A stretch of DNA of 64,000 bases from the NCBI GenBank assembly GCA_036365455.1, contig JAWQUS010000023.1, positions 930,001 through 994,000 on the forward strand. Direction: 5' to 3'. Of this stretch, positions 1 through 64,000 are shown one piece after another. Numbering within the stretch: position 1 is the stretch's first letter; the number at the start of each line of letters is the position of its first letter. A program made the translations under genes and the position numbers. The notes beneath the pieces are model-generated. The model did no database searches. It was not told where the DNA came from and worked only from the letters and a program-made list of their open reading frames with translations. Source of the stretch: Macrosoma leucophasiata. Its lineage: Eukaryota; Arthropoda; Insecta; Lepidoptera; Hedylidae.

Positions 1-57
1 ATCGAACTCAGGACCCCAGCGCAGCAGTAGAGGCCTGATGCCATTAGACTACTGAAG
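1..57 (-). repeat. tRNA-derived SINE fragment (family R3)
   Basis: Read on the minus strand, this is the start of a SINE also seen at 12355, 18064, 18335 and 49838. It has a tRNA-like head with an A-box-like segment (agtagtctaatggcatcagg) and a degenerate B box (GAGTTCGAT) at the window edge. Only the head is present because the window cuts it. Confidence 0.6.
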
Positions 58-60
58 TTA

Positions 61-960
61 TTCAATCTTATCTCCAGAGCAAAAACAAGCTTCTTCACAA
101 GTCCAAATCAAATTGGTGACTAGACTCTATTAATACCAAGGGTCTGACCGAGATTGCGTAAATACCGGTGACAGAGCCAAATCGTCCATTCCGGTAAAAA
201 ACGAACAATGTACGCAACGTCATCAGGTTCAGTAAGTCTGTGAGTGACGTCATCTCACCATGTACGGTGTCTCCCACGCCGGTGTTCACCTAATGCTGCC
301 ACCATACTCATGGCGAGAGATATAAGGTTCGGCGCAAACTCCCTGTTCCAACATCTTAGTCACCGTTTTATAAAATTTAATGAGGTAATGATGATAGTAA
401 TAGCGAGCTCGATAATTGAGCTTAACGCATAATTTCACGTTTTATCGCAAAATACTGGATAGTGGATAGATCTTAGCTCAAAGAGTAACAGCGTATTTAC
501 ACTGAAAATTCTTCTAGAGTATGTTCAGGAGCTGCAAAAGTCACCATCGATATTAAATACCTATTTTCATATGGAGACTACTCTAAAATTATGCACATTA
601 AAGCGCTTTTAAATTGAGACATCTAAAACCTGTCCTTTGCTAAATATTTTAATAGATTTTTTATGTAACTAATTTAACAAAAAATTATAATTTGCCCACA
701 TTTGTGGTACGTGAGAGACTATTATATTTAGAAGAACAAGTCTTTAATGCAAATGTACTGGACCGGTTTATGCCATGCACTATAGTTTAAGTATTACATG
801 ACAATAAAATGTTCATTATAGCATATTAAACACAGAGGCCACCCTTCCCGATTTTACCGAGACAGACCCGACTTTGACGAGATTGTCCCGCGTCTAGATG
901 TCACCTACTAATTTTGTCCTGATTTCTAAAAGTGGTTATAACTGCAGTCTGTTACCTGCA
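61..960. other. AT-rich stretch without recognisable features
   Basis: Short open frames here lack any family resemblance, splice context or codon bias. I see no gene, RNA or repeat that recurs elsewhere in the window. Confidence 0.5.
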
Positions 961-1160
961 CATTTACCAGAGATTAAAATGCAGATGCGTTGCCACCCCT
1001 GAGACCTGACTTATTATATCTCTGCGATTGCTATTACAGGGCCATACATTACCATCTAAGCGGCACACGATAGTGCTGAACACACCATTTAGCGGTAGAT
1101 AGATTAGATAATGCGGTGGTACCCACGCCCACGAGCACGAGCTCACACTTAGAACTCTAC
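961..1160 (-). repeat. Dispersed repeat R1, diverged copy
   Basis: Minus-strand copy of the most abundant dispersed family in the window (R1). It shows diverged versions of the R1 landmarks: the AAAATGCAGATGCGTTGCCA block, the CACGATAGTGCTGAACAC block, and the AATGCGGTGGT block near the head. The 3' third found in full copies is missing. Confidence 0.65.
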
Positions 1161-1666
1161 AACTAGTAATGATGACGATAGTTGATAGGTGAGGTGAATT
1201 AGATCGGATTCCGACCGTCTGTGATAACCATGTGACAGTCTCGATTTTTCACAAAAATTGGCAACCCTAAATAAATTTTCTATAAAAACAGTAACGAAAT
1301 TTACTGTATAGATTTTCTATTCTATACTTATAATCTTACAAAATTTCACACGGGTAAGATTCGGTGGAACAAGCTCAAAAAAGCCAAATCAAACAATCCG
1401 AGAACACGCATACGCACACAACGTGAGTGTAGCGCTCGCTTACATACAACCTCACTCTCGACCCATGAGAGATTTATCTAAGTAAATCCACTGTTTGCTC
1501 GCTTTTCTAAACGGAATATTGCCTGATCTGCCGTATGGATTCAAACTTTCCAGTTTGCATTGAACCTAACGTGATACGATGGACGTGCGTAGCGAGCTTG
1601 GCTGTACAGTTACATTGCCTTCGCTCGACAACCTCTCTAAAAAAGTAAAAACTTTATCACTTTTTT

Positions 1667-1945
1667 TTTATGTAATGGATGTGGTAAACAAGCTTGCAGT
1701 TCACATTGATGTTAAGTGATGACTGCAGCCTATAGACACAAAGACCAAGGTCAAAATGCAGATGCGTTACCACTCCCGGGGCCTAAGGTCTTATGCCTCT
1801 GTGCCGGAAATTACAGGACCGTACATTACCACCTGACCGGAACACGATAGTGTTGAACACTACCATTTAGCGGCAAGTATATTAGGTAATGCGGTGGTGC
1901 CTACGCCCGCGAGCTTCGTCACTGGAGCTCTACCACCAGTAAAAA
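1667..1945 (-). repeat. Dispersed repeat R1, near full length
   Basis: Near-complete minus-strand R1 copy. On its sense strand the element begins with CTGGTGGTAGAGCTC, carries CACTATCGTGTTCCGG, and ends near AACTGCATGCTTGTTTGCCA followed by an A-rich tail, here a T run at its left edge. The A tail suggests retroposition, so R1 may be a SINE or the 3' end of a non-LTR element. No coding frame is visible in it. Confidence 0.75.
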
Positions 1946-2429
1946 ATTACACTCGGCTCGTAGTCAAGCGTGCATCTTACTTTGAAAAAATCTAGCGCTC
2001 CCCTTAACTTATTTTGCCGAACGCAACCGTCATCGATAGTTTGTGCAGGATCCAGCTCTTCGTAAAAAAAAGAATAACATGAGATGTGACTTATCAGTGC
2101 GGCACAGTACATCGTCAAAGATGGCGGCGCATTTTGGTGGACGAGGCGTTTCACGTAAGTAATTATTGTCGCGTATATTTTGATGGGATGTTGCCACATA
2201 ATAGATAAATAAGGATGTTGCTATGTATCTGTTAGATTCTGTTAATAATAAACCAATTTCTTATATTTTTACAAATTTTTGTAGTAGTTTTCATGATTGT
2301 GTGATTAATTTTGCATCAAAATAAAACATGCACGTTCGTGCTGTTTAGGGTTTACTATACTTTCTCTATACAAAATACATTTCTTTGTATGGTGAATATT
2401 AAGGGTTTTTTTGTGTTTCAGGCTGCTTG

Positions 2430-3905
2430 CTTGACGAAAAAAATCTTACAAATGATGGGTATTGGCAATGACTCGGATATAGAGGTTTTTGAGGATTCTG
2501 ACAACGAGGAAACTGTATTTCAACCCGGCTGTCTTCAATAATCTATATGACCTCAATTTAGCTGAAGATCATGCTGATAATTTAAGAGATTAATAGGTGG
2601 AAGGTAGTCAAGCACCAAACACATCCGTACCAGCGCCTTCTTCCGTAGAACCGACAGTGGAGCATCCCAATCGCTCTGGTTCCCGCCCTCGCCACTGGAA
2701 AGTTAAAAATAATCAGCATATGAACTCTGGACGACCAGTTAAACTGGTAAGGGAACCGATTCAATACGTGCAAGAATGGTTACAACTAATACAAATTTAA
2801 ATTTTTTGAGAAAGACCGGGAATGAACCCTAAACTTCAATATCGGAGACACATAAACTTTTTGGTATCCATGTTTGAATGGGGTGCATTCTATTCCCAAG
2901 GCTACCTTTGTACTGGCGTAGTGGCATTTCTCTGGACAAAATAAGTAGCAAAATGAGTCGTGATCGATTCTTACAATTGCGAAATGCTCTGCTTGAGGTT
3001 AGCACCGATACTGCACCGCTTGTACAAACGTCGCTAGAATTCATTGTGGAAAGTCCAGCCAATGATAACCCAAGTACGAAATGGCATGGGAATCCTTTCC
3101 TGCTTATAACAATAAGGATTCCCGGGTACTAATTAATTGATGAACAGTTGATTCTTTTCACTAATCGATGCCCATTTGAGTAAGTTGTTAAAAATCAATC
3201 TCAGCCAGTTGGTCTGATAAAATATGTGCTAACAACCAGTGATGGGCTAACGTGAGACTATGATATTTATTAAGGAGCTAAAACAATGTTTGGAGACTTT
3301 AATCTTGGCCTTGCACCATCCGTAGTTTTGTATTTATCAGGAAGCGTTCCCGCAGGAAGTAGTTTGTATTACGAGTTACATTTTCCCACTATTCCATTGC
3401 TTTAAAGATTTTCATAGTAGGTATTTGATTGTGTTTTTGTTTATTTTTTTAAATAATTTTCCTAAAATGTTATTACTTAGTTATTAATAATAAGTCATTT
3501 TGTCAAATTTTATAATAATATTAAGATTTATTTACTACATTATTAATATATTAATTTTTTGTAATTATATATTAATTACAAAAAATGTTTATAATACATG
3601 TAGAATGACAAAATGTGCCTTTTTGACACTCATTATTGCAAATTATTAAGACTGATTATTACAACACGTAAATATTTAAAAAATAAGCATAATTCTATTG
3701 TTAATTATTGTCTAATTTGCCCAATCTACACAACAGTATATAATTATGCACGAATGTGCATATTTCAAACTATTCCTGAGGTGCACGATCGTGCAGGCGA
3801 TTTTCAGGAAAACCTGGCTTTTCCGATTTTTTTCAGCATTTTTCTTAGGTCGCCTAGACCCTTATAAATACGGCGTCTATCATGTGTCTGGTTGTAAAGG
3901 GTTAA
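2430..3905 (+). pseudogene. piggyBac-like transposase remnant
   Basis: Several short open stretches on the plus strand together resemble a piggyBac-type transposase (DDE_Tnp_1_7). An acidic N-terminal stretch (DSDIEVFEDSDNEE) lies at about 2470. A segment with LDKISSKMSRDRFLQLRNAL, typical of the family, lies at 2930-2990. Decayed pieces reading like PVGLIKYVLTTSDGLT and TMFGDFNLGLAPSVVLYLSG follow at 3200-3350. Stop codons and frame changes interrupt it throughout. At 3897 AAAGGG is followed by TTAA, which fits a piggyBac right end, but I did not find the matching left end. It is clearly non-functional. Assignment to piggyBac is from motif memory; a protein search would confirm it. Confidence 0.6.
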
Positions 3906-5062
3906 GCATTAAACTCGATACTCAGAAACTGGACTGCTAAAGGGAAAAACATGAACGTATTGAGTGTTGGCATCTATAAAACAATAGAAGAATAGTTGAC
4001 CGTTTTGATAAATAGAAATGTTCAATGCGATTGTTTACATCGTGTTGTTGGACCTAGTAAACATGGCGTGTTTGTGTTTGTGAAAACTTCTCACTAAACA
4101 CACCGTGCGAGCGTTGAACTCCGACCAAATTATATTTACCCGCATTGGGATGAATACTCGTAATCTTGTATTATAGACTATTCTTTTTCGGCCGTTAAAC
4201 AAGAATTCAAATGCTAAATTCGATTAATTTAAATTAGATAATTACGTCCAGAAGTAAGTTGTATATTTTTATTGGTAGAGATCCAGCGTCGAAGTTCTTG
4301 GATGAACTACGTCCACTGCATTGCCTACATTCATCATCATTCGTGCTGCTACTACTTTAGAGAGACGCCGGGTTTTAGACAAGCCGTGAGGATATGACTA
4401 TGCGCGTAGCCAGGATTTTCTTGGATGGAATCCAAATGGGATGAAGGGGAGGGTGACTCTTCCCATTGCATTTCTGACTTGGACCAATGCTGCTATTTAA
4501 ATTCAGTGTTGAAGCCAGTGAGGACACACTTTTTTTTTAAAGATCAGCCATTGACTGCTTGTCTAATTAGTTGCTCAAAACAGATTACTAATACATTTTG
4601 ATGTTGTGGTTATGGGTGCTCGGCAGCTACTATTTGACGTTATTGGAAGCTAGAGCAGATCAACCATTTTCTGGAACTGGTTATTCTTAGTTGCTCAAAG
4701 TCGATTAACCTGTTTATAAATACTATGTTGATGTCCTACAGTCACGAATGATCCGCCCTGCTAATTGACTTCCGTGGGTGCTGCAGCACCCACTAAGTTG
4801 GCGGCACCGGGCAGTTACTTCAATGATATAAACAAAAGATTCCGACGTCCTTGAGTGTACAGTTTGACGACGAGTGTCATCAACGCCGAGTTTCCTGTTC
4901 GTAATTGTATACGTAATATTATGTATCGTTTGCATAATTAATAAACTCGCTTCCGTATAGAACGTTAAGTCGAGACGTAAAATAACCTAACGCCTGTATT
5001 TCTCTTAGAGATCACACGTTGATGTGCCATCCATGTCTAATATTATTTTATATTTTACTGGT
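3906..5062. other. Gene-free stretch
   Basis: No open frame with family resemblance and no repeat that I can match elsewhere in the window. A short palindrome around GGTGCTGCAGCACC occurs near 4776. Confidence 0.45.
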
Positions 5063-5310
5063 TGTAGAGTTCCAGCGTAAAGGAGTCAAGCACGTAGGCG
5101 CCACCGGAACATTACCTAGTCTATTTGCCGCCAAATGATAGTGTTCAGCACTATCGTGTTTCCGTAAGATGGTAATGTATGGCCTCGTAATAACTATCAC
5201 AGAGGCATAACAACTTATGCCTCAGAGGATTTCGACCTTTAATTTTTGGGTTGTTTCGGTTCTTGTCAATATGAACTGCTTATTTGCCACCATCCATCAT
5301 TACATAAAAT
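5063..5310 (+). repeat. Dispersed repeat R1, second subfamily
   Basis: Plus-strand R1 variant. The order matches R1 (tgtagagttccag, then AGTGTTCAGCACTATCGTG, then a region matching AATATGAACTGCTTATTTGCC). It differs by AACTATCACAGAGGCATAAC in the middle. Similar variant copies are at 16940-17180 and 24350-24490. Confidence 0.6.
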
Positions 5311-5390
5311 GTAGAATTGTACTATACTCAGTAGCCAAGAAATAAGATAGTTAACAATCATCATTTTTCGCAATGACACATGCTAGTGGA

Positions 5391-5567
5391 AATATATTTT
5401 AAAGAAGAATGGAGGCCATAAGAAGTGAAGGAAAAATTTGGCAAATCAGATGTGGACTTTAGTAGCTCAGTTGGCAGAGCGGCTAGACTATATTTCCAGT
5501 CGCGGGTCGTGGGATCAAGCCCCGCCTGAAGTCAAATTTTTCTTTCCATTATCTTTAAAATATAGTT
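5391..5567 (+). repeat. tRNA-like sequence inside an inverted repeat (family R4)
   Basis: A 77-nt tRNA-like core at 5456-5532 is flanked by inverted arms. The left arm is 5391-5413 and the right arm 5545-5567 (AATATATTTTAAAGAAGAAT against its near complement). The core has pairing acceptor ends (ACTTTAG and CTGAAGT), a D-arm with tagctcagttggcagagcgg, and a degenerate T arm, so it is not an intact tRNA gene. The anticodon region resembles tRNA-Tyr, but I would not assign the isotype firmly. Related copies are at 23576-23724, 40552-40624 and 9561-9655. Confidence 0.6.
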
Positions 5568-5571
5568 TCGA

Positions 5572-5930
5572 AGCGCGCATGGCCCAGCGGCTGGTGTAGA
5601 TCGTAAGCGATCTACTCGGTTAAGCACTACGGCCGCGGTCGGGTAGTGTGATGGGTGACCGCTAGTGGCAAATTAAATGCGCGTTTCCGTGCTTCGGAGG
5701 GCACGTTAAGCCGTCGGTCCCGGTTGCTATCGATGGGTAGCAGTCGTTAAACCTTGTCGGAGGCCTTATGGGCGGTTTGAAAATATCCGACTACGGGTTG
5801 GCCACTAACCCACCCACCTCCACCAATCCGCATTGGAGCAGCGTGGTGGGGTAAGCTCCAGGGCTCCCTCCAAAAAGGAGAGAGACTCGTGCCCAGCAGT
5901 GGGACGTATAATGAGTTGCCATTATTTATT
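5572..5930 (+). repeat. SINE with ATT tail (family R2)
   Basis: One of three copies of a roughly 350-bp element. It begins GCGCATGGCCCAGCGGCTGG, continues through GATGGGTGACCGCTAGTGGC and GGTTGGCCACTAACCC, and ends GTGCCCAGCAGTGGGACG followed by an ATT-rich tail. Other copies are at 34838-35205 and 43578-43917. The 3' end is of a type widespread in lepidopteran SINE/LINE elements (from memory). No coding capacity. Confidence 0.75.
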
Positions 5931-5934
5931 ATAT

Positions 5935-6515
5935 ATCGTTTCTGATATAACATAGGTTCTTAAATCCTGTTAAGTTTCAAAGAGCGAAATCTATCTTGAA
6001 TATTATCACAAATTATAGGTCATTAATTATCCATATCAATCTCACGTAGAGGCGCTAGAAACATTTGAGTAGGTAGGTACAGTCAAGATCGCGTGAGCAT
6101 CAATATCTCGTTTTCATCTGAGCTTCGACTGACCAATTAGTGGCACGTGATTGTGTTTGGGAAGAATATTTTAATGCTTGATTCATATTTCGATTCTCCA
6201 GGGGTTTGTGAAAGTGTTATTTTTCTATAATTCGTAAACAAATAGTTTGTTTTGTTCACATCAATGTGAAGTGTATGCTTGTTTGCCCTTTCGTGGCAGA
6301 AAGCGAAGAGTTCTTCACCTTCTTACTAATCAAGTAGGTAGGCATAGAATACCTTAGAGTACAAATATAATCAGTGTTGCCAGATGGTCTCGGCGACGTA
6401 CCCCTAGAGTATTTTAGTTTCCGCCTAGAAATCCCCTAGAATATCTTTTAAAAAAATGATGGGGAATCTAACCCGACACTCTCTATCTACAACTCCGAAT
6501 TCTGCGGTAGTACCC
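5935..6515. other. Gene-free stretch
   Basis: AT-rich sequence with no gene, RNA or recurring repeat that I recognise. Confidence 0.45.
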
Positions 6516-6518
6516 TTA

Positions 6519-6740
6519 ACTACGAGGGTGGATCCAAAAGTTCGAAGCCTGACCAAGAAAATGAAAGAAAAGTGGGTCTAATTTTATTTTTATTTTTCGA
6601 CATAGTCTCCATCTAGCTCAACACACTTCTTCCACCTGAACTGCAACTTGTTTATCCCCTCGAAAAAAAAAGATTCCGGAAGGTCGGCGAAATACTCGTT
6701 TACTGCGACTATCACCTCATCTTTGGTCGAAAATTTCAAT
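6519..6740 (-). pseudogene. mariner transposase C-terminal fragment
   Basis: The minus strand at 6737-6594 encodes a peptide containing DEVIVAVNEYFADLP and RWKKCVELDGDYVEK and then a stop. This is the usual C-terminus of many mariner transposases. Next to it lies TACGAGGGTGGATCCAAAAG (6518-6537), which looks like a mariner terminal repeat. The catalytic domain and the other end are absent, so this is a 5'-truncated relic. It belongs to a different lineage from the mariner at 25396. Confidence 0.7.
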
Positions 6741-7244
6741 CGTATCAAAGGTTTTATGATATCATTGGTGCAAAATGATGTACATGCTCATTAGAGGGGC
6801 TTGCTTGATAAACGATTAAGTTTGACGGATTAGGAATTTACGTTTATTATTTTTTTAATTTTTAACAAAAATGTAATAGTAAAATTACTGTTTGTTTATG
6901 GCATTCGTTATCTTCAACATCTCGAAGCTCCACCTGATGATGGAAAAACATTAAAAACACAACGTCAGAAATATATGTTCATATAAATTTCCCCTAAAAA
7001 ATCCTCCAAATATTTTCCCTTCCTATTATAGGAACAACACACAATTATACTTCATATAAATGGATTCCCTGGTGCGACGCTCTAGTTGCCAACCACGTTG
7101 CGTGCCACGTGGAACATTTATTTTTTATTTAAATTTTCATTTTTCAGGTATGTACATAATTTCTTTTCTCACCATATCTATGACACTTGACACGTCACTT
7201 GACGTCACTCACGACAGTGACCGTAAACAAAATGGCGGACGGTG

Positions 7245-7490
7245 GTGGTGGCATTACCTAATATACTTGCCGCTAAATGATAGTATTCAGCACTATCGTG
7301 TTCCGGCCAGGTGGTAATCTACGGCCCTGTAATTTCCAGCACAGAGGCATAACACCTTAGATTTCAGGAGTGGTAACGCATATGCATTTGACCATGGTCT
7401 TGATTTGGGTGTCTATAGGCTGCAGTCATCACTTAACATCAATGTGAACTGCATGCTTGTTTCCCACTTCCATTACATAAAAAATCAAAA
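7245..7490 (+). repeat. Dispersed repeat R1
   Basis: Plus-strand R1 copy that includes the CACTATCGTGTTCCGG block and the AACTGCATGCTTGTTT end, followed by an A-rich tail. Confidence 0.75.
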
Positions 7491-7509
7491 AAGGTACACT
7501 AACACCAAT

Positions 7510-7900
7510 AGTCAAAATACAAACGCGTTGCATCCCCTGAGGTCTAAGATATTTTCCCTCTGTGATAGTTATTACGGGGCTATACATAACCATCTACCAT
7601 CTCACCGGAAAGCAGTTCCTGCCCAGAACTTGGTAATTGTGGAACGAGCTTCCCTCTGAGGTGTTTCCTAGGTGCTGCAATATCTTCCAAAGAGGCGTCA
7701 AAAGAGTACTTCAGTGCTGGCAGCGCGTTGGCAACTCCCCTGATGTTGCAAATGTTCATAGGCGACGGTGACCACTTTCCATCAGGTGGCCCGTCTGCAT
7801 GTCTGTCAGCCTAACGACATAAAAAAAAGATAGATTAGGTAATACGGTGGTGCCAACGCCCTTGAGTCCCTGCGCTGGAACTCTACCACCAGTGAAAAAA
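7510..7900 (-). repeat. R1 copy interrupted by a LINE 3' fragment
   Basis: A minus-strand R1 copy is split. Its 3' half lies at 7510-7607 and its 5' half resumes at about 7830 with ATAGATTAGGTAATACGGTG. Between them (7608-7829) is plus-strand sequence encoding WNELPSEVFPRCCNIFQRGV, which resembles the C-terminal end of CR1-like non-LTR retrotransposon reverse transcriptases, ending in an A-rich tail. The LINE fragment therefore inserted into an older R1. Confidence 0.55.
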
Positions 7901-8008
7901 TTTAACCATCAATTTTCAAAATCCATGCTGACCTACATAGTAAGCAAGCAGTCGTCAACTATGTAAGTGCCTTGGATTAGAAGAATCAATAAAACTTTTT
8001 ATCTCCAG

Positions 8009-8125
8009 GCATTTGAAGACAGGTGGCGCAGCGTTGATTCAATGCGAGGTATGTCCATCATAGTTCTGGTGGCCTTACTAGTTTTTCTGGCTGCCGTAGC
8101 TATGCCAGGCGTTCCCATTTGCCCG
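8009..8125 (+). CDS. Possible orphan exon encoding a signal peptide
   Basis: A pyrimidine-rich acceptor (tttttatctccag, ending at 8008) precedes an open stretch with ATG at 8042. It encodes a short basic start, a strongly hydrophobic core (SIIVLVALLVFLAAVA), and then MPGVPICP. A possible donor (CCCG|gtaaaa) follows at 8126. The layout would suit the first coding exon of a small secreted peptide, with signal cleavage after AVA. I do not recognise the peptide and found no partner exon. The surroundings are repeats, so this may be chance. Confidence 0.25.
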
Positions 8126-8219
8126 GTAAAAAAGAAGTTGGACTACCGGATACCGGATAGGTTCTCAATAATATTTGCAACAGTGTTAGGTGATAAGTTG
8201 TTTTTTTAGATAAAAAACA

Positions 8220-8262
8220 CATAATTTGACTAACTTTTGAGATAAAAGTTAGTCAAATTATG
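8220..8262. repeat. Perfect 19-bp hairpin
   Basis: CATAATTTGACTAACTTTT at 8220-8238 is followed by a 5-nt spacer and its exact complement at 8244-8262. It is not part of a repeat family seen elsewhere in the window. It may be a small palindromic MITE remnant or a structured RNA element. Confidence 0.7.
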
Positions 8263-8282
8263 TAAAAGGTAATTGGTTTTTA

Positions 8283-8510
8283 ATATACTTGCCGCTAAAC
8301 GGTAGTGTTCAGCACAATCGTGTTCCGGTCAGGTGGTAATGTACGGCCCTGTAATTTCCGGCACAGAGGCATAACATCTTAGGCCTCAGGAGTGGTAACG
8401 CATCTCCATTTTGACCTTGATCTTGATTTGAGTGTCTAAAGGCTGCAGTCATCACTTAACATCAATGTGAACTGCATGATTGTTTGCCACTTCAATTACA
8501 TACAAAAGTT
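8283..8510 (+). repeat. Dispersed repeat R1
   Basis: Plus-strand R1 copy lacking the first 40 or so bases. It has GTTCAGCACAATCGTGTTCC, the GGCATAACATCTTAGGCCTC block, and the AACTGCATGATTGTTTGCCA end. Confidence 0.75.
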
Positions 8511-8514
8511 ATAT

Positions 8515-9716
8515 TTAATTTCTAACTAACTACGAGTATGTACTGAAATGATATCAAAATTTTTCGACTTCTGTAGGTTACATAAGTTTGTAGAACAGTG
8601 GTGGCGGGTTTGAACCCGGATACTGCAAATAGGCAATCGGACAGCTATCGAAAATAAATGTAAACTATGATTAGAATGAATGTTTGTAAAATAATACGAT
8701 GACTCATTAAATATTTTCGTGAAATATTAATGAAATATACATTTAAATTGCAAAATAAAATGAAATTTTAACATAACATCACATAGGACGTGTCGTCATA
8801 TTATTATGATCGTACAACAAATATTTAACACAAGTGATACTTTGATTTATTGGCTCTTTTTTGGATATTTTCTACGTTAGGTAAAACAAGTTAGACGAAA
8901 TTCAACAAAATACATTTGCACTTGGTTAGTCGAATGGAATTAAAAGCTTCACTTTGATTTCGAACAGTTGACGTCACATTGTTCAGAGTCATTCAGCACC
9001 GTTTTAGTTTGTTGTACTTTAACATGTTTACATTTAACCATAACAAATTAATGTTTCTTTAACCATAACAAATTAATATTTCTTATGGTTAAATAAACGT
9101 CTAAAGAATAATTTTAGACACATTCTCAATGTCTGACCCCTTTTGTTGCCAAAGTAGACAAACCTACAGACGAAGAGACAGATACAAGTTATATTTGGGA
9201 CCTTACAATTAGACTATTTATAAAATCAAAGAGGAAACTACCAAAAAGATGGTTTCTCTTTTACAAAATGTTTAATCTATTCGTAATTAGTGTTGCAACA
9301 ATAACGGAACGAATTGGAACGAAAAACGAATATCGTTCACATCGATAATGAAATATTTCCGTACGATATCATCGATAATATTAGCATAATTTACATTTTT
9401 CACTTCTTTTTTTAACTCTAATTAATGTATTAATTGTTATTCACTTTAGGTGTTATTCACATTCTTGTAATTTGACCTATCACAAGTATTATTTCCAAGT
9501 GATTAAATGGAAATTCCAATTGAATTTAATTTTAGAAAATAAAAAAAATCGGAAATAAAAATTTTGACTTCGGGCAGGAATCGAACCTGCGAATTTTGCT
9601 TTCCGTTTTTTTTTTAATTTCTGAAGTTCACTCGCATGTGTTATTGCGAAAAATAATTAGTACAATGAATTGAATTTTTATTCATACAGATCACATGGAC
9701 GGTAAGTCACGAAGTT
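8515..9716. other. AT-rich stretch with an R4 relic
   Basis: No gene seen. At 9561-9600 the minus strand holds the 3' half of the R4 tRNA-like core (ttcgggcaggaatcgaacct on the plus strand). At 9633-9655 is the R4 flank tcgcatgtgttattgcg. A short direct repeat (TTAACCATAACAAATTAAT) occurs twice at 9030-9080. Confidence 0.5.
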
Positions 9717-9925
9717 ACTGGTGGTAGAGCTCTAGTGATGCAGCTCGCGGGCGTAGGCACTACCGCAGTACCTAATATACTTGCCGCTAAATGGTAGTGT
9801 TCAGCACTATCGTGTTCCGGTCAGGTGGTAATGTACGGCCCTGTAATTTTCGGCACAGAGCCATAACACCTTAGGCCTCAGGAGTGGTCCTTCGGGGATT
9901 ACAGGCGTGAAGTTACGATATCATG
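9717..9925 (+). repeat. R1 joined to the 3' end of SINE R3
   Basis: A plus-strand R1 copy runs to the GGCCTCAGGAGTGG block at about 9886. It then switches abruptly to CCTTCGGGGATTACAGGCGT, which is the 3' end of the R3 SINE (compare 18625-18655). The junction is either an insertion followed by deletion or a chimaeric retrotranscript. Confidence 0.6.
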
Positions 9926-10620
9926 ACCCTCGTTTCAAACAGTCGTAAAACACCATTGGATCAATCGGGTCGGCTTGGTTATTACCCAGTAATGTTTTGC
10001 ATAAACTGAGAGAAACATTATTTTTCTTTCTAAGCCCTCAGCGAATTAAAGTTACATTTTTAATTATTTCAAATTGAATCTCATGCCACGACAGTCCCCA
10101 CAACAATGAGGTCATTAGCCAAACAAACATTTAGCATAGAATTACAGTATCTTCCGTCAGACGTGGACAAGAAGAATACGCACTTCCCACGGTGCAGCCG
10201 ATGCGCTCGTTCAATGTGGAAATTAATTTTGAAATTGTCTTTTATTTGTACGTCTGGAGGACTTGATGGGTAATTAGATACAATGCATTGGGTTTCGAGT
10301 GGACAAAGGGGAAAACGGTACTCTATTATATTGAGAATCACATCACATTTAGTTCTGAAGTAGTAGGCAAGTAACCTACTATTGTTTAGAGCTTACATTT
10401 TTAAGTTAGATCCTGAAATTACAGCATCACAGATGAGCTGTGTAAGACAGTTCCCCCGATAAGATGCCTTGCCCTTGTGTATTGTGTGATACTACCATTT
10501 AATGGCAGACTTTTTTTTTATGTTATCGGAAATAAGCCGTTCATGGCAAGGATAAAAAAGGATAACTAGCGAAATGGGACTTTACGGAGGGTTTCGCACG
10601 AGATGCACTGAGCATTGCTC
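9926..10620. other. Gene-free stretch
   Basis: A minus-strand open frame at 10341-10081 has no convincing family match. No recurring repeat recognised. Confidence 0.4.
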
Positions 10621-10623
10621 TCA

Positions 10624-10924
10624 CCATAGAGCAACGCGGGCCACCGGCCGCCGCGGTGGACCGGAGGGGAGTAGCCATAGCGTTTATTACCAATGCAAAA
10701 CAGTCTGTCATTATTTGCGGGGAGAAATACGTGTGACACACACACACATTTCAAAAATCGTCTGTTACTACGAAACTGACACCTTGACTTTAACAAAATA
10801 GGCGAGGCTAGGCGACGGGTATAGGCCCAATTGGGCTTGTACTTTGACAGAGGGGAAAGCCTGCATATGGCTACTCCCCTCCAACTCCGGTCCGCCGCGG
10901 CCGGTGGCCCGTGTTGCTCTATGG
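10624..10924. mobile_element. GC-ended palindromic MITE (family R5)
   Basis: Long terminal inverted repeats: CATAGAGCAACGCGGGCCAC at 10625 against the complement of GGTGGCCC...GTTGCTCTATGG ending at 10924. Further inward, ggaggggagtagccat matches atggctactcccctcc. Flanks GCTCTCAC and GCTTTCAC look like an 8-9 bp target duplication with one change. A related copy is at 32312-32622 and a solo end at 40870-40937. Non-coding. The duplication length would suit a Mutator-like or similar element, but this is inference. Confidence 0.7.
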
Positions 10925-11204
10925 CTTTCACAAATAAACTAAAAACTGAATTGTGAGAGAAACTGAACTTAGATAATTATTCTATTTATTAATTTAATTA
11001 TTCTAGTGTATGTAATGGACCTAATTAAGTATTTGTGTATGGATAATTTTGTTGTTTACATATTTTTATAAGTATATGGTATATATAAATATATATTTTT
11101 ATATACAATATTTTTATCTATGTATTTGATATAATAATGATATAATTCAATTAATTTAATACTTTAATACTATTATTACTGTCTTTTTAATTTTTTTTTC
11201 TTGC

Positions 11205-11328
11205 ACCTTTATTGCTTCTTCTCTTTACTACCCAATGGTTGACTGGGAGAGAATGCCATGAGGCATTAAGTCCGCCATATGTACATATGCTCAATGTGCA
11301 TTAAAGAGTAAAATAAATAAATAAATAA
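11205..11328 (+). repeat. Non-LTR retrotransposon 3' tail (family R7)
   Basis: It contains GGTTGACTGG and GGCATTAAGTCCGCC, then TGTGCATTAAAG and a run of TAAA repeats. The same ending occurs at 41020-41111 and in a diverged form at 53130-53220, where it follows a recognisable LINE coding end. This is therefore a severely 5'-truncated LINE insertion. Confidence 0.65.
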
Positions 11329-11386
11329 AACCATGGATCATAAAAGGCCGCAGTCAGTTTAATATTTGCAAAAAGTTTTTTTATAC

Positions 11387-12267
11387 TTAGGGGCCATCCA
11401 TAAATTACGTCACACGTAAATGGGGAGGGAGGGTATCACCGAAATGTGACAATGTGTGACAAGGGGCAGGAGGGGTCGAAAGTTTTGTGACGTCACATGT
11501 TAAAATTTAAAATACTGAAACGTGAAATCTAGATGTGAATAAAAAACTCTAAAAATCTACGAACTTGATCTATATTTATCAATAATTCACTATATTTATT
11601 GATTCGAGTGAGACTCAACTTCACAAGAATTTTGAATGGTAAGGGTTTAAATAGGTTTAAGTCGTCTGCGAGTGCTCGCTCGCTTTTCTACCGTTCCGCG
11701 CGTCGGTTGTTAGCGAGACCTGCGACAAGTACTGCCACATGCGCCGGCGCAGTGACTTCAATACGTTCCTATTGTTTACTTGACCATTGTCTTTTGCCGA
11801 GTGACAGTCAAAGTTATCTCAGTTTACTTATTTTAATATTTTTAATTTATCATTAAATTATTTTAAAATGAATAAAAAGATAGATTTAGTTATTCTCTAC
11901 CGTAGATTATAAATTGCTGATATAAAAGAGTGGATCCAAAGCCCATGGACACTAGATAATTAAGTTTTTTATATATATAATTAACGTAATTAGTCGTTTA
12001 TTGTTTTTTAACTAGTCGTTGTTTTTTCAGTTATCTGAAATATTGGAATTTATGTTGATTTTATAAGATTATTTAATAAAAATAAGCAAAAAATGGAAAA
12101 AGCTGTTTTCTCTCGATTATTTTTGAGTACATGAATAAATTTTAAAAATATGTGACGTCACATCAGGAGGTGGGGGCTTATAAAAATGTGACAACCTGTG
12201 ACAAGGACGGGGGGAGGGGTCCAAAAGTCCCGAAATTCGTGTGACGTAATTTATGGATGGCCCCTTA
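11387..12267. mobile_element. Harbinger-like non-autonomous DNA transposon
   Basis: The element spans 11390-12264. The left end GGGGCCATCCATAAATTACG is matched by its complement at the right end (CGTAATTTATGGATGGCCCC). Similarity extends inward for about 100 bp, with GTGACAAGG and TGACGTCACAT motifs near both ends. It is flanked by TTA on both sides (11387-11389 and 12265-12267). A 3-bp TTA duplication is the PIF/Harbinger habit. The interior is AT-rich and has no transposase frame. Confidence 0.75.
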
Positions 12268-12354
12268 TAGCTATAATCTTAAGATTTACGAATGTCTTTC
12301 GATTACAAACTTATTAACTGTTTACTGTTACTGTTTACTTATTTCGCTTATTCG

Positions 12355-12580
12355 TTATTAACTGCCTCAGTAGTCTGGCGGTAGCAGGCCACTAATGCTT
12401 CACTGGGGTCCTGTTTCTCAGCCATACCTTCAAAGTTTCGTAATGTTCCCGGAGATATCAATAGGCTCGCCACATAAAGCAAAACGTAACCCGAATCGTG
12501 ACTGTTTGCATGATGAATGCTTGTATACATGCATTTACCTCTGCCTACCCCTTCGGTGAACATAGGCGTGAAATTACGTT
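12355..12580 (+). repeat. tRNA-derived SINE R3, internally deleted
   Basis: It begins CTGCCTCAGTAGTCTGGCGG and ends with the R3 tail catgcatttacctctgcctacccctt ... gtgaaattacgtt, shown here only in part. The B-box region after GGGGTCCTG is lost compared with the copy at 18335. Confidence 0.65.
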
Positions 12581-12589
12581 ATTAATTAT

Positions 12590-13224
12590 AGACAGCTATT
12601 TCTGCCAAATTGTCAACGGGACCACCCTAATACCTACATTGGATTTGAACGTAAAATTAAAACTTCGTTAACCCACTGAGTAGCGATGAATCAAGGCAGT
12701 TTCCGATCATCCAAAAACATACAAATTGGACTTTACCATCACATACATAAGGTACCGATGTGACCGCCTGGATATTTATTCGATAGTATATGCAAAACAG
12801 TACCAAATACATACAACGAGTGTACAGTAAGTAGATCGAACGTTGATCAGGAGTTACGTCGAAATTACGTCGTAGGCCGACGTTGGCACACATTTGATTA
12901 TTGACCTGTTACTGAGTGCTTGGGAATACAAAATGCAACTGTTTACTGAATTGGTTATGTAATCAAATGGTTCGCTGTTGAGTTTACATTTAAAAAACAG
13001 ACAAATTTGGAGTCGCTCCCTTTTGATGTTCGTTTTTCCCTTTTGGGACAGAGAATCCTAAAAAGGGACTTTCGGGGTATTCCTTGGGCCCGACCGCCCT
13101 GACTGAATGGGGGAAGCTAGTTCGTCTAAATCATTTGGATTGACGCCACAGTTTTGCGTCTAAACTGGTGAAAAACTGATCGTCAATGCCCAGCTTAATG
13201 CTTTTGATTATGACCAAATGATGA
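12590..13224. other. Gene-free stretch
   Basis: No supported gene. A local inverted motif (CCCTTTTGGGACAGAG and AAAAAGGGAC) occurs near 13035-13070. Confidence 0.4.
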
Positions 13225-13470
13225 CCATTATGAACACTACCATTTAGCGACAAATGTATTAGGTAATGCGGTTGTGCCTACGCCCGCGTGCTCCGTCACT
13301 GGAGCTCTACCACTAGTTGTAATTTATCTGTGACAGTTATTACGGGACCATATATTTCCATCTAACCGGAACACGATAGTGCTGAACTACCATTTGGCGT
13401 CAGATAGATTAGGTAATGCAGTGGTGCCTACGCCCTCGAGCTCCTACATCGGCACTCTACCAGCAGCGGA
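13225..13470 (-). repeat. Two partial R1 copies
   Basis: Two minus-strand R1 pieces are adjacent. The first (13225-13315) has ACTACCATTTAGCGACAAAT and the AATGCGGT head. The second (13325-13468) has the ACACGATAGTGCTGAAC block and a head ending CTCTACCAGCAG. Confidence 0.6.
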
Positions 13471-14095
13471 GTTACACACATTACAGTTGCTTTAGGAGCA
13501 GTGATCTTTCTACTTTATTTATACTAAAACCAGGATATTTTAAATAGGGTCTTTAAATAGATATGAATAACGAAATCTGGGTTGAAACCACAAAAACTTG
13601 CAACAAGATTAAATTTCAATCAAAAAAATAATTTCAATTTAACGACATAACTGGAAAAATCTTTGATTGAGTTCGATTTATTACTCTTTAATTATCACAC
13701 GTATAGTCATACAATCGCGCACTAGTGTTGCCGAGCTGCCGAACTATCAATAGTTTTCTTATCGACAGTTTTTTTATGAAAAATGCCTATTTTCATCTAG
13801 TATAGAAAATCAAAAGTGTTACAAATTTTGGAAAGACAAAGGCAAGCGCAACCTTTTAAGATACCCTGTATTCAAAACACTTCACTTAATGAAATGACAG
13901 TCATTATTTTATGTGTCCTTTCTGAACACATTTCATAAAATAAGTGAGCTTATTTATATGTATGTAGGTATCCATAGAATTCTAATACATAGGCATGCTG
14001 CTGTCAGGACAAGCAGGCTCCAAGTCGCCGGTTGTCAGGGACGCATAGAATGGAACCTCCTCACCATGTCACGCCGTGGCTAGACACAAACCTAT
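13471..14095. other. Gene-free stretch
   Basis: AT-rich, with no recurring element or coding frame that I can support. Confidence 0.4.
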
Positions 14096-14099
14096 GATT

Positions 14100-14280
14100 C
14101 GACGACCCGGTTAGTCCAGCGGTATGAGACGACCGTTTGATTCGAAGGTTCGATCTCCGCAGCGGGACAAATATTTGTATAGCCTACAGATATTTGTTTC
14201 GGGTCTGGGTGTTTCTGTATGTTTTGTGCGAGTACAACGGCACCCACGACACAGGTATATAATATACAATACCTAGTGTA
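14100..14280 (+). repeat. tRNA-derived SINE (family R8)
   Basis: A tRNA-like head (cccggttagtccagcggtat, then a B-box-like GGTTCGATC at 14146) is followed by GGGACAAATATTTGTATAGC and a tail with GGCACCCACGACACAGG. A better preserved copy lies on the minus strand at 40095-40265. Confidence 0.7.
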
Positions 14281-14805
14281 AGGTTGTGAGTGTAAGCGTG
14301 TTTTTTTTATAATCCAGCAGTCCAACGTGACTCTCTTATGATGTTGGTCATCATATAGATAGACTCTTCGCAGTAGTGCTGTGACATTTCGAGCTATCGA
14401 TAATTTAATACTGTCGATGATAAAACCGACGACCGATAGCTGGCTTCCAATTGGCAACACTACCGTATGCCGCGGATAGGTGGGTAGGTAATAAATGCCT
14501 ACATGTGTGACGTCACTCCTGTGCCCAAATACGAGGTTGCACGTCAAAACGATCATGTTTATAACCGTGAAAAATACTTTGGGACACATTTATTTTGAAC
14601 ATTTAAGGCAACGTAAGGTAAACGGCCCCGTCTAATGAGTTCGTGTAAGCAAATACGAAATGTTAAGCTCAAAAAATAATAACTAAATTTAAATATCCTC
14701 CATTTTGTTAGCTCTCGAGGAATAGGACACGAAGTGTACCTATTCACTAACCCCTCCCTAAATGCCCGTCCTGTAATCACAATGACAGATTGAAACATTT
14801 ACATC

Positions 14806-15290
14806 AAACCAGAGATTTCAATGTAGATGCGTTGCCACTTCTGATCTCTGTGTCAGAAATTACTGAGCAGTTCGTTTCACCTGGCCGGGACATGATCATC
14901 ACTCCAGCCGAAAAGCATCCACTGCTGGACAAAGCCTTCCCCAAAGATGCCCACAACGGTGTTGTGCTGCATAAAGGGAGAATATGCCATAATCGCCACG
15001 CTTGGCAGGCGGATTGGCGATCGCAGTGGCGGTAGTTTTATCGCAGGACGCTGCTGCCCATCTTGCGTTATTGCACTTGTACGTCCCATTGGAATGGTTT
15101 GACCGCCATTGTTCGGTTGACTGACTGCACTAGTGGAAGAATTCTGTTTTCTCTTCCAGTAGAAGAAAATTCTTTCGCTAGTGGGCGGTTGGGTCGTCAC
15201 GTCCCTACGCCAGGAACATGATACAACACTACTGTTTAGATACAAGTAGATTGAGCTCCGTCACTGGAGTTCTACCACCAGTTAAGAAGT
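14806..15290 (-). repeat. R1 copy interrupted by another insertion
   Basis: Minus-strand R1 sequence at 14806-14894 (GTAGATGCGTTGCCACTTCT onward) is broken. It resumes at about 15225-15285 with the head ending CTCTACCACCAG reversed. The intervening 330 bp include GAATATGCCATAATCGCCAC, which recurs at 22677, so it belongs to another dispersed family. Confidence 0.5.
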
Positions 15291-15331
15291 TAATGAACTA
15301 AAAAGACATCTTCAGATAAAAAAGGGCTAAC

Positions 15332-15466
15332 GGCCGAATACTCAAACGTCACTTAAATCTAAGAGGGACTTAAGAGTCACTTGTCTCTACAAAACACGTG
15401 CAAACGACAGAGACAGCTTATGTTCGTGGATTGCTTAAAATTAAGTGACGTTTGAGCATTCGGCCT
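15332..15466. mobile_element. Short palindromic MITE
   Basis: GGCCGAATACTCAAACGTCA at the left end matches the complement of TGACGTTTGAGCATTCGGCC at the right end, with one mismatch. Length is about 135 bp and it is non-coding. Confidence 0.65.
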
Positions 15467-15469
15467 TAA

Positions 15470-16760
15470 GAAGTGTAAACACTTCTAGCAAATCTTTTAG
15501 CTGCACTCATCAATCTTGAAAACACCACAAGAGATTAAAAGAGTCATTTTAAAATCATCACGTATCACCCCAAACTGTATTTCACACTTCATTTCGAAAT
15601 ATTTTATCCATAAAGTAAAATGGCGGCAAACGCTAAGTGTCAATATTCCATGAAATTTATTTTAAAAGTGCACAGCTAACTTGGTATTCAGCCAATCAAG
15701 ATTTACGAACGATGATAGCTACTCGATCGAACAATGCCGATGAAAGGCAGGTGACACGTGCGTACCGAATTTTTTTTCAGCCCACCCCCGTGTAACTCGT
15801 TTGGAGAACTTGTAAACTTGAGTGCGATATAGAGTCGCTACCGGGTTACAGAGGCGACACGGAAAACTATATAATTTAACTTTTAAAGTTGTATTCGGAA
15901 TTTAAACACTTTAATTACGTAAAGGGATAGAACAATGAGAATTTAATACACTCATGTATAGTGCTCATCAAGAAATATTTCATATAAAGCCTACGCAAGT
16001 GGCAATCGACTAGTTTCGTAGAGCGTTATCTCTGATGCATACTGCCTACGTAAGCATCCGTAGTCCAGTATTGGTACTAAATAACATAATCAAATGGTCG
16101 ACAAACGTCAGATAGGTAAGGTGCGAAAGAGATAAGGCTGTACAGACCCGAAATAAGCCGAAGTCTCCATCCTAGGGTCGATGTACAATAATTCTTGTTG
16201 GATACTTATTGCACTTTACAGTTCTACTTTTTCAAATGTTTACAAGTGGGGATAGAGGTAAAGATCCAATGACGAATCTACTCAGCCTTTGATAACTGGT
16301 TTGGTGAACTTGTAAACTTGACAGTGACAGAGAGTGGCTTTTGGGTTAAAGAGAGTGAAAATCTGTATCGTTCAAATTTATTAAAAAAAAAAAACATTAC
16401 TTCTACTTTACCTAGTTCACGCACACTTTCGTTACTAGTGGCTAATGATAGAGTTTAGATGACGATATCTACTCTATCATTCGAATAATAGTGTTCGTCA
16501 TCATGTGTTTTAATAACTAGTGTACAAGCGCACAAGTGCTATCATATTGTAGAAGAAATACGGAAAATCCGATAGACATTTAATGCTCTCTGTCTATACT
16601 GTAAAACCACTGTAAAACACTTGGCGTGAATCCTTACACAATATGCAAGAATGCTCCCTAATTAATTTTTTGATGCACTATAACTTCAATCATTTCGTTC
16701 TCTGATAGTAGAGTTGCAGTGTGAGAGCACGAGGACATCGCATAACTTTATTTATCTGCC
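15470..16760. other. Gene-free stretch with diverged direct repeats
   Basis: Two related segments (about 15795-15870 and 16300-16370) share GAACTTGTAAACTTGA and flanking order. A segment near 16010-16075 (tagtttcgta, then GCGTTATCTCTG) recurs at 41338-41412. No gene seen. Confidence 0.45.
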
Positions 16761-16762
16761 GC

Positions 16763-17180
16763 TACTGGTGGTAGAGCTTCAGTGATGGAGCTCGCGGGCG
16801 TAGGCAAGGCACCACCGCATTACCTAATATACTTGCCACTAAATGGTAGCGTTATAGTAGCTAGCACTATAGTGTTCCGGTCATTTGGTAATGTACGGTC
16901 CTGTAATTTCTGGCACAGAGGCATAACACCTTAGCCTTAGCCACCATCTGTTAGCCACCAAATGATAGTGTTCAGCTGCTGAACGCTATCATTTGGCAGC
17001 AAACAGATAGTGCTGAACTTCCGCACTATCGTGTTCCGGTTACATGGTTATGTATGATCCCGTATTAACTATCACAGAGACATAACAACTAAGTTATCAT
17101 GCATATTTACCTCTCGTTTTTGTGTAGATGTCTATAGGATGTAGAACTGTAGGCTTGTTTGCCAACTTTAAAATAAAATA
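16763..17180 (+). repeat. R1 copy followed by R1 second-subfamily copy
   Basis: A plus-strand R1 (16763-16935) is followed by a variant copy with a local palindrome, ATGATAGTGTTCAGC against GCTGAACGCTATCAT, at 16963-16990. Confidence 0.6.
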
Positions 17181-17199
17181 TTAATTATTTTCCAAACCA

Positions 17200-18060
17200 A
17201 CCTAAATTCGCACTTAATCTATGACGCGGGTTTTTGTTGCGCGCACGCAGTCCGCGCACGTGCCGCCATCTGTCGCAGGAAGAACCACTCGAGCGGACGA
17301 TGGGCTTCATCACAGCCTGACGAGCCTGATCACTGTGACAGGCGTCACAGGTGCTCACCTAAAAACCAGATGCGATGTTTTTGAACGCTTTTTGGCTTGA
17401 ACGCCGTATTAGACGATAACAGGTCATCATTTTGTGGTTACTTATTTTGCGGTTATCAATTTTTTTGAGGCATTTTACATTGGGGCGAGTAGTACCTACC
17501 TATAATAAATCTATGAAGGCAAGTGATTTTAGAGAGGAAAGTAACCTACATCAGATGATTTTCAATCAAAGTGATCTAATATATCTATCATACCTAATAT
17601 TGTTACAATAAAGGGTAAGAAACGCTATAAAGATCTAAAATAGATATTGTTATGCTGCATGGGCAGTTATCCCATGATAAGCAAACTGTGTAGGTATATT
17701 TCTTACAATATTTATGAGGAAAGCCAACAACAAATAAATCACCAAATACTGTAGTCAAGTAAATCATAGACAAATCATATTTGTTTTACATAATTTCAAC
17801 CCCTTTCGAATCTTTTCAACGCGGCATGCGTGTTGAAAATTGAAAAGCTGCGAATTTGAAATGGAAGATACTTCGCATACTTACCCAACTACTCTAATGT
17901 GGATATATAGTAAGTACCTAGTATATATTGTATATTGTAATGGAATTTTGAAAAAAACATGTTTTATATTCCTTCAGATACGTACAGTAATTTCAGTCAA
18001 CGTTATTTATACACTACAGATGTCACAGGAAAATTAATAGGTTTTCTGTACATTTTAACT
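17200..18060. other. Gene-free stretch
   Basis: It starts with a CpG-containing patch (17220-17350) and is otherwise AT-rich. The 65-residue frame at 17840 has no recognisable features. Confidence 0.4.
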
Positions 18061-18063
18061 TAA

Positions 18064-18654
18064 ACTGCCTCAGTAGCCTAGTGGCAGTAACAGGCCACTA
18101 CTACTAGTTACTACGCTGGAGTCCTGAATTCGATTCCCGAGTGGGGACTATCAGATATAAATACTACAAAATACTTTATCTCTGGTTCTACTGGGATCGA
18201 TTCGTTTAGCCTGTAGTATCAATTTCCCAGCAGTACCGTTTGCTGGTTTTCCTTTTCCATGATATAAAAAATAAAAACTGTTAGTAAATCAAAAATCACT
18301 TTTCTTAAAAAATTGGAAAACTATGATCTTATAATCTGCCTCGGTAGCTTAGTGGTAGCAGGCCACTACTACTACGCTGAGGTCTTGGGTTCGATTCCCG
18401 GGTAGGGGGTTATCAGAGATAATGGTGTAAAGTTATTTTATCTCTGGTTCTATTGGGATTTTTACATTTTCTGGAAATTTCCCAGTACTTCGAAGTTTAG
18501 TAATGTGCCCGGAGATGTCAACAGGCTCGCCACCTCTTACATGGACCAAAAAAGTAACTGGCGAATCGTGGGTGTTTGCTTGTATGCTTAAAGCTGAAGG
18601 CATGCATTTACCTCTGCCTACCCCTTCGTAGATTACAAGCGTGAAGTTACGTTT
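18064..18654 (+). repeat. Two tandem R3 tRNA-derived SINEs
   Basis: The first copy (18064-18270) and the second (18335-18654) both begin CTGCCTC.GTAGC and carry a good B box (GGGTTCGATTCCCGGGT in the second). The second copy is complete, ending ...CCCCTTCGTAGATTACAAGC and gtgaagttacgtt. The head is tRNA-like, so transcription by RNA polymerase III would be expected of an active copy. Confidence 0.75.
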
Positions 18655-18932
18655 AGATCTTACATTTAATTATCTTGCAAAAGATATTGGAAATGCCGTC
18701 TTTAAGGTCAAGATATGGAAAATCGTGGTAAATGTAGCGCAGAAAATGCGTATCGTGTTGAAAGTTCATGCAATGTCTGCAGTGACTCAGAGACGTGTTT
18801 TCCGCATATTTTTTAAATGACATAAGATCGACAAACCCATGACATATATTTGCTATAGATAACGATATCGATTCGAAGTTTTTCCTTGATAATCTTAGAT
18901 CTAAAACACGTATAATCATTCGTATTTTCTTG

Positions 18933-19250
18933 TAATGAATGTGGCAAATAAGCATGCAGTTCACATAGATGTTAAGTAATGACTGCAGCCTATAGACACC
19001 CACACAAAGACCAGAGGTCAATATGCATGCAATTACAATGTAGCCTGTCAACAACTGCGGGAAACCAGAGATTTCAATGTAGATGCGTTGCCATTCCTGA
19101 GGCCTAAGATGTTATGCCTCTGTGCCGGAAATTACAGGGTCGTAAATTACCACGACAGTGCTGAACACTACCATTTAGCGTCAAGTGGATTAGGTAATGC
19201 GGTGGTGCTTAGGCCCGCGAACTCCGTCTCTGGAACTCTGCTACCAATAA
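18933..19250 (-). repeat. Two R1 pieces, minus strand
   Basis: 18933-19030 is the R1 3' end (GCAAATAAGCATGCAGTTCAC region). 19065-19250 is a second piece running from the TGCGTTGCCATTCC block to the head. The second lacks a few bases in the middle. Confidence 0.6.
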
Positions 19251-19293
19251 ATGTATACACCAGTATTTTCTGTTATTTAGACATTTATATATT

Positions 19294-19530
19294 ACTAGCT
19301 GTTGCCCGCGGCTCCGACCGCGTGTGGGTCGATTTTCGCGTAACCTGTGGAAACTCAACAAATCATGCCATGGCATCCCACACGACCTTTTTTTCGGAAC
19401 AAAACTATCCTATTTGTTGTCCTGTTTGTTCATCCAAGTTACCCTCTACGTGTGTGCCAAATTTCATGAAAGTCGGTTCAGCAGTTTTTGCGTGAAGGAG
19501 TAACAAACAAACATACAAACTTTCGCATTT
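19294..19530 (+). repeat. Helitron-like debris (family R9)
   Basis: It begins TAGCTGTTGCCCGCGGCTCC and ends near AAATTTCATGAAAGTCGGTT, CAGCAGTTTTTGCGTGAAGG and a repeated AACAAACA. Related copies are at 39575-39831 (minus) and 41812-42010. This class of sequence is very common in Lepidoptera; assignment to Helitron-like is tentative. Confidence 0.5.
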
Positions 19531-19549
19531 TTAACATTTATACGATTAC

Positions 19550-20540
19550 GTATTGGTTGTAGAGTTCCAGGTTAGGGCTCAAGGGCGTAACATTACCCTG
19601 GCGTAGGGGCATCACCTTATTAGCTTTCTGAAGGATGGTAAGCTGTGACAGAAAAACAGACGGACAATGTGAACTGCATGCTCGTTGGCCACCTTCATTA
19701 CATGTAAAAGCACTGTGACACAAGAATTTTACGTATTAGAAGAAAAACAGTCAAATTAAGAGGCCTTTGGGTGTCTTTCTACATCGGTAGGAGAACTAAC
19801 GCCGTTTTATAGAGGTTCATGGCAAAAATCACAGAATAGATAAATAAGGATAGAATGGCTAAAGACTCATTTTCATATTGAAACCGCTGTCGCCAGTTGC
19901 ACGCATTGACATTGACACTACAGAGACAATTCAAACTGCAATTGGTCAATTGAAATAGACCACTCCCAAACACTTACTTCTCACAAAACTAACTCTTTCA
20001 AATTAAGAAATCCGGTTGCTTTTCGTATGCTCTGATTTCGCAAAGTTAAGACGTTTTGATTCGAAATATTCGAATGTCGTAATTTCCACAAACTGTATTA
20101 CCAGTTTATAACATTTCCACAATGATCGTGCAATTACTGAACCATAGATAACATTTAAAAAATGCCAAAAATGCACATCAATCCATTGACATAATGATAA
20201 TAAATGTGTGGCATACTTTTTACGTTCGATTAAATTAATTTCTAATAGTTATTATCGTGTTAAATAAAAAACATCCAATATTGATACTTTTCACAAATTA
20301 TTTCGTGGAAAAAATTATTTACTGGTATCCCAGCTCAAGAGATGTTCTTTATATTTTATCGACTTTTTATCTTATTATCGAAATTGGTGTTTTTTTTAAA
20401 CAATATTTTTAATGAATTATTTTTATTTTATTTAAGAGTATTGAATGTGACCTCTATTGAGATGTTTAGTGAAAACCGTGCTCAGAAGCTACTCATAATA
20501 TTGTCGCAGGTGGTCGCACATTCACAGGTGTTTTTAGTTA
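19550..20540. other. R1-variant fragment and gene-free stretch
   Basis: 19550-19720 holds an internally rearranged plus-strand R1-variant fragment (gttgtagagttccagg and AATGTGAACTGCATGCTCGT). The remainder has no supported gene. Confidence 0.4.
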
Positions 20541-20559
20541 ATGGTGAATATGACATCTT

Positions 20560-21030
20560 TTTTCGAATACAATCTATTTTCAGATACAAGATGGTGGAAA
20601 CCTAAATGTGATATGGGTGTCAATTTGAAGGTTTTCTGGGATGCTGATTACGAATATGGCGTCTGTTTTCGAATCCAAGATATTGTAAACCTATGGAAAT
20701 CGGCTGAAATGTTGATGTTGATGATGAGTATTTTATTATTAGACCGAGCCCATATTGCTTTGCAGTGTTATTTCTCTAGTTTATGATAATTGTCCCCCGC
20801 AAAGAACTTTTTTTTTTTCAAAATGTGATATGGGATACCCATATCACATTTGATCTGAAAACGGATGCTGTTTTCGTAATCAGCACCCCAAGAAACCTCG
20901 AAATTGATACCCATATCACATTATGATAAAAAAAGTCTGTCCGCCATCTTGAATCCGAAAACGGTTGCCTCTTTCGTAATCAGCACCCTAAGAAACCACA
21001 AAATTGACACCCATCATTATAGGTTAACTG
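20560..21030. repeat. Local inverted-repeat cluster around a palindrome
   Basis: A perfect 14-bp palindrome (AAATGTGATATGGG, 3-nt spacer, then complement) lies at 20821-20851. One copy of a 70-bp motif sits on its left (GTGATATGGGTGTCAATTTG, then ggatgctgattacgaa). Two inverted copies sit on its right (ttcgtaatcagcacccc, then AAATTGATACCCATATCACA). The arrangement is not explained by any other family here. Confidence 0.6.
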
Positions 21031-22870
21031 ACATCCCATACCCATATTACTCACATGATATTTGTGTGCCTTCGAGCTCTACCATTGAAGCTCTACCACC
21101 GTACGTTACCACTTAGCAGCAGGTAAATTATAGACATATTAATATAACTACACAAATATTAATATAATGCGGTGCTGCTGATCGATGAAGTATGAAGAGT
21201 AATCGGTTTTGAGTGTTCTTTTAAATAATTGTACAAAAGTATAATGAAACATTGTCACATTAACTTATTATCACTTTCATACCATCGGGTACACCACCCG
21301 GCACTAAGCAGTTGATCTGTATTTCATATCTTTGACGCAATGTTCCAAATGTTCCGAATGTTCCAAATGATGCATAAAACGATTCGGCACAGTTTAGTGT
21401 TTCAGATGCTAATGTTCTATCCACCACTCATATTAAAAAAAAAACTACATATATAACTATACAAATATCGATATGGACCATAAAAAAATATCGATATTGT
21501 ATATATCCAACACTAGTGAAGATTTTCGTTTTAGTTCAATTTAATAATTATTAAAGGATTTTTAGGGTAACGGTGGTATTAAATATCTTTAACTATACCT
21601 CCTCGATTTACTGGAGGTCTTACTTTTCATTTTACGTGTTAAAATAACACAAAACGGCATTTTTACCCAGAGATGTGTTGTTCTAAGCTCTACACACGAC
21701 ACTACGAGCGGCGAACGAATGGTTCGGCCGAACTGTGTGTGTTCAGGCATAGTTGTGGTGAGCTTGCCACGCCCACATTACCATTCCATCTTTATATATC
21801 TATTCCGTGGCAAAAATGAAAGAGAACAGGAAAAAAAATTGCAACCATATCTAGGCTATGTTATAGTGAAAATGGTCTGTCGTTGTATTCACACAAATTT
21901 AGCCTCTAATGAGCAGTGACAAGCGTCAATCTCCTTTCCACGTTCACAGGAATGATGTTACTAGTGATGTGAACCCTCCAACAAATTGGGCACGTTTTCA
22001 CGTAAAAGAAAGTATGGAACATTCTGTTGATACCTATTTTTATCATTAAGTATTTTTGGACTATTATTTATTTTATTTTGTTAACTTTGACATATTAATC
22101 AACGTATCAGTTGTTATTCGCTTTAATTTTATATTTATAATTTGACCTATCACAAGCAAATTCTATTATTTTCAAGTGATTAAATGAATTTTTGAGTTTG
22201 AGTTTAGACATTACTGAAAAGTTTATTTGATTATTTTAGGATGCAGACAATATTGTTAGTGTCGGAAGCTATGCTACGCAAACTTTTACTTTTTCTTATG
22301 GACCTTTCAATTCAGAGGCGAAACTTCAGAGAGGCACAAAACAGTATGGAAGCCTTCCTGGCTTAGAATTTCGTACGGCATAGTAGGTAAACCATATGGG
22401 TGTCTAGCATTTTGATCATGCAGGAATTGGAGAAATTTGTAAATACATAATTGATTATGTTCATTTAATACATATTTTTTCGTTTCTTTTTAATATATTA
22501 AGTACTTATGTGTTTTAGATTTTTATTATTAGTGGTTATTCACTCTAGGTAGTTAAAAAAATGCCGAAGTAAATGAAATAAATGAATAAACTGGATCTAG
22601 TTAACTGGATACGGAAACGATAAACTGCACTCTGTTTTCACTTAGGTCTATACTACTGCTACCATCCATGCTTATGGATATGCCATAATCGCCACGCTTG
22701 GCATGCGGATTGGTGATCAAGGTAGTTTTAGTTACGTGGTAGTAATAGTTTTCTAGAATCAATGTTAACAATGTGATACCTACCCCTTGACAATTTTTTT
22801 AGAATACCAAAAATAAATAGCTTCGAAAATCAAGTTTCTTCTGCTTAAATGTCATACACAGTTGAACATC
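21031..22870. other. AT-rich gene-free stretch
   Basis: It contains paired ATATCGATAT motifs at 21465-21505 and a short piece at 22677-22735 shared with 14985-15030. I see no gene. Confidence 0.4.
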
Positions 22871-23555
22871 ACTAGTCGAGACCTACAGTGTAGTAGGAAG
22901 ATTCGCAAAGTAACATAATGACAAAGTGGGCCGAGCACGTAGGCATGTTAATTGGACCCAATGACCACTGCTCGATGACCATAAAGGAGCTAGGTGTGGG
23001 CAGAGCGACGCACCGTCTCAAAAAACGACCAGCAACCTGACCCGCACGCCTTCCTCCCGCGACTCTGATGTCGCCCAAGTTTGTTTCAAAAAGGGGGATG
23101 CGGTAGATCAAATTATGGCGGTATTGGCTAAGTTTGATGTCGGTAGACGTCTCAGATTGTCTCGTTTCGACCCGACTTGATGTGTTCATTCACAGTTTTG
23201 CTTGCGGACGTAATAAAATTATGCTCACGTTGATTATGATACTGAGTTTTGTTTCTTTTTTTTTTTTCATGAATGGAATTATTCGTTACATACTGTTGAG
23301 GTTGGTTTTCGTTGACAACAACTGTTTTGTTGGAATGTATGGGAAGACAAACGTGTTATCCTAATCCTAAACGTATGCGTGGAGTGGTTGGAGTGATTTC
23401 CGATAATACTCAGGTACCAACAGCGACATTGAGAAATCGATGGGTACCAACCACAAATCAAGCAGCCTCCTTTCTTCTATAGTCGATGGTACCAACCTAC
23501 CTCGATTACCTACTTATTTAGCATTTCATATAGGTATCTATTTGTACTATTTATT
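22871..23555. other. Unassigned stretch
   Basis: A moderately GC-rich block (22880-23190) is open for 105 codons on the minus strand, but no family, signal or splice context supports it. It could be a decayed transposon piece. Confidence 0.3.
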
Positions 23556-23575
23556 TTTCGCAATAACACATGCGA

Positions 23576-23724
23576 GTGAACTTTAGAAATTAAAGAAAAA
23601 CGGAACGTGGTACTTCGGTAGCTTGGGGTAAAGCGGCTGGACTGGTTATCCTGAGGGCGCAGGTTCGATTCCTGCCCGAAGTCAAATTTTTCTTACAGTT
23701 TTTTCTTCAATTTCTAAATTTCAC
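23576..23724 (+). repeat. tRNA-like core between inverted arms (family R4)
   Basis: A 71-nt tRNA-like core (23612-23682) has a 7-bp acceptor stem (ACTTCGG with CCGAAGT), an intact T arm (GCAGG TTCGATT CCTGC) and a shortened D arm. It is framed by inverted arms at 23576-23600 (GTGAACTTTAGAAATTAAAG...) and 23700-23724. The same arm arrangement occurs at 5391-5567, so the tRNA-like core and the arms move as one unit. Confidence 0.65.
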
Positions 23725-23809
23725 ATATTTCTTATCTCATGGAAATAGTAAATAAGTATATTGGAAGTGTATTGGAAGGTAATACTGCAACGTAGTACTA
23801 TTACATATT

Positions 23810-24490
23810 CTCTGACTGCAGCCTATAGAGATCTACACAAAGGTCAAAATTCCAATTGTGGTCCAATTTAGGCTCTGTAACAGAATTAAGACTTATAGAT
23901 TAGGTAATACGGTGGTCCCTCGGCTTCTACCTCCGACAGTGGAACTCTATCACGAATAAAATGTGTTGTACTAGTGGTAAAGTTACAGTATAAGGCGTCG
24001 AGGGCGCGGGCTTCTGATTACTTAATCTATCTGCCGTGAAATGATAGTTCAACTTTTTTACTGGTGGTAGAGCTCTAGTGACGGAGCTCGCGGGCCTAGG
24101 AGACACCACCGCATTACCTAATATACTTGTCGCTAAATGGTAGTGTTCAGCACTATCGTGTTCCGATCAGGTGGTATTTTATGGCCCTGTAATTTTACGG
24201 CACAGAGACCAACACCTTAGGCCTCAGGAGTGGTAATGCATCTGCATTTTGACCTTGGTCTTTGTGTCGGTGTCTATAGGCTGCAGTCATCACATAACAT
24301 CAATGTGAACTGCATGCTTGTTTGCCATTTCCATTACATTGAAAAAAAAACGTGTTACAGTTAGATGGTAACATTTGGCCCCAATAACTATCACAGAGAT
24401 ATAGCACCTAAGGTCGAGGGTGGCAACGCATCTACATTTTGACCTCTGGTTTTTATGTAGATGTCTATAGACCGCCGCATTGTTCCGTTT
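23810..24490 (+). repeat. R1 cluster
   Basis: A diverged minus-strand piece (23810-23960) is followed by a near-full plus-strand R1 (24056-24345, from CTGGTGGTAGAGCTC to the AACTGCATGCTTGTTTGCCA end and A run). Part of a variant copy follows (24350-24480). Confidence 0.65.
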
Positions 24491-24499
24491 ACAAAAGAA

Positions 24500-25390
24500 A
24501 TTTACCAATTACTGGCATCAGCAAAGGCTTGTAACGGCCGCACGTAAATATTACTAAATCCCTATTCATGACGCGTCGACATCCTGCCTAATTCCGACAA
24601 AATAGGTAACTCCGTTCATAAGTATCGAACGCCGAAAACGGTTTTTTAATCTACTTTGATTCGTCTATTTTGGTCGTTGTCCATACATCGGGAGCTTGTG
24701 ATACGCGGCTATTCCGGGCGGGGCAGGTTTTCGGGGAATGTCAACAAACGAACACTCATTCAATGAACTCTATGCATGCGACGACGACGCCGGTGGCGGA
24801 CCGGTCCCGGGTACCTATTCATAAAAATATGCTCCCAGAGCCTCAATGGACGGCCGGGCCGTCGCGCCTTCGCTTTTTCTAGGTCTTTTATAGTGCGCGT
24901 CACCGAACGGATCACGTATTCTTTTAATCCCGACTATTTAAAAGCGATGCGACGTAAAAGAACCTATTGTTCCTAATACAATTTCGTCGTGTTCAAAGTG
25001 AAAACGGACTTTCCTTTGCGTGCTCGCGATATACATAAATATTATTAATTGTTATGGTCCATTAATAAATTTCACGGGCTTCGAACGTTATCTTTGAACC
25101 GATTTAAATAACAGGTGTAAAGCTATTGCACAATTTAACGAAAACTAATCACACGTAGGCGACTGTGACGTATCTATCCGTTTTACACAACGACTCATTA
25201 CAATATTTGCACAAGATTATGCACCGACAGTGACTGTAGTATCGGCTTATTTGGTTCAATTAGCAAAAAGTTAGGAATCATTCGGCGTTTATCTAAAAGC
25301 AGGTCAAGATTAAAATGATTAACGAATACCTATATAGGTATTGCGTTGTTTCGGGGTTGCATAACGTGTAATCTTTCTCACCGAAATAAC
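24500..25390. other. Gene-free stretch
   Basis: Open frames of 66-70 codons near 24670-24976 overlap in different frames and show no family features. Nothing else recognised. Confidence 0.4.
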
Positions 25391-25395
25391 GTATA

Positions 25396-26722
25396 AGGTT
25401 GGGGAAAAAGTTTCTTCGCATTTTTTAAGATAATTCAAAACATTTTTTAATATAGTTTATTTAAATTTAACTAGAGTATGTATGTACCATTTTGTTCGAT
25501 AACCTTTTGCCATCTTGTAGGTAGGGACATGATCCCACTGCTATAAAAATTTTGGGACTTCTCATCAAAATACCGATTGACGAGTGGCGACAAGTGGATT
25601 TGGCAGTCCTCTCGTGATGTTAACCTAACATTGCATAAAGAATTCTGAAGAGACCGAAACAGGTGGAAATCTGAAGGTGCAAGGTCAGGACTATACGGCG
25701 GATGCATTAACACCTCCCAGCCAAACTCTCTTAATTTTTGCTGAGTGGCTATAGATGTGTGAGGTCTAGCGTTATCATGATGAAACACCACACCCCTTCT
25801 GTTGATCAATTCCGGCCGCTTTCTCTAAACTTCTTGCTTTAATCTCATCAGTTGTTCGCAGTAGAGTTCAGAATCGATAGTCCTGCCTGGTGGCAATAGC
25901 TCATAATGAATAATGCCCTTCCAATCCCACCACACACACAACATCACCTTATTGCGAGTTAACCCGGGTTTCGCCACAGTCTTTGAAGCCTGACCGGCCT
26001 TTGACCACGACCTTTTTCGCACGTTCTTGTCGTACATGATCCACTTTTCATCACCAGTTATCAGCTTCTTCAAAAATGATTCGGTTTCATTACGTCGTAA
26101 TAAAGAATCACAAATGAGTACACGATTCATTAGGTTTCTTTCAGTGAGCTCGTGAGGTACCCAAATATCGAGCTTTTTTTGTACCCAGCTGTTTTTCAAA
26201 TGCGCCAAAACTGTTTTGTGATCAATTCTCAGTTCTTCAGCTACGTCGTAACTACTGATATGTCGATCTTGCTCCACTTTTTCAAAAATGGCATCCATTT
26301 TATCCGTAATAGGGCGACCAGAGCGAGGTGCATCTTTGACATCAAAATTTCCGGATTGAAAACGCTTAAACCAAATTTGTGCTACTCTCACAGACACTGC
26401 ACTAGGTCCATAAACATCGCAAATTTTTTTCGCGGCTTGCGTTACATTTTTACCTTTTTTGTAGTAAAATTTTAAAATGTATCGAATTTCTTCATTAGAT
26501 TCACTCATCTTGACAGTACGAAAAACAAATGAAAATCACACATTTGCCTAATTTGAATTTAGAATTATGTTCTTTAAAATTTTAACTTTCAAATTTTTAT
26601 TATATTATATTTTTATTATTTTTAAATGATACCAAAACCAGCCAGATACAAATACTACAGCCAAAGAGATTTAATTACAAGTTCATACATACTATAATGC
26701 GAAAAGACTTTTTCCCCAACCT
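25396..26722 (-). mobile_element. Nearly complete mariner transposon
   Basis: Terminal inverted repeats AGGTTGGGGAAAAAGT followed by tttcttcgcatt (left, 25396) and by cttttcgcatta (right end read inward from 26722) bound a 1.33-kb element. That is the normal mariner size. TA lies next to the left end; the right-hand target site is ambiguous by one base. It contains one transposase frame on the minus strand (26508-25471), interrupted once. Confidence 0.9.
25471..26508 (-). pseudogene. mariner transposase with one in-frame stop
   Basis: The frame runs from ATG at 26508 to a stop at 25471, about 345 codons, the family's usual length. It contains a helix-turn-helix N-terminus, WVPHELTE, TGDEKW (first catalytic Asp), HHDNARPHTS (second) and YSPDLAPSD (third). 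Exactly 34 residues separate the last two, which is the mariner DD34D signature. A single TAG at 25825-25827, between the first and second catalytic residues, interrupts an otherwise continuous frame. The element is therefore recently dead unless the stop is polymorphic or read through. The transposase would bind the terminal repeats and cut and paste the element in the nucleus. Confidence 0.88.
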
Positions 26723-26754
26723 ATTATTATCGTTTTATTCAGTTTTTATTAATG

Positions 26755-27088
26755 ACTAGCGACCTGCCCCGGCTCCGAGCGCATGTAATGTAGATTGTCA
26801 CTAATTTGATGCCATTCTCAATTATCAATTCCTACCTAATTAGGTACCTTCAGACCATCATATCAAAGGCCATAAGGCTTACATAAAAGTATATAGTCGA
26901 TAAGTTTTCTTAAAATTTCTAATTTTCAGCGCAATTACCTATTTTTTTCTTTCATAAAAACCCTTTTCCTGACAATTTTTAATAGCACACAAAAAGAATT
27001 AGCGAAATCGGTCTAGCCGTCCTCGAGTTTTGCGCTTAGCAACACATTTAGCGATTTATTTTCATTTTTAAATATAGAATATAGATGA
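26755..27088 (+). repeat. Lep1/Helitron-like fragment
   Basis: It begins ACTAGCGACCTGCCCCGGCT and ends near gcgaaatcggtctagccgtc, followed by an AT-rich end. This start is typical, from memory, of Lep1-type Helitron-like elements of Lepidoptera. Non-coding. Confidence 0.55.
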
Positions 27089-27628
27089 AGGACCCAAAAT
27101 TAAAACTGGGTTTCGTTAAGACTGTGTCGTATGTGTTAGGAATATAGAATAAAAAGCGTGAAATAAGGATTTAGTTTCGTATAATTTTCTTTTAACAAAT
27201 GATCAATAGAAAACTGTATAATTAACAATGTAGCGTCTTAACAGATATTTCAAAATTATTAGCGATGTAGGTAATATTTTTACATATACTTTGGAATGTT
27301 CATATTATAAACAATCTCATATGAATCGATACACCGTGGAGCTCACAATAGCCATCGGACACTGACAAGTTGATGGGATATAAGTCAAACACATGAAACA
27401 GGAATGCTTGAAAACGGTCTAATATAAAACAACATCTACTTATCAGCCTCCAATCAAATAAAGATCTTTGTCACAGCCCAGTAACGAAATTTACGATTTT
27501 TTTAGGTCAACCCGCAATGTGAAGTGTCGCGACGAAAATAAAGACGTTTTATATACAGAAAAGATAGAAAACAAAAAAATAAAGATTAGCTAAACAATTT
27601 GTACGAATTTTATTACGATTGAAAACAA

Positions 27629-29389
27629 TTTATTCAGATAAAATAGGTACATCCGACAGAAATTGGGACAGTCTACACCGCAGGCTGAGGTTTCACACCA
27701 TCCAATGTTTCACAATGTTTACAATAATAGGGAGATTCATAATGAGATTACAATAGGGAATACAATGATACGCGAGGCCGTGCTTAGCAAGGTTTAAATG
27801 GAACCGTTAATAGTTATTAGGCGAGTTGAATGCGGCTGATCACGTGGTTTTTTTTTTACTAAATAAAGCAGTCAATAAATAAACGTTCATAAATATCTAA
27901 TAAATACCTACATGGGCTATATTTACAAGAAGCCTTCTCGTAAGGAGGTTTCAGCCTTGAAACAAATATAATACAGCGGTATCCCAGGCGGGATAATCAG
28001 GTATAAATTAAAAAATAAAGTAAAGCTTGCGGCTTAACACTCGTATTACAAAATAATACTGACACCACTAAGACCCTTTCGGAAGTCCCCAATCGTCTAT
28101 CTGAGCGATACACATGTTGGTTTAAGAAATTTTCGAGGGAAAATTTGCTAAACGACATTATTCGATCAGCTAAGATTTGGGAGCTGGGAAACGGGCACTA
28201 AAATACTCTATCCGCGAGATGGAATGTGGGGGCCGCGGCCCTTGCTACCGCTATAGGAACTGCGCTACTCGCTCTCTGCGACCATGCTGCCTCACAAGCA
28301 TACTAAATTCATCACAAATTTTATTCAATATAGAACAAAGTACTAATAAATACTATAACGTTGATTCACATGAATGAAGGAGATGACAACCGCGCGGTGC
28401 GGCGCCGCAACGTAAGAATTATGCTTCCACATCAACATATAGTCAGCTGTAGAATGTGAAGGTTCTGTGAGTCTTCTATAATGCAACGCTTACAGTTTCA
28501 GGTGGATGAAAAGACAAATATTTTAGACATCACTCACTCACATTCGGCGGCTGACAATACATTTAGCGTGAACACAGTTTTAGTGCCTCTGACAACATTT
28601 AGGGAAGACGATACTTTTTCGTTGCTGCGCCGTAACGCACAGCGACCGCCGCAACACGCGGGCGAGCAGCACTAGGCCAGCACGTGCGCCCAGCCCTACA
28701 CTGACATCACCATTACCCCTTGTATTCGCTAAGCTTACAATTAATGGAGTTTATATATCTTTTTAATACAAAGAGCAATGGTCGCCAAGGCACTTAATAA
28801 GGCCCACTCTCTAAACATTTGCTACATTACAAAACAATAACATGCAGGTGCCTTATGGCACCAACAAACAGCACCCGCTTGCCACTAACCCGCAGTCTCC
28901 ATTCAAAGAGTTTTTCAAAATCAACTCTAATAAGAAAATATTCAGATTATTAAAAAAGACTAGAATGGAGAGTGGTAGGTCATGGCAAACAGGCAGAGCC
29001 CCTGTATCCTTCGATACAGTGCCAACAATATAACATAACAGCTTTACTTGAAGCGAGTAGCATTAGGTACATGGTTGTTGCCGATCCGATATAATCCGTA
29101 CACTGAATACGTATAAAGTACTGTTTACAATTCACATAACACCAAGTTTGCGGGGAGGACTTGTAATTTACAACACAACATCTGCACCGGTATATACAAA
29201 AGAAATTCCTTTCGAAATAAATTATAAGCTTCGTAAAATAATTATCACATAAATTTTTCTTACATCTCCCGTTGGATCCACATAACTTAACACGATCTAA
29301 CTATATGTACACAACAGTATGAACAGGTGGCTCTGGGCGAGTCCGGGCGGCACTGCGGGCACTGTGGGCACTATAGGTCACTGCTGACA
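27629..29389 (-). other. Probable 3' UTR of the Spitz-like gene
   Basis: Downstream of the Spitz-like stop codon the minus strand has no transposon and no good frame for about 1.7 kb. It then reaches AATAAA (TTTATT on the plus strand at 27629-27634). The extent is inferred. Small plus-strand frames at 28481 and 28842 look incidental. Confidence 0.4.
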
Positions 29390-29941
29390 CTAGTGCGGCG
29401 GGCGAGGCGGCGGTGGCGCCGCACACAGCGTGACACGGCCGCGCGGCGCCGCCACCGCCACCAGCTGCACGTGCCCGCGCTCCTCCGGGGGCGGCGCCTT
29501 GCCCCGCCGGTGCAGCCGCACCCACGCCCCGAAACAGACTAGAATCGCGATGAACACCGCCACCGTCGCCCCGCCGGCGATCGACGCCGTCTCCATCATC
29601 AGCTGCCGGTTCGTCAGCACGTACGAGTTGTCCAGGTCCTTGAACTCGCACCGCGGCCCCACGAACCCGCTCTGGCACTCGCAGTTGTAAATGGGACTGT
29701 CCGAGATGACCACCGTGAAGCACTCGCCGCCGTTGAGGCAGTAGTACTCGGCGTAGTCGGGCGCGCACTTGAACAGGGGGAAGGTGACGTTGAGGCGCGC
29801 TCGCGGCTGCGGCTCGGGCTGCGGCGGCGGGCCACGGGGCCGCGCGGGCCGCGCCGGCCGCTTCGAGATCGAGCTCGAGCAGGCGGCGGCCAGGGCCCAC
29901 GCCGCCGACATCACCGCCCACCACACTACCAACGACTGCAT
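29390..29941 (-). CDS. spi: Spitz-like EGF receptor ligand precursor (TGF-alpha type)
   Basis: A single-exon frame of 183 codons. Residues 1-21 form a signal peptide (MQSLVVWWAVMSAAWALAAAC). A basic, proline-rich stretch and an N-glycosylation site NVT (51-53) follow. One EGF domain has cysteines at 59, 68, 74, 87, 89 and 98 and the family spacing, including YYCLNGGECF and GPRCEFKDLDNSYV. One transmembrane helix spans about 120-142, with a 40-residue cytoplasmic tail ending PPPPRPPH. The ASIAGG at the start of the helix closely matches the region of Drosophila Spitz recognised by Rhomboid protease. The expected role is a membrane-held precursor cleaved in the secretory pathway to activate EGFR on neighbouring cells. 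Keren is an equally good match, so orthology within the Spitz/Keren group is open. The frame is very GC-rich compared with its flanks, and the protein is shorter than fly Spitz. The first ATG fits the signal peptide well. Confidence 0.87.
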   Translation of the reverse strand: MQSLVVWWAVMSAAWALAAACSSSISKRPARPARPRGPPPQPEPQPRARLNVTFPLFKCAPDYAEYYCLNGGECFTVVISDSPIYNCECQSGFVGPRCEFKDLDNSYVLTNRQLMMETASIAGGATVAVFIAILVCFGAWVRLHRRGKAPPPEERGHVQLVAVAAPRGRVTLCAAPPPPRPPH

Positions 29942-30480
29942 TGTCCGCTCCCGCTAGCTCCCGCTCGCCGCTCGACGTCGCGCTCGCGGTACGTGCACGA
30001 TTTTGACATTGGACGGTGACTTATACGAAATCCGAGAGGCGATGACATGACCGCTTTCGAATTTCGAACTCGAACCCTTCGCTCGCATCCGCGTCGGCGG
30101 GCCGCCCAGACATGTTTCCTGTGTCAACTTTTTTTACGTCGACGATCACTCGCTCATGACGGAGGCGCGGTTTCTAGCGCCCGAGATATCGCATCGATCC
30201 CTCCGTGGGCATGTCGAAAGTGAAACACTCGATCCGATTCAACACTCTGTTCGTGTTTAACAATTATTCACGCAGCACATACACACAATGTCCCGTTCGA
30301 AACAATACACACAAAATGGTGCTGAGCGAAACGGAATCGCACTGCGCTCGGCGAGTTGTCTATGCGCGACTGACGGAAAGCGTCTACTGCATCCGCCATC
30401 TGCCGACGAGAATGAATGCGGTGAACTCGTCGTAGCGCCTGTGTGTGTGCGCCGCGTAAATACAGCGATTTTATATTAGT
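29942..30480 (-). promoter_or_regulatory. GC-rich 5' flank of the Spitz-like gene
   Basis: About 540 bp immediately upstream are CpG-rich and free of transposons, and sequence upstream of 30480 is AT-rich. This fits a 5' UTR and promoter. I cannot place a start site or name binding sites. Small plus-strand frames here (30205, 30288) are probably incidental. Confidence 0.35.
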
Positions 30481-32255
30481 GTGCATCACTATTGAATATG
30501 TGTGCGTAAACCTTTTTTTTTCTTTTGTATGGGACAAAGAGATTTAAAAAAACTCCTTGGTATGGGATTATAACAGGCAATAAGTACAACCTTTTTTGTA
30601 AACGATTTTCAACTCATAGGTATTGTATTACTAATTTAGGTCTATTTGGAGCGAATGTTTTCGTTATTTTTAACGATAAAACGATTTAGAATTTACTAAA
30701 AAAGTTAACTTATTGGTGACTTACCTATCGTAAATCTATTTTTAAAATAATTAAATTTTCACATAAAGCACGTTATTATATTCACGAGAATTTCAGCTCC
30801 CAGAACTTCCATTACAACTTAAATATTTAATTATTTGAAATAAAATGTTACCTGCAACTTCAATAAATAATGAATTCACGTTCACGGGGTACCTAGGTAC
30901 CTAGTGTTTGTTTACAAAACTTTTCTGTGGAAAAAACCGTGAAAAAAGTAATCGATGTCATCTATCTTTACTATTCTTTATTGCTTTTCTAGACTTGCTT
31001 GAGATACACCCAACAACGTAAAATTTACTAGACGGAAGTTAGCAATCTTTTTTATTCAACGTTTTTATAATTGATACAATTCGATGAAATGCGGACACTT
31101 TTAAAATATTTATTAATATGTCACTAAAGTAATTAGTTTACCAAAAAGAACATGGAGAAACGAAACGTATTTGTACATCCAATCTCGTAAGTGACAAATA
31201 GTGATGTATGTATTGTTTAGTAGCCAATGATATTATCGATATTTTATTTAACATTAATGTTTAAAAATTCTGACTTTCCTTCAATCTTTATTTAAGAGGT
31301 GGTGCATTTTGTGAGACAGAACATTAACGAATTATTCACGTAGTGCAAAAATAATAGACCTAAAGGAAATATGGAGATTATAGAAAGGGACCGCACTACA
31401 AAGCAGTGAAACTTTACAATACAACTGAAACAAATGACAAACTATTTTATAAACTATTGAAATCTTTTTTAATATCGAAATGTTATTATTCAATTAACGA
31501 ATTTATAGGTGACAATTAATTAATGAATTAGTACATAAACTGGAAATTGACTTAATTAATTAATTTGACTTTAAATGAACCCTTATTATTATTTTTTAAT
31601 TATGACATGCTTATCATTGACATTGTGTAGATTTTATTTATATTGACATAAATTTGTAGACACTTGGTTGACATGTCAAAATTGTGATACTTTTATAAGA
31701 TGTGATACCTTAAAAGGGCTAATGTACTTACTTGACTTAATTAAGTTTTAGATTAAGACCAATTTAATATAAGTACATGTTTGGAATAAATACATTGATT
31801 GATGGATTGATTGAAATATTGTTTATTACATTGGTTGGTTTGAATTTGTATATTGAGACGCTATTTAAATAAATGTTGTTTATTTTTCAATTATTAAGTG
31901 AAAAGTTGATTATTAACGTTGTGTGTTTCTTATATTTTCAATGGTTAGGGAATAATATTGCACAAATTGCTTTAATAATCAGTATGAAAGTACTATACGT
32001 GTATTGATGTGGTAAAATACAATCATTTATTGTTCTATCGTACACAAAACTGTAGAAGTGGAAATTCTGTACATAAAAAATATTCAAAAATAAATAACAG
32101 GGAATGCTATTAGATCGACCCCAAATCCAAAATGACAATAACATTAAATTAAAAATCATACACTTCAGAACTATTACAATAATAAGTCGTTCAATATGGC
32201 ATCACTAGCAATGCGACTAGCCTTCTTGGCATTACCACAAGAATTCCTCGATGCA
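30481..32255. other. AT-rich intergenic stretch
   Basis: No gene, RNA or recurring repeat seen apart from short TTGATTGATGGATTGATTG microrepeats near 31795. Confidence 0.45.
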
Positions 32256-32730
32256 TGTATTTTTTATGTAGCTACGGCAGCAAACAAGCATGTAGCTCAT
32301 ATGGATGTAAGCATAGAGCAACACGGGCTACCGGCCGCTTCGGAACGGAGGGAAGTAGCCATATGCAGGCTTTCCCCTCTGTCAAAAGTCAAAGTACAAG
32401 TGCAAGTGGTCCTATGCCTATCGCCGAGATGTTTAAATGTGTGTGAAATTCAAGGTTTGTTGAAGACAAGGTGTGAGTTTCGTAGTAATAGACGATTTTT
32501 GTTGTGTATTTGTGTGTCACATAAAGTTTTGCCCGCAAATAATTACAGATTGTTATGCATCGGTAATAACTATGGCTACTCCCCTCCGGTCGGCCGGTGA
32601 CCCGTGCTGCTATGGACGGGCCATGGACGTAAGAGATAACTGCAGTCTATAGATATCAACACAAAGACCAGAGGTTAACGCAGATCTGTGCGTTGCCACC
32701 CCTGTGTGTGAAATTGTTAACTTTACTACG
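32256..32730 (-). repeat. R1 copy carrying an inserted R5 MITE
   Basis: A minus-strand R1 is split. Its 3' end lies before 32311, and it resumes at 32623 with GATAACTGCAGTCTATAGAT. The R5 MITE occupies 32312-32622. Confidence 0.7.
32312..32622. mobile_element. GC-ended MITE R5 inserted in R1
   Basis: Inverted ends (CATAGAGCAACACGGGC and its complement, with ccggtcggccggtgacccgt near the right end) and the internal segment GTCACATAAAGTTTTGCCCG match the copy at 10624. The flanks ATGGATGTAAG (32301-32311) and ATGGACGTAAG (32623-32633) are a target duplication of 9-11 bp with one change. Confidence 0.75.
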
Positions 32731-33093
32731 GGGCCATAATTAATAAATTATAATCTATTTAGATACATTAATAAACCAATACTATAAATGTATCTAAGTA
32801 GATTATTAATTCAGTAACATAATTTTAATAAAACTACGGGTTCATAGTGTGTACATAATATTCTTGTTGGAAATTGGAATATACTCAACTATCGAGACTA
32901 TCGATAGAATCGATATATTCTAACAAACAACACTAAATTCTTTATTGACAGATGACAATTGACAGCTGTCTTATCTATCAACAAAAGTGTGTTTGTTTCT
33001 TTCTGCTGTTTCGGAAAAAAGAAATTATCTGATTATTTTTCGTGTTAAAGTGTTTTATTATTGTAAATGTTGAAATATAATTAGTGTACTATT

Positions 33094-33242
33094 ATGTCGG
33101 AATCTTCCAAATCCAAATCATCAAATTTAAATCCGCCGCCGACTTTACAATGTAAAGATTTACATGAATATCTCAAAAGTCGATCGCCGCAGTTTTTGGA
33201 GACTCTATACAACTATCCGACAATATGTTTGGCTGTATACAG
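33094..33242 (+). CDS. Tfb2: p52 exon 1
   Basis: ATG at 33094 (ttATGtcgg) starts [28 protein letters not shown] and [11 protein letters not shown] then match the conserved p52 N-terminus. The donor is ACAG|gtcagt. No upstream in-frame coding extension is needed. Confidence 0.9.
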
Positions 33243-36200
33243 GTCAGTAAACTGTAACATTGTTGTTTAGTAGACAATAATAAGTGTAAATACTGTAAGA
33301 TTTTATTTGTCATTTGAGGTTATGTTTGATAATAAAAATTTTTAGTTCAAAGTAGCTGTGATTCGCAAAAGTTATCTGTAATGTGACTGCACATTTAGTT
33401 GCTAAATTGCATTCATTCGGAAGTTATTATTATTTATTCCAAACATGTTTTTAAGATTTGCTGTACACGTTTATAAAAAAATCTACCTAATTGTAGTGTA
33501 AAATATATTTCATCAGCCCAATGCCGATGTTACGACCATTGACACCACAGGCAAGAATATTACAAATCTGTGAATGAAAAACATGCAAGCAAAAAAAAAC
33601 ATCTATATGCATTGATTTACCAAAAAAAAAAAAAACAAAAAACAGAAATAGAAATAGAATGGGGATAAAACACAGGACCATAGCCTTACAGTGCAGATTT
33701 TTTGTCATAATGCATTGCATCTATTGTTTCCAGAGAGTTACCAGACCTAGCTCGACATTTTGTGATTCGTCTCCTGTTCGTGGAACAGCCGGTGCCGCAG
33801 GCTGTGGTCGCTTCGTGGGTTTCACAAGCACATTCGAAGTAACTATTCCAGACACAAATAATACTTCTGAATTTGACATTTCAACAAAAAAACAATGAGG
33901 TACACAATAGGCTAGTTGCTACTATGTAAAATAATGAATAGTTTTTGTTGTGATTGAATAATAATTTAACATTACCAAAATCAAGCTAAATGGTTAAAAT
34001 ATTTAAGAATAAATAGTATTTTCATGCATTAAATGCATATCATTGCAAAAGTTGATCACGTGACACCAATCAAATGAGAATGTATGACATCACATCTTCT
34101 TAAGCGTTGTATCGAGTAGTATCAAACAGACGCCATGACACTTCACAGCGTTTTAGAGTGAAATGAAAACGAGTAACCTTTATAACCAAAATAAACATAT
34201 TTATCTTTTGTATTCAGTAAAAATATTAATATTTACGAAATAACTAAACGTTTTGGAAGCCATAAAAGTAATTTTAGAAAAACTGACCACTGCTCGCCTT
34301 TTATTTGTATGTAAAATAAAACATATGTAGTAAGTGTACATTGAAAATCACTCCGCGCGGTCGCCTCGAAACATACCTACAGATCGCGATACCGCCGGCG
34401 GTGTTTGGACTAGAGAGGCACTTAGCAAATTGTTAGCCACGCAACAAGGTTGTTCTTAAATTTATATTATAAATATAATATGAACAATTAACTTGCACCT
34501 TATTGTCGGTACGAAGCACTGTTTGCTTCTAACCGATAATAGGGTGCAAGTTCTTTGAATGTCTTTCTAAAGAGCACCTTCTTAAATTATGACGACCTAT
34601 TCTGTGACACAACAACACAATAATTTTTGAACTTACCACTAAGTCACTCAATAACTTTTTTCCAACAGGGACCAGATCAAAGCATGCGAGGCGTTATCGG
34701 AGCTGTCGGTGTGGCAGGACGCGCCGATCCCGGGCGGCATGCCTGGCTGGATGCTCGCGCAGTCCTTTAAGAAGAACTTGAAGGTCGCTTTGCTTGGAGG
34801 GTAAAGATGCTTAATATCTTATATGTATGTAACTTTATAAAGCGCGCATGGCCCAGCGGCTGGTGTAGATCGTAAGCGATCTACTCGGTTAAGCATTACG
34901 GGCGTGGTCGGGTGTGTGATGGGTGACCGCTAGTGGCAAATTAAAATGCGCGATTTCGTGCTTCGGATTGCACGTTAAGCCGTCGGTCCTGGTTGCTATC
35001 GATAGATAGCTGTCGTTAAACCTCGTCGGAGGCCCTATACCCATAGGTTCGAAATCGTCCGACAGCGGGTTGGCCACTAACCTGTATCTCCACCAACCCG
35101 CATTGAAGCAGCGTGGAGTGGAGAAAGGTCCAGCTTTCCCCTTAAAAAAAAAAGGGATGAGGCTCGTGCCCAGCAGTGGGACGTGTAATGGGTTACCATT
35201 ATTATCGCGACCCTTGTTTTAGATATGACTAATGACTAATTTAAGAATTCGGTTTAGTGAGCTACATGTCCACTATTGTCTCGCAGCGGTCGGCCATGGA
35301 GCATGTCGATGTCCCTGGAGCCGGACAGCAAGGCGCGCGACGTGGCCTTCCTGGACGCCTACGCGCTCGAGCGCTGGGAGTGCGTGCTGCACTACATGGT
35401 GGGCAGCGCGCAGACCGACGGCATCAGCGGGGACGCCGTCCGCATACTGCTGCACGCCGGCCTCATGACCAGGTCAGTGGCCAGCTGTGTGAGGGTGGCG
35501 CACTCCTGCTGCACGCCGGCCTCATGACCAGGTCAGTGGCCAGCTGTGTGAGGGTGGCGCACTCCTGCTGCACGCCGGCCTCACGACCAGGTCAGTGGCC
35601 AGCTGTGTGAGGGTGGCGCACTCCTGCTGCACGCCGGCCTCATGACCAGGTCAGTGGCCAGCTGTGTGAGGGTGGCGCACTCCTGCTGCACGCCGGCCTC
35701 ATGACCAGGTCAGTGGCCAGCTGTGTGAGGGTGGCGCACTCCTGCTGCACGCCGGCCTCATGACCAGGTCAGTGGCCAGCTGTGTGAGGGTGGCGCACTC
35801 CTGCTGCACGCCGGCCTCATGACCAGGTCAGTGGCCAGCTGTGTGAGGGTGGCGCACTCCTGCTGCACGCCGGCCTCATGACCAGGTCAGTGGCCAGCTG
35901 TGTGAGGGTGGCGCACTCCTGCTGCACGCCGGCCTCATGACCAGGTCAGTGGCCAGCTGTGTGAGGGTGGCGCACTCCTGCTGCACGCCGGCCTCACGAC
36001 CAGGTCAGTGGCCAGCTGTGTGAGGGTGGCGCACTCCTGCTGCACGCCGGCCTCATGACCAGGTCAGTGGCCAGCTGTGTGAGGGTGGCGCACTCCTGCT
36101 GCACGCCGGTCTCATGACCAGGTCAGTGGCCAGCTGTGTGAGGGTGGCGCACTCCTGCTGCACGCCGGCCTCATGACCAGGTCAGTGGCCAGCTGTGTGA

Positions 36201-39200
36201 GGGTGGCGCACTCCTGCTGCACGCCGGCCTCATGACCAGGTCAGTGGCCAGCTGTGTGAGGGTGGCGCACTCCTGCTGCACGCCGGCCTCACGACCAGGT
36301 CAGTGGCCAGCTGTGTGAGGGTGGCGCACTCCTGCTGCACGCCGGCCTCACGACCAGGTCAGTGGCCAGCTGTGTGAGGGTGGCGCACTCCTGCTGCACG
36401 CCGGCCTCACGACCAGGTCAGTGGCCAGCTGTGTGAGGGTGGCGCACTCCTGCTGCACGCCGGCCTCACGACCAGGTCAGTGGCCAGCTGTGTGAGGGTG
36501 GCGCACTCCTGCTGCACGCCGGCCTCATGACCAGGTCAGTGGCCAGCTGTGTGAGGGTGGCGCACTCCTGCTGCACGCCGGCCTCATGACCAGGTCAGTG
36601 GCCAGCTGTGTGAGGGTGGCGCACTCCTGCTGCACGCCGGCCTCATGACCAGGTCAGTGGCCAGCTGTGTGAGGGTGGCGCACTCCTGCTGCACGCCGGC
36701 CTCATGACCAGGTCAGTGGCCAGCTGTGTGAGGGTGGCGCACTCCTGCTGCACGCCGGCCTCACGACCAGGTCAGTGGCCAGCTGTGTGAGGGTGGCGCA
36801 CTCCTGCTGCACGCCGGCCTCATGACCAGGTCAGTAGCCAGCTGTGTGAGGGTGGCGCACTCCTGCTGCACGCCGGCCTCATGACCAGGTCAGTGGCCAG
36901 CTGTGTGAGGGTGGCGCACTCCTGCTGCACGCCGGCCTCATGACCAGGTCAGTGGCCAGCTGTGTGAGGGTGGCGCACTCCTGCTGCACGCCGGTCTCAC
37001 GACCAGGTCAGTGGCCAGCTGTGTGAGGGTGGCGCACTCCTGCTGCACGCCGGCCTCACGACCAGGTCAGTGGCCAGCTGTGTGAGGGTGGCGCACTCCT
37101 GCTGCACGCCGGCCTCATGACCAGGTCAGTGGCCAGCTGTGTGAGGGTGGCGCACTCCTGCTGCACGCCGGCCTCACGACCAGGTCAGTGGCCAGCTGTG
37201 TGAGGGTGGCGCACTCCTGCTGCACGCCGGCCTCACGACCAGGTCAGTGGCCAGCTGTGTGAGGGTGGCGCACTCCTGCTGCACGCCGGCCTCACGACCA
37301 GGTCAGTGGCCAGCTGTGTGAGGGTGGCGCACTCCTGCTGCACGCCGGCCTCACGACCAGGTCAGTGGCCAGCTGTGTGAGGGTGGCGCACTCCTGCTGC
37401 ACGCCGGCCTCATGACCAGGTCAGTGGCCAGCTGTGTGAGGGTGGCGCACTCCTGCTGCACGCCGGCCTCATGACCAGGTCAGTGGCCAGCTGTGTGAGG
37501 GTGGCGCACTCCTGCTGCACGCCGGCCTCACGACCAGGTCAGTGGCCAGCTGTGTGAGGGTGGCGCACTCCTGCTGCACGCCGGCCTCATGACCAGGTCA
37601 GTAGCCAGCTGTGTGAGGGTGGCGCACTCCTGCTGCACGCCGGCCTCATGACCAGGTCAGTGGCCAGCTGTGTGAGGGTGGCGCACTCCTGCTGCACGCC
37701 GGCCTCATGACCAGGTCAGTGGCCAGCTGTGTGAGGGTGGCGCACTCCTGCTGCACGCCGGTCTCACGACCAGGTCAGTGGCCAGCTGTGTGAGGGTGGC
37801 GCACTCCTGCTGCACGCCGGCCTCATGACCAGGTCAGTGGCCAGCTGTGTGAGGGTGGCGCACTCCTGCTGCACGCCGGCCTCACGACCAGGTCAGTGGC
37901 CAGCTGTGTGAGGGTGGCGCACTCCTGCTGCACGCCGGCCTCACGACCAGGTCAGTGGCCAGCTGTGTGAGGGTGGCGCACTCCTGCTGCACGCCGGCCT
38001 CATGACCAGGTCAGTGGCCAGCTGTGTGAGGGTGGCGCACTCCTGCTGCACGCCGGTCTCACGACCAGGTCAGTGGCCAGCTGTGTGAGGGTGGCGCACT
38101 CCTGCTGCACGCCGGCCTCATGACCAGGTCAGTGGCCAGCTGTGTGAGGGTGGCGCACTCCTGCTGCACGCCGGCCTCATGACCAGGTCAGTGGCCAGCT
38201 GTGTGAGGGTGGCGCACTCCTGCTGCACGCCGGCCTCATGACCAGGTCAGTGGCCAGCTGTGTGAGGGTGGCGCACTCCTGCTGCACGCCGGCCTCACGA
38301 CCAGGTCAGTGGCCAGCTGTGTGAGGGTGGCGCACTCCTGCTGCACGCCGGCCTCATGACCAGGTCAGTAGCCAGCTGTGTGAGGGTGGCGCACTCCTGC
38401 TGCACGCCGGCCTCATGACCAGGTCAGTGGCCAGCTGTGTGAGGGTGGCGCACTCCTGCTGCACGCCGGCCTCATGACCAGGTCAGTGGCCAGCTGTGTG
38501 AGGGTGGCGCACTCCTGCTGCACGCCGGTCTCACGACCAGGTCAGTGGCCAGCTGTGTGAGGGTGGCGCACTCCTGCTGCACGCCGGCCTCATGACCAGG
38601 TCAGTGGCCAGCTGTGTGAGGGTGGCGCACTCCTGCTGCACGCCGGCCTCACGACCAGGTCAGTGGCCAGCTGTGTGAGGGTGGCGCACTCCTGCTGCAC
38701 GCCGGCCTCATGACCAGGTCAGTGGCCAGCTGTGTGAGGGTGGCGCACTCCTGCTGCACGCCGGTCTCACGACCAGGTCAGTGGCCAGCTGTGTGAGGGT
38801 GGCGCACTCCTGCTGCACGCCGGCCTCATGACCAGGTCAGTGGCCAGCTGTGTGAGGGTGGCGCACTCCTGCTGCACGCCGGCCTCATGACCAGGTCAGT
38901 GGCCAGCTGTGTGAGGGTGGCGCACTCCTGCTGCACGCCGGCCTCACGCCCAGGTCAGTGGCCAGCTGTGTGAGGGTGGCGCACTCCTGCTGCACGCCGG
39001 CCTCATGACCAGGTCAGTGGCCAGCTGTGTGAGGGTGGCGCACTCCTGCTGCACGCCGGCCTCACGACCAGGTCAGTGGCCAGCTGTGTGAGGGTGGCGC
39101 ACTCCTGCTGCACGCCGGCCTCACGACCAGGTCAGTGGCCAGCTGTGTGAGGGTGGCGCACTCCTGCTGCACGCCGGTCTCATGACCAGGTCAGTGGCCA

Positions 39201-42200
39201 GTGTGTGAGGATGTTGTACCACCGTAGGGATTGCAATCTCGCAGCTTATTCAATCCCGCGGGATTAATATGTAAGATTGATAAATACTGCGCAGATCCCA
39301 TGGGACCCCGCATTTTTGAAATTCTGTTATAAAAATTAACTTGGCATATCTATAAGTCAGGCTTCACTTTCTCACAAAATCTCACGAAAGTTTTAGCGGA
39401 AAACTTAAATTTGCGGGATCCGCGGATCACGTTTCGAAGGTGCGGGATCCAGCAGATTGATTAGGGGTGTGGGAATGATGCATCCCGTTTTGCGATATTG
39501 CAATCCATACTACCGTTGCACGCCCCCTCATTACCAGTACAAAAATGACAAAATCGTATTTAATTATAGGCTTATATATAAAATATTATAAATGCGTGTA
39601 AATATTAAAATTTGTATGTTTGTTTGTTTGTTACTTACTTCACACAAGAACTGCTGACCGATTTTGATGTAATTTGGCACACATAGAGGGTAACTTCGAT
39701 TAACACGTAGGATAGTTTTTACCCCGCCAAAATGTTCCTGTGGGATGCCATGGGACGATTTGATGAGTTTCCACAGCTTACGCAAAGAGCGACATACACG
39801 CGAGGGGGGCCGCAGGCAACACCTAGTAAAATTATAAATTTTACCAAAACGAAAGTGCAAAATTTAAGCTCTGTACGCTCATGATCTTGTCCCTAATAAT
39901 CGCCAACTAAACGTCTCACAATCAGTAAACTTCTTTTTTGTACATTTCAGAGATGCTGAGGATGGCTCAAATGTCATAACGAGAGCTGGCTTCCAATTCT
40001 TACTACTCAGTACAGCTAAACAGGTAAATAAATGACGTAACAAAAAAATTATATCTATGAATCGCAAATAAAAAAATATACGTTTACTATTTATAGTTAT
40101 ACTCATAGTTAGGTATAAACCTGTGTCGTGGGTGCCGATACAACACATACACAAACACCCAGACGGGAAACAAATATCTGTAGGCCATACAAATATTTGT
40201 CCCGGTGCGGGGATCGAACCCGCGACCCTTCGAATCAAACGGTCATCTCACAACGCTGGACTCATAGCCTCATCCTTTTTACCAAGTGTGTTAAATAAAA
40301 ATGTTTTAAATGTTCCTAACTAACCCCTATGATATTCTTTTTTTTTTTTTTTAATACTTACCATCTATCTTTTTTATTATGTAATAAGGTGGCAAACAAG
40401 TATGCAGTTCACATCGATGTTAAGTCATCCCTGTAGTCTATACATACAAAGACCAGAGGCCAAAATCCAGGAGCATTGCCACCTCTGAAACATTTAGTTG
40501 TTATGTCTTTGTGATAGTGATCGGTGATATGACTGTTTAAAGAAAATTTTAACTTCAGGCGGGACTAGAACCCGCAACCACTAAGAATCTAGTCCAGTCG
40601 TTCTCCCACCTGAGCTACCAAAGTCCACACTGGATTTGTCAAATTGTTCCATGTCATTTATTGCATTGCCTTATGGCGGCAGTAGCGACACCTATTGCCA
40701 ACAATGCTAGTTAGCCAATCTATACAAGATGTAAAGGCAAGGTCCAGCAATATTGAAAGGTGTTCATCTATATCAAGTTTCAAATAATTTATTTATTTTA
40801 TACGCGATATAAATCCGTAAATTCAATTATGTAGAGAGGCTGCCTGAAAGAGGTGATGCGCTAATTACTTTGGCAGAGGGGAAAGCCTGCATATGCCTAC
40901 TCCCCTCCGGTCCGCCGGCCGGTGGCCCGTGTTGCTCTGATATATTATATACCTATTTCAGTGATAGTAGTTTTTATTTCATAGTTTTTTTTATTTTTCT
41001 GCAACATTTTGTGGTTTTTTCTTGTACAACCTTAAGGTTGACCGGCAGATAATGCCTAAAGGCATTAAGTCCACCTTATAACGTGTGCATTAAAGTTTAA
41101 ATAAATAAATAACCGATACGACTGTTGTAACTCGCGGCGGGGCAGGTGTGGCTGTTCCTGCAGCACTACCTGCACACGGCGGAGAAGCGCAGCCTGAGCG
41201 CCGCCGACTGCCTCGCCTTCCTCTACCAGCTCAGCTTCTCCACGCTCGGCAAGGTGCCTACCGATTTTTTTTTTTTAATAATAATTTGTTTTACGGCCAC
41301 GGATTCAAGTCCTTTGCGGCCTACGCGAGTGACGATCGGCTAGTTTCGACTTCGTAAAGCGTTATCTCTGCTGCACACCGCCTACGTAAATGTTTATGGT
41401 CCGGTATTGGACAAAACTTAATCTGAATATTTTTTTAAAGGAAAATGTTAGGAAAAAATTTACTATTATGTAAAGGTCGTGAGCTACCTTGGAGTTTCAC
41501 AATTGCTTTCATACCTCAAACGGAGGCAGAATGTCAAGTTGACGTTATGAGTTACAACTAAGAATACCAATTCCATTGAGTATGGTTTAGTTAAGGATGA
41601 GATTACGCCTTAGAATATGGGTGTTAGTTCTTTGTGTGCATTATTGCATACAATTTATAAGAGATCTATATTGATCAAAGAGTTCAAACATTTTCAACAG
41701 TTCAAAGCATTCTGAATGTATTGGCTGACAGACTGGACTGTCCTATATGGAAACACTGGATCAGTGTACATATGGGACTGTCCGATTCTTCTTCTTTATT
41801 ATATAGTAAACTAGCTGTTGCCCGCAGCTTCGCCCGCGTGGATGTCGTTTTATAAATATTTTTTCCTGAATTTTCTTGCTCTTTTCTTTGCTATAAACCT
41901 CACGGAGCCCGAGACCTTTCCAACGAATGCAAAACCGTGGCAATCGGTACGTGCGTTCTGGAGTTATAGCGTCAGGAAGGAAAACCCGACTTATTTTTAT
42001 ATAGTAGATAATGTATAATTGACATTGTAATGAATTTTATTAGATTGTCCACTAACACTTAGTTTATTGAGTCTCTTACTAACAAATAATGAATGGATTT
42101 TTGATTATCTGAATAAACAATAATAAATTAAATCAAATTAAATCAAGAATAAAGAGCGCAATCTGTCTATGAAACCCATAGACAGATTGTCGCTTTCATT

Positions 42201-45200
42201 CTTCCCGTCTCATTTTCTTCCACGTTAAATCACATGAACAAAAGCAGAAAAATCGAGAATCAAAATGCAGATGCGTTGCCACTCAGGCTTCAGTAGTTTT
42301 ACCTCTGTGAAAGTGATAACAGGAGGTGCTGTAGATGTTTGTATGCGTGTGGTTGTGTGCAGGACTACAGCACGGCGGGCATGAGCAACAACATGCTGGT
42401 GTTCCTGCAGCACCTGCGCGAGTTCGGCCTCGTCTACCAAAGGAAGGTCTGTCATTCATGAACTTCAATATTTTGATTGCTGTTTTAAATTAATAATTAG
42501 TTAAAATATTTAAAAAAAAAAACATTTCTATGAATTGATAACCTCCTCCTTTTTTCGAAGTCGTTTAAAAAGAATTCAAGAAGTTTTTTTCAATATATTT
42601 TTTTTGTTTTACGATGGTGGCAAACAAGTATGCAGTTCACGTTGGTGTTGAGTGATGACTGTAGCCTATCTATAGACATTTTTTATTGTAATCGCCATTT
42701 GATTTTTTTTTTTTTGTTATGGCTTCGCTATTGCGCATATTGCCAGTGTCAAGTAAAACGATATTTCGTATTTATTTAAGCAGCATAAAAGTTAATATAA
42801 TATAGTCATCAAGTATAATATGTAAGTATTAAGTATATAAGTTATCAAGTATAATATGTCAGTCAAGTGAGTTACAATCAAGTTATTCGAGTAAAGCGAT
42901 GGCTACTTTACCAGAACATTTACAATGAAGTTTTGGAGGCAACCTGAAAGGTCGTGTTTTCGCACTGTTATTCTATTTCACTATACACGGGCACTGTAAT
43001 AAACTTATATCAAACAAAATGCCACCAACTTTATTCAATATAACTTAAAAATACACCAAGAAAATGAAATAAAATAAGAGCACCATACGCCTCTTTCAAG
43101 GTTCCCGCCAAAACTCCCATTTGATTTATCTCATTTATTAACATTAACTCTCTTATTCATAAACGTACATTAGATACGTTTTAGCTATAGAATGCTTTGC
43201 CTTTGTCAGTTGCATTGTCCAATGTGCAGGATAGAAAAAGACAAAGGAGAGATTAGCAACACTTTAGCTAAAATGCGTTTATGAATAAGGGGGTAACTCT
43301 TTGATGTATATCCCATATACATGAGACTATCACACCGGAGATTTGAATTGTATTTTTATGAATACACAGCATTATTTTTCATTCGTTTTATTTTTTGTTA
43401 TTGTGAACTGTTACTTACTTTACGCAGGCAGTTTTACTCAGTGGCATTTCGGTTTTGCATGTATCAGGGACTACTGAAAATGAAAAAAAAAACAACTTAA
43501 AGCACTTGTAGTAGTATAGTGTCAAATTTACTATACCGCTATAACCACTATATTCATTTACGTCCCATTATTTCAATGTAGAAACGCGCATTGCCCCGCG
43601 TCTGTTGTAGATCGGAAGCAATCGACTCGGTTGTGCGATAAGGGCGCGGTCGGATGTGTGATGGGTGCGCGTTTCTGTGCTTCAGAGGGCGTGTTGAGCC
43701 GTCGGTCCCGGTTGCTATCGATAGATAGCAGGCGTTAATCCTTGTCGGAGGCCTTATGGGAGGTTTGCAAACATCCGACAGCGGGTTGGCCACTAACCCA
43801 TATCTCCACCAACGCACATTGGAGCATTGTGGTGGAGTAAGCTCCAGGCCTCCCCCCAAAGAAGGGGAGAGACTCGTGCCCAGCAGTGGGACTTGGGGTT
43901 GCCATTATTATTATTATATTTCAGCGTAAAGACGGTCGTTTCTACCCGACCCGGCTGGCGTTGAACATCACGTGCGTGAGGGACGGGGTGGCGCCGCTGG
44001 GCGCGGGGGTGGGCGAGGGGGAGGGCGGGGCGGGGGCCCCCCGGGGGTACATCGTGGTGGAGACCAACTACCGCGTGTACGCCTACACGCAGAGCAGCCT
44101 GCAGGTCGCCTTGCTGGGGCTCTTCACCGAACTTATATACAGGTAACTACAGAATCAGAAAGGACATGTTCCATGTTGGGCTCGCGCCTTATACACTCTA
44201 TCAAAAGGTAGACAAAAGCACGGGATCCTTCCGTTTGGCAAGATATTTTTTATCAAATCTTACTTCCCAAGAAACTTATCGCACTAGTTTAATTCCCAAA
44301 AGAATCTTTAGCAAATTTATATTTATATTTCGCATTTTAAAATTTTAATCTCTTGGTCAAATATTTATTAAGCAACTTTTTACTTCCTCAAGTATTTTAT
44401 TAAGACAAATAATAATATACAATGCAAATGCATTTTGTAAAAAATTATATTCCAAAAATGAGGTTGTCAAATTTTAATTTTAATATGGGTTAGAACTGTG
44501 ACCTTAATAAAGCGCGAGCCGAGCTTTTTTGTGTAAGCTGTGTGTTAGTAATAGGTTTATTCCCGTTGTCCCCGAGTCCCGTGTCCCCGTCGCACGGGAC
44601 TCTAACAACTAAGACAAAGACAAGTAATACATTGTGTGTAGATTCCCGAACTTGGTGGTGGGCGTACTGACGCGAGAGTCGGTGCGGCAGGCACTGCGGG
44701 GCGGCATCTCCGCCGACCAGATCGTGCACTACCTGGGCCTACACTCGCACCCGCAGGTAGCTCTCTCTCTCTCTCACTCTCCCACACACACACAGTCGGT
44801 GCGGCAGGCACTGCGGGGCGGCATCTCCGCCGACCAGATCGTGCACTACCTGGGCCTACACTCGCACCCGCAGGTAGCTCTCTCTCTCTCTCACTCTCAC
44901 ACACACACACACGCACACACACACACACAGTCGGTGCGGCAGGCACTGCGGGGCGGCATCTCCGCCGACCAGATCGTGCACTACCTGGGCCTACACTCGC
45001 ACCCGCAGGTAGCTCTCTCTCTCTCTCACTCTCCCACACACACACAGTCGGTGCGGCAGGCACTGCGGGGCGGCATCTCCGCCGACCAGATCGTGCACTA
45101 CCTGGGCCTACACTCGCACCCGCAGGTAGCTCTCTCTCTCTCTCACTCTCACACACACACACACGCACACACACACACACAGTCGGTGCGGCAGGCACTG

Positions 45201-48200
45201 CGGGGCGGCATCTCCGCCGACCAGATCGTGCACTACCTGGGCCTACACTCGCACCCGCAGGTAGCTCTCTCTCTCTCTCACTCTCCCACACACACACAGT
45301 CGGTGCGGCAGGCACTGCGGGGCGGCATCTCCGCCGACCAGATCGTGCACTACCTGGGCCTACACTCGCACCCGCAGGTAGCTCTCTCTCTCTCTCACTC
45401 TCCCACACACACACAGTCGGTGCGGCAGGCACTGCGGGGCGGCATCTCCGCCGACCAGATCGTGCACTACCTGGGCCTACACTCGCACCCGCAGGTATCT
45501 CCGCCGACCAGATCGTGCACTACCTGGGCCTACACTCGCACCCGCAGGTAGCTCTCTCTCTCTCTCACTCTCCCACACACACACAGTCGGTGCGGCAGGC
45601 ACTGCGGGGCGGCATCTCCGCCGACCAGATCGTGCACTACCTGGGCCTACACTCGCACCCGCAGGTAGCTCTCTCTCTCTCTCACTCTCACACACACACA
45701 CACGCACACACACACACACAGTCGGTGCGGCAGGCACTGCGGGGCGGCATCTCCGCCGACCAGATCGTGCACTACCTGGGCCTACACTCGCACCCGCAGG
45801 TAGCTCTCTCTCTCTCTCACTCTCCCACACACACACAGTCGGTGCGGCAGGCACTGCGGGGCGGCATCTCCGCCGACCAGATCGTGCACTACCTGGGCCT
45901 ACACTCGCACCCGCAGGTAGCTCTCTCTCTCTCTCACTCTCCCACACACACACAGTCGGTGCGGCAGGCACTGCGGGGCGGCATCTCCGCCGACCAGATC
46001 GTGCACTACCTGGGCCTACACTCGCACCCGCAGGTAGCTCTCTCTCTCTCTCACTCTCACACACACACACACGCACACACACACACACAGTCGGTGCGGC
46101 AGGCACTGCGGGGCGGCATCTCCGCCGACCAGATCGTGCACTACCTGGGCCTACACTCGCACCCGCAGGTAGCTCTCTCTCTCTCTCTCACTCTCACACA
46201 CACACACACGCACACACACACACACAGTCGGTGCGGCAGGCACTGCGGGGCGGCATCTCCGCCGACCAGATCGTGCACTACCTGGGCCTACACTCGCACC
46301 CGCAGGTAACTCTCTCTCTCTCACTCGCACACACACACACACACAGTCGATGCGGCAGGCACTGCGGGGCGGCATCTCCGCCGACCAGATCGTGCACTAC
46401 CTGGGCCTACACTCGCACCCGCAGGTAGCTCTCTCTCTCTCTCACTCTCACACACACACACACGCACACACACACACACAGTCGGTGCGGCAGGCACTGC
46501 GGGGCGGCATCTCCGCCGACCAGATCGTGCACTACCTGGGCCTACACTCGCACCCGCAGGTAGCTCTCTCTCTCTCTCACTCTCCCACACACACACAGTC
46601 GGTGCGGCAGGCACTGCGGGGCGGCATCTCCGCCGACCAGATCGTGCACTACCTGGGCCTACACTCGCACCCGCAGGTAGCTCTCTCTCTCTCTCACTCT
46701 CCCACACACACACAGTCGGTGCGGCAGGCACTGCGGGGCGGCATCTCCGCCGACCAGATCGTGCACTACCTGGGCCTACACTCGCACCCGCAGGTAGCTC
46801 TCTCTCTCTCTCACTCTCACACACACACACACGCACACACACACACACAGTCGGTGCGGCAGGCACTGCGGGGCGGCATCTCCGCCGACCAGATCGTGCA
46901 CTACCTGGGCCTACACTCGCACCCGCAGGTAGCTCTCTCTCTCTCTCACTCTCACACACACACACACGCACACACACACACACAGTCGGTGCGGCAGGCA
47001 CTGCGGGGCGGCATCTCCGCCGACCAGATCGTGCACTACCTGGGCCTACACTCGCACCCGCAGGTAACTCTCTCTCTCTCACTCGCACACACACACACAC
47101 ACAGTCGATGCGGCAGGCACTGCGGGGCGGCATCTCCGCCGACCAGATCGTGCACTACCTGGGCCTACACTCGCACCCGCAGGTAGCTCTCTCTCTCTCT
47201 CACTCTCACACACACACACACGCACACACACACACACAGTCGGTGCGGCAGGCACTGCGGGGCGGCATCTCCGCCGACCAGATCGTGCACTACCTGGGCC
47301 TACACTCGCACCCGCAGGTAGCTCTCTCTCTCTCTCACTCTCACACACACACACACGCACACACACACACACAGTCGGTGCGGCAGGCACTGCGGGGCGG
47401 CATCTCCGCCGACCAGATCGTGCACTACCTGGGCCTACACTCGCACCCGCAGGTAACTCTCTCTCTCTCACTCGCACACACACACACACACAGTCGATGC
47501 GGCAGGCACTGCGGGGCGGCATCTCCGCCGACCAGATCGTGCACTACCTGGGCCTACACTCGCACCCGCAGGTAGCTCTCTCTCTCTCTCACTCTCACAC
47601 AAACACACACACACACAGTCTGTGCGGCATCAACACACACGCACCCAAACACAAAATTGTGTATTTGATTCCAGTCGTTAAAGCTTTAACTATAGTGTGT
47701 ATTCAGATGTTGAAAACTGACGCGGGCGGCATCCGGTCGTCGTCGGTGTTGCCGCCCACCGTCGTGGACCAGGTCAAGCTGTGGGAGAGCGAGCGGAACC
47801 GCTTCACCTACACCGAGGGCGTCATATACAAGCAGTTCATGTCGCAGGTGTGTACATGTGCACTAGTATTCTGTATCTTAGTGGCCATCAATTTCAAAAT
47901 CACCTTGTAGAACACTGTTGTTTTCCTAAAATGATCGTAATTATCAAAGATTGTAGTGTTCAAAAATTTTATATAGCACAGCGTGACCTAAATCCACACT
48001 TAACGCATGCTTCTCCGTGACTTAAGTTGCATATTTCTGCACAGTGCCTTAAGTAGTAACCCGAACTTTAAGCATGCTTTTCTGTGACGTAAGTTGTCCA
48101 TTTCTGAACGGTGCGTCAATCAATCGATTAACTTCATTTCACTCATGCGTAAAGAAATATTTTACTATGAACAATTGCACTGTCACACGTGCACAACCCA

Positions 48201-48917
48201 AACAAGACTAAACAGACGAAAGTGGTTGCTAAACATATTAATAAAATAATTCGATAAAAATTATAACACTGAATATAACTACCATAATAATAATTAGGGT
48301 AATCGGGTGGGGGACGTAGACCTCTTTCCCCCAACAACCCCCCAGCTCTAATTTTTCTGCGCTTATTTAGCTTTTCGTCGTGAATTAATAGGCTACGTAG
48401 GACACACGTATTTTTATGTGCCCTTCTTGCGTCCGGAGCGGGTTTATGTCACACGTACAAAAAAATAGTATACGAAGTAATTATTACGACAATCAATGCC
48501 GAGAAGGCAAACCCAACGACGCGGCCGTAAGTACGGTCGGCGTGGATAATCCCTCTCGGGGGGCGAAAGCCCCGAACGAGGTTCCCCACACCTGACCGGG
48601 TTTGAGACGAGATTACGACGCGTGTACTATTACTTCGGATGACCGGTTTCGACTATCACCACATGCATACCCACCTGCAAACCTCATCTTTTCAATACGG
48701 ATGTATAGATCGTCGGCGCATTAAACGTAACTGTGTGCAGGCGGAGTTCACGACGCTGCGGGACTACGCGCAGGCGGCCGGCGTGCTCACCTGGCAGCAC
48801 GAGCGCTCGCGCACCCTGCTGGTCTCCTCCCACGGGCACGACGACGTCAAGCGCTTCTGGAAGCGGCACTCGCACTCCCAGCCCTCCGCCCGCCGCCCGC
48901 ACGCCGCCAACCCCTAG
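33094..48917 (+). CDS. Tfb2: TFIIH core subunit p52 (GTF2H4/Tfb2), 11 exons
   Basis: Eleven exons joined at consistent phases give a 495-residue protein; human p52 is 462. Exons: 33094-33242, 33734-33838, 34669-34800, 35287-35472, 39951-40023, 41146-41253, 42363-42446, 43925-44142, 44642-44756, 47707-47847, 48741-48917. The match runs the whole length. Examples are [74 protein letters not shown] and [10 protein letters not shown] at the C-terminus. p52 holds and stimulates the XPB translocase in TFIIH, which opens promoters for RNA polymerase II and repair bubbles in nucleotide excision repair. Oddities: large tandem arrays built from exon 4 and exon 9 sequence, a Gly/Glu-rich insert in exon 8, and a SINE abutting the exon 8 acceptor. 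The gene converges on CPSF73. Confidence 0.93.
33734..33838 (+). CDS. Tfb2: p52 exon 2
   Basis: Acceptor gtttccag, donor TCGAA|gtaact. It encodes the most conserved N-terminal segment ([17 protein letters not shown]). Entry and exit phases join exons 1 and 3 correctly. Confidence 0.9.
34490..34552. repeat. Imperfect 29-bp hairpin in p52 intron 2
   Basis: AACTTGCACCTTATTGTCGG onward (34490-34518) pairs with 34524-34552 with four mismatches, two of which could be G-U pairs in RNA. The spacer is only 5 nt. It lies about 115 nt before exon 3. It may be a MITE relic or a structured intron element. Confidence 0.6.
34669..34800 (+). CDS. Tfb2: p52 exon 3
   Basis: Acceptor tccaacag, donor GGAGG|gtaaag. 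It encodes [12 protein letters not shown] through [12 protein letters not shown]. Confidence 0.9.
34838..35205 (+). repeat. SINE R2 in p52 intron 3
   Basis: Full copy of the R2 element (GCGCATGGCCCAGCGGCTGG to GTGCCCAGCAGTGGGACG plus ATT tail), in the same orientation as the gene. Confidence 0.75.
35287..35472 (+). CDS. Tfb2: p52 exon 4
   Basis: Acceptor gtctcgcag, donor ACCAG|gtcagt. It encodes [18 protein letters not shown] and VLHYMVGS, both well conserved. Its last 26 nt plus the following 33 intron nt form the 59-bp unit of array A. Only this first donor keeps the frame open: running past it reaches a TGA at 35525-35527. Confidence 0.9.
35447..39210 (+). repeat. Array A: 64 copies of a 59-bp exon-donor unit
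   Basis: Each unit holds the last 26 nt of p52 exon 4 (CTGCTGCACGCCGGCCTC...ACCAG) and 33 nt of intron starting gtcagtggcc. From the true donor at 35472 to the last at 39189 is 3717 bp, exactly 63 periods with no net length change. Variants are substitutions only: CTCATG against CTCACG at a CpG, GCCGGT for GCCGGC, and gtcagtag for gtcagtgg. The gtcagtag variant recurs at 36830, 37597 and 38364, 767 bp (13 units) apart. Every unit keeps a potential 5' splice site. Confidence 0.95.
39555..39840 (-). repeat. Helitron-like debris R9 in p52 intron 4
   Basis: Minus-strand relative of the copy at 19294: complement of TAGGTGTTGCCTGCGGCC at the right, AACAAACAAACATACAAATT at the left. Confidence 0.5.
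39951..40023 (+). CDS. Tfb2: p52 exon 5
   Basis: Acceptor tacatttcag, donor AAACAG|gtaaat. It encodes [15 protein letters not shown], matching the p52 AGFQFLLL motif. Entry phase completes the Arg codon split after exon 4. Confidence 0.9.
40095..40265 (-). repeat. SINE R8 in p52 intron 5
   Basis: Well-preserved tRNA-derived SINE on the minus strand. The head has a B box (GGGTTCGATCCCC), GGACAAATATTTGTATGG follows, and the tail has GGCACCCACGACACAGG. Confidence 0.7.
40375..41111. repeat. Repeat cluster in p52 intron 5 (R1, R4, R5, R7)
   Basis: In order: an R1 3' end on the minus strand (40385-40520), an R4 tRNA-like core on the minus strand (40552-40624), a solo R5 MITE end (40870-40937, CTACTCCCCTCCGGTCCGCC), and an R7 LINE tail (41020-41111) with TAAA repeats ending 35 nt before exon 6. 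Confidence 0.65.
41146..41253 (+). CDS. Tfb2: p52 exon 6
   Basis: Acceptor ggcggggcag has a poor pyrimidine tract, and donor GGCAAG|gtgcct is far from consensus after position +3. It encodes [14 protein letters not shown] and [12 protein letters not shown], so the exon itself is beyond doubt. Confidence 0.9.
41812..42010 (+). repeat. Helitron-like debris R9 in p52 intron 6
   Basis: It begins AACTAGCTGTTGCCCGCAGC and continues through GCAATCGGTACGTGCGTTCT. It is a divergent relative of the copy at 19294. Confidence 0.5.
42363..42446 (+). CDS. Tfb2: p52 exon 7
   Basis: Acceptor ttgtgtgcag, donor AGGAAG|gtctgt. It encodes [20 protein letters not shown] and FGLVYQRK, a conserved p52 block. Confidence 0.9.
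43150..43296. mobile_element. Short palindromic MITE in p52 intron 7
   Basis: CTCTTATTCATAAACGTACA near the left end is matched by AATGCGTTTATGAATAAG at the right, with an inner TTTTAGCTA and TAGCTAAAA pair. About 145 bp, non-coding. Confidence 0.6.
43578..43917 (+). repeat. SINE R2 abutting the exon 8 acceptor
   Basis: R2 copy whose ATT tail runs to about 43917, with the exon 8 acceptor AG at 43923-43924. The region just upstream of the splice site, where the branch point and pyrimidine tract normally lie, is therefore mostly SINE sequence. Confidence 0.7.
43925..44142 (+). CDS. Tfb2: p52 exon 8
   Basis: Acceptor tatatttcag, donor TACAG|gtaact. It encodes [15 protein letters not shown] and [19 protein letters not shown]. 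Between them a Gly/Glu-rich insert ([14 protein letters not shown]) replaces the short loop of other p52 proteins. Confidence 0.9.
44642..44756 (+). CDS. Tfb2: p52 exon 9 (source of array B)
   Basis: Acceptor attgtgtgtag, donor CCGCAG|gtagct. It encodes [13 protein letters not shown] and then [20 protein letters not shown], matching the p52 FPNMVVAQVTRESV region. The last 78 nt (26 codons, phase 0 at both ends) are the part repeated in array B. Confidence 0.9.
44679..47640 (+). repeat. Array B: 23 copies of an in-phase exon cassette
   Basis: Each unit is the last 78 nt of p52 exon 9 (TCGGTGCGGCAGGCACTGCG...CCGCAG) followed by a 39-, 41-, 57- or 59-nt CT/CA-rich spacer that starts gtagct or gtaact and ends cacacacag. 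Each exon copy thus has its own donor and its own pyrimidine-rich AG acceptor and is a multiple of three. Twenty-three copies are intact including the true exon. A 5'-truncated copy lies at about 45497 and a degenerate stub (cagtctgtgcggcatcaaca) at 47617. The only change I see within the copies is TCGGTG to TCGATG in three of them (about 46347, 47105 and 47494). Confidence 0.95.
47707..47847 (+). CDS. Tfb2: p52 exon 10
   Basis: Acceptor gtgtattcag, donor TCGCAG|gtgtgt. It encodes MLKTDAGG then [20 protein letters not shown] and [13 protein letters not shown]. Phase 0 at both ends, so it joins correctly whether zero or more array B cassettes are included. Confidence 0.9.
48741..48917 (+). CDS. 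Tfb2: p52 exon 11, terminal
   Basis: Acceptor actgtgtgcag. It encodes [18 protein letters not shown], then [18 protein letters not shown] and a short divergent tail ending AANP with a TAG stop at 48915-48917. The [10 protein letters not shown] motif is the p52 C-terminal signature, the region that contacts p8/Tfb5. Confidence 0.9.
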   Translation, partial: AEFTTLRDYAQAAGVLTWQHERSRTLLVSSHGHDDVKRFWKRHSHSQPSARRPHAANP

Positions 48918-50759
48918 ACCCCCTGACGAGACGCCCCACGTCACCCCCCCCCACCCCTGGCGCTCTAGCGCTCTCGCTCGCACTCGCCCTCACCCGACCG
49001 CTAGTGTACTCACGCTCCCGACTCGCAGTACCCTCCCGGACTCCGAGTGCGCTAACTCTAATATTTAAGCAGTTATTTTAAAATATAAAACTTCCAGTTT
49101 TATACAAAGAATGCCAACTAGCATAAGTATTTAAATGTAACTATTATATAATAAGATTGTAAATATATTATTATGTTTTATACCACATAAACTGTTTTTT
49201 TATTTCTCAATAACTTTCATTTTATCAATAACCTTCATTTTATTTTTTATGTTTGTTCACGAACAAACATACAGTTCACATTATTGGTGAAAACTGTAGA
49301 CTACATCTATGTACAAGGAATTCGCCGCGTATCCAAAATCATCAAATTTATCAGTTTATTTACTTAATTGCGTTGTAGGCTCTTCATCTTGTAAAACACA
49401 ACTTACTCGTGAACACAGTACAAACCATTTTCGGCCAGACGTAAATTACTAGCTAGGTGCGAACTAGGAGAGACTCGCGCAGCTTACGCAGGCAACTTCA
49501 GCATGTTTTGTACGTACTGTACACAGGTGTCGAACCAACAACACCCGCTACTTGGACGAAGAAGGCGAAAGGGTGACGATTTTTCTACATACCTCAAACC
49601 ACTTAAAAGGTGGACGTATGACCAACACTGGAGCATGGTTACAGTATAGAAAAACAACTGGTTGAAAATTAAAATAACATTTTATTTACACATAAGAAAT
49701 AAATATTCAAATACTGAATATCTTACCTTTCCTTATACATAACATCTATAAAATAGCAGTAAAGTTGTACAATTTTTTGAACACAACACTTATTAAATGC
49801 AAAATACAGCACTTAATAATTATGAACTAAAACATGAACGCAACTTCAAGCCTGTAATCCCCGAAGGGGTAGGCAGCGGTAAATGCATGCATTCAAACAT
49901 GCAAACACCTACGATTCGACGGTTATGTATGGACCAATGTTGACATCTCCGGGCACGTTTCCAAACTCCGAGGTACTGGGAAACTTTCAGAAAATGGGAA
50001 AATCGCAATAGAACCAGTGATAAAGGATTTTACATCTTTATTTCCAGTAGCCCCCGACCCGGAAATCGAACCTAGGACCCCAGCGTAGCAGCAGAGGCCT
50101 GCTACCACTGGACTACTGAGGCAGCTAAAGTTAAAACATGAACGGTTGAAAGGATTAAATATTTACTTTTCATTTTTAGCTAAGTGCTTTAGTGCAGATT
50201 AAGTGTTGTGCTCAAAAATATTGAATAATGACTTTATCTTCGTCCACAATCTATTCTATCGTCTTACTGAACTTGTTGAAATATAAATGTAATGAATTTA
50301 AACATTCACAGTCGGTCGCATTATTCCGAAAAGTTTTGACCGATTTATATGATTTTTTGGATGTTCGGTTGCTACGAGAATAGTCTTACAAGTATATTTT
50401 TAGTCGCGAGAGCAAGAACGAATGACCTAAGTAACCTAAATAAGAGTTAAGACGGTAAATTTACAAAAAATTGTATCCCATCCACATTAGGAATATGCAT
50501 TTCTTAGATAGTAAACAGCCTAACGTTATTTACTAGCCAAAAGATAGTTCCTCATAGATACTTTTACTCAATATTTGAGCTAATGAGGCCACGCATATAA
50601 CACTATTACTAGAGCCGTTCTCGCTTTCGTGGCCTCTCATAGTGCAGAGGCGATGACAAGTTCGCCGGAGCGTTCTTTTAATAATATCTAGCCAGTCCAA
50701 TAAGTCCAATCGCACGACGCATAGAAGGACGCGATAGTGTGACCCTCAGTATCCGAGGG
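48918..50759. other. Region between convergent stop codons
   Basis: Both 3' UTRs must lie here. Plus strand: no AATAAA soon after the p52 stop, only variants such as AATATA near 49080. Minus strand: AATAAA candidates at about 49682-49686 and inside the R3 SINE at 50036. Nothing else coding. Confidence 0.45.
49838..50125 (-). repeat. tRNA-derived SINE R3
   Basis: Full minus-strand R3. It starts ctgcctcagtagtccagtgg (complement at the right end), has a B-box region GGTTCGATTTCCGGG, and ends at the R3 tail near 49840. It probably lies within the CPSF73 3' UTR. Confidence 0.7.
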
Positions 50760-50945
50760 TCACATGAAGGAGGGCGGAGGCACGGGGCCCGGCACGGGCG
50801 CGGGCGGCGCGGCCGGCGTGGCGGGCGTGGCGGGCGTGGCCGGCGTGGAGGGCGGCGGCTTGACGGGCGCGAGCGCCGAGTGCAATTTGCTGACCGCGCT
50901 GTGCACGATGCGTTCCAGGCCTTCGTCTACTTCGCATTTCACCTC
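50760..50945 (-). CDS. Cpsf73: CPSF73 terminal exon with Pro/Thr/Ala tail
   Basis: Acceptor tttccacag. It encodes EVKCEVDEGLERIVHSAVSK and LHSALAPVK, which corresponds to the normal CPSF73 C-terminus. It then adds about 32 residues of PPPSTPATPATPATPAAPP type, ending PPPSFM and TGA at 50760. The extra tail is encoded by short GC-rich repeats. Confidence 0.88.
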   Translation of the reverse strand, partial: EVKCEVDEGLERIVHSAVSKLHSALAPVKPPPSTPATPATPATPAAPPAPVPGPVPPPSFM

Positions 50946-52943
50946 CTGTGGAAAGAACATGTTAGCCAATATTAGGATATTATGATAAAAAAACTATAAA
51001 GAGTTATATTAACTCTAAATATTGCAACTATTGCGAGTTCTTATAATTTAATTTTAACACCCATTAAAATAAAATCATTTACTAACCAAGGTCTGTAGAT
51101 CGATGTCTGCGCGCTTCCCGTCCACGGTGACATGCAGTTTATCGCCCTTAAATATTTTGGGCACCGAGTCTTCACCGAACATCTCTTGTAGCATCTCAAT
51201 CACACATTCCTGCAAGCATATTTAAATATATAAAACTTTAATTTTATTAACATGAAAGAGACGACCTTGAGGGGCGCGGGGCGTGTGTCGTGTCGGGGCA
51301 CTTTCCTTGAAGTGCATGCGTTCGAGCTTGTGTGCGAGGGGCGCGGGGGGCGCGGGGCGTGTGGCGGGTGGGGGGCACCTACCTTGAAGTGCATGCGGTC
51401 GAGCTTGTGTGCGAGGGGCGCGGGGGGCGCGGGGCGTGTGGCGGGTGGGGGGCACCTACCTTGAAGTGCATGCGGTCGAGCTTGTGTGCGAGGGGCGCGG
51501 GGGGCGCGGGGCGTGTGGCGGGTGGGGGGCACCTACCTTGAAGTGCATGCGGTCGAGCTTGTGTGCGAGGGGCGCGGGGGGCGCGGGGCGTGTGGCGGGT
51601 GGGGGGCACCTACCTTGAAGTGCATGCGGTCGAGCTTGTGTGCGAGGGGCGCGGGGGGCGCGGGGCGTGTGACGGGTGGGGGGCACCTACCTTGAAGTGC
51701 ATGCGGTCGAGCTTGTGTGCGAGGGGCGCGGGGGGCGCGGGGCGTGTGACGGGTGGGGGGCACCTACCTTGAAGTGCATGCGGTCGAGCTTGTGTGCGAG
51801 GGGCGCGGGGGGCGCGGGGCGTGTGACGGGTGGGGGGCACCTACCTTGAAGTGCATGCGGTCGAGCTTGTGTGCGAGGGGCGCGGGGGGCGCGGGGCGTG
51901 TGACGGGTGGGGGGCACCTACCTTGAAGTGCATGCGGTCGAGCTTGTGTGCGAGGGGCGCGGGGGGCGCGGGGCGTGTGACGGGTGGGGGGCACCTACCT
52001 TGAAGTGCATGCGGTCGAGCTTGTGTGCGAGGGGCGCGGGGGGCGCGGGGCGTGTGACGGGTGGGGGGCACCTACCTTGAAGTGCATGCGGTCGAGCTTG
52101 TGTGCGAGGGGCGCGGGGGGCGCGGGGCGTGTGACGGGTGGGGGGCACCTACCTTGAAGTGCATGCGGTCGAGCTTGTGTGCGAGGGGCGCGGGGGGCGC
52201 GGGGCGTGTGACGGGTGGGGGGCACCTACCTTGAAGTGCATGCGGTCGAGCTTGTGTGCGAGGGGCGCGGGGGGCAGGGCGGGGGGCGCGGCGGCGGCGG
52301 CCAGGATGGCGGCGATCACGGCGTCCGCGTACATGTCAGTCACCGGCTGCGCTTGCCACTGGAATAGCACAGTTAGATTCGTAGAAACAACATCGAGATA
52401 CTGATATTTAATTTGTATTACGAGGTGTAGCCGGAATTTTCCAACAATATTTCAACAGTTCATGCCTATACTGATGTTGTCTTCATCTCCCAAGGTCTTT
52501 TTCTCCTGAGAATATAAAATCATCAGTCATTACGTCAAACTTTCATTCAATTTGTATGCGTTTCAACCCTGACAACAACAGCCGACAGCATATATCAGTC
52601 GAACGTTAGAAGACAATTACGAATTCTCTGTCAGCTCTTCTCAATTCTTTCCAACAATACTTCTCCTCCTTACTTAAAATCCTACTTTCAATACCTCTGT
52701 TCTGCTCACTCACTTGACTTACGATCTAATGACTCTTTTACTCTCTCTATTCCTCTCCATAGATCCAGTTTCCTTTCAAATTCTTTTGGTGTTCAAGCGG
52801 CTCGCTTGTGGAATGCGCTCCCGGATACACTTGGTAGGTCTAACTCAAAATTTACGTTTAAGAAGAACCTCAAGATCTATCTTTTACGATAATCATTTGA
52901 ATACCTTGTAATCATCATCAACATGATTATATGCATATATTTC

Positions 52944-52985
<42 letters not shown>

Positions 52986-55900
52986 AATTGTATCTTTATT
53001 CTATTTATGTAATAAATGTGTATACATTTGTATGTACTAGTTATACTAAGTATGAATTATTATTATGCTCTGTATGTCTGTTGTGTCGTAATACCGCCAT
53101 ATAACTTTCTATACTAGTAATGGTTTAACTGGTAGAGAACGCTCTTAGCGTTAAGTTCGCCATTTGTAACAATATTGTATGTGTATTGTGACAATAAAGA
53201 CTTAATAAATAAATAAATAAACGTTTGTACGTATGAAATATAGCATCTCAGCAATTCATAGTTATGCACACACGCGTAGAGTTCACCTCACCTTCACCAC
53301 GCACGGTATGTGTGTGTGAAATGATGAGCGTTTTCATTGTCAAATAAAATAACATAGAATTAATTTTTACTTTGTATGACAAAGAGGTTCTACTGGTGGT
53401 AGAGCTCCAGTGACGGAGCTCGCGGGCGTAGGCACCACCGCATTACCTAATATACTTGCCGCTAAATGGTAGTGTTCAGCACTATCGTGTTCCGGTCAGG
53501 TGGTAATGTACGGCCCTGTAATTTCCGGCACAGAGGCATAACACCTTAGGCCTCAGGAGTGGCAACGCATCTGCATTTTGACCTTGGTTTTTTTGTAAGT
53601 GTCTATAGTCTAAGTGAACTGCATGCTTGTTTGCCACTTCCATAACAAAAAAAAAAAAAAAAAAAAAAAAAAGGTTGTGATTTCATTGTAATTGTTTCAC
53701 GTTAAATAATTTGAAACTTCATATAGATGAACAACCTTTCCGGTTACAACTTTGCGTACAACGTGTAACGGGAATGATGTACACCCTCAAACACTCCAAA
53801 TTTGAAAAACGATTTAAAATCATAATTATGAACTGAAATTACGTGTTTATGTGTTAAACATTTTATATTTCAGAATAAAGTTGTCCTCAATCTGTACGAA
53901 CGGAATGCACATCCTACACATGCACATTTACCCACTTTAACACTCGCTAGTGATAAGATTCATTTTCACTACATATTATTTTCTTAAATTTTTATTTGCC
54001 AGCACCCTTGCACCGGCTTCGCACGTGTACAATTAACATTAGCCGCGAGGCTATACCTATAGGTATCACAGAATTTACAATATTTTTTTTGCCTCTCCTA
54101 TGCATCACAGCGTAGTGTTATTATAGCCTAAAACCTACCTCGATAAATGGACTATCTTACATTTAAAGAATTGGACCACCGCCTTTCCCCTTCATGACTG
54201 TCCGCCGGCTTTGCACCGCTTTTGCTGTGATGTTATTTTAAAACTGCTATATTCTCTCAAGATATTAATAAGAGATTTGGATCCGACGCATGTACAATGG
54301 GCAGTATGCGGTGTGGGGTGTGTGGGGTGTGTGGGGTGTGGGCACCTCGAGCGTGACGATGGGCGGGTCGAGCGCGAGGTCGAGGCAGCCGTAGAGGCGC
54401 CAGCGCGTGTCGGACAGGAAGTCGACGGCGCGGGCAGTATGTACAATGGGCAGTATGGGGTGTGTGGGGTGTGTGGGGTGTGTGGGGTGTGGGCACCTCG
54501 AGCGTGACGATGGGCGGGTCGAGCGCGAGGTCGAGGCAGCCGTAGAGGCGCCAGCGCGTGTCGGACAGGAAGTCGACGGCGCGGGCAGTATGTACAATGG
54601 GCAGTATGGGGTGTGTGGGGTGTGTGGGGTGTGTGGGGTGTGGGCACCTCGAGCGTGACGATGGGCGGGTCGAGCGCGAGGTCGAGGCAGCCGTAGAGGC
54701 GCCAGCGCGTGTCGGACAGGAAGTCGACGGCGCGGGCAGTATGTACAATGGGCAGTATGGGGTGTGTGGGGTGTGTGGGGTGTGTGGGGTGTGTGGGGTG
54801 TGTGGGGTGTGGGCACCTCGAGCGTGACGATGGGCGGGTCGAGCGCGAGGTCGAGGCAGCCGTAGAGGCGCCAGCGCGTGTCGGACAGGAAGTCGACGGC
54901 GCGGGCAGTATGTACAATGGGCAGTATGGGGTGTGTGGGGTGTGTGGGGTGTGTGGGGTGTGGGCACCTCGAGCGTGACGATGGGCGGGTCGAGCGCGAG
55001 GTCGAGGCAGCCGTAGAGGCGCCAGCGCGTGTCGGACAGGAAGTCGACGGCGCGGGCAGTATGTACAATGGGCAGTATGGGGTGTGTGGGGTGTGTGGGG
55101 TGTGTGGGGTGTGTGGGGTGTGTGGGGTGTGTGGGGTGTGTGGGGTGTGTGGGGTGTGGGCACCTCGAGCGTGACGATGGGCGGGTCGAGCGCGAGGTCG
55201 AGGCAGCCGTAGAGGCGCCAGCGCGTGTCGGACAGGAAGTCGACGGCGCGGGCAGTATGTACAATGGGCAGTATGGGGTGTGTGGGGGTGTGTGGGGTGT
55301 GGGCACCTCGAGCGTGACGATGGGCGGGTCGAGCGCGAGGTCGAGGCAGCCGTAGAGGCGCCAGCGCGTGTCGGACAGGAAGTCGACGGCGCGGGCAGTA
55401 TGTACAATGGGCAGTATGGGGTGTGTGGGGTGTGTGGGGTGTGTGGGGTGTGTGGGGTGTGGGCACCTCGAGCGTGACGATGGGCGGGTCGAGCGCGAGG
55501 TCGAGGCAGCCGTAGAGGCGCCAGCGCGTGTCGGACAGGAAGTCGACGGCGCGGGCAGTATGTACAATGGGCAGTATGGGGTGTGTGGGGTGTGTGGGGT
55601 GTGTGGGGTGTGGGCACCTCGAGCGTGACGATGGGCGGGTCGAGCGCGAGGTCGAGGCAGCCGTAGAGGCGCCAGCGCGTGTCGGACAGGAAGTCGACGG
55701 CGCGGGCAGTATGTACAATGGGCAGTATGGGGTGTGTGGGGTGTGTGGGGTGTGTGGGGTGTGTGGGGTGTGGGCACCTCGAGCGTGACGATGGGCGGGT
55801 CGAGCGCGAGGTCGAGGCAGCCGTAGAGGCGCCAGCGCGTGTCGGACAGGAAGTCGACGGCGCGGGCAGTATGTACAATGGGCAGTATGGGGTGTGTGGG

Positions 55901-58900
55901 GTGTGTGGGGTGTGTGGGGTGTGGGCACCTCGAGCGTGACGATGGGCGGGTCGAGCGCGAGGTCGAGGCAGCCGTAGAGGCGCCAGCGCGTGTCGGACAG
56001 GAAGTCGACGGCGCGGGCAGTATGTACAATGGGCAGTATGGGGTGTGTGGGGTGTGTGGGGTGTGTGGGGTGTGGGCACCTCGAGCGTGACGATGGGCGG
56101 GTCGAGCGCGAGGTCGAGGCAGCCGTAGAGGCGCCAGCGCGTGTCGGACAGGAAGTCGACGGCGCGGGCAGTATGTACAATGGGCAGTATGGGGTGTGTG
56201 GGGTGTGTGGGGTGTGTGGGGTGTGTGGGGTGTGGGCACCTCGAGCGTGACGATGGGCGGGTCGAGCGCGAGGTCGAGGCAGCCGTAGAGGCGCCAGCGC
56301 GTGTCGGACAGGAAGTCGACGGCGCGGGCAGTATGTACAATGGGCAGTATGGGGTGTGTGGGGTGTGTGGGGTGTGTGGGGTGTGTGGGGTGTGGGCACC
56401 TCGAGCGTGACGATGGGCGGGTCGAGCGCGAGGTCGAGGCAGCCGTAGAGGCGCCAGCGCGTGTCGGACAGGAAGTCGACGGCGCGGGCAGTATGTACAA
56501 TGGGCAGTATGGGGTGTGTGGGGTGTGTGGGGTGTGTGGGGTGTGGGCACCTCGAGCGTGACGATGGGCGGGTCGAGCGCGAGGTCGAGGCAGCCGTAGA
56601 GGCGCCAGCGCGTGTCGGACAGGAAGTCGACGGCACGGGCAGTATGTACAATGGGCAGTATGGGGTGTGTGGGGTGTGTGGGGTGTGTGGGGTGTGGGCA
56701 CCTCGAGCGTGACGATGGGCGGGTCGAGCGCGAGGTCGAGGCAGCCGTAGAGGCGCCAGCGCGTGTCGGACAGGAAGTCGACGGCGCGGGCAGTATGTAC
56801 AATGGGCAGTATGGGGTGTGTGGGGTGTGTGGGGTGTGTGGGGTGTGGGGGTGTGGGCACCTCGAGCGAGTGACGATGGCGGGTCGAGCGCGAGGTCGAG
56901 GCAGCCGTAGAGGCGCCAGCGCGTGTCGGACAGGAAGTCGACGGCGCGGGCAGTATGTACAATGGGCAGTATGGGGTGTGTGGGGTGTGTGGGGTGTGTG
57001 GGGTGTGGGCACCTCGAGCGTGACGATGGGCGGGTCGAGCGCGAGGTCGAGGCAGCCGTAGAGGCGCCAGCGCGTGTCGGACAGGAAGTCGACGGCGCGG
57101 GCAGTATGTACAATGGGCAGTATGGGGTGTGTGGGGTGTGTGGGGTGTGTGGGGTGTGTGGGGTGTGGGCACCTCGAGCGTGACGATGGGCGGGTCGAGC
57201 GCGAGGTCGAGGCAGCCGTAGAGGCGCCAGCGCGTGTCGGACAGGAAGTCGACGGCGCGGGCAGTATGTACAATGGGCAGTATGGGGTGTGTGGGGTGTG
57301 TGGGGTGTGTGGGGTGTGTGGGCACCTCGAGCGTGACGATGGGCGGGTCGAGCGCGAGGTCGAGGCAGCCGTAGAGGCGCCAGCGCGTGTCGGACAGGAA
57401 GTCGACGGCGCGGGCAGTATGTACAATGGGCAGTATGGGGTGTGTGGGGTGTGTGGGGTGTGTGGGGTGTGTGGGGTGTGTGGGGTGTGGGCACCTCGAG
57501 CGTGACGATGGGCGGGTCGAGCGCGAGGTCGAGGCAGCCGTAGAGGCGCCAGCGCGTGTCGGACAGGAAGTCGACGGCGCGGGCAGTATGTACAATGGGC
57601 AGTATGGGGTGTGTGGGGTGTGTGGGGTGTGTGGGGTGTGTGGGGTGTGGGCACCTCGAGCGTGACGATGGGCGGGTCGAGCGCGAGGTCGAGGCAGCCG
57701 TAGAGGCGCCAGCGCGTGTCGGACAGGAAGTCGACGGCGCGGGCAGTATGTACAATGGGCAGTATGGGGTGTGTGGGGTGTGTGGGGTGTGTGGGGTGTG
57801 TGGGGTGTGTGGGGTGTGGGCACCTCGAGCGTGACGATGGGCGGGTCGAGCGCGAGGTCGAGGCAGCCGTAGAGGCGCCAGCGCGTGTCGGACAGGAAGT
57901 CGACGGCGCGGGCAGTATGTACAATGGGCAGTATGGGGTGTGTGGGGTGTGTGTGGGGTGTGTGGGGTGTGGGCACCTCGAGCGTGACGATGGGCGGGTC
58001 GAGCGCGAGGTCGAGGCAGCCGTAGAGGCGCCAGCGCGTGTCGGACAGGCAGTATGTACAATGGGCAGTATGGGGTGTGTGGGGTGTGTGGGGGTGTGTG
58101 GGGTGTGGGCACCTCGAGCGTGACGATGGGCGGGTCGAGCGCGAGGTCGAGGCAGCCGTAGAGGCGCCAGCGCGTGTCGGACAGGAAGTCGACGGCGCGG
58201 GCAGTATGTACAATGGGCAGTATGGGGTGTGTGGGGTGTGTGGGGTGTGTGGGGTGTGTGGGGTGTGGGCACCTCGAGCGTGACGATGGGCGGGTCGAGC
58301 GCGAGGTCGAGGCAGCCGTAGAGGCGCCAGCGCGTGTCGGACAGGAAGTCGACGGCGCGGGCAGTATGTACAATGGGCAGTATGGGGTGTGTGGGGTGTG
58401 TGGGGTGTGTGTGGGGGTGTGGGCACCTCGAGCGTGACGATGGGCGGGTCGAGCGCGAGGTCGAGGCAGCCGTAGAGGCGCCAGCGCGTGTCGGACAGGA
58501 AGTCGACGGCGCGGGCAGTATGTACAATGGGCAGTATGGGGTGTGTGGGGTGTGTGGGGTGTGGGGGTGTGTGGGGTGTGTGGGGGTGTGTGGGGTGTGG
58601 GGCACCTCGAGCGTGACGATGGGCGGGTCGAGCGCGAGGTCGAGGCAGCCGTAGAGGCGCCAGCGCGTGTCGGACAGGAAGTCGACGGCGCGGGCAGTAT
58701 GTACAATGGGCAGTATGGGGTGTGTGGGGTGTGTGGGGTGTGTGGGGTGTGGGCACCTCGAGCGTGACGATGGGCGGGTCGAGCGCGAGGTCGAGGCAGC
58801 CGTAGAGGCGCCAGCGCGTGTCGGACAGGAAGTCGACGGCGCGGGCAGTATGTACAATGGGCAGTATGGGGTGTGTGGGGTGTGTGGGGTGTGTGGGGGT

Positions 58901-61900
58901 GTGTGGGGTGTGGGCACCTCGAGCGTGACGATGGGCGGGTCGAGCGCGAGGTCGAGGCAGCCGTAGAGGCGCCAGCGCGTGTCGGACAGGAAGTCGACGG
59001 CGCGGGCAGTATGTACAATGGGCAGTATGGGGTGTGTGGGGGTGTGTGGGGTGTGTGGGGTGTGGGCACCTCGAGCGTGACGATGGGCGGGTCGAGCGCG
59101 AGGTCGAGGCAGCCGTAGAGGCGCCAGCGCGTGTCGGACAGGAAGTCGACGGCGCGGGCAGTATGTACAATGGGCAGTATGGGGTGTGTGGGGTGTGTGG
59201 GGTGTGTGGGGTGTGTGGGGTGTGTGGGGTGTGTGGGGTGTGGGCACCTCGAGCGTGACGATGGGCGGGTCGAGCGCGAGGTCGAGGCAGCCGTAGAGGC
59301 GCCAGCGCGTGTCGGACAGGAAGTCGACGGCGCGGGCAGTATGTACAATGGGCAGTATGGGGTGTGTGGGGTGTGTGGGGTGTGTGGGGTGTGGGCACCT
59401 CGAGCGTGACGATGGGCGGGTCGAGCGCGAGGTCGAGGCAGCCGTAGAGGCGCCAGCGCGTGTCGGACAGGAAGTCGACGGCGCGGGCAGTATGTACAAT
59501 GGGCAGTATGGGGTGTGTGGGGTGTGTGGGGTGTGTGGGGTGTGTGGGGTGTGTGGGGTGTGGGCACCTCGAGCGTGACGATGGGCGGGTCGAGCGCGAG
59601 GTCGAGGCAGCCGTAGAGGCGCCAGCGCGTGTCGGACAGGAAGTCGACGGCGCGGGCAGTATGTACAATGGGCAGTATGGGGTGTGTGGGGTGTGTGGGG
59701 TGTGTGGGGTGTGTGGGGTGTGTGGGGTGTGGGCACCTCGAGCGTGACGATGGGCGGGTCGAGCGCGAGGTCGAGGCAGCCGTAGAGGCGCCAGCGCGTG
59801 TCGGACAGGAAGTCGACGGCGCGGGCAGTATGTACAATGGGCAGTATGGGGTGTGTGGGGTGTGTGGGGTGTGTGGGGTGTGGGCACCTCGAGCGTGACG
59901 ATGGGCGGGTCGAGCGCGAGGTCGAGGCAGCCGTAGAGGCGCCAGCGCGTGTCGGACAGGAAGTCGACGGCGCGGGCAGTATGTACAATGGGCAGTATGG
60001 GGTGTGTGGGGTGTGTGGGGTGTGTGGGGTGTGGGCACCTCGAGCGTGACGATGGGCGGGTCGAGCGCGAGGTCGAGGCAGCCGTAGAGGCGCCAGCGCG
60101 TGTCGGACAGGAAGTCGACGGCGCGGGCAGTATGTACAATGGGCAGTATGGGGTGTGTGGGGTGTGTGGGGTGTGGGCACCTCGAGCGTGACGATGGGCG
60201 GGTCGAGCGCGAGGTCGAGGCAGCCGTAGAGGCGCCAGCGCGTGTCGGACAGGAAGTCGACGGCGCGGGCAGTATGTACAATGGGCAGTATGGGGTGTGT
60301 GGGGTGTGTGGGGTGTGTGGGGTGTGGGCACCTCGAGCGTGACGATGGGCGGGTCGAGCGCGAGGTCGAGGCAGCCGTAGAGGCGCCAGCGCGTGTCGGA
60401 CAGGAAGTCGACGGCGCGGGCAGTATGTACAATGGGCAGTATGGGGTGTGTGGGGTGTGTGGGGTGTGTGGGGTGTGGGCACCTCGAGCGTGACGATGGG
60501 CGGGTCGAGCGCGAGGTCGAGGCAGCCGTAGAGGCGCCAGCGCGTGTCGGACAGGAAGTCGACGGCGGCGGCCAGCCGCAGCACGGCGTGCCGCAGCAGC
60601 GCCACGGAGCCGCCGTAGTGCACCGACTGCCGCTGCGTCACCTCCGACTGCCGCAGCTCCGTGTACTCTGCCGGGGATATCGAATATGACGGCCTCCAGA
60701 CCGAGTTTCGGTCACGCCAATCTCGGCGGAGACTCGGTAGATGTAGTGTGTGCTGCGTCATATACGCACACACTCTCATTGCATGTAATTAACAATAAGT
60801 TATAAGGAGAATAAATCTAACCATCAACCAGTACAGTCTTTTACTGAACCGCCACATTACAAGAGCTCTAGTGACAGATCTCGCGGGCGTAGGCACCACC
60901 GCATTATAATATAATAAAATAATACTAATAAGCTACCCCGATACTGCAGTGCCTCCGATATGTTTGCACAGGCCCGTACAGATGGCTTTACGGCCATCTT
61001 ACGTAAGAAAACAGCATTATTATTCATTGAAATAAAACTATTTTTACGGATTTATCTCGCGTATATTAAACTAAAATGATTTTTAAAATCAACCCGACGT
61101 TTCGGTCGCTTTTCAGCTTCCGTGGTCCCGGGCAGACTGAGGTGACATTTGTCTGACAGAAGTTTGAAAAAATTATATGTAGCTACCTCCATCGATTTCG
61201 TAAACGCCTTGCGTTGCGTTCAGGATTAACACAATAATTACTTATGGTATCTTGAGGATATATATATGGTATCTGCATTTTGACTTTGGTCTTCGTGTGG
61301 GTGTCTATAGGCTGCAGTCATCACTTAACATCAATGTGAACTGCATGCTTGTTTACCACTTCCGTTACATAAAAAAAAAGATTATCCAACTTCGCGGGCG
61401 ATATTATAGTGCACAAGTGTATGCGCAGACACATGTGCACTCACTATTGCTTTACAACCAGAATAAGCGTCGGTATGGAATTTTAGAGGAGTGTCAGGGG
61501 TGTGACTATGTCGCGACATGTTGGCGATCACCGTCAGCGTGCAGTCTGCGCTTAGACAGCGGCCATTGACGCATTTATATTGGCTACGTTCCACTAATCG
61601 ACCGCAACGACTGCGACCACAACTGCTGAAGTTATCATTCCACCACAAAAAAGCCGCGGGCGTTGTCGGCGAATCTTATAAGTGGAACGCACATCTTGAG
61701 CGCTGTGTGCTCGCTATATGACGGCATTGTGAAATTGTTTTATATTTATTGGATGAATGCTAAACACACCCACACAGATAATCAATGTATAATTTATTTT
61801 TATATTTGTGGTCTGTAGCGCAACTGTCTGTGCCTTTGTCTATTCCGTACTGAACCGTGCAATATACGCGTTAGTTATTTCTATTTTCCGTGTTTCATTA

Positions 61901-64000
61901 AGTGTCCCACAATATTTTTTTTCATTCGTCTCATTATTTTGGAGCCAATTTTTTAAAGGTTTTACTTCTACCACGTGTAAATTGAACACATGTTTTTTTT
62001 TTTCATATTATTTGTTAATCACGAATAGTTTGCATTACGAAACCAAAATATAAAAACTCACTGTTGAGATCGGAAGGTGCCAGTATGTGGTAGTTGAAGT
62101 TCCTCTTGACGAGGACGCCCTGCAGCTCCAGCCCCGGCTGGGGGGGCACCATGGCCAGGGACCCCATCACCTGCACACACACTGTCTCGTTAGTAAGGAA
62201 CATGTTTTTGCGTTATCAAGAAACTTTACGCGGTTACGAGATATTATTTTTACAATTCTTTACCATACTTTTTTTTTCTAGGAAAATATTTTAGGAACAG
62301 TTTTCAACTCTCTAATGTCATCTATCGAATGTGTCAAACTGTCAAAAAACATATTAATATTCAGAATGAAACCAGAATTATGGTCATGTTGTAATAATAA
62401 TTATTATATTATATACGGCGATCCGCGGTGCTCCATCTGGGGGCCGCGTGCCGCACCACACACCCCCCTCACCTCCCACCCCCCCACCACACACACCCAC
62501 CTTGGCCGTCTTGTGCCCGCGGAAGGTGAGCGCGAGGTGCTGCGTGTTGCGCGGCGTGTGGACGGCGAGGCGGCCGCGGTGCTCCCGCTGGGGGCCGCGT
62601 GCCGCACCACACACCCCCCACCCTCCACCCCCCACCACACACACCCACCTTGGCCGTCTTGTGCCCGCGGAAGGTGAGCGTGAGGTGCTGCGTGTTGCGC
62701 GGCGTGTGGACGGCGAGGCGGCCGCGGTGCTCCCGCTGGGGGCCGCGTGCCGCACCACACACCCCCCACCACACACACCCACCTTGGCCGTCTTGTGCCC
62801 GCGGAAGGTGAGCGCGAGGTGCTGCGTGTTGCGCGGCGTGTGGACGGCGAGGCGGCCGCGGTGCTCCCGCTGGGGGCCGCGTGCCGCACCACACACCCTC
62901 CACCCCCACCACACACACCCACCTTGGCCGTCTTGTGCCCGCGGAAGGTGAGCGCGAGGTGCTGCGTGTTGCGCGGCGTGTGGACGGCGAGGCGGCCGCG
63001 GTGCTCCCGCTGGGGGCCGCGTGCCGCACCACACACCCTCCACCCCCACCACACACACCCACCTTGGCCGTCTTGTGCCCGCGGAAGGTGAGCGCGAGGT
63101 GCTGCGTGTTGCGCGGCGTGTGGACGGCGAGGCGGCCGCGGTGCTCCCGCTGGGGGCCGCGTGCCGCACCACACACCCTCCACCCCCACCACACACACCC
63201 ACCTTGGCCGTCTTGTGCCCGCGGAAGGTGAGCGCGAGGTGCTGCGTGTTGCGCGGCGTGTGGACGGCGAGGCGGCCGCGGTGCTCCCGCTGGGGGCCGC
63301 GTGCCGCACCACACACCCCCCACCCTCCACCCCCCACCACACACACCCACCTTGGCCGTCTTGTGCCCGCGGAAGGTGAGCGCGAGGTGCTGCGTGTTGC
63401 GCGGCGTGTGGACGGCGAGGCGGCCGCGGTGCTCCCGCTGGGGGCCGCGTGCCGCACCACACACCCCCCACCACACACACCCACCTTGGCCGTCTTGTGC
63501 CCGCGGAAGGTGAGCGCGAGGTGCTGCGTGTTGCGCGGCGTGTGGACGGCGAGGCGGCCGCGGTGCTCCCGCTGGGGGCCGCGTGCCGCACCACACACCC
63601 TCCACCCCCACCACACACACCCACCTTGGCCGTCTTGTGCCCGCGGAAGGTGAGCGCGAGGTGCTGCGTGTTGCGCGGCGTGTGGACGGCGAGGCGGCCG
63701 CGGTGCTCCCGCTGGGGGCCGCGTGCCGCACCACACACCCTCCACCCCCACCACACACACCCACCTTGGCCGTCTTGTGCCCGCGGAAGGTGAGCGCGAG
63801 GTGCTGCGTGTTGCGCGGCGTGTGGACGGCGAGGCGGCCGCGGTGCTCCCGCTGGGGGCCGCGTGCCGCACCACACACCCTCCACCCCCACCACACACAC
63901 CCACCTTGGCCGTCTTGTGCCCGCGGAAGGTGAGCGCGAGGTGCTGCGTGTTGCGCGGCGTGTGGACGGCGAGGCGGCCGCGGTGCTCCCGCTGGGGGCC
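50760..64000 (-). CDS. Cpsf73: CPSF73 (CPSF3) pre-mRNA 3'-end endonuclease, C-terminal exons
   Basis: Six C-terminal exons are visible; the gene continues past 64000. In transcript order: an exon present as array copies (lowest copy 62501-62587), then 62062-62170, 60483-60667, 52230-52358, 51087-51209 and 50760-50945. All junction phases fit. The encoded 270 or so residues match the C-terminal domain of CPSF73: RNTQHLALTFRGHKTAKVMG, VLVKRNFNYHIL, TDMYADAVIAAIL, FGEDSVPK and VTVDGKRADIDLQT. CPSF73 is the zinc endonuclease that cuts pre-mRNA before polyadenylation and also histone pre-mRNA. Its metallo-beta-lactamase and beta-CASP domains would lie beyond the window. The C-terminal domain seen here is the part that binds CPSF100 and the mCF core. 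Three of the six exons carry tandem arrays at their 5' splice site. Confidence 0.92.
51087..51209 (-). CDS. Cpsf73: CPSF73 penultimate exon
   Basis: Acceptor atgcttgcag, donor CCTTG|gttagt. Its 41 codons encode ECVIEMLQEMFGEDSVPKIF and HVTVDGKRADIDLQTL. Phase 0 at both ends. Confidence 0.9.
51264..52273 (-). repeat. Array C: 77-bp exon-donor units in CPSF73
   Basis: In transcript sense each unit holds the exon tail CTCGCACACAAGCTCGACCG...CACTTCAAG, the donor gtaggt, and a C-rich intron start. Twelve donors are intact, from 52230 downward every 77 bp. A thirteenth, at about 51301, has gtaggt changed to gaaagt. A further shortened end lies at 51264. Older units carry GACGGG and downstream ones GGCGGG, so variants are grouped. 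Running past the first donor reaches a stop at 52149-52151. Confidence 0.93.
52230..52358 (-). CDS. Cpsf73: CPSF73 exon with array C
   Basis: Acceptor gtgctattccag, donor TTCAAG|gtaggt. Its 43 codons encode WQAQPVTDMYADAVIAAI and an Ala/Pro-rich linker, then HKLDRMHFK. The TDMYAD motif fixes it as CPSF73. Its 3' end founds array C. Confidence 0.9.
52560..53220 (+). pseudogene. LINE 3' fragment (CR1-like) with R7 tail
   Basis: At 52770-52890 the plus strand encodes SFGVQAARLWNALPDTLG and FTFKKNLKIYLLR, the typical end of CR1/jockey-like reverse transcriptases. It is followed by a TA microsatellite (about 52950-52982) and a diverged R7 ending (gcgttaagttcgccatttgt, then TAAA repeats). Upstream coding is lost or broken. 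It lies in a CPSF73 intron on the opposite strand. Confidence 0.6.
53393..53672 (+). repeat. Dispersed repeat R1 with long poly(A)
   Basis: The best-preserved R1: complete head (CTGGTGGTAGAGCTCCAGTG), the CACTATCGTGTTCCGGTCAG block, the 3' end and a run of about 27 A. The intact poly(A) suggests a recent retroposition event. A short internal deletion follows GTGTCTATAG. Confidence 0.8.
54297..60568 (-). repeat. Array D: 40 copies of an exon-donor unit in CPSF73
   Basis: In transcript sense each unit holds an 84-nt exon tail (GCCGTCGACTTCCTGTCCGA...CTCGAG), the donor gtgccc, a nested 9-bp CACACCC-type microrepeat of variable number, and catactgcccattgtacata leading into the next exon tail. 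Most unit lengths are 142 + 9n (mostly 151, 160 or 169, up to 196), with a few 1-3 bp irregularities. One copy (about 58038) has lost part of the joint. I count 40 copies including the true exon end at 60483. The unit has no stop codon in any minus frame, which explains a false open frame of more than 2000 codons. Confidence 0.95.
60483..60667 (-). CDS. Cpsf73: CPSF73 exon with array D
   Basis: Acceptor tccccggcag, donor CTCGAG|gtgccc (weak). With the last base of the previous exon it gives KYTELRQSEVTQRQ, then VALLRHAVLRLAAAVDFL and LALDPPIVTLE, which aligns with CPSF73 up to the VVLEW position. The next exon supplies the W. The acceptor and the first half of the exon are outside the repeated unit, so this is the true exon. 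Confidence 0.9.
60668..62061 (-). other. CPSF73 intron with repeat fragments
   Basis: It contains an R1 head fragment at about 60863-60905 (gagctctagtgacagatctc) and an R1 3' end at 61266-61375 with A tail. The remainder, including 61390-61730, has no feature I can support. Confidence 0.5.
62062..62170 (-). CDS. Cpsf73: CPSF73 exon, KRNFNYHIL
   Basis: Acceptor tgtgtgcag, donor CAACA|gtgagt. It encodes VMGSLAMVPPQPGLELQG and VLVKRNFNYHILAPSDLN. The KRNFNYHIL motif is a hallmark of CPSF73. No tandem array sits at this exon. Confidence 0.93.
62448..64000 (-). repeat. Array E: exon-donor units in CPSF73, running off the window
   Basis: In transcript sense each unit has ...cggcccccag, an 87-nt open block encoding REHRGRLAVHTPRNTQ and LALTFRGHKTAK, the donor gtgggt, and a G-rich intron start with GTGTGTGTGG. 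At least 11 copies are visible. Successive spacings from 62448 are 151, 148, 134, 140, 140, 140, 148, 134, 140 and 140, so a 702-bp block of five units is repeated. The upstream start of the array is outside the window. Confidence 0.93.
62501..62587 (-). CDS. Cpsf73: CPSF73 exon piece, last copy in array E
   Basis: Donor GCCAAG|gtgggt at 62501. Its 29 codons (RLAVHTPRNTQHLALTFRGH and KTAK) precede VMG of the next exon in phase 0, as in other CPSF73 proteins. Whether 62587 is a true acceptor edge (cggcccccag) or just the repeat boundary inside a longer exon cannot be seen, because the founding copy is beyond 64000. Which copy is spliced is unknown. Confidence 0.7.

Follow-up and report, generated by a model that had tools for sequence, protein, structure and literature searches.

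Five long, GC-rich tandem arrays in the p52 and CPSF73 genes of Macrosoma leucophasiata are best explained, with a probability of about 0.6, as exon stuttering in an insect, that is, as products of a GC-linked or recombination-linked duplication across an exon–intron edge followed by expansion, with those on the donor side being kept through the tolerance of splicing and coding. The arrays, hereafter designated A–E, were detected by TRF in the window, by which we mean the whole stretch of 64,000 nucleotides analyzed here (C23:930001-994000, on a contig of 20.3 Mb and about 1 Mb away from its end, in a genome of 616 Mb and 61 contigs). They cover 15,577 bp within the window, matching the approximately 15.5 kb given in a first-pass annotation of the same DNA, and each of them begins inside a coding exon, crosses its GT donor, and extends into the intron.

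Gene models for p52 and CPSF73 were assembled exon by exon. The p52 gene (GTF2H4/Tfb2; 33094..48917, plus strand) has 11 coding exons encoding a predicted intact protein of 495 aa, which aligns with human TFIIH p52 over residues 12–483 (518.8 bits) and is closest to lepidopteran orthologues (best match 87%, Pectinophora gossypiella). The whole CPSF73 gene (CPSF3; C23:980760-1014165, minus strand) has 16 exons and a predicted product of 712 aa with CPSF73-100_C, Beta-Casp, and lactamase domains; its 3' part, exons c12–c16, occupies 50760..64000 of the window, beyond which the gene extends to C23:1014165. The two genes together contain 25 donors and 25 acceptors. The first-pass annotation had counted five affected exons among about 17; five exons are indeed affected, but one of them, c11, lies outside the window, in which 16 exons of the two genes are complete.

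Array A (35447..39210, plus strand) originates at exon p4 of p52 (35287..35472, plus strand; GC 0.69; donor CAG|GTCAGTG) and consists by TRF of 63.8 copies of a 59-bp unit, which combines 26 nt of exon with 33 nt of intron; it contains 64 donor copies, shows 98% matches among its copies by TRF, and is decayed at its distal end. Array B (about 44677..47620, plus strand), whose source is exon p9 (44642..44756, plus strand; GC 0.67), has units of mostly 117 or 135 bp by TRF, with 78 nt of exon and 39 or 57 nt of intron, one 53-bp spacing, and 24 donor copies; its intron start is CT/CA-rich and closes with CACAG. The remaining arrays lie on the minus strand in CPSF73. Array C (51271..52275), from exon c14 (52230..52358, minus strand; GC 0.74), comprises 13.1 TRF copies of a 77-bp unit (43 nt of exon and 34 nt of intron) with 13 donor copies. 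Array D (54290..60575), from exon c13 (60483..60667, minus strand; GC 0.73), has a TRF period of about 151 bp and a modal unit of 151 bp (86 nt of exon and 65 nt of intron), with 40 donor copies at spacings of 136–179 bp; a second level of repetition is formed by 9-bp TGGGGTGTG sub-repeats (plus-strand reading), the number of which varies from one long unit to another. Array E (62423..64142, the window ending at 64000) originates at exon c11 (64053-64193, minus strand, just past the window) and is built of 134-, 140-, and 148-bp units, the modal one having 86 nt of exon and 54 nt of intron; the first of its 12 donor copies falls just beyond the window.

Across the five arrays, donor spacings range from 53 to 179 bp, and every array is confined between neighbouring exons. 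Each array opens with the genuine end of its exon as the first copy and runs out distally, by truncation or decay, into AT-rich intron. The copies in between are nearly identical, with 6 distinct unit types among 63 in A, 5 among 23 in B, 3 among 12 in C, 17 among 39 in D, and 4 among 11 in E; the types in D represent mostly length differences (twelve different lengths). The donor GT is kept in 152 of the 153 donor copies, the sole loss being a GA in the last copy of array C; these copies were located by the donor word with 2–3 mismatches permitted, so that heavily decayed ones are uncounted. As had been claimed, the arrays share no unit sequence: nothing in common was found among them beyond low complexity (best cross-match E 0.027), and a genome search with the unit of array A gave at least 28 matches, all at this locus and none outside it.

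Upstream of array E, the next array in CPSF73 follows exon c7 (C23:1008428-1008648, outside the window; TRF period 113 × 1.9). It begins by TRF at about the 15th intron base and is without exon sequence. The rule that the repeated unit always joins an exon part to its donor and the intron start holds for A–E, but it fails just beyond the window, because the c7 array contains no exon sequence. By eye, the c7 array is G-rich and shows units of about 28 bp with GGTGAGT/GGTGAGC motifs.

None of the 25 acceptors lies inside an array (TRF arrays with a period of at least 20 and a span of at least 120), in line with the earlier statement that no array sits on an acceptor alone. The placement of the arrays was compared with chance by collapsing them to one copy and sliding unit-sized intervals over the two-gene region. 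The probability that each of five independent random placements would include a donor but no acceptor is P = 2e-7, and P = 7e-5 when the intervals are limited to a GC content of at least 0.64; these values bear out the claimed non-random placement, which is at the ends of GC-rich exons. The attraction of the arrays to exon edges is strong. The preference for donors over acceptors is suggestive at n = 5: given exactly one exon edge, the donor side would be hit five times out of five with P = 0.031 in the absence of a GC limit, and with P between 0.017 and 0.15 for GC limits of 0.5–0.64 (0.15 at 0.64).

Exon GC predicts the array sites better than the donor as such, because all six arrays (A–E and c7) are at the donors of GC-rich exons. 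Donor-spanning arrays occupy 5 of the 25 donors. When the donor-bearing exons were divided at a GC of 0.665, a cut chosen post hoc at one locus, six of the seven above it had an array donor (the c7 array being counted though intronic), as compared with none of the 18 others (Fisher 4e-5); the only GC-rich donor-bearing exon free of an array here is p8. Exon GC also differed between array and non-array donors in a Mann–Whitney test (p = 2e-5), and within the first 40 bases of the intron GC was 0.53–0.83 at the array donors versus 0.18–0.43 at the others. The GC association describes one locus strongly and is no true test, because the cut was made post hoc and the intron bases belong to the arrays themselves; these points count against a general link with GC.

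In arrays B, C, and E, a direct repeat of 12–15 bp with at most one mismatch (15 bp and 1 mismatch in C) is shared by the beginning of the exon part and the intron immediately beyond the array; it exceeds in length what was obtained in 198, 200, and 199 of 200 shuffles, respectively. The same test found no flanking direct repeat in arrays A and D. GC-rich minisatellites arise, in a general model, between short direct repeats; B, C, and E resemble this model in having such repeats at their unit ends, whereas A and D differ from it. In B, C, and E, the repeats are compatible with an initial step of slippage or unequal exchange, and they could also be remnants of decayed partial copies. G-quadruplexes were rejected as a shared cause, their motifs being near only two of the six array donors (C and D).

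As far as the samples go, exon-end arrays are uncommon in the genome and concentrated at this locus, yet not unique to it. In the 260 kb around the locus, where other genes were identified only from predicted peptides, TRF showed no further GC-rich array longer than 1 kb, and five random 10-kb stretches contained zero such arrays. Long open frames were rejected as an array screen: some exons in the family searches described next had open frames far exceeding their own length, but none of the 15 matched exons of two CCT genes inspected for this reason bore an array. Exon-end ladders of at least three rungs were absent from a PF00118 family search (56 matches at the default E-value, at which weak rungs would escape) and, except at one locus, from a PF00063 family search (81 matches at E-values no higher than 10, with 65 of the 112 candidates being scored). 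The exception, C17:2264848-2266304, gave four spaced matches to one query range, a series that we take to be alternative myosin exons. In a control of the ladder method with PF03849, array B appeared as 22 rungs beside the exon itself; the screen suits exon parts of about 26 residues, and shorter ones such as those of arrays A and C would escape it. At C11:3890582-3891255 and C9:15414390-15415017, neighbouring family matches overlap in query range and may represent two-copy exon duplications.

Tandem donor motifs gave no clear genome-wide excess in two pattern tests. Three tandem copies of AGGTRNGT at a spacing of 55–85 showed no excess (1059 matches versus 1167 in the backwards control), and array C was absent among the first 100 places listed. 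The stricter AGGTRAGT, three times in tandem at a spacing of 20–50, gave 24 matches at six places versus 13 backwards-control matches (places uncounted); two of the six places are at coding donors and four appear non-genic (one place viewed at its ends only), and none of the five arrays A–E fits this stricter motif. In a laminin-N exon (C8:10516500-10517200), the last 13 nt, the donor, and the intron start are duplicated once, 51 bp apart, which is possibly a newborn donor-spanning array; its intron part is AT-rich, so that high GC is not strictly needed. At a GTPase exon elsewhere, the donor is followed by three AT-rich units with AGGTAAGT. A 45-bp array of at least about 1.9 kb was also seen at C28:3071800-3075200, with AGGTGAGT in many of its units and one frame open in the parts read, giving a 15-residue repeat.

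A process directed at the 5' splice site as such, for example R-loop formation, replication–transcription conflict, or template switching on nascent RNA, is an unlikely source of the arrays. It would explain that all five exon-spanning arrays lie over a donor and none over an acceptor, that the intronic c7 array starts right after a donor, and that the AGGTAAGT units follow the donor of the GTPase exon. Tandem donor motifs, however, are not in excess at the 55–85 spacing and only unclearly so at 20–50, 20 of the 25 donors in the same transcription units have no donor-spanning array, the affected donors are predicted by GC, and the asymmetry between donors and acceptors is weak once an exon edge is given. 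Moreover, the avian cases of exon stuttering discussed below involve donor or acceptor in the part of that report cited here (PMC12954441). The earlier proposal of a process focused on the 5' splice sites of GC-rich exons thus stands with respect to GC-rich exon ends but not with respect to donors as such.

Orthologues in other species were surveyed by an exact-repeat scan covering 297 proteins (177 p52 and 120 CPSF73) and by an insertion check of p52 in the first 62 of 120 listed proteins. An exon-end array was found in one of the 177 listed p52 proteins, that of Chilo suppressalis (evm_014358, P0036), in which the end of exon p8 occurs five times in tandem, 57 residues apart, with the copies joined by a frame-shifted reading of the same exon end; the joining peptide appears to back-translate to a GTGAGT-type donor. 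A second Chilo p52 record (P0022) is normal. P0036 looks like an annotated p52 with a read-through exon-end array, an annotation error typical of such arrays. Searching with the Chilo repeat yielded 551 matches, of which the 120 best contained no further exon-end array. The large internal p52 repeats of the non-lepidopterans Medioppia (P0241) and Adineta (P0242) were set aside as multi-exon duplications. Among the CPSF73 proteins, a fish sequence (P0183) showed one repeat in the exact-repeat scan. Mythimna separata CPSF73 (P0156) contains two copies of c9, separated by 10 residues that may represent a GT...AG mini-intron, and a doubled c15 end; this record is kept only as a hint, because its gene model is truncated. 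In the two Bombyx mori CPSF73 proteins (P0179, P0180), the 47 missing residues correspond to exon c11, the source of array E here, an absence that could reflect exon skipping or an annotation effect.

The Chilo array bears on a second alternative, namely that ordinary GC-rich minisatellites unrelated to exon ends met the donors by chance, which has a small chance of being correct. Other tandem arrays are indeed present in introns and intergenic DNA, and the comparison of donors with acceptors gives P = 0.15 at the highest GC limit. The occurrence of all five arrays at donors nevertheless retains its low probability under the GC filter, and a comparable array exists in the same gene of Chilo.

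Splicing at the first donor of all five array exons predicts the normal p52 and CPSF73 proteins. When reading through the arrays was computed, the frame met a stop by copy 2 in array A and by copy 3 in array C, was open and in frame for donors 2–7 in array B, and never reached a stop in arrays D and E. Each unit of array B resembles a 78-nt exon plus a mini-intron, because it closes with the CT/CA-rich stretch and CACAG. This polypyrimidine-like stretch ending in CACAG stands ahead of the in-frame 78-nt exon part, and therefore splicing between copies could add 26-residue repeats. Presumably, the GT...CACAG stretch of 39 or 57 nt is below the minimal intron size.

That selection retains many donors for splicing, as a buffer against donor loss or as a source of variable isoforms, is very improbable; a comparable case would be the human IFI6 minisatellite, which reportedly consists of 12-bp donor-like units in a single gene. 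The retention of GT in nearly all copies, the in-frame donors of B, and the stop-free frames of D and E accord with this explanation, as does the lower variation per copy-base of the exon part than of the intron part in the modal units of array C (0.0019 versus 0.0098). GT retention, however, is also expected from homogenisation, and the copies were located by their donor word. Moreover, the exon part is the more variable one in array A (0.0201 versus 0.0014) and slightly so in array D (0.0008 versus 0), arrays B and E have zero variation among their modal units, and A and C run into early stops. Within-unit variation shows no consistent sign of constraint across the arrays, and the selection for donor multiplication suggested earlier finds no positive support here.

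An assembly artefact, with arrays inflated or invented by the assembler, is very improbable. The 20.3-Mb contig suggests long reads; the arrays have unit variants, length classes (6 types in A, 17 among 39 in D), and truncated or decayed distal ends, all unlike simple consensus stutter; and a similar structure is present in a Chilo contig that was annotated separately, although a second Chilo record is normal.

Exon stuttering was described in 115 chicken genes, in which the lateral part of an exon and its splice donor or acceptor are tandemly repeated through the adjoining intron (PMC12954441, Genome Biol Evol 2026); the following comparison is with the part of that report cited here. The avian exon parts measure 20–187 bp and occur in 1 to 44 copies, more than 90% of the sources being within one base of an exon border (PMC12954441). 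The arrays of p52 and CPSF73 are similar in forming tandem blocks of tens to hundreds of base pairs within introns while the coding exons stay intact, in repeating an exon-edge fragment (26–86 nt) with its splice site, in having sources at the exon border, and in lying in GC-rich genes, a trait to which the AT-rich laminin-N duplication runs counter; the copy number here is 12 to 64. Intron-only arrays, such as that following c7, are also counted as stuttering in the avian paper (PMC12954441). Differences are that all five arrays here are on the donor side, whereas donor or acceptor is named for the birds, and that the copies here are more regular than the imperfect avian tandems. Extensive length variation between individuals is a feature of the avian cases (PMC12954441), and a single assembly was read here. 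In chicken, 190 of 236 introns concerned are on dot chromosomes and 46 off them, this location being a strong preference and not among the three main features named (PMC12954441); the present locus is in an insect, on the 20.3-Mb contig and not on a dot chromosome. The same text remarks on GC-rich gerbil genes, the data not being given there, and leaves the mechanism open only to speculation (PMC12954441).

Two further systems offer partial parallels. The minisatellite of human IFI6 (6-16) supplies multiple splice donors that are used as alternative donors (Turri et al. 1995, via PMC4526556). The units here likewise supply several donor sites, but they hold exon ends of 26–86 nt, and their later donors are known from sequence alone. 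Intron birth by tandem duplication across an exon edge also duplicates splice signals, as seen in the GT...AG around the 78-nt exon part of array B; there, however, a new intron results, whereas here dozens of copies lie inside an existing one. No report of exon-end arrays in insects was found in the literature covered, most subscription papers and preprints being outside that coverage. The present results suggest an insect example, from another phylum, of a phenomenon described in 2026 mainly in GC-rich bird genes.

Under exon stuttering, the substrate would be a GC-rich coding exon running into a short GC-rich, low-complexity intron start, where an error of replication or recombination may duplicate a stretch (modal units of 59–151 bp) across the exon–intron edge, and unequal exchange or gene conversion would then extend the duplication into the intron. 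A selective filter would act on the products: arrays on the donor side would survive, since exon definition by the first donor would persist and leave the protein unchanged, whereas a duplication of this kind inside an exon or over an acceptor would change the mRNA and presumably be purged. The missing flanking repeats in A and D, and the other sampled genes without such arrays, count against this reading. Among four insect orders, the Lepidoptera rank first in coding GC, which the authors of that comparison, in the part of it cited here, attribute to GC-biased conversion and which rises towards telomeres (PMC10978632).

For annotation, exon-end arrays matter in that a gene model may run through them and render them as repeated protein, as in Chilo P0036. 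In birds, exon stuttering has been linked chiefly to dot chromosomes (PMC12954441), and its occurrence on a large insect contig would allow the factor of GC and recombination to be told apart from that of the microchromosome. Very many long-read genomes exist for the Lepidoptera, and the insect case would allow the mechanism to be tested through comparisons across many related species. More tentatively, and at less than even odds, exon stuttering may be a general product of GC-rich, high-recombination animal genes. It would then have arisen more than once in the Lepidoptera, striking the same housekeeping genes at different exons in different families, and open-frame arrays such as B, D, and E might give rise to proteins in which the number of exon-end repeats varies.
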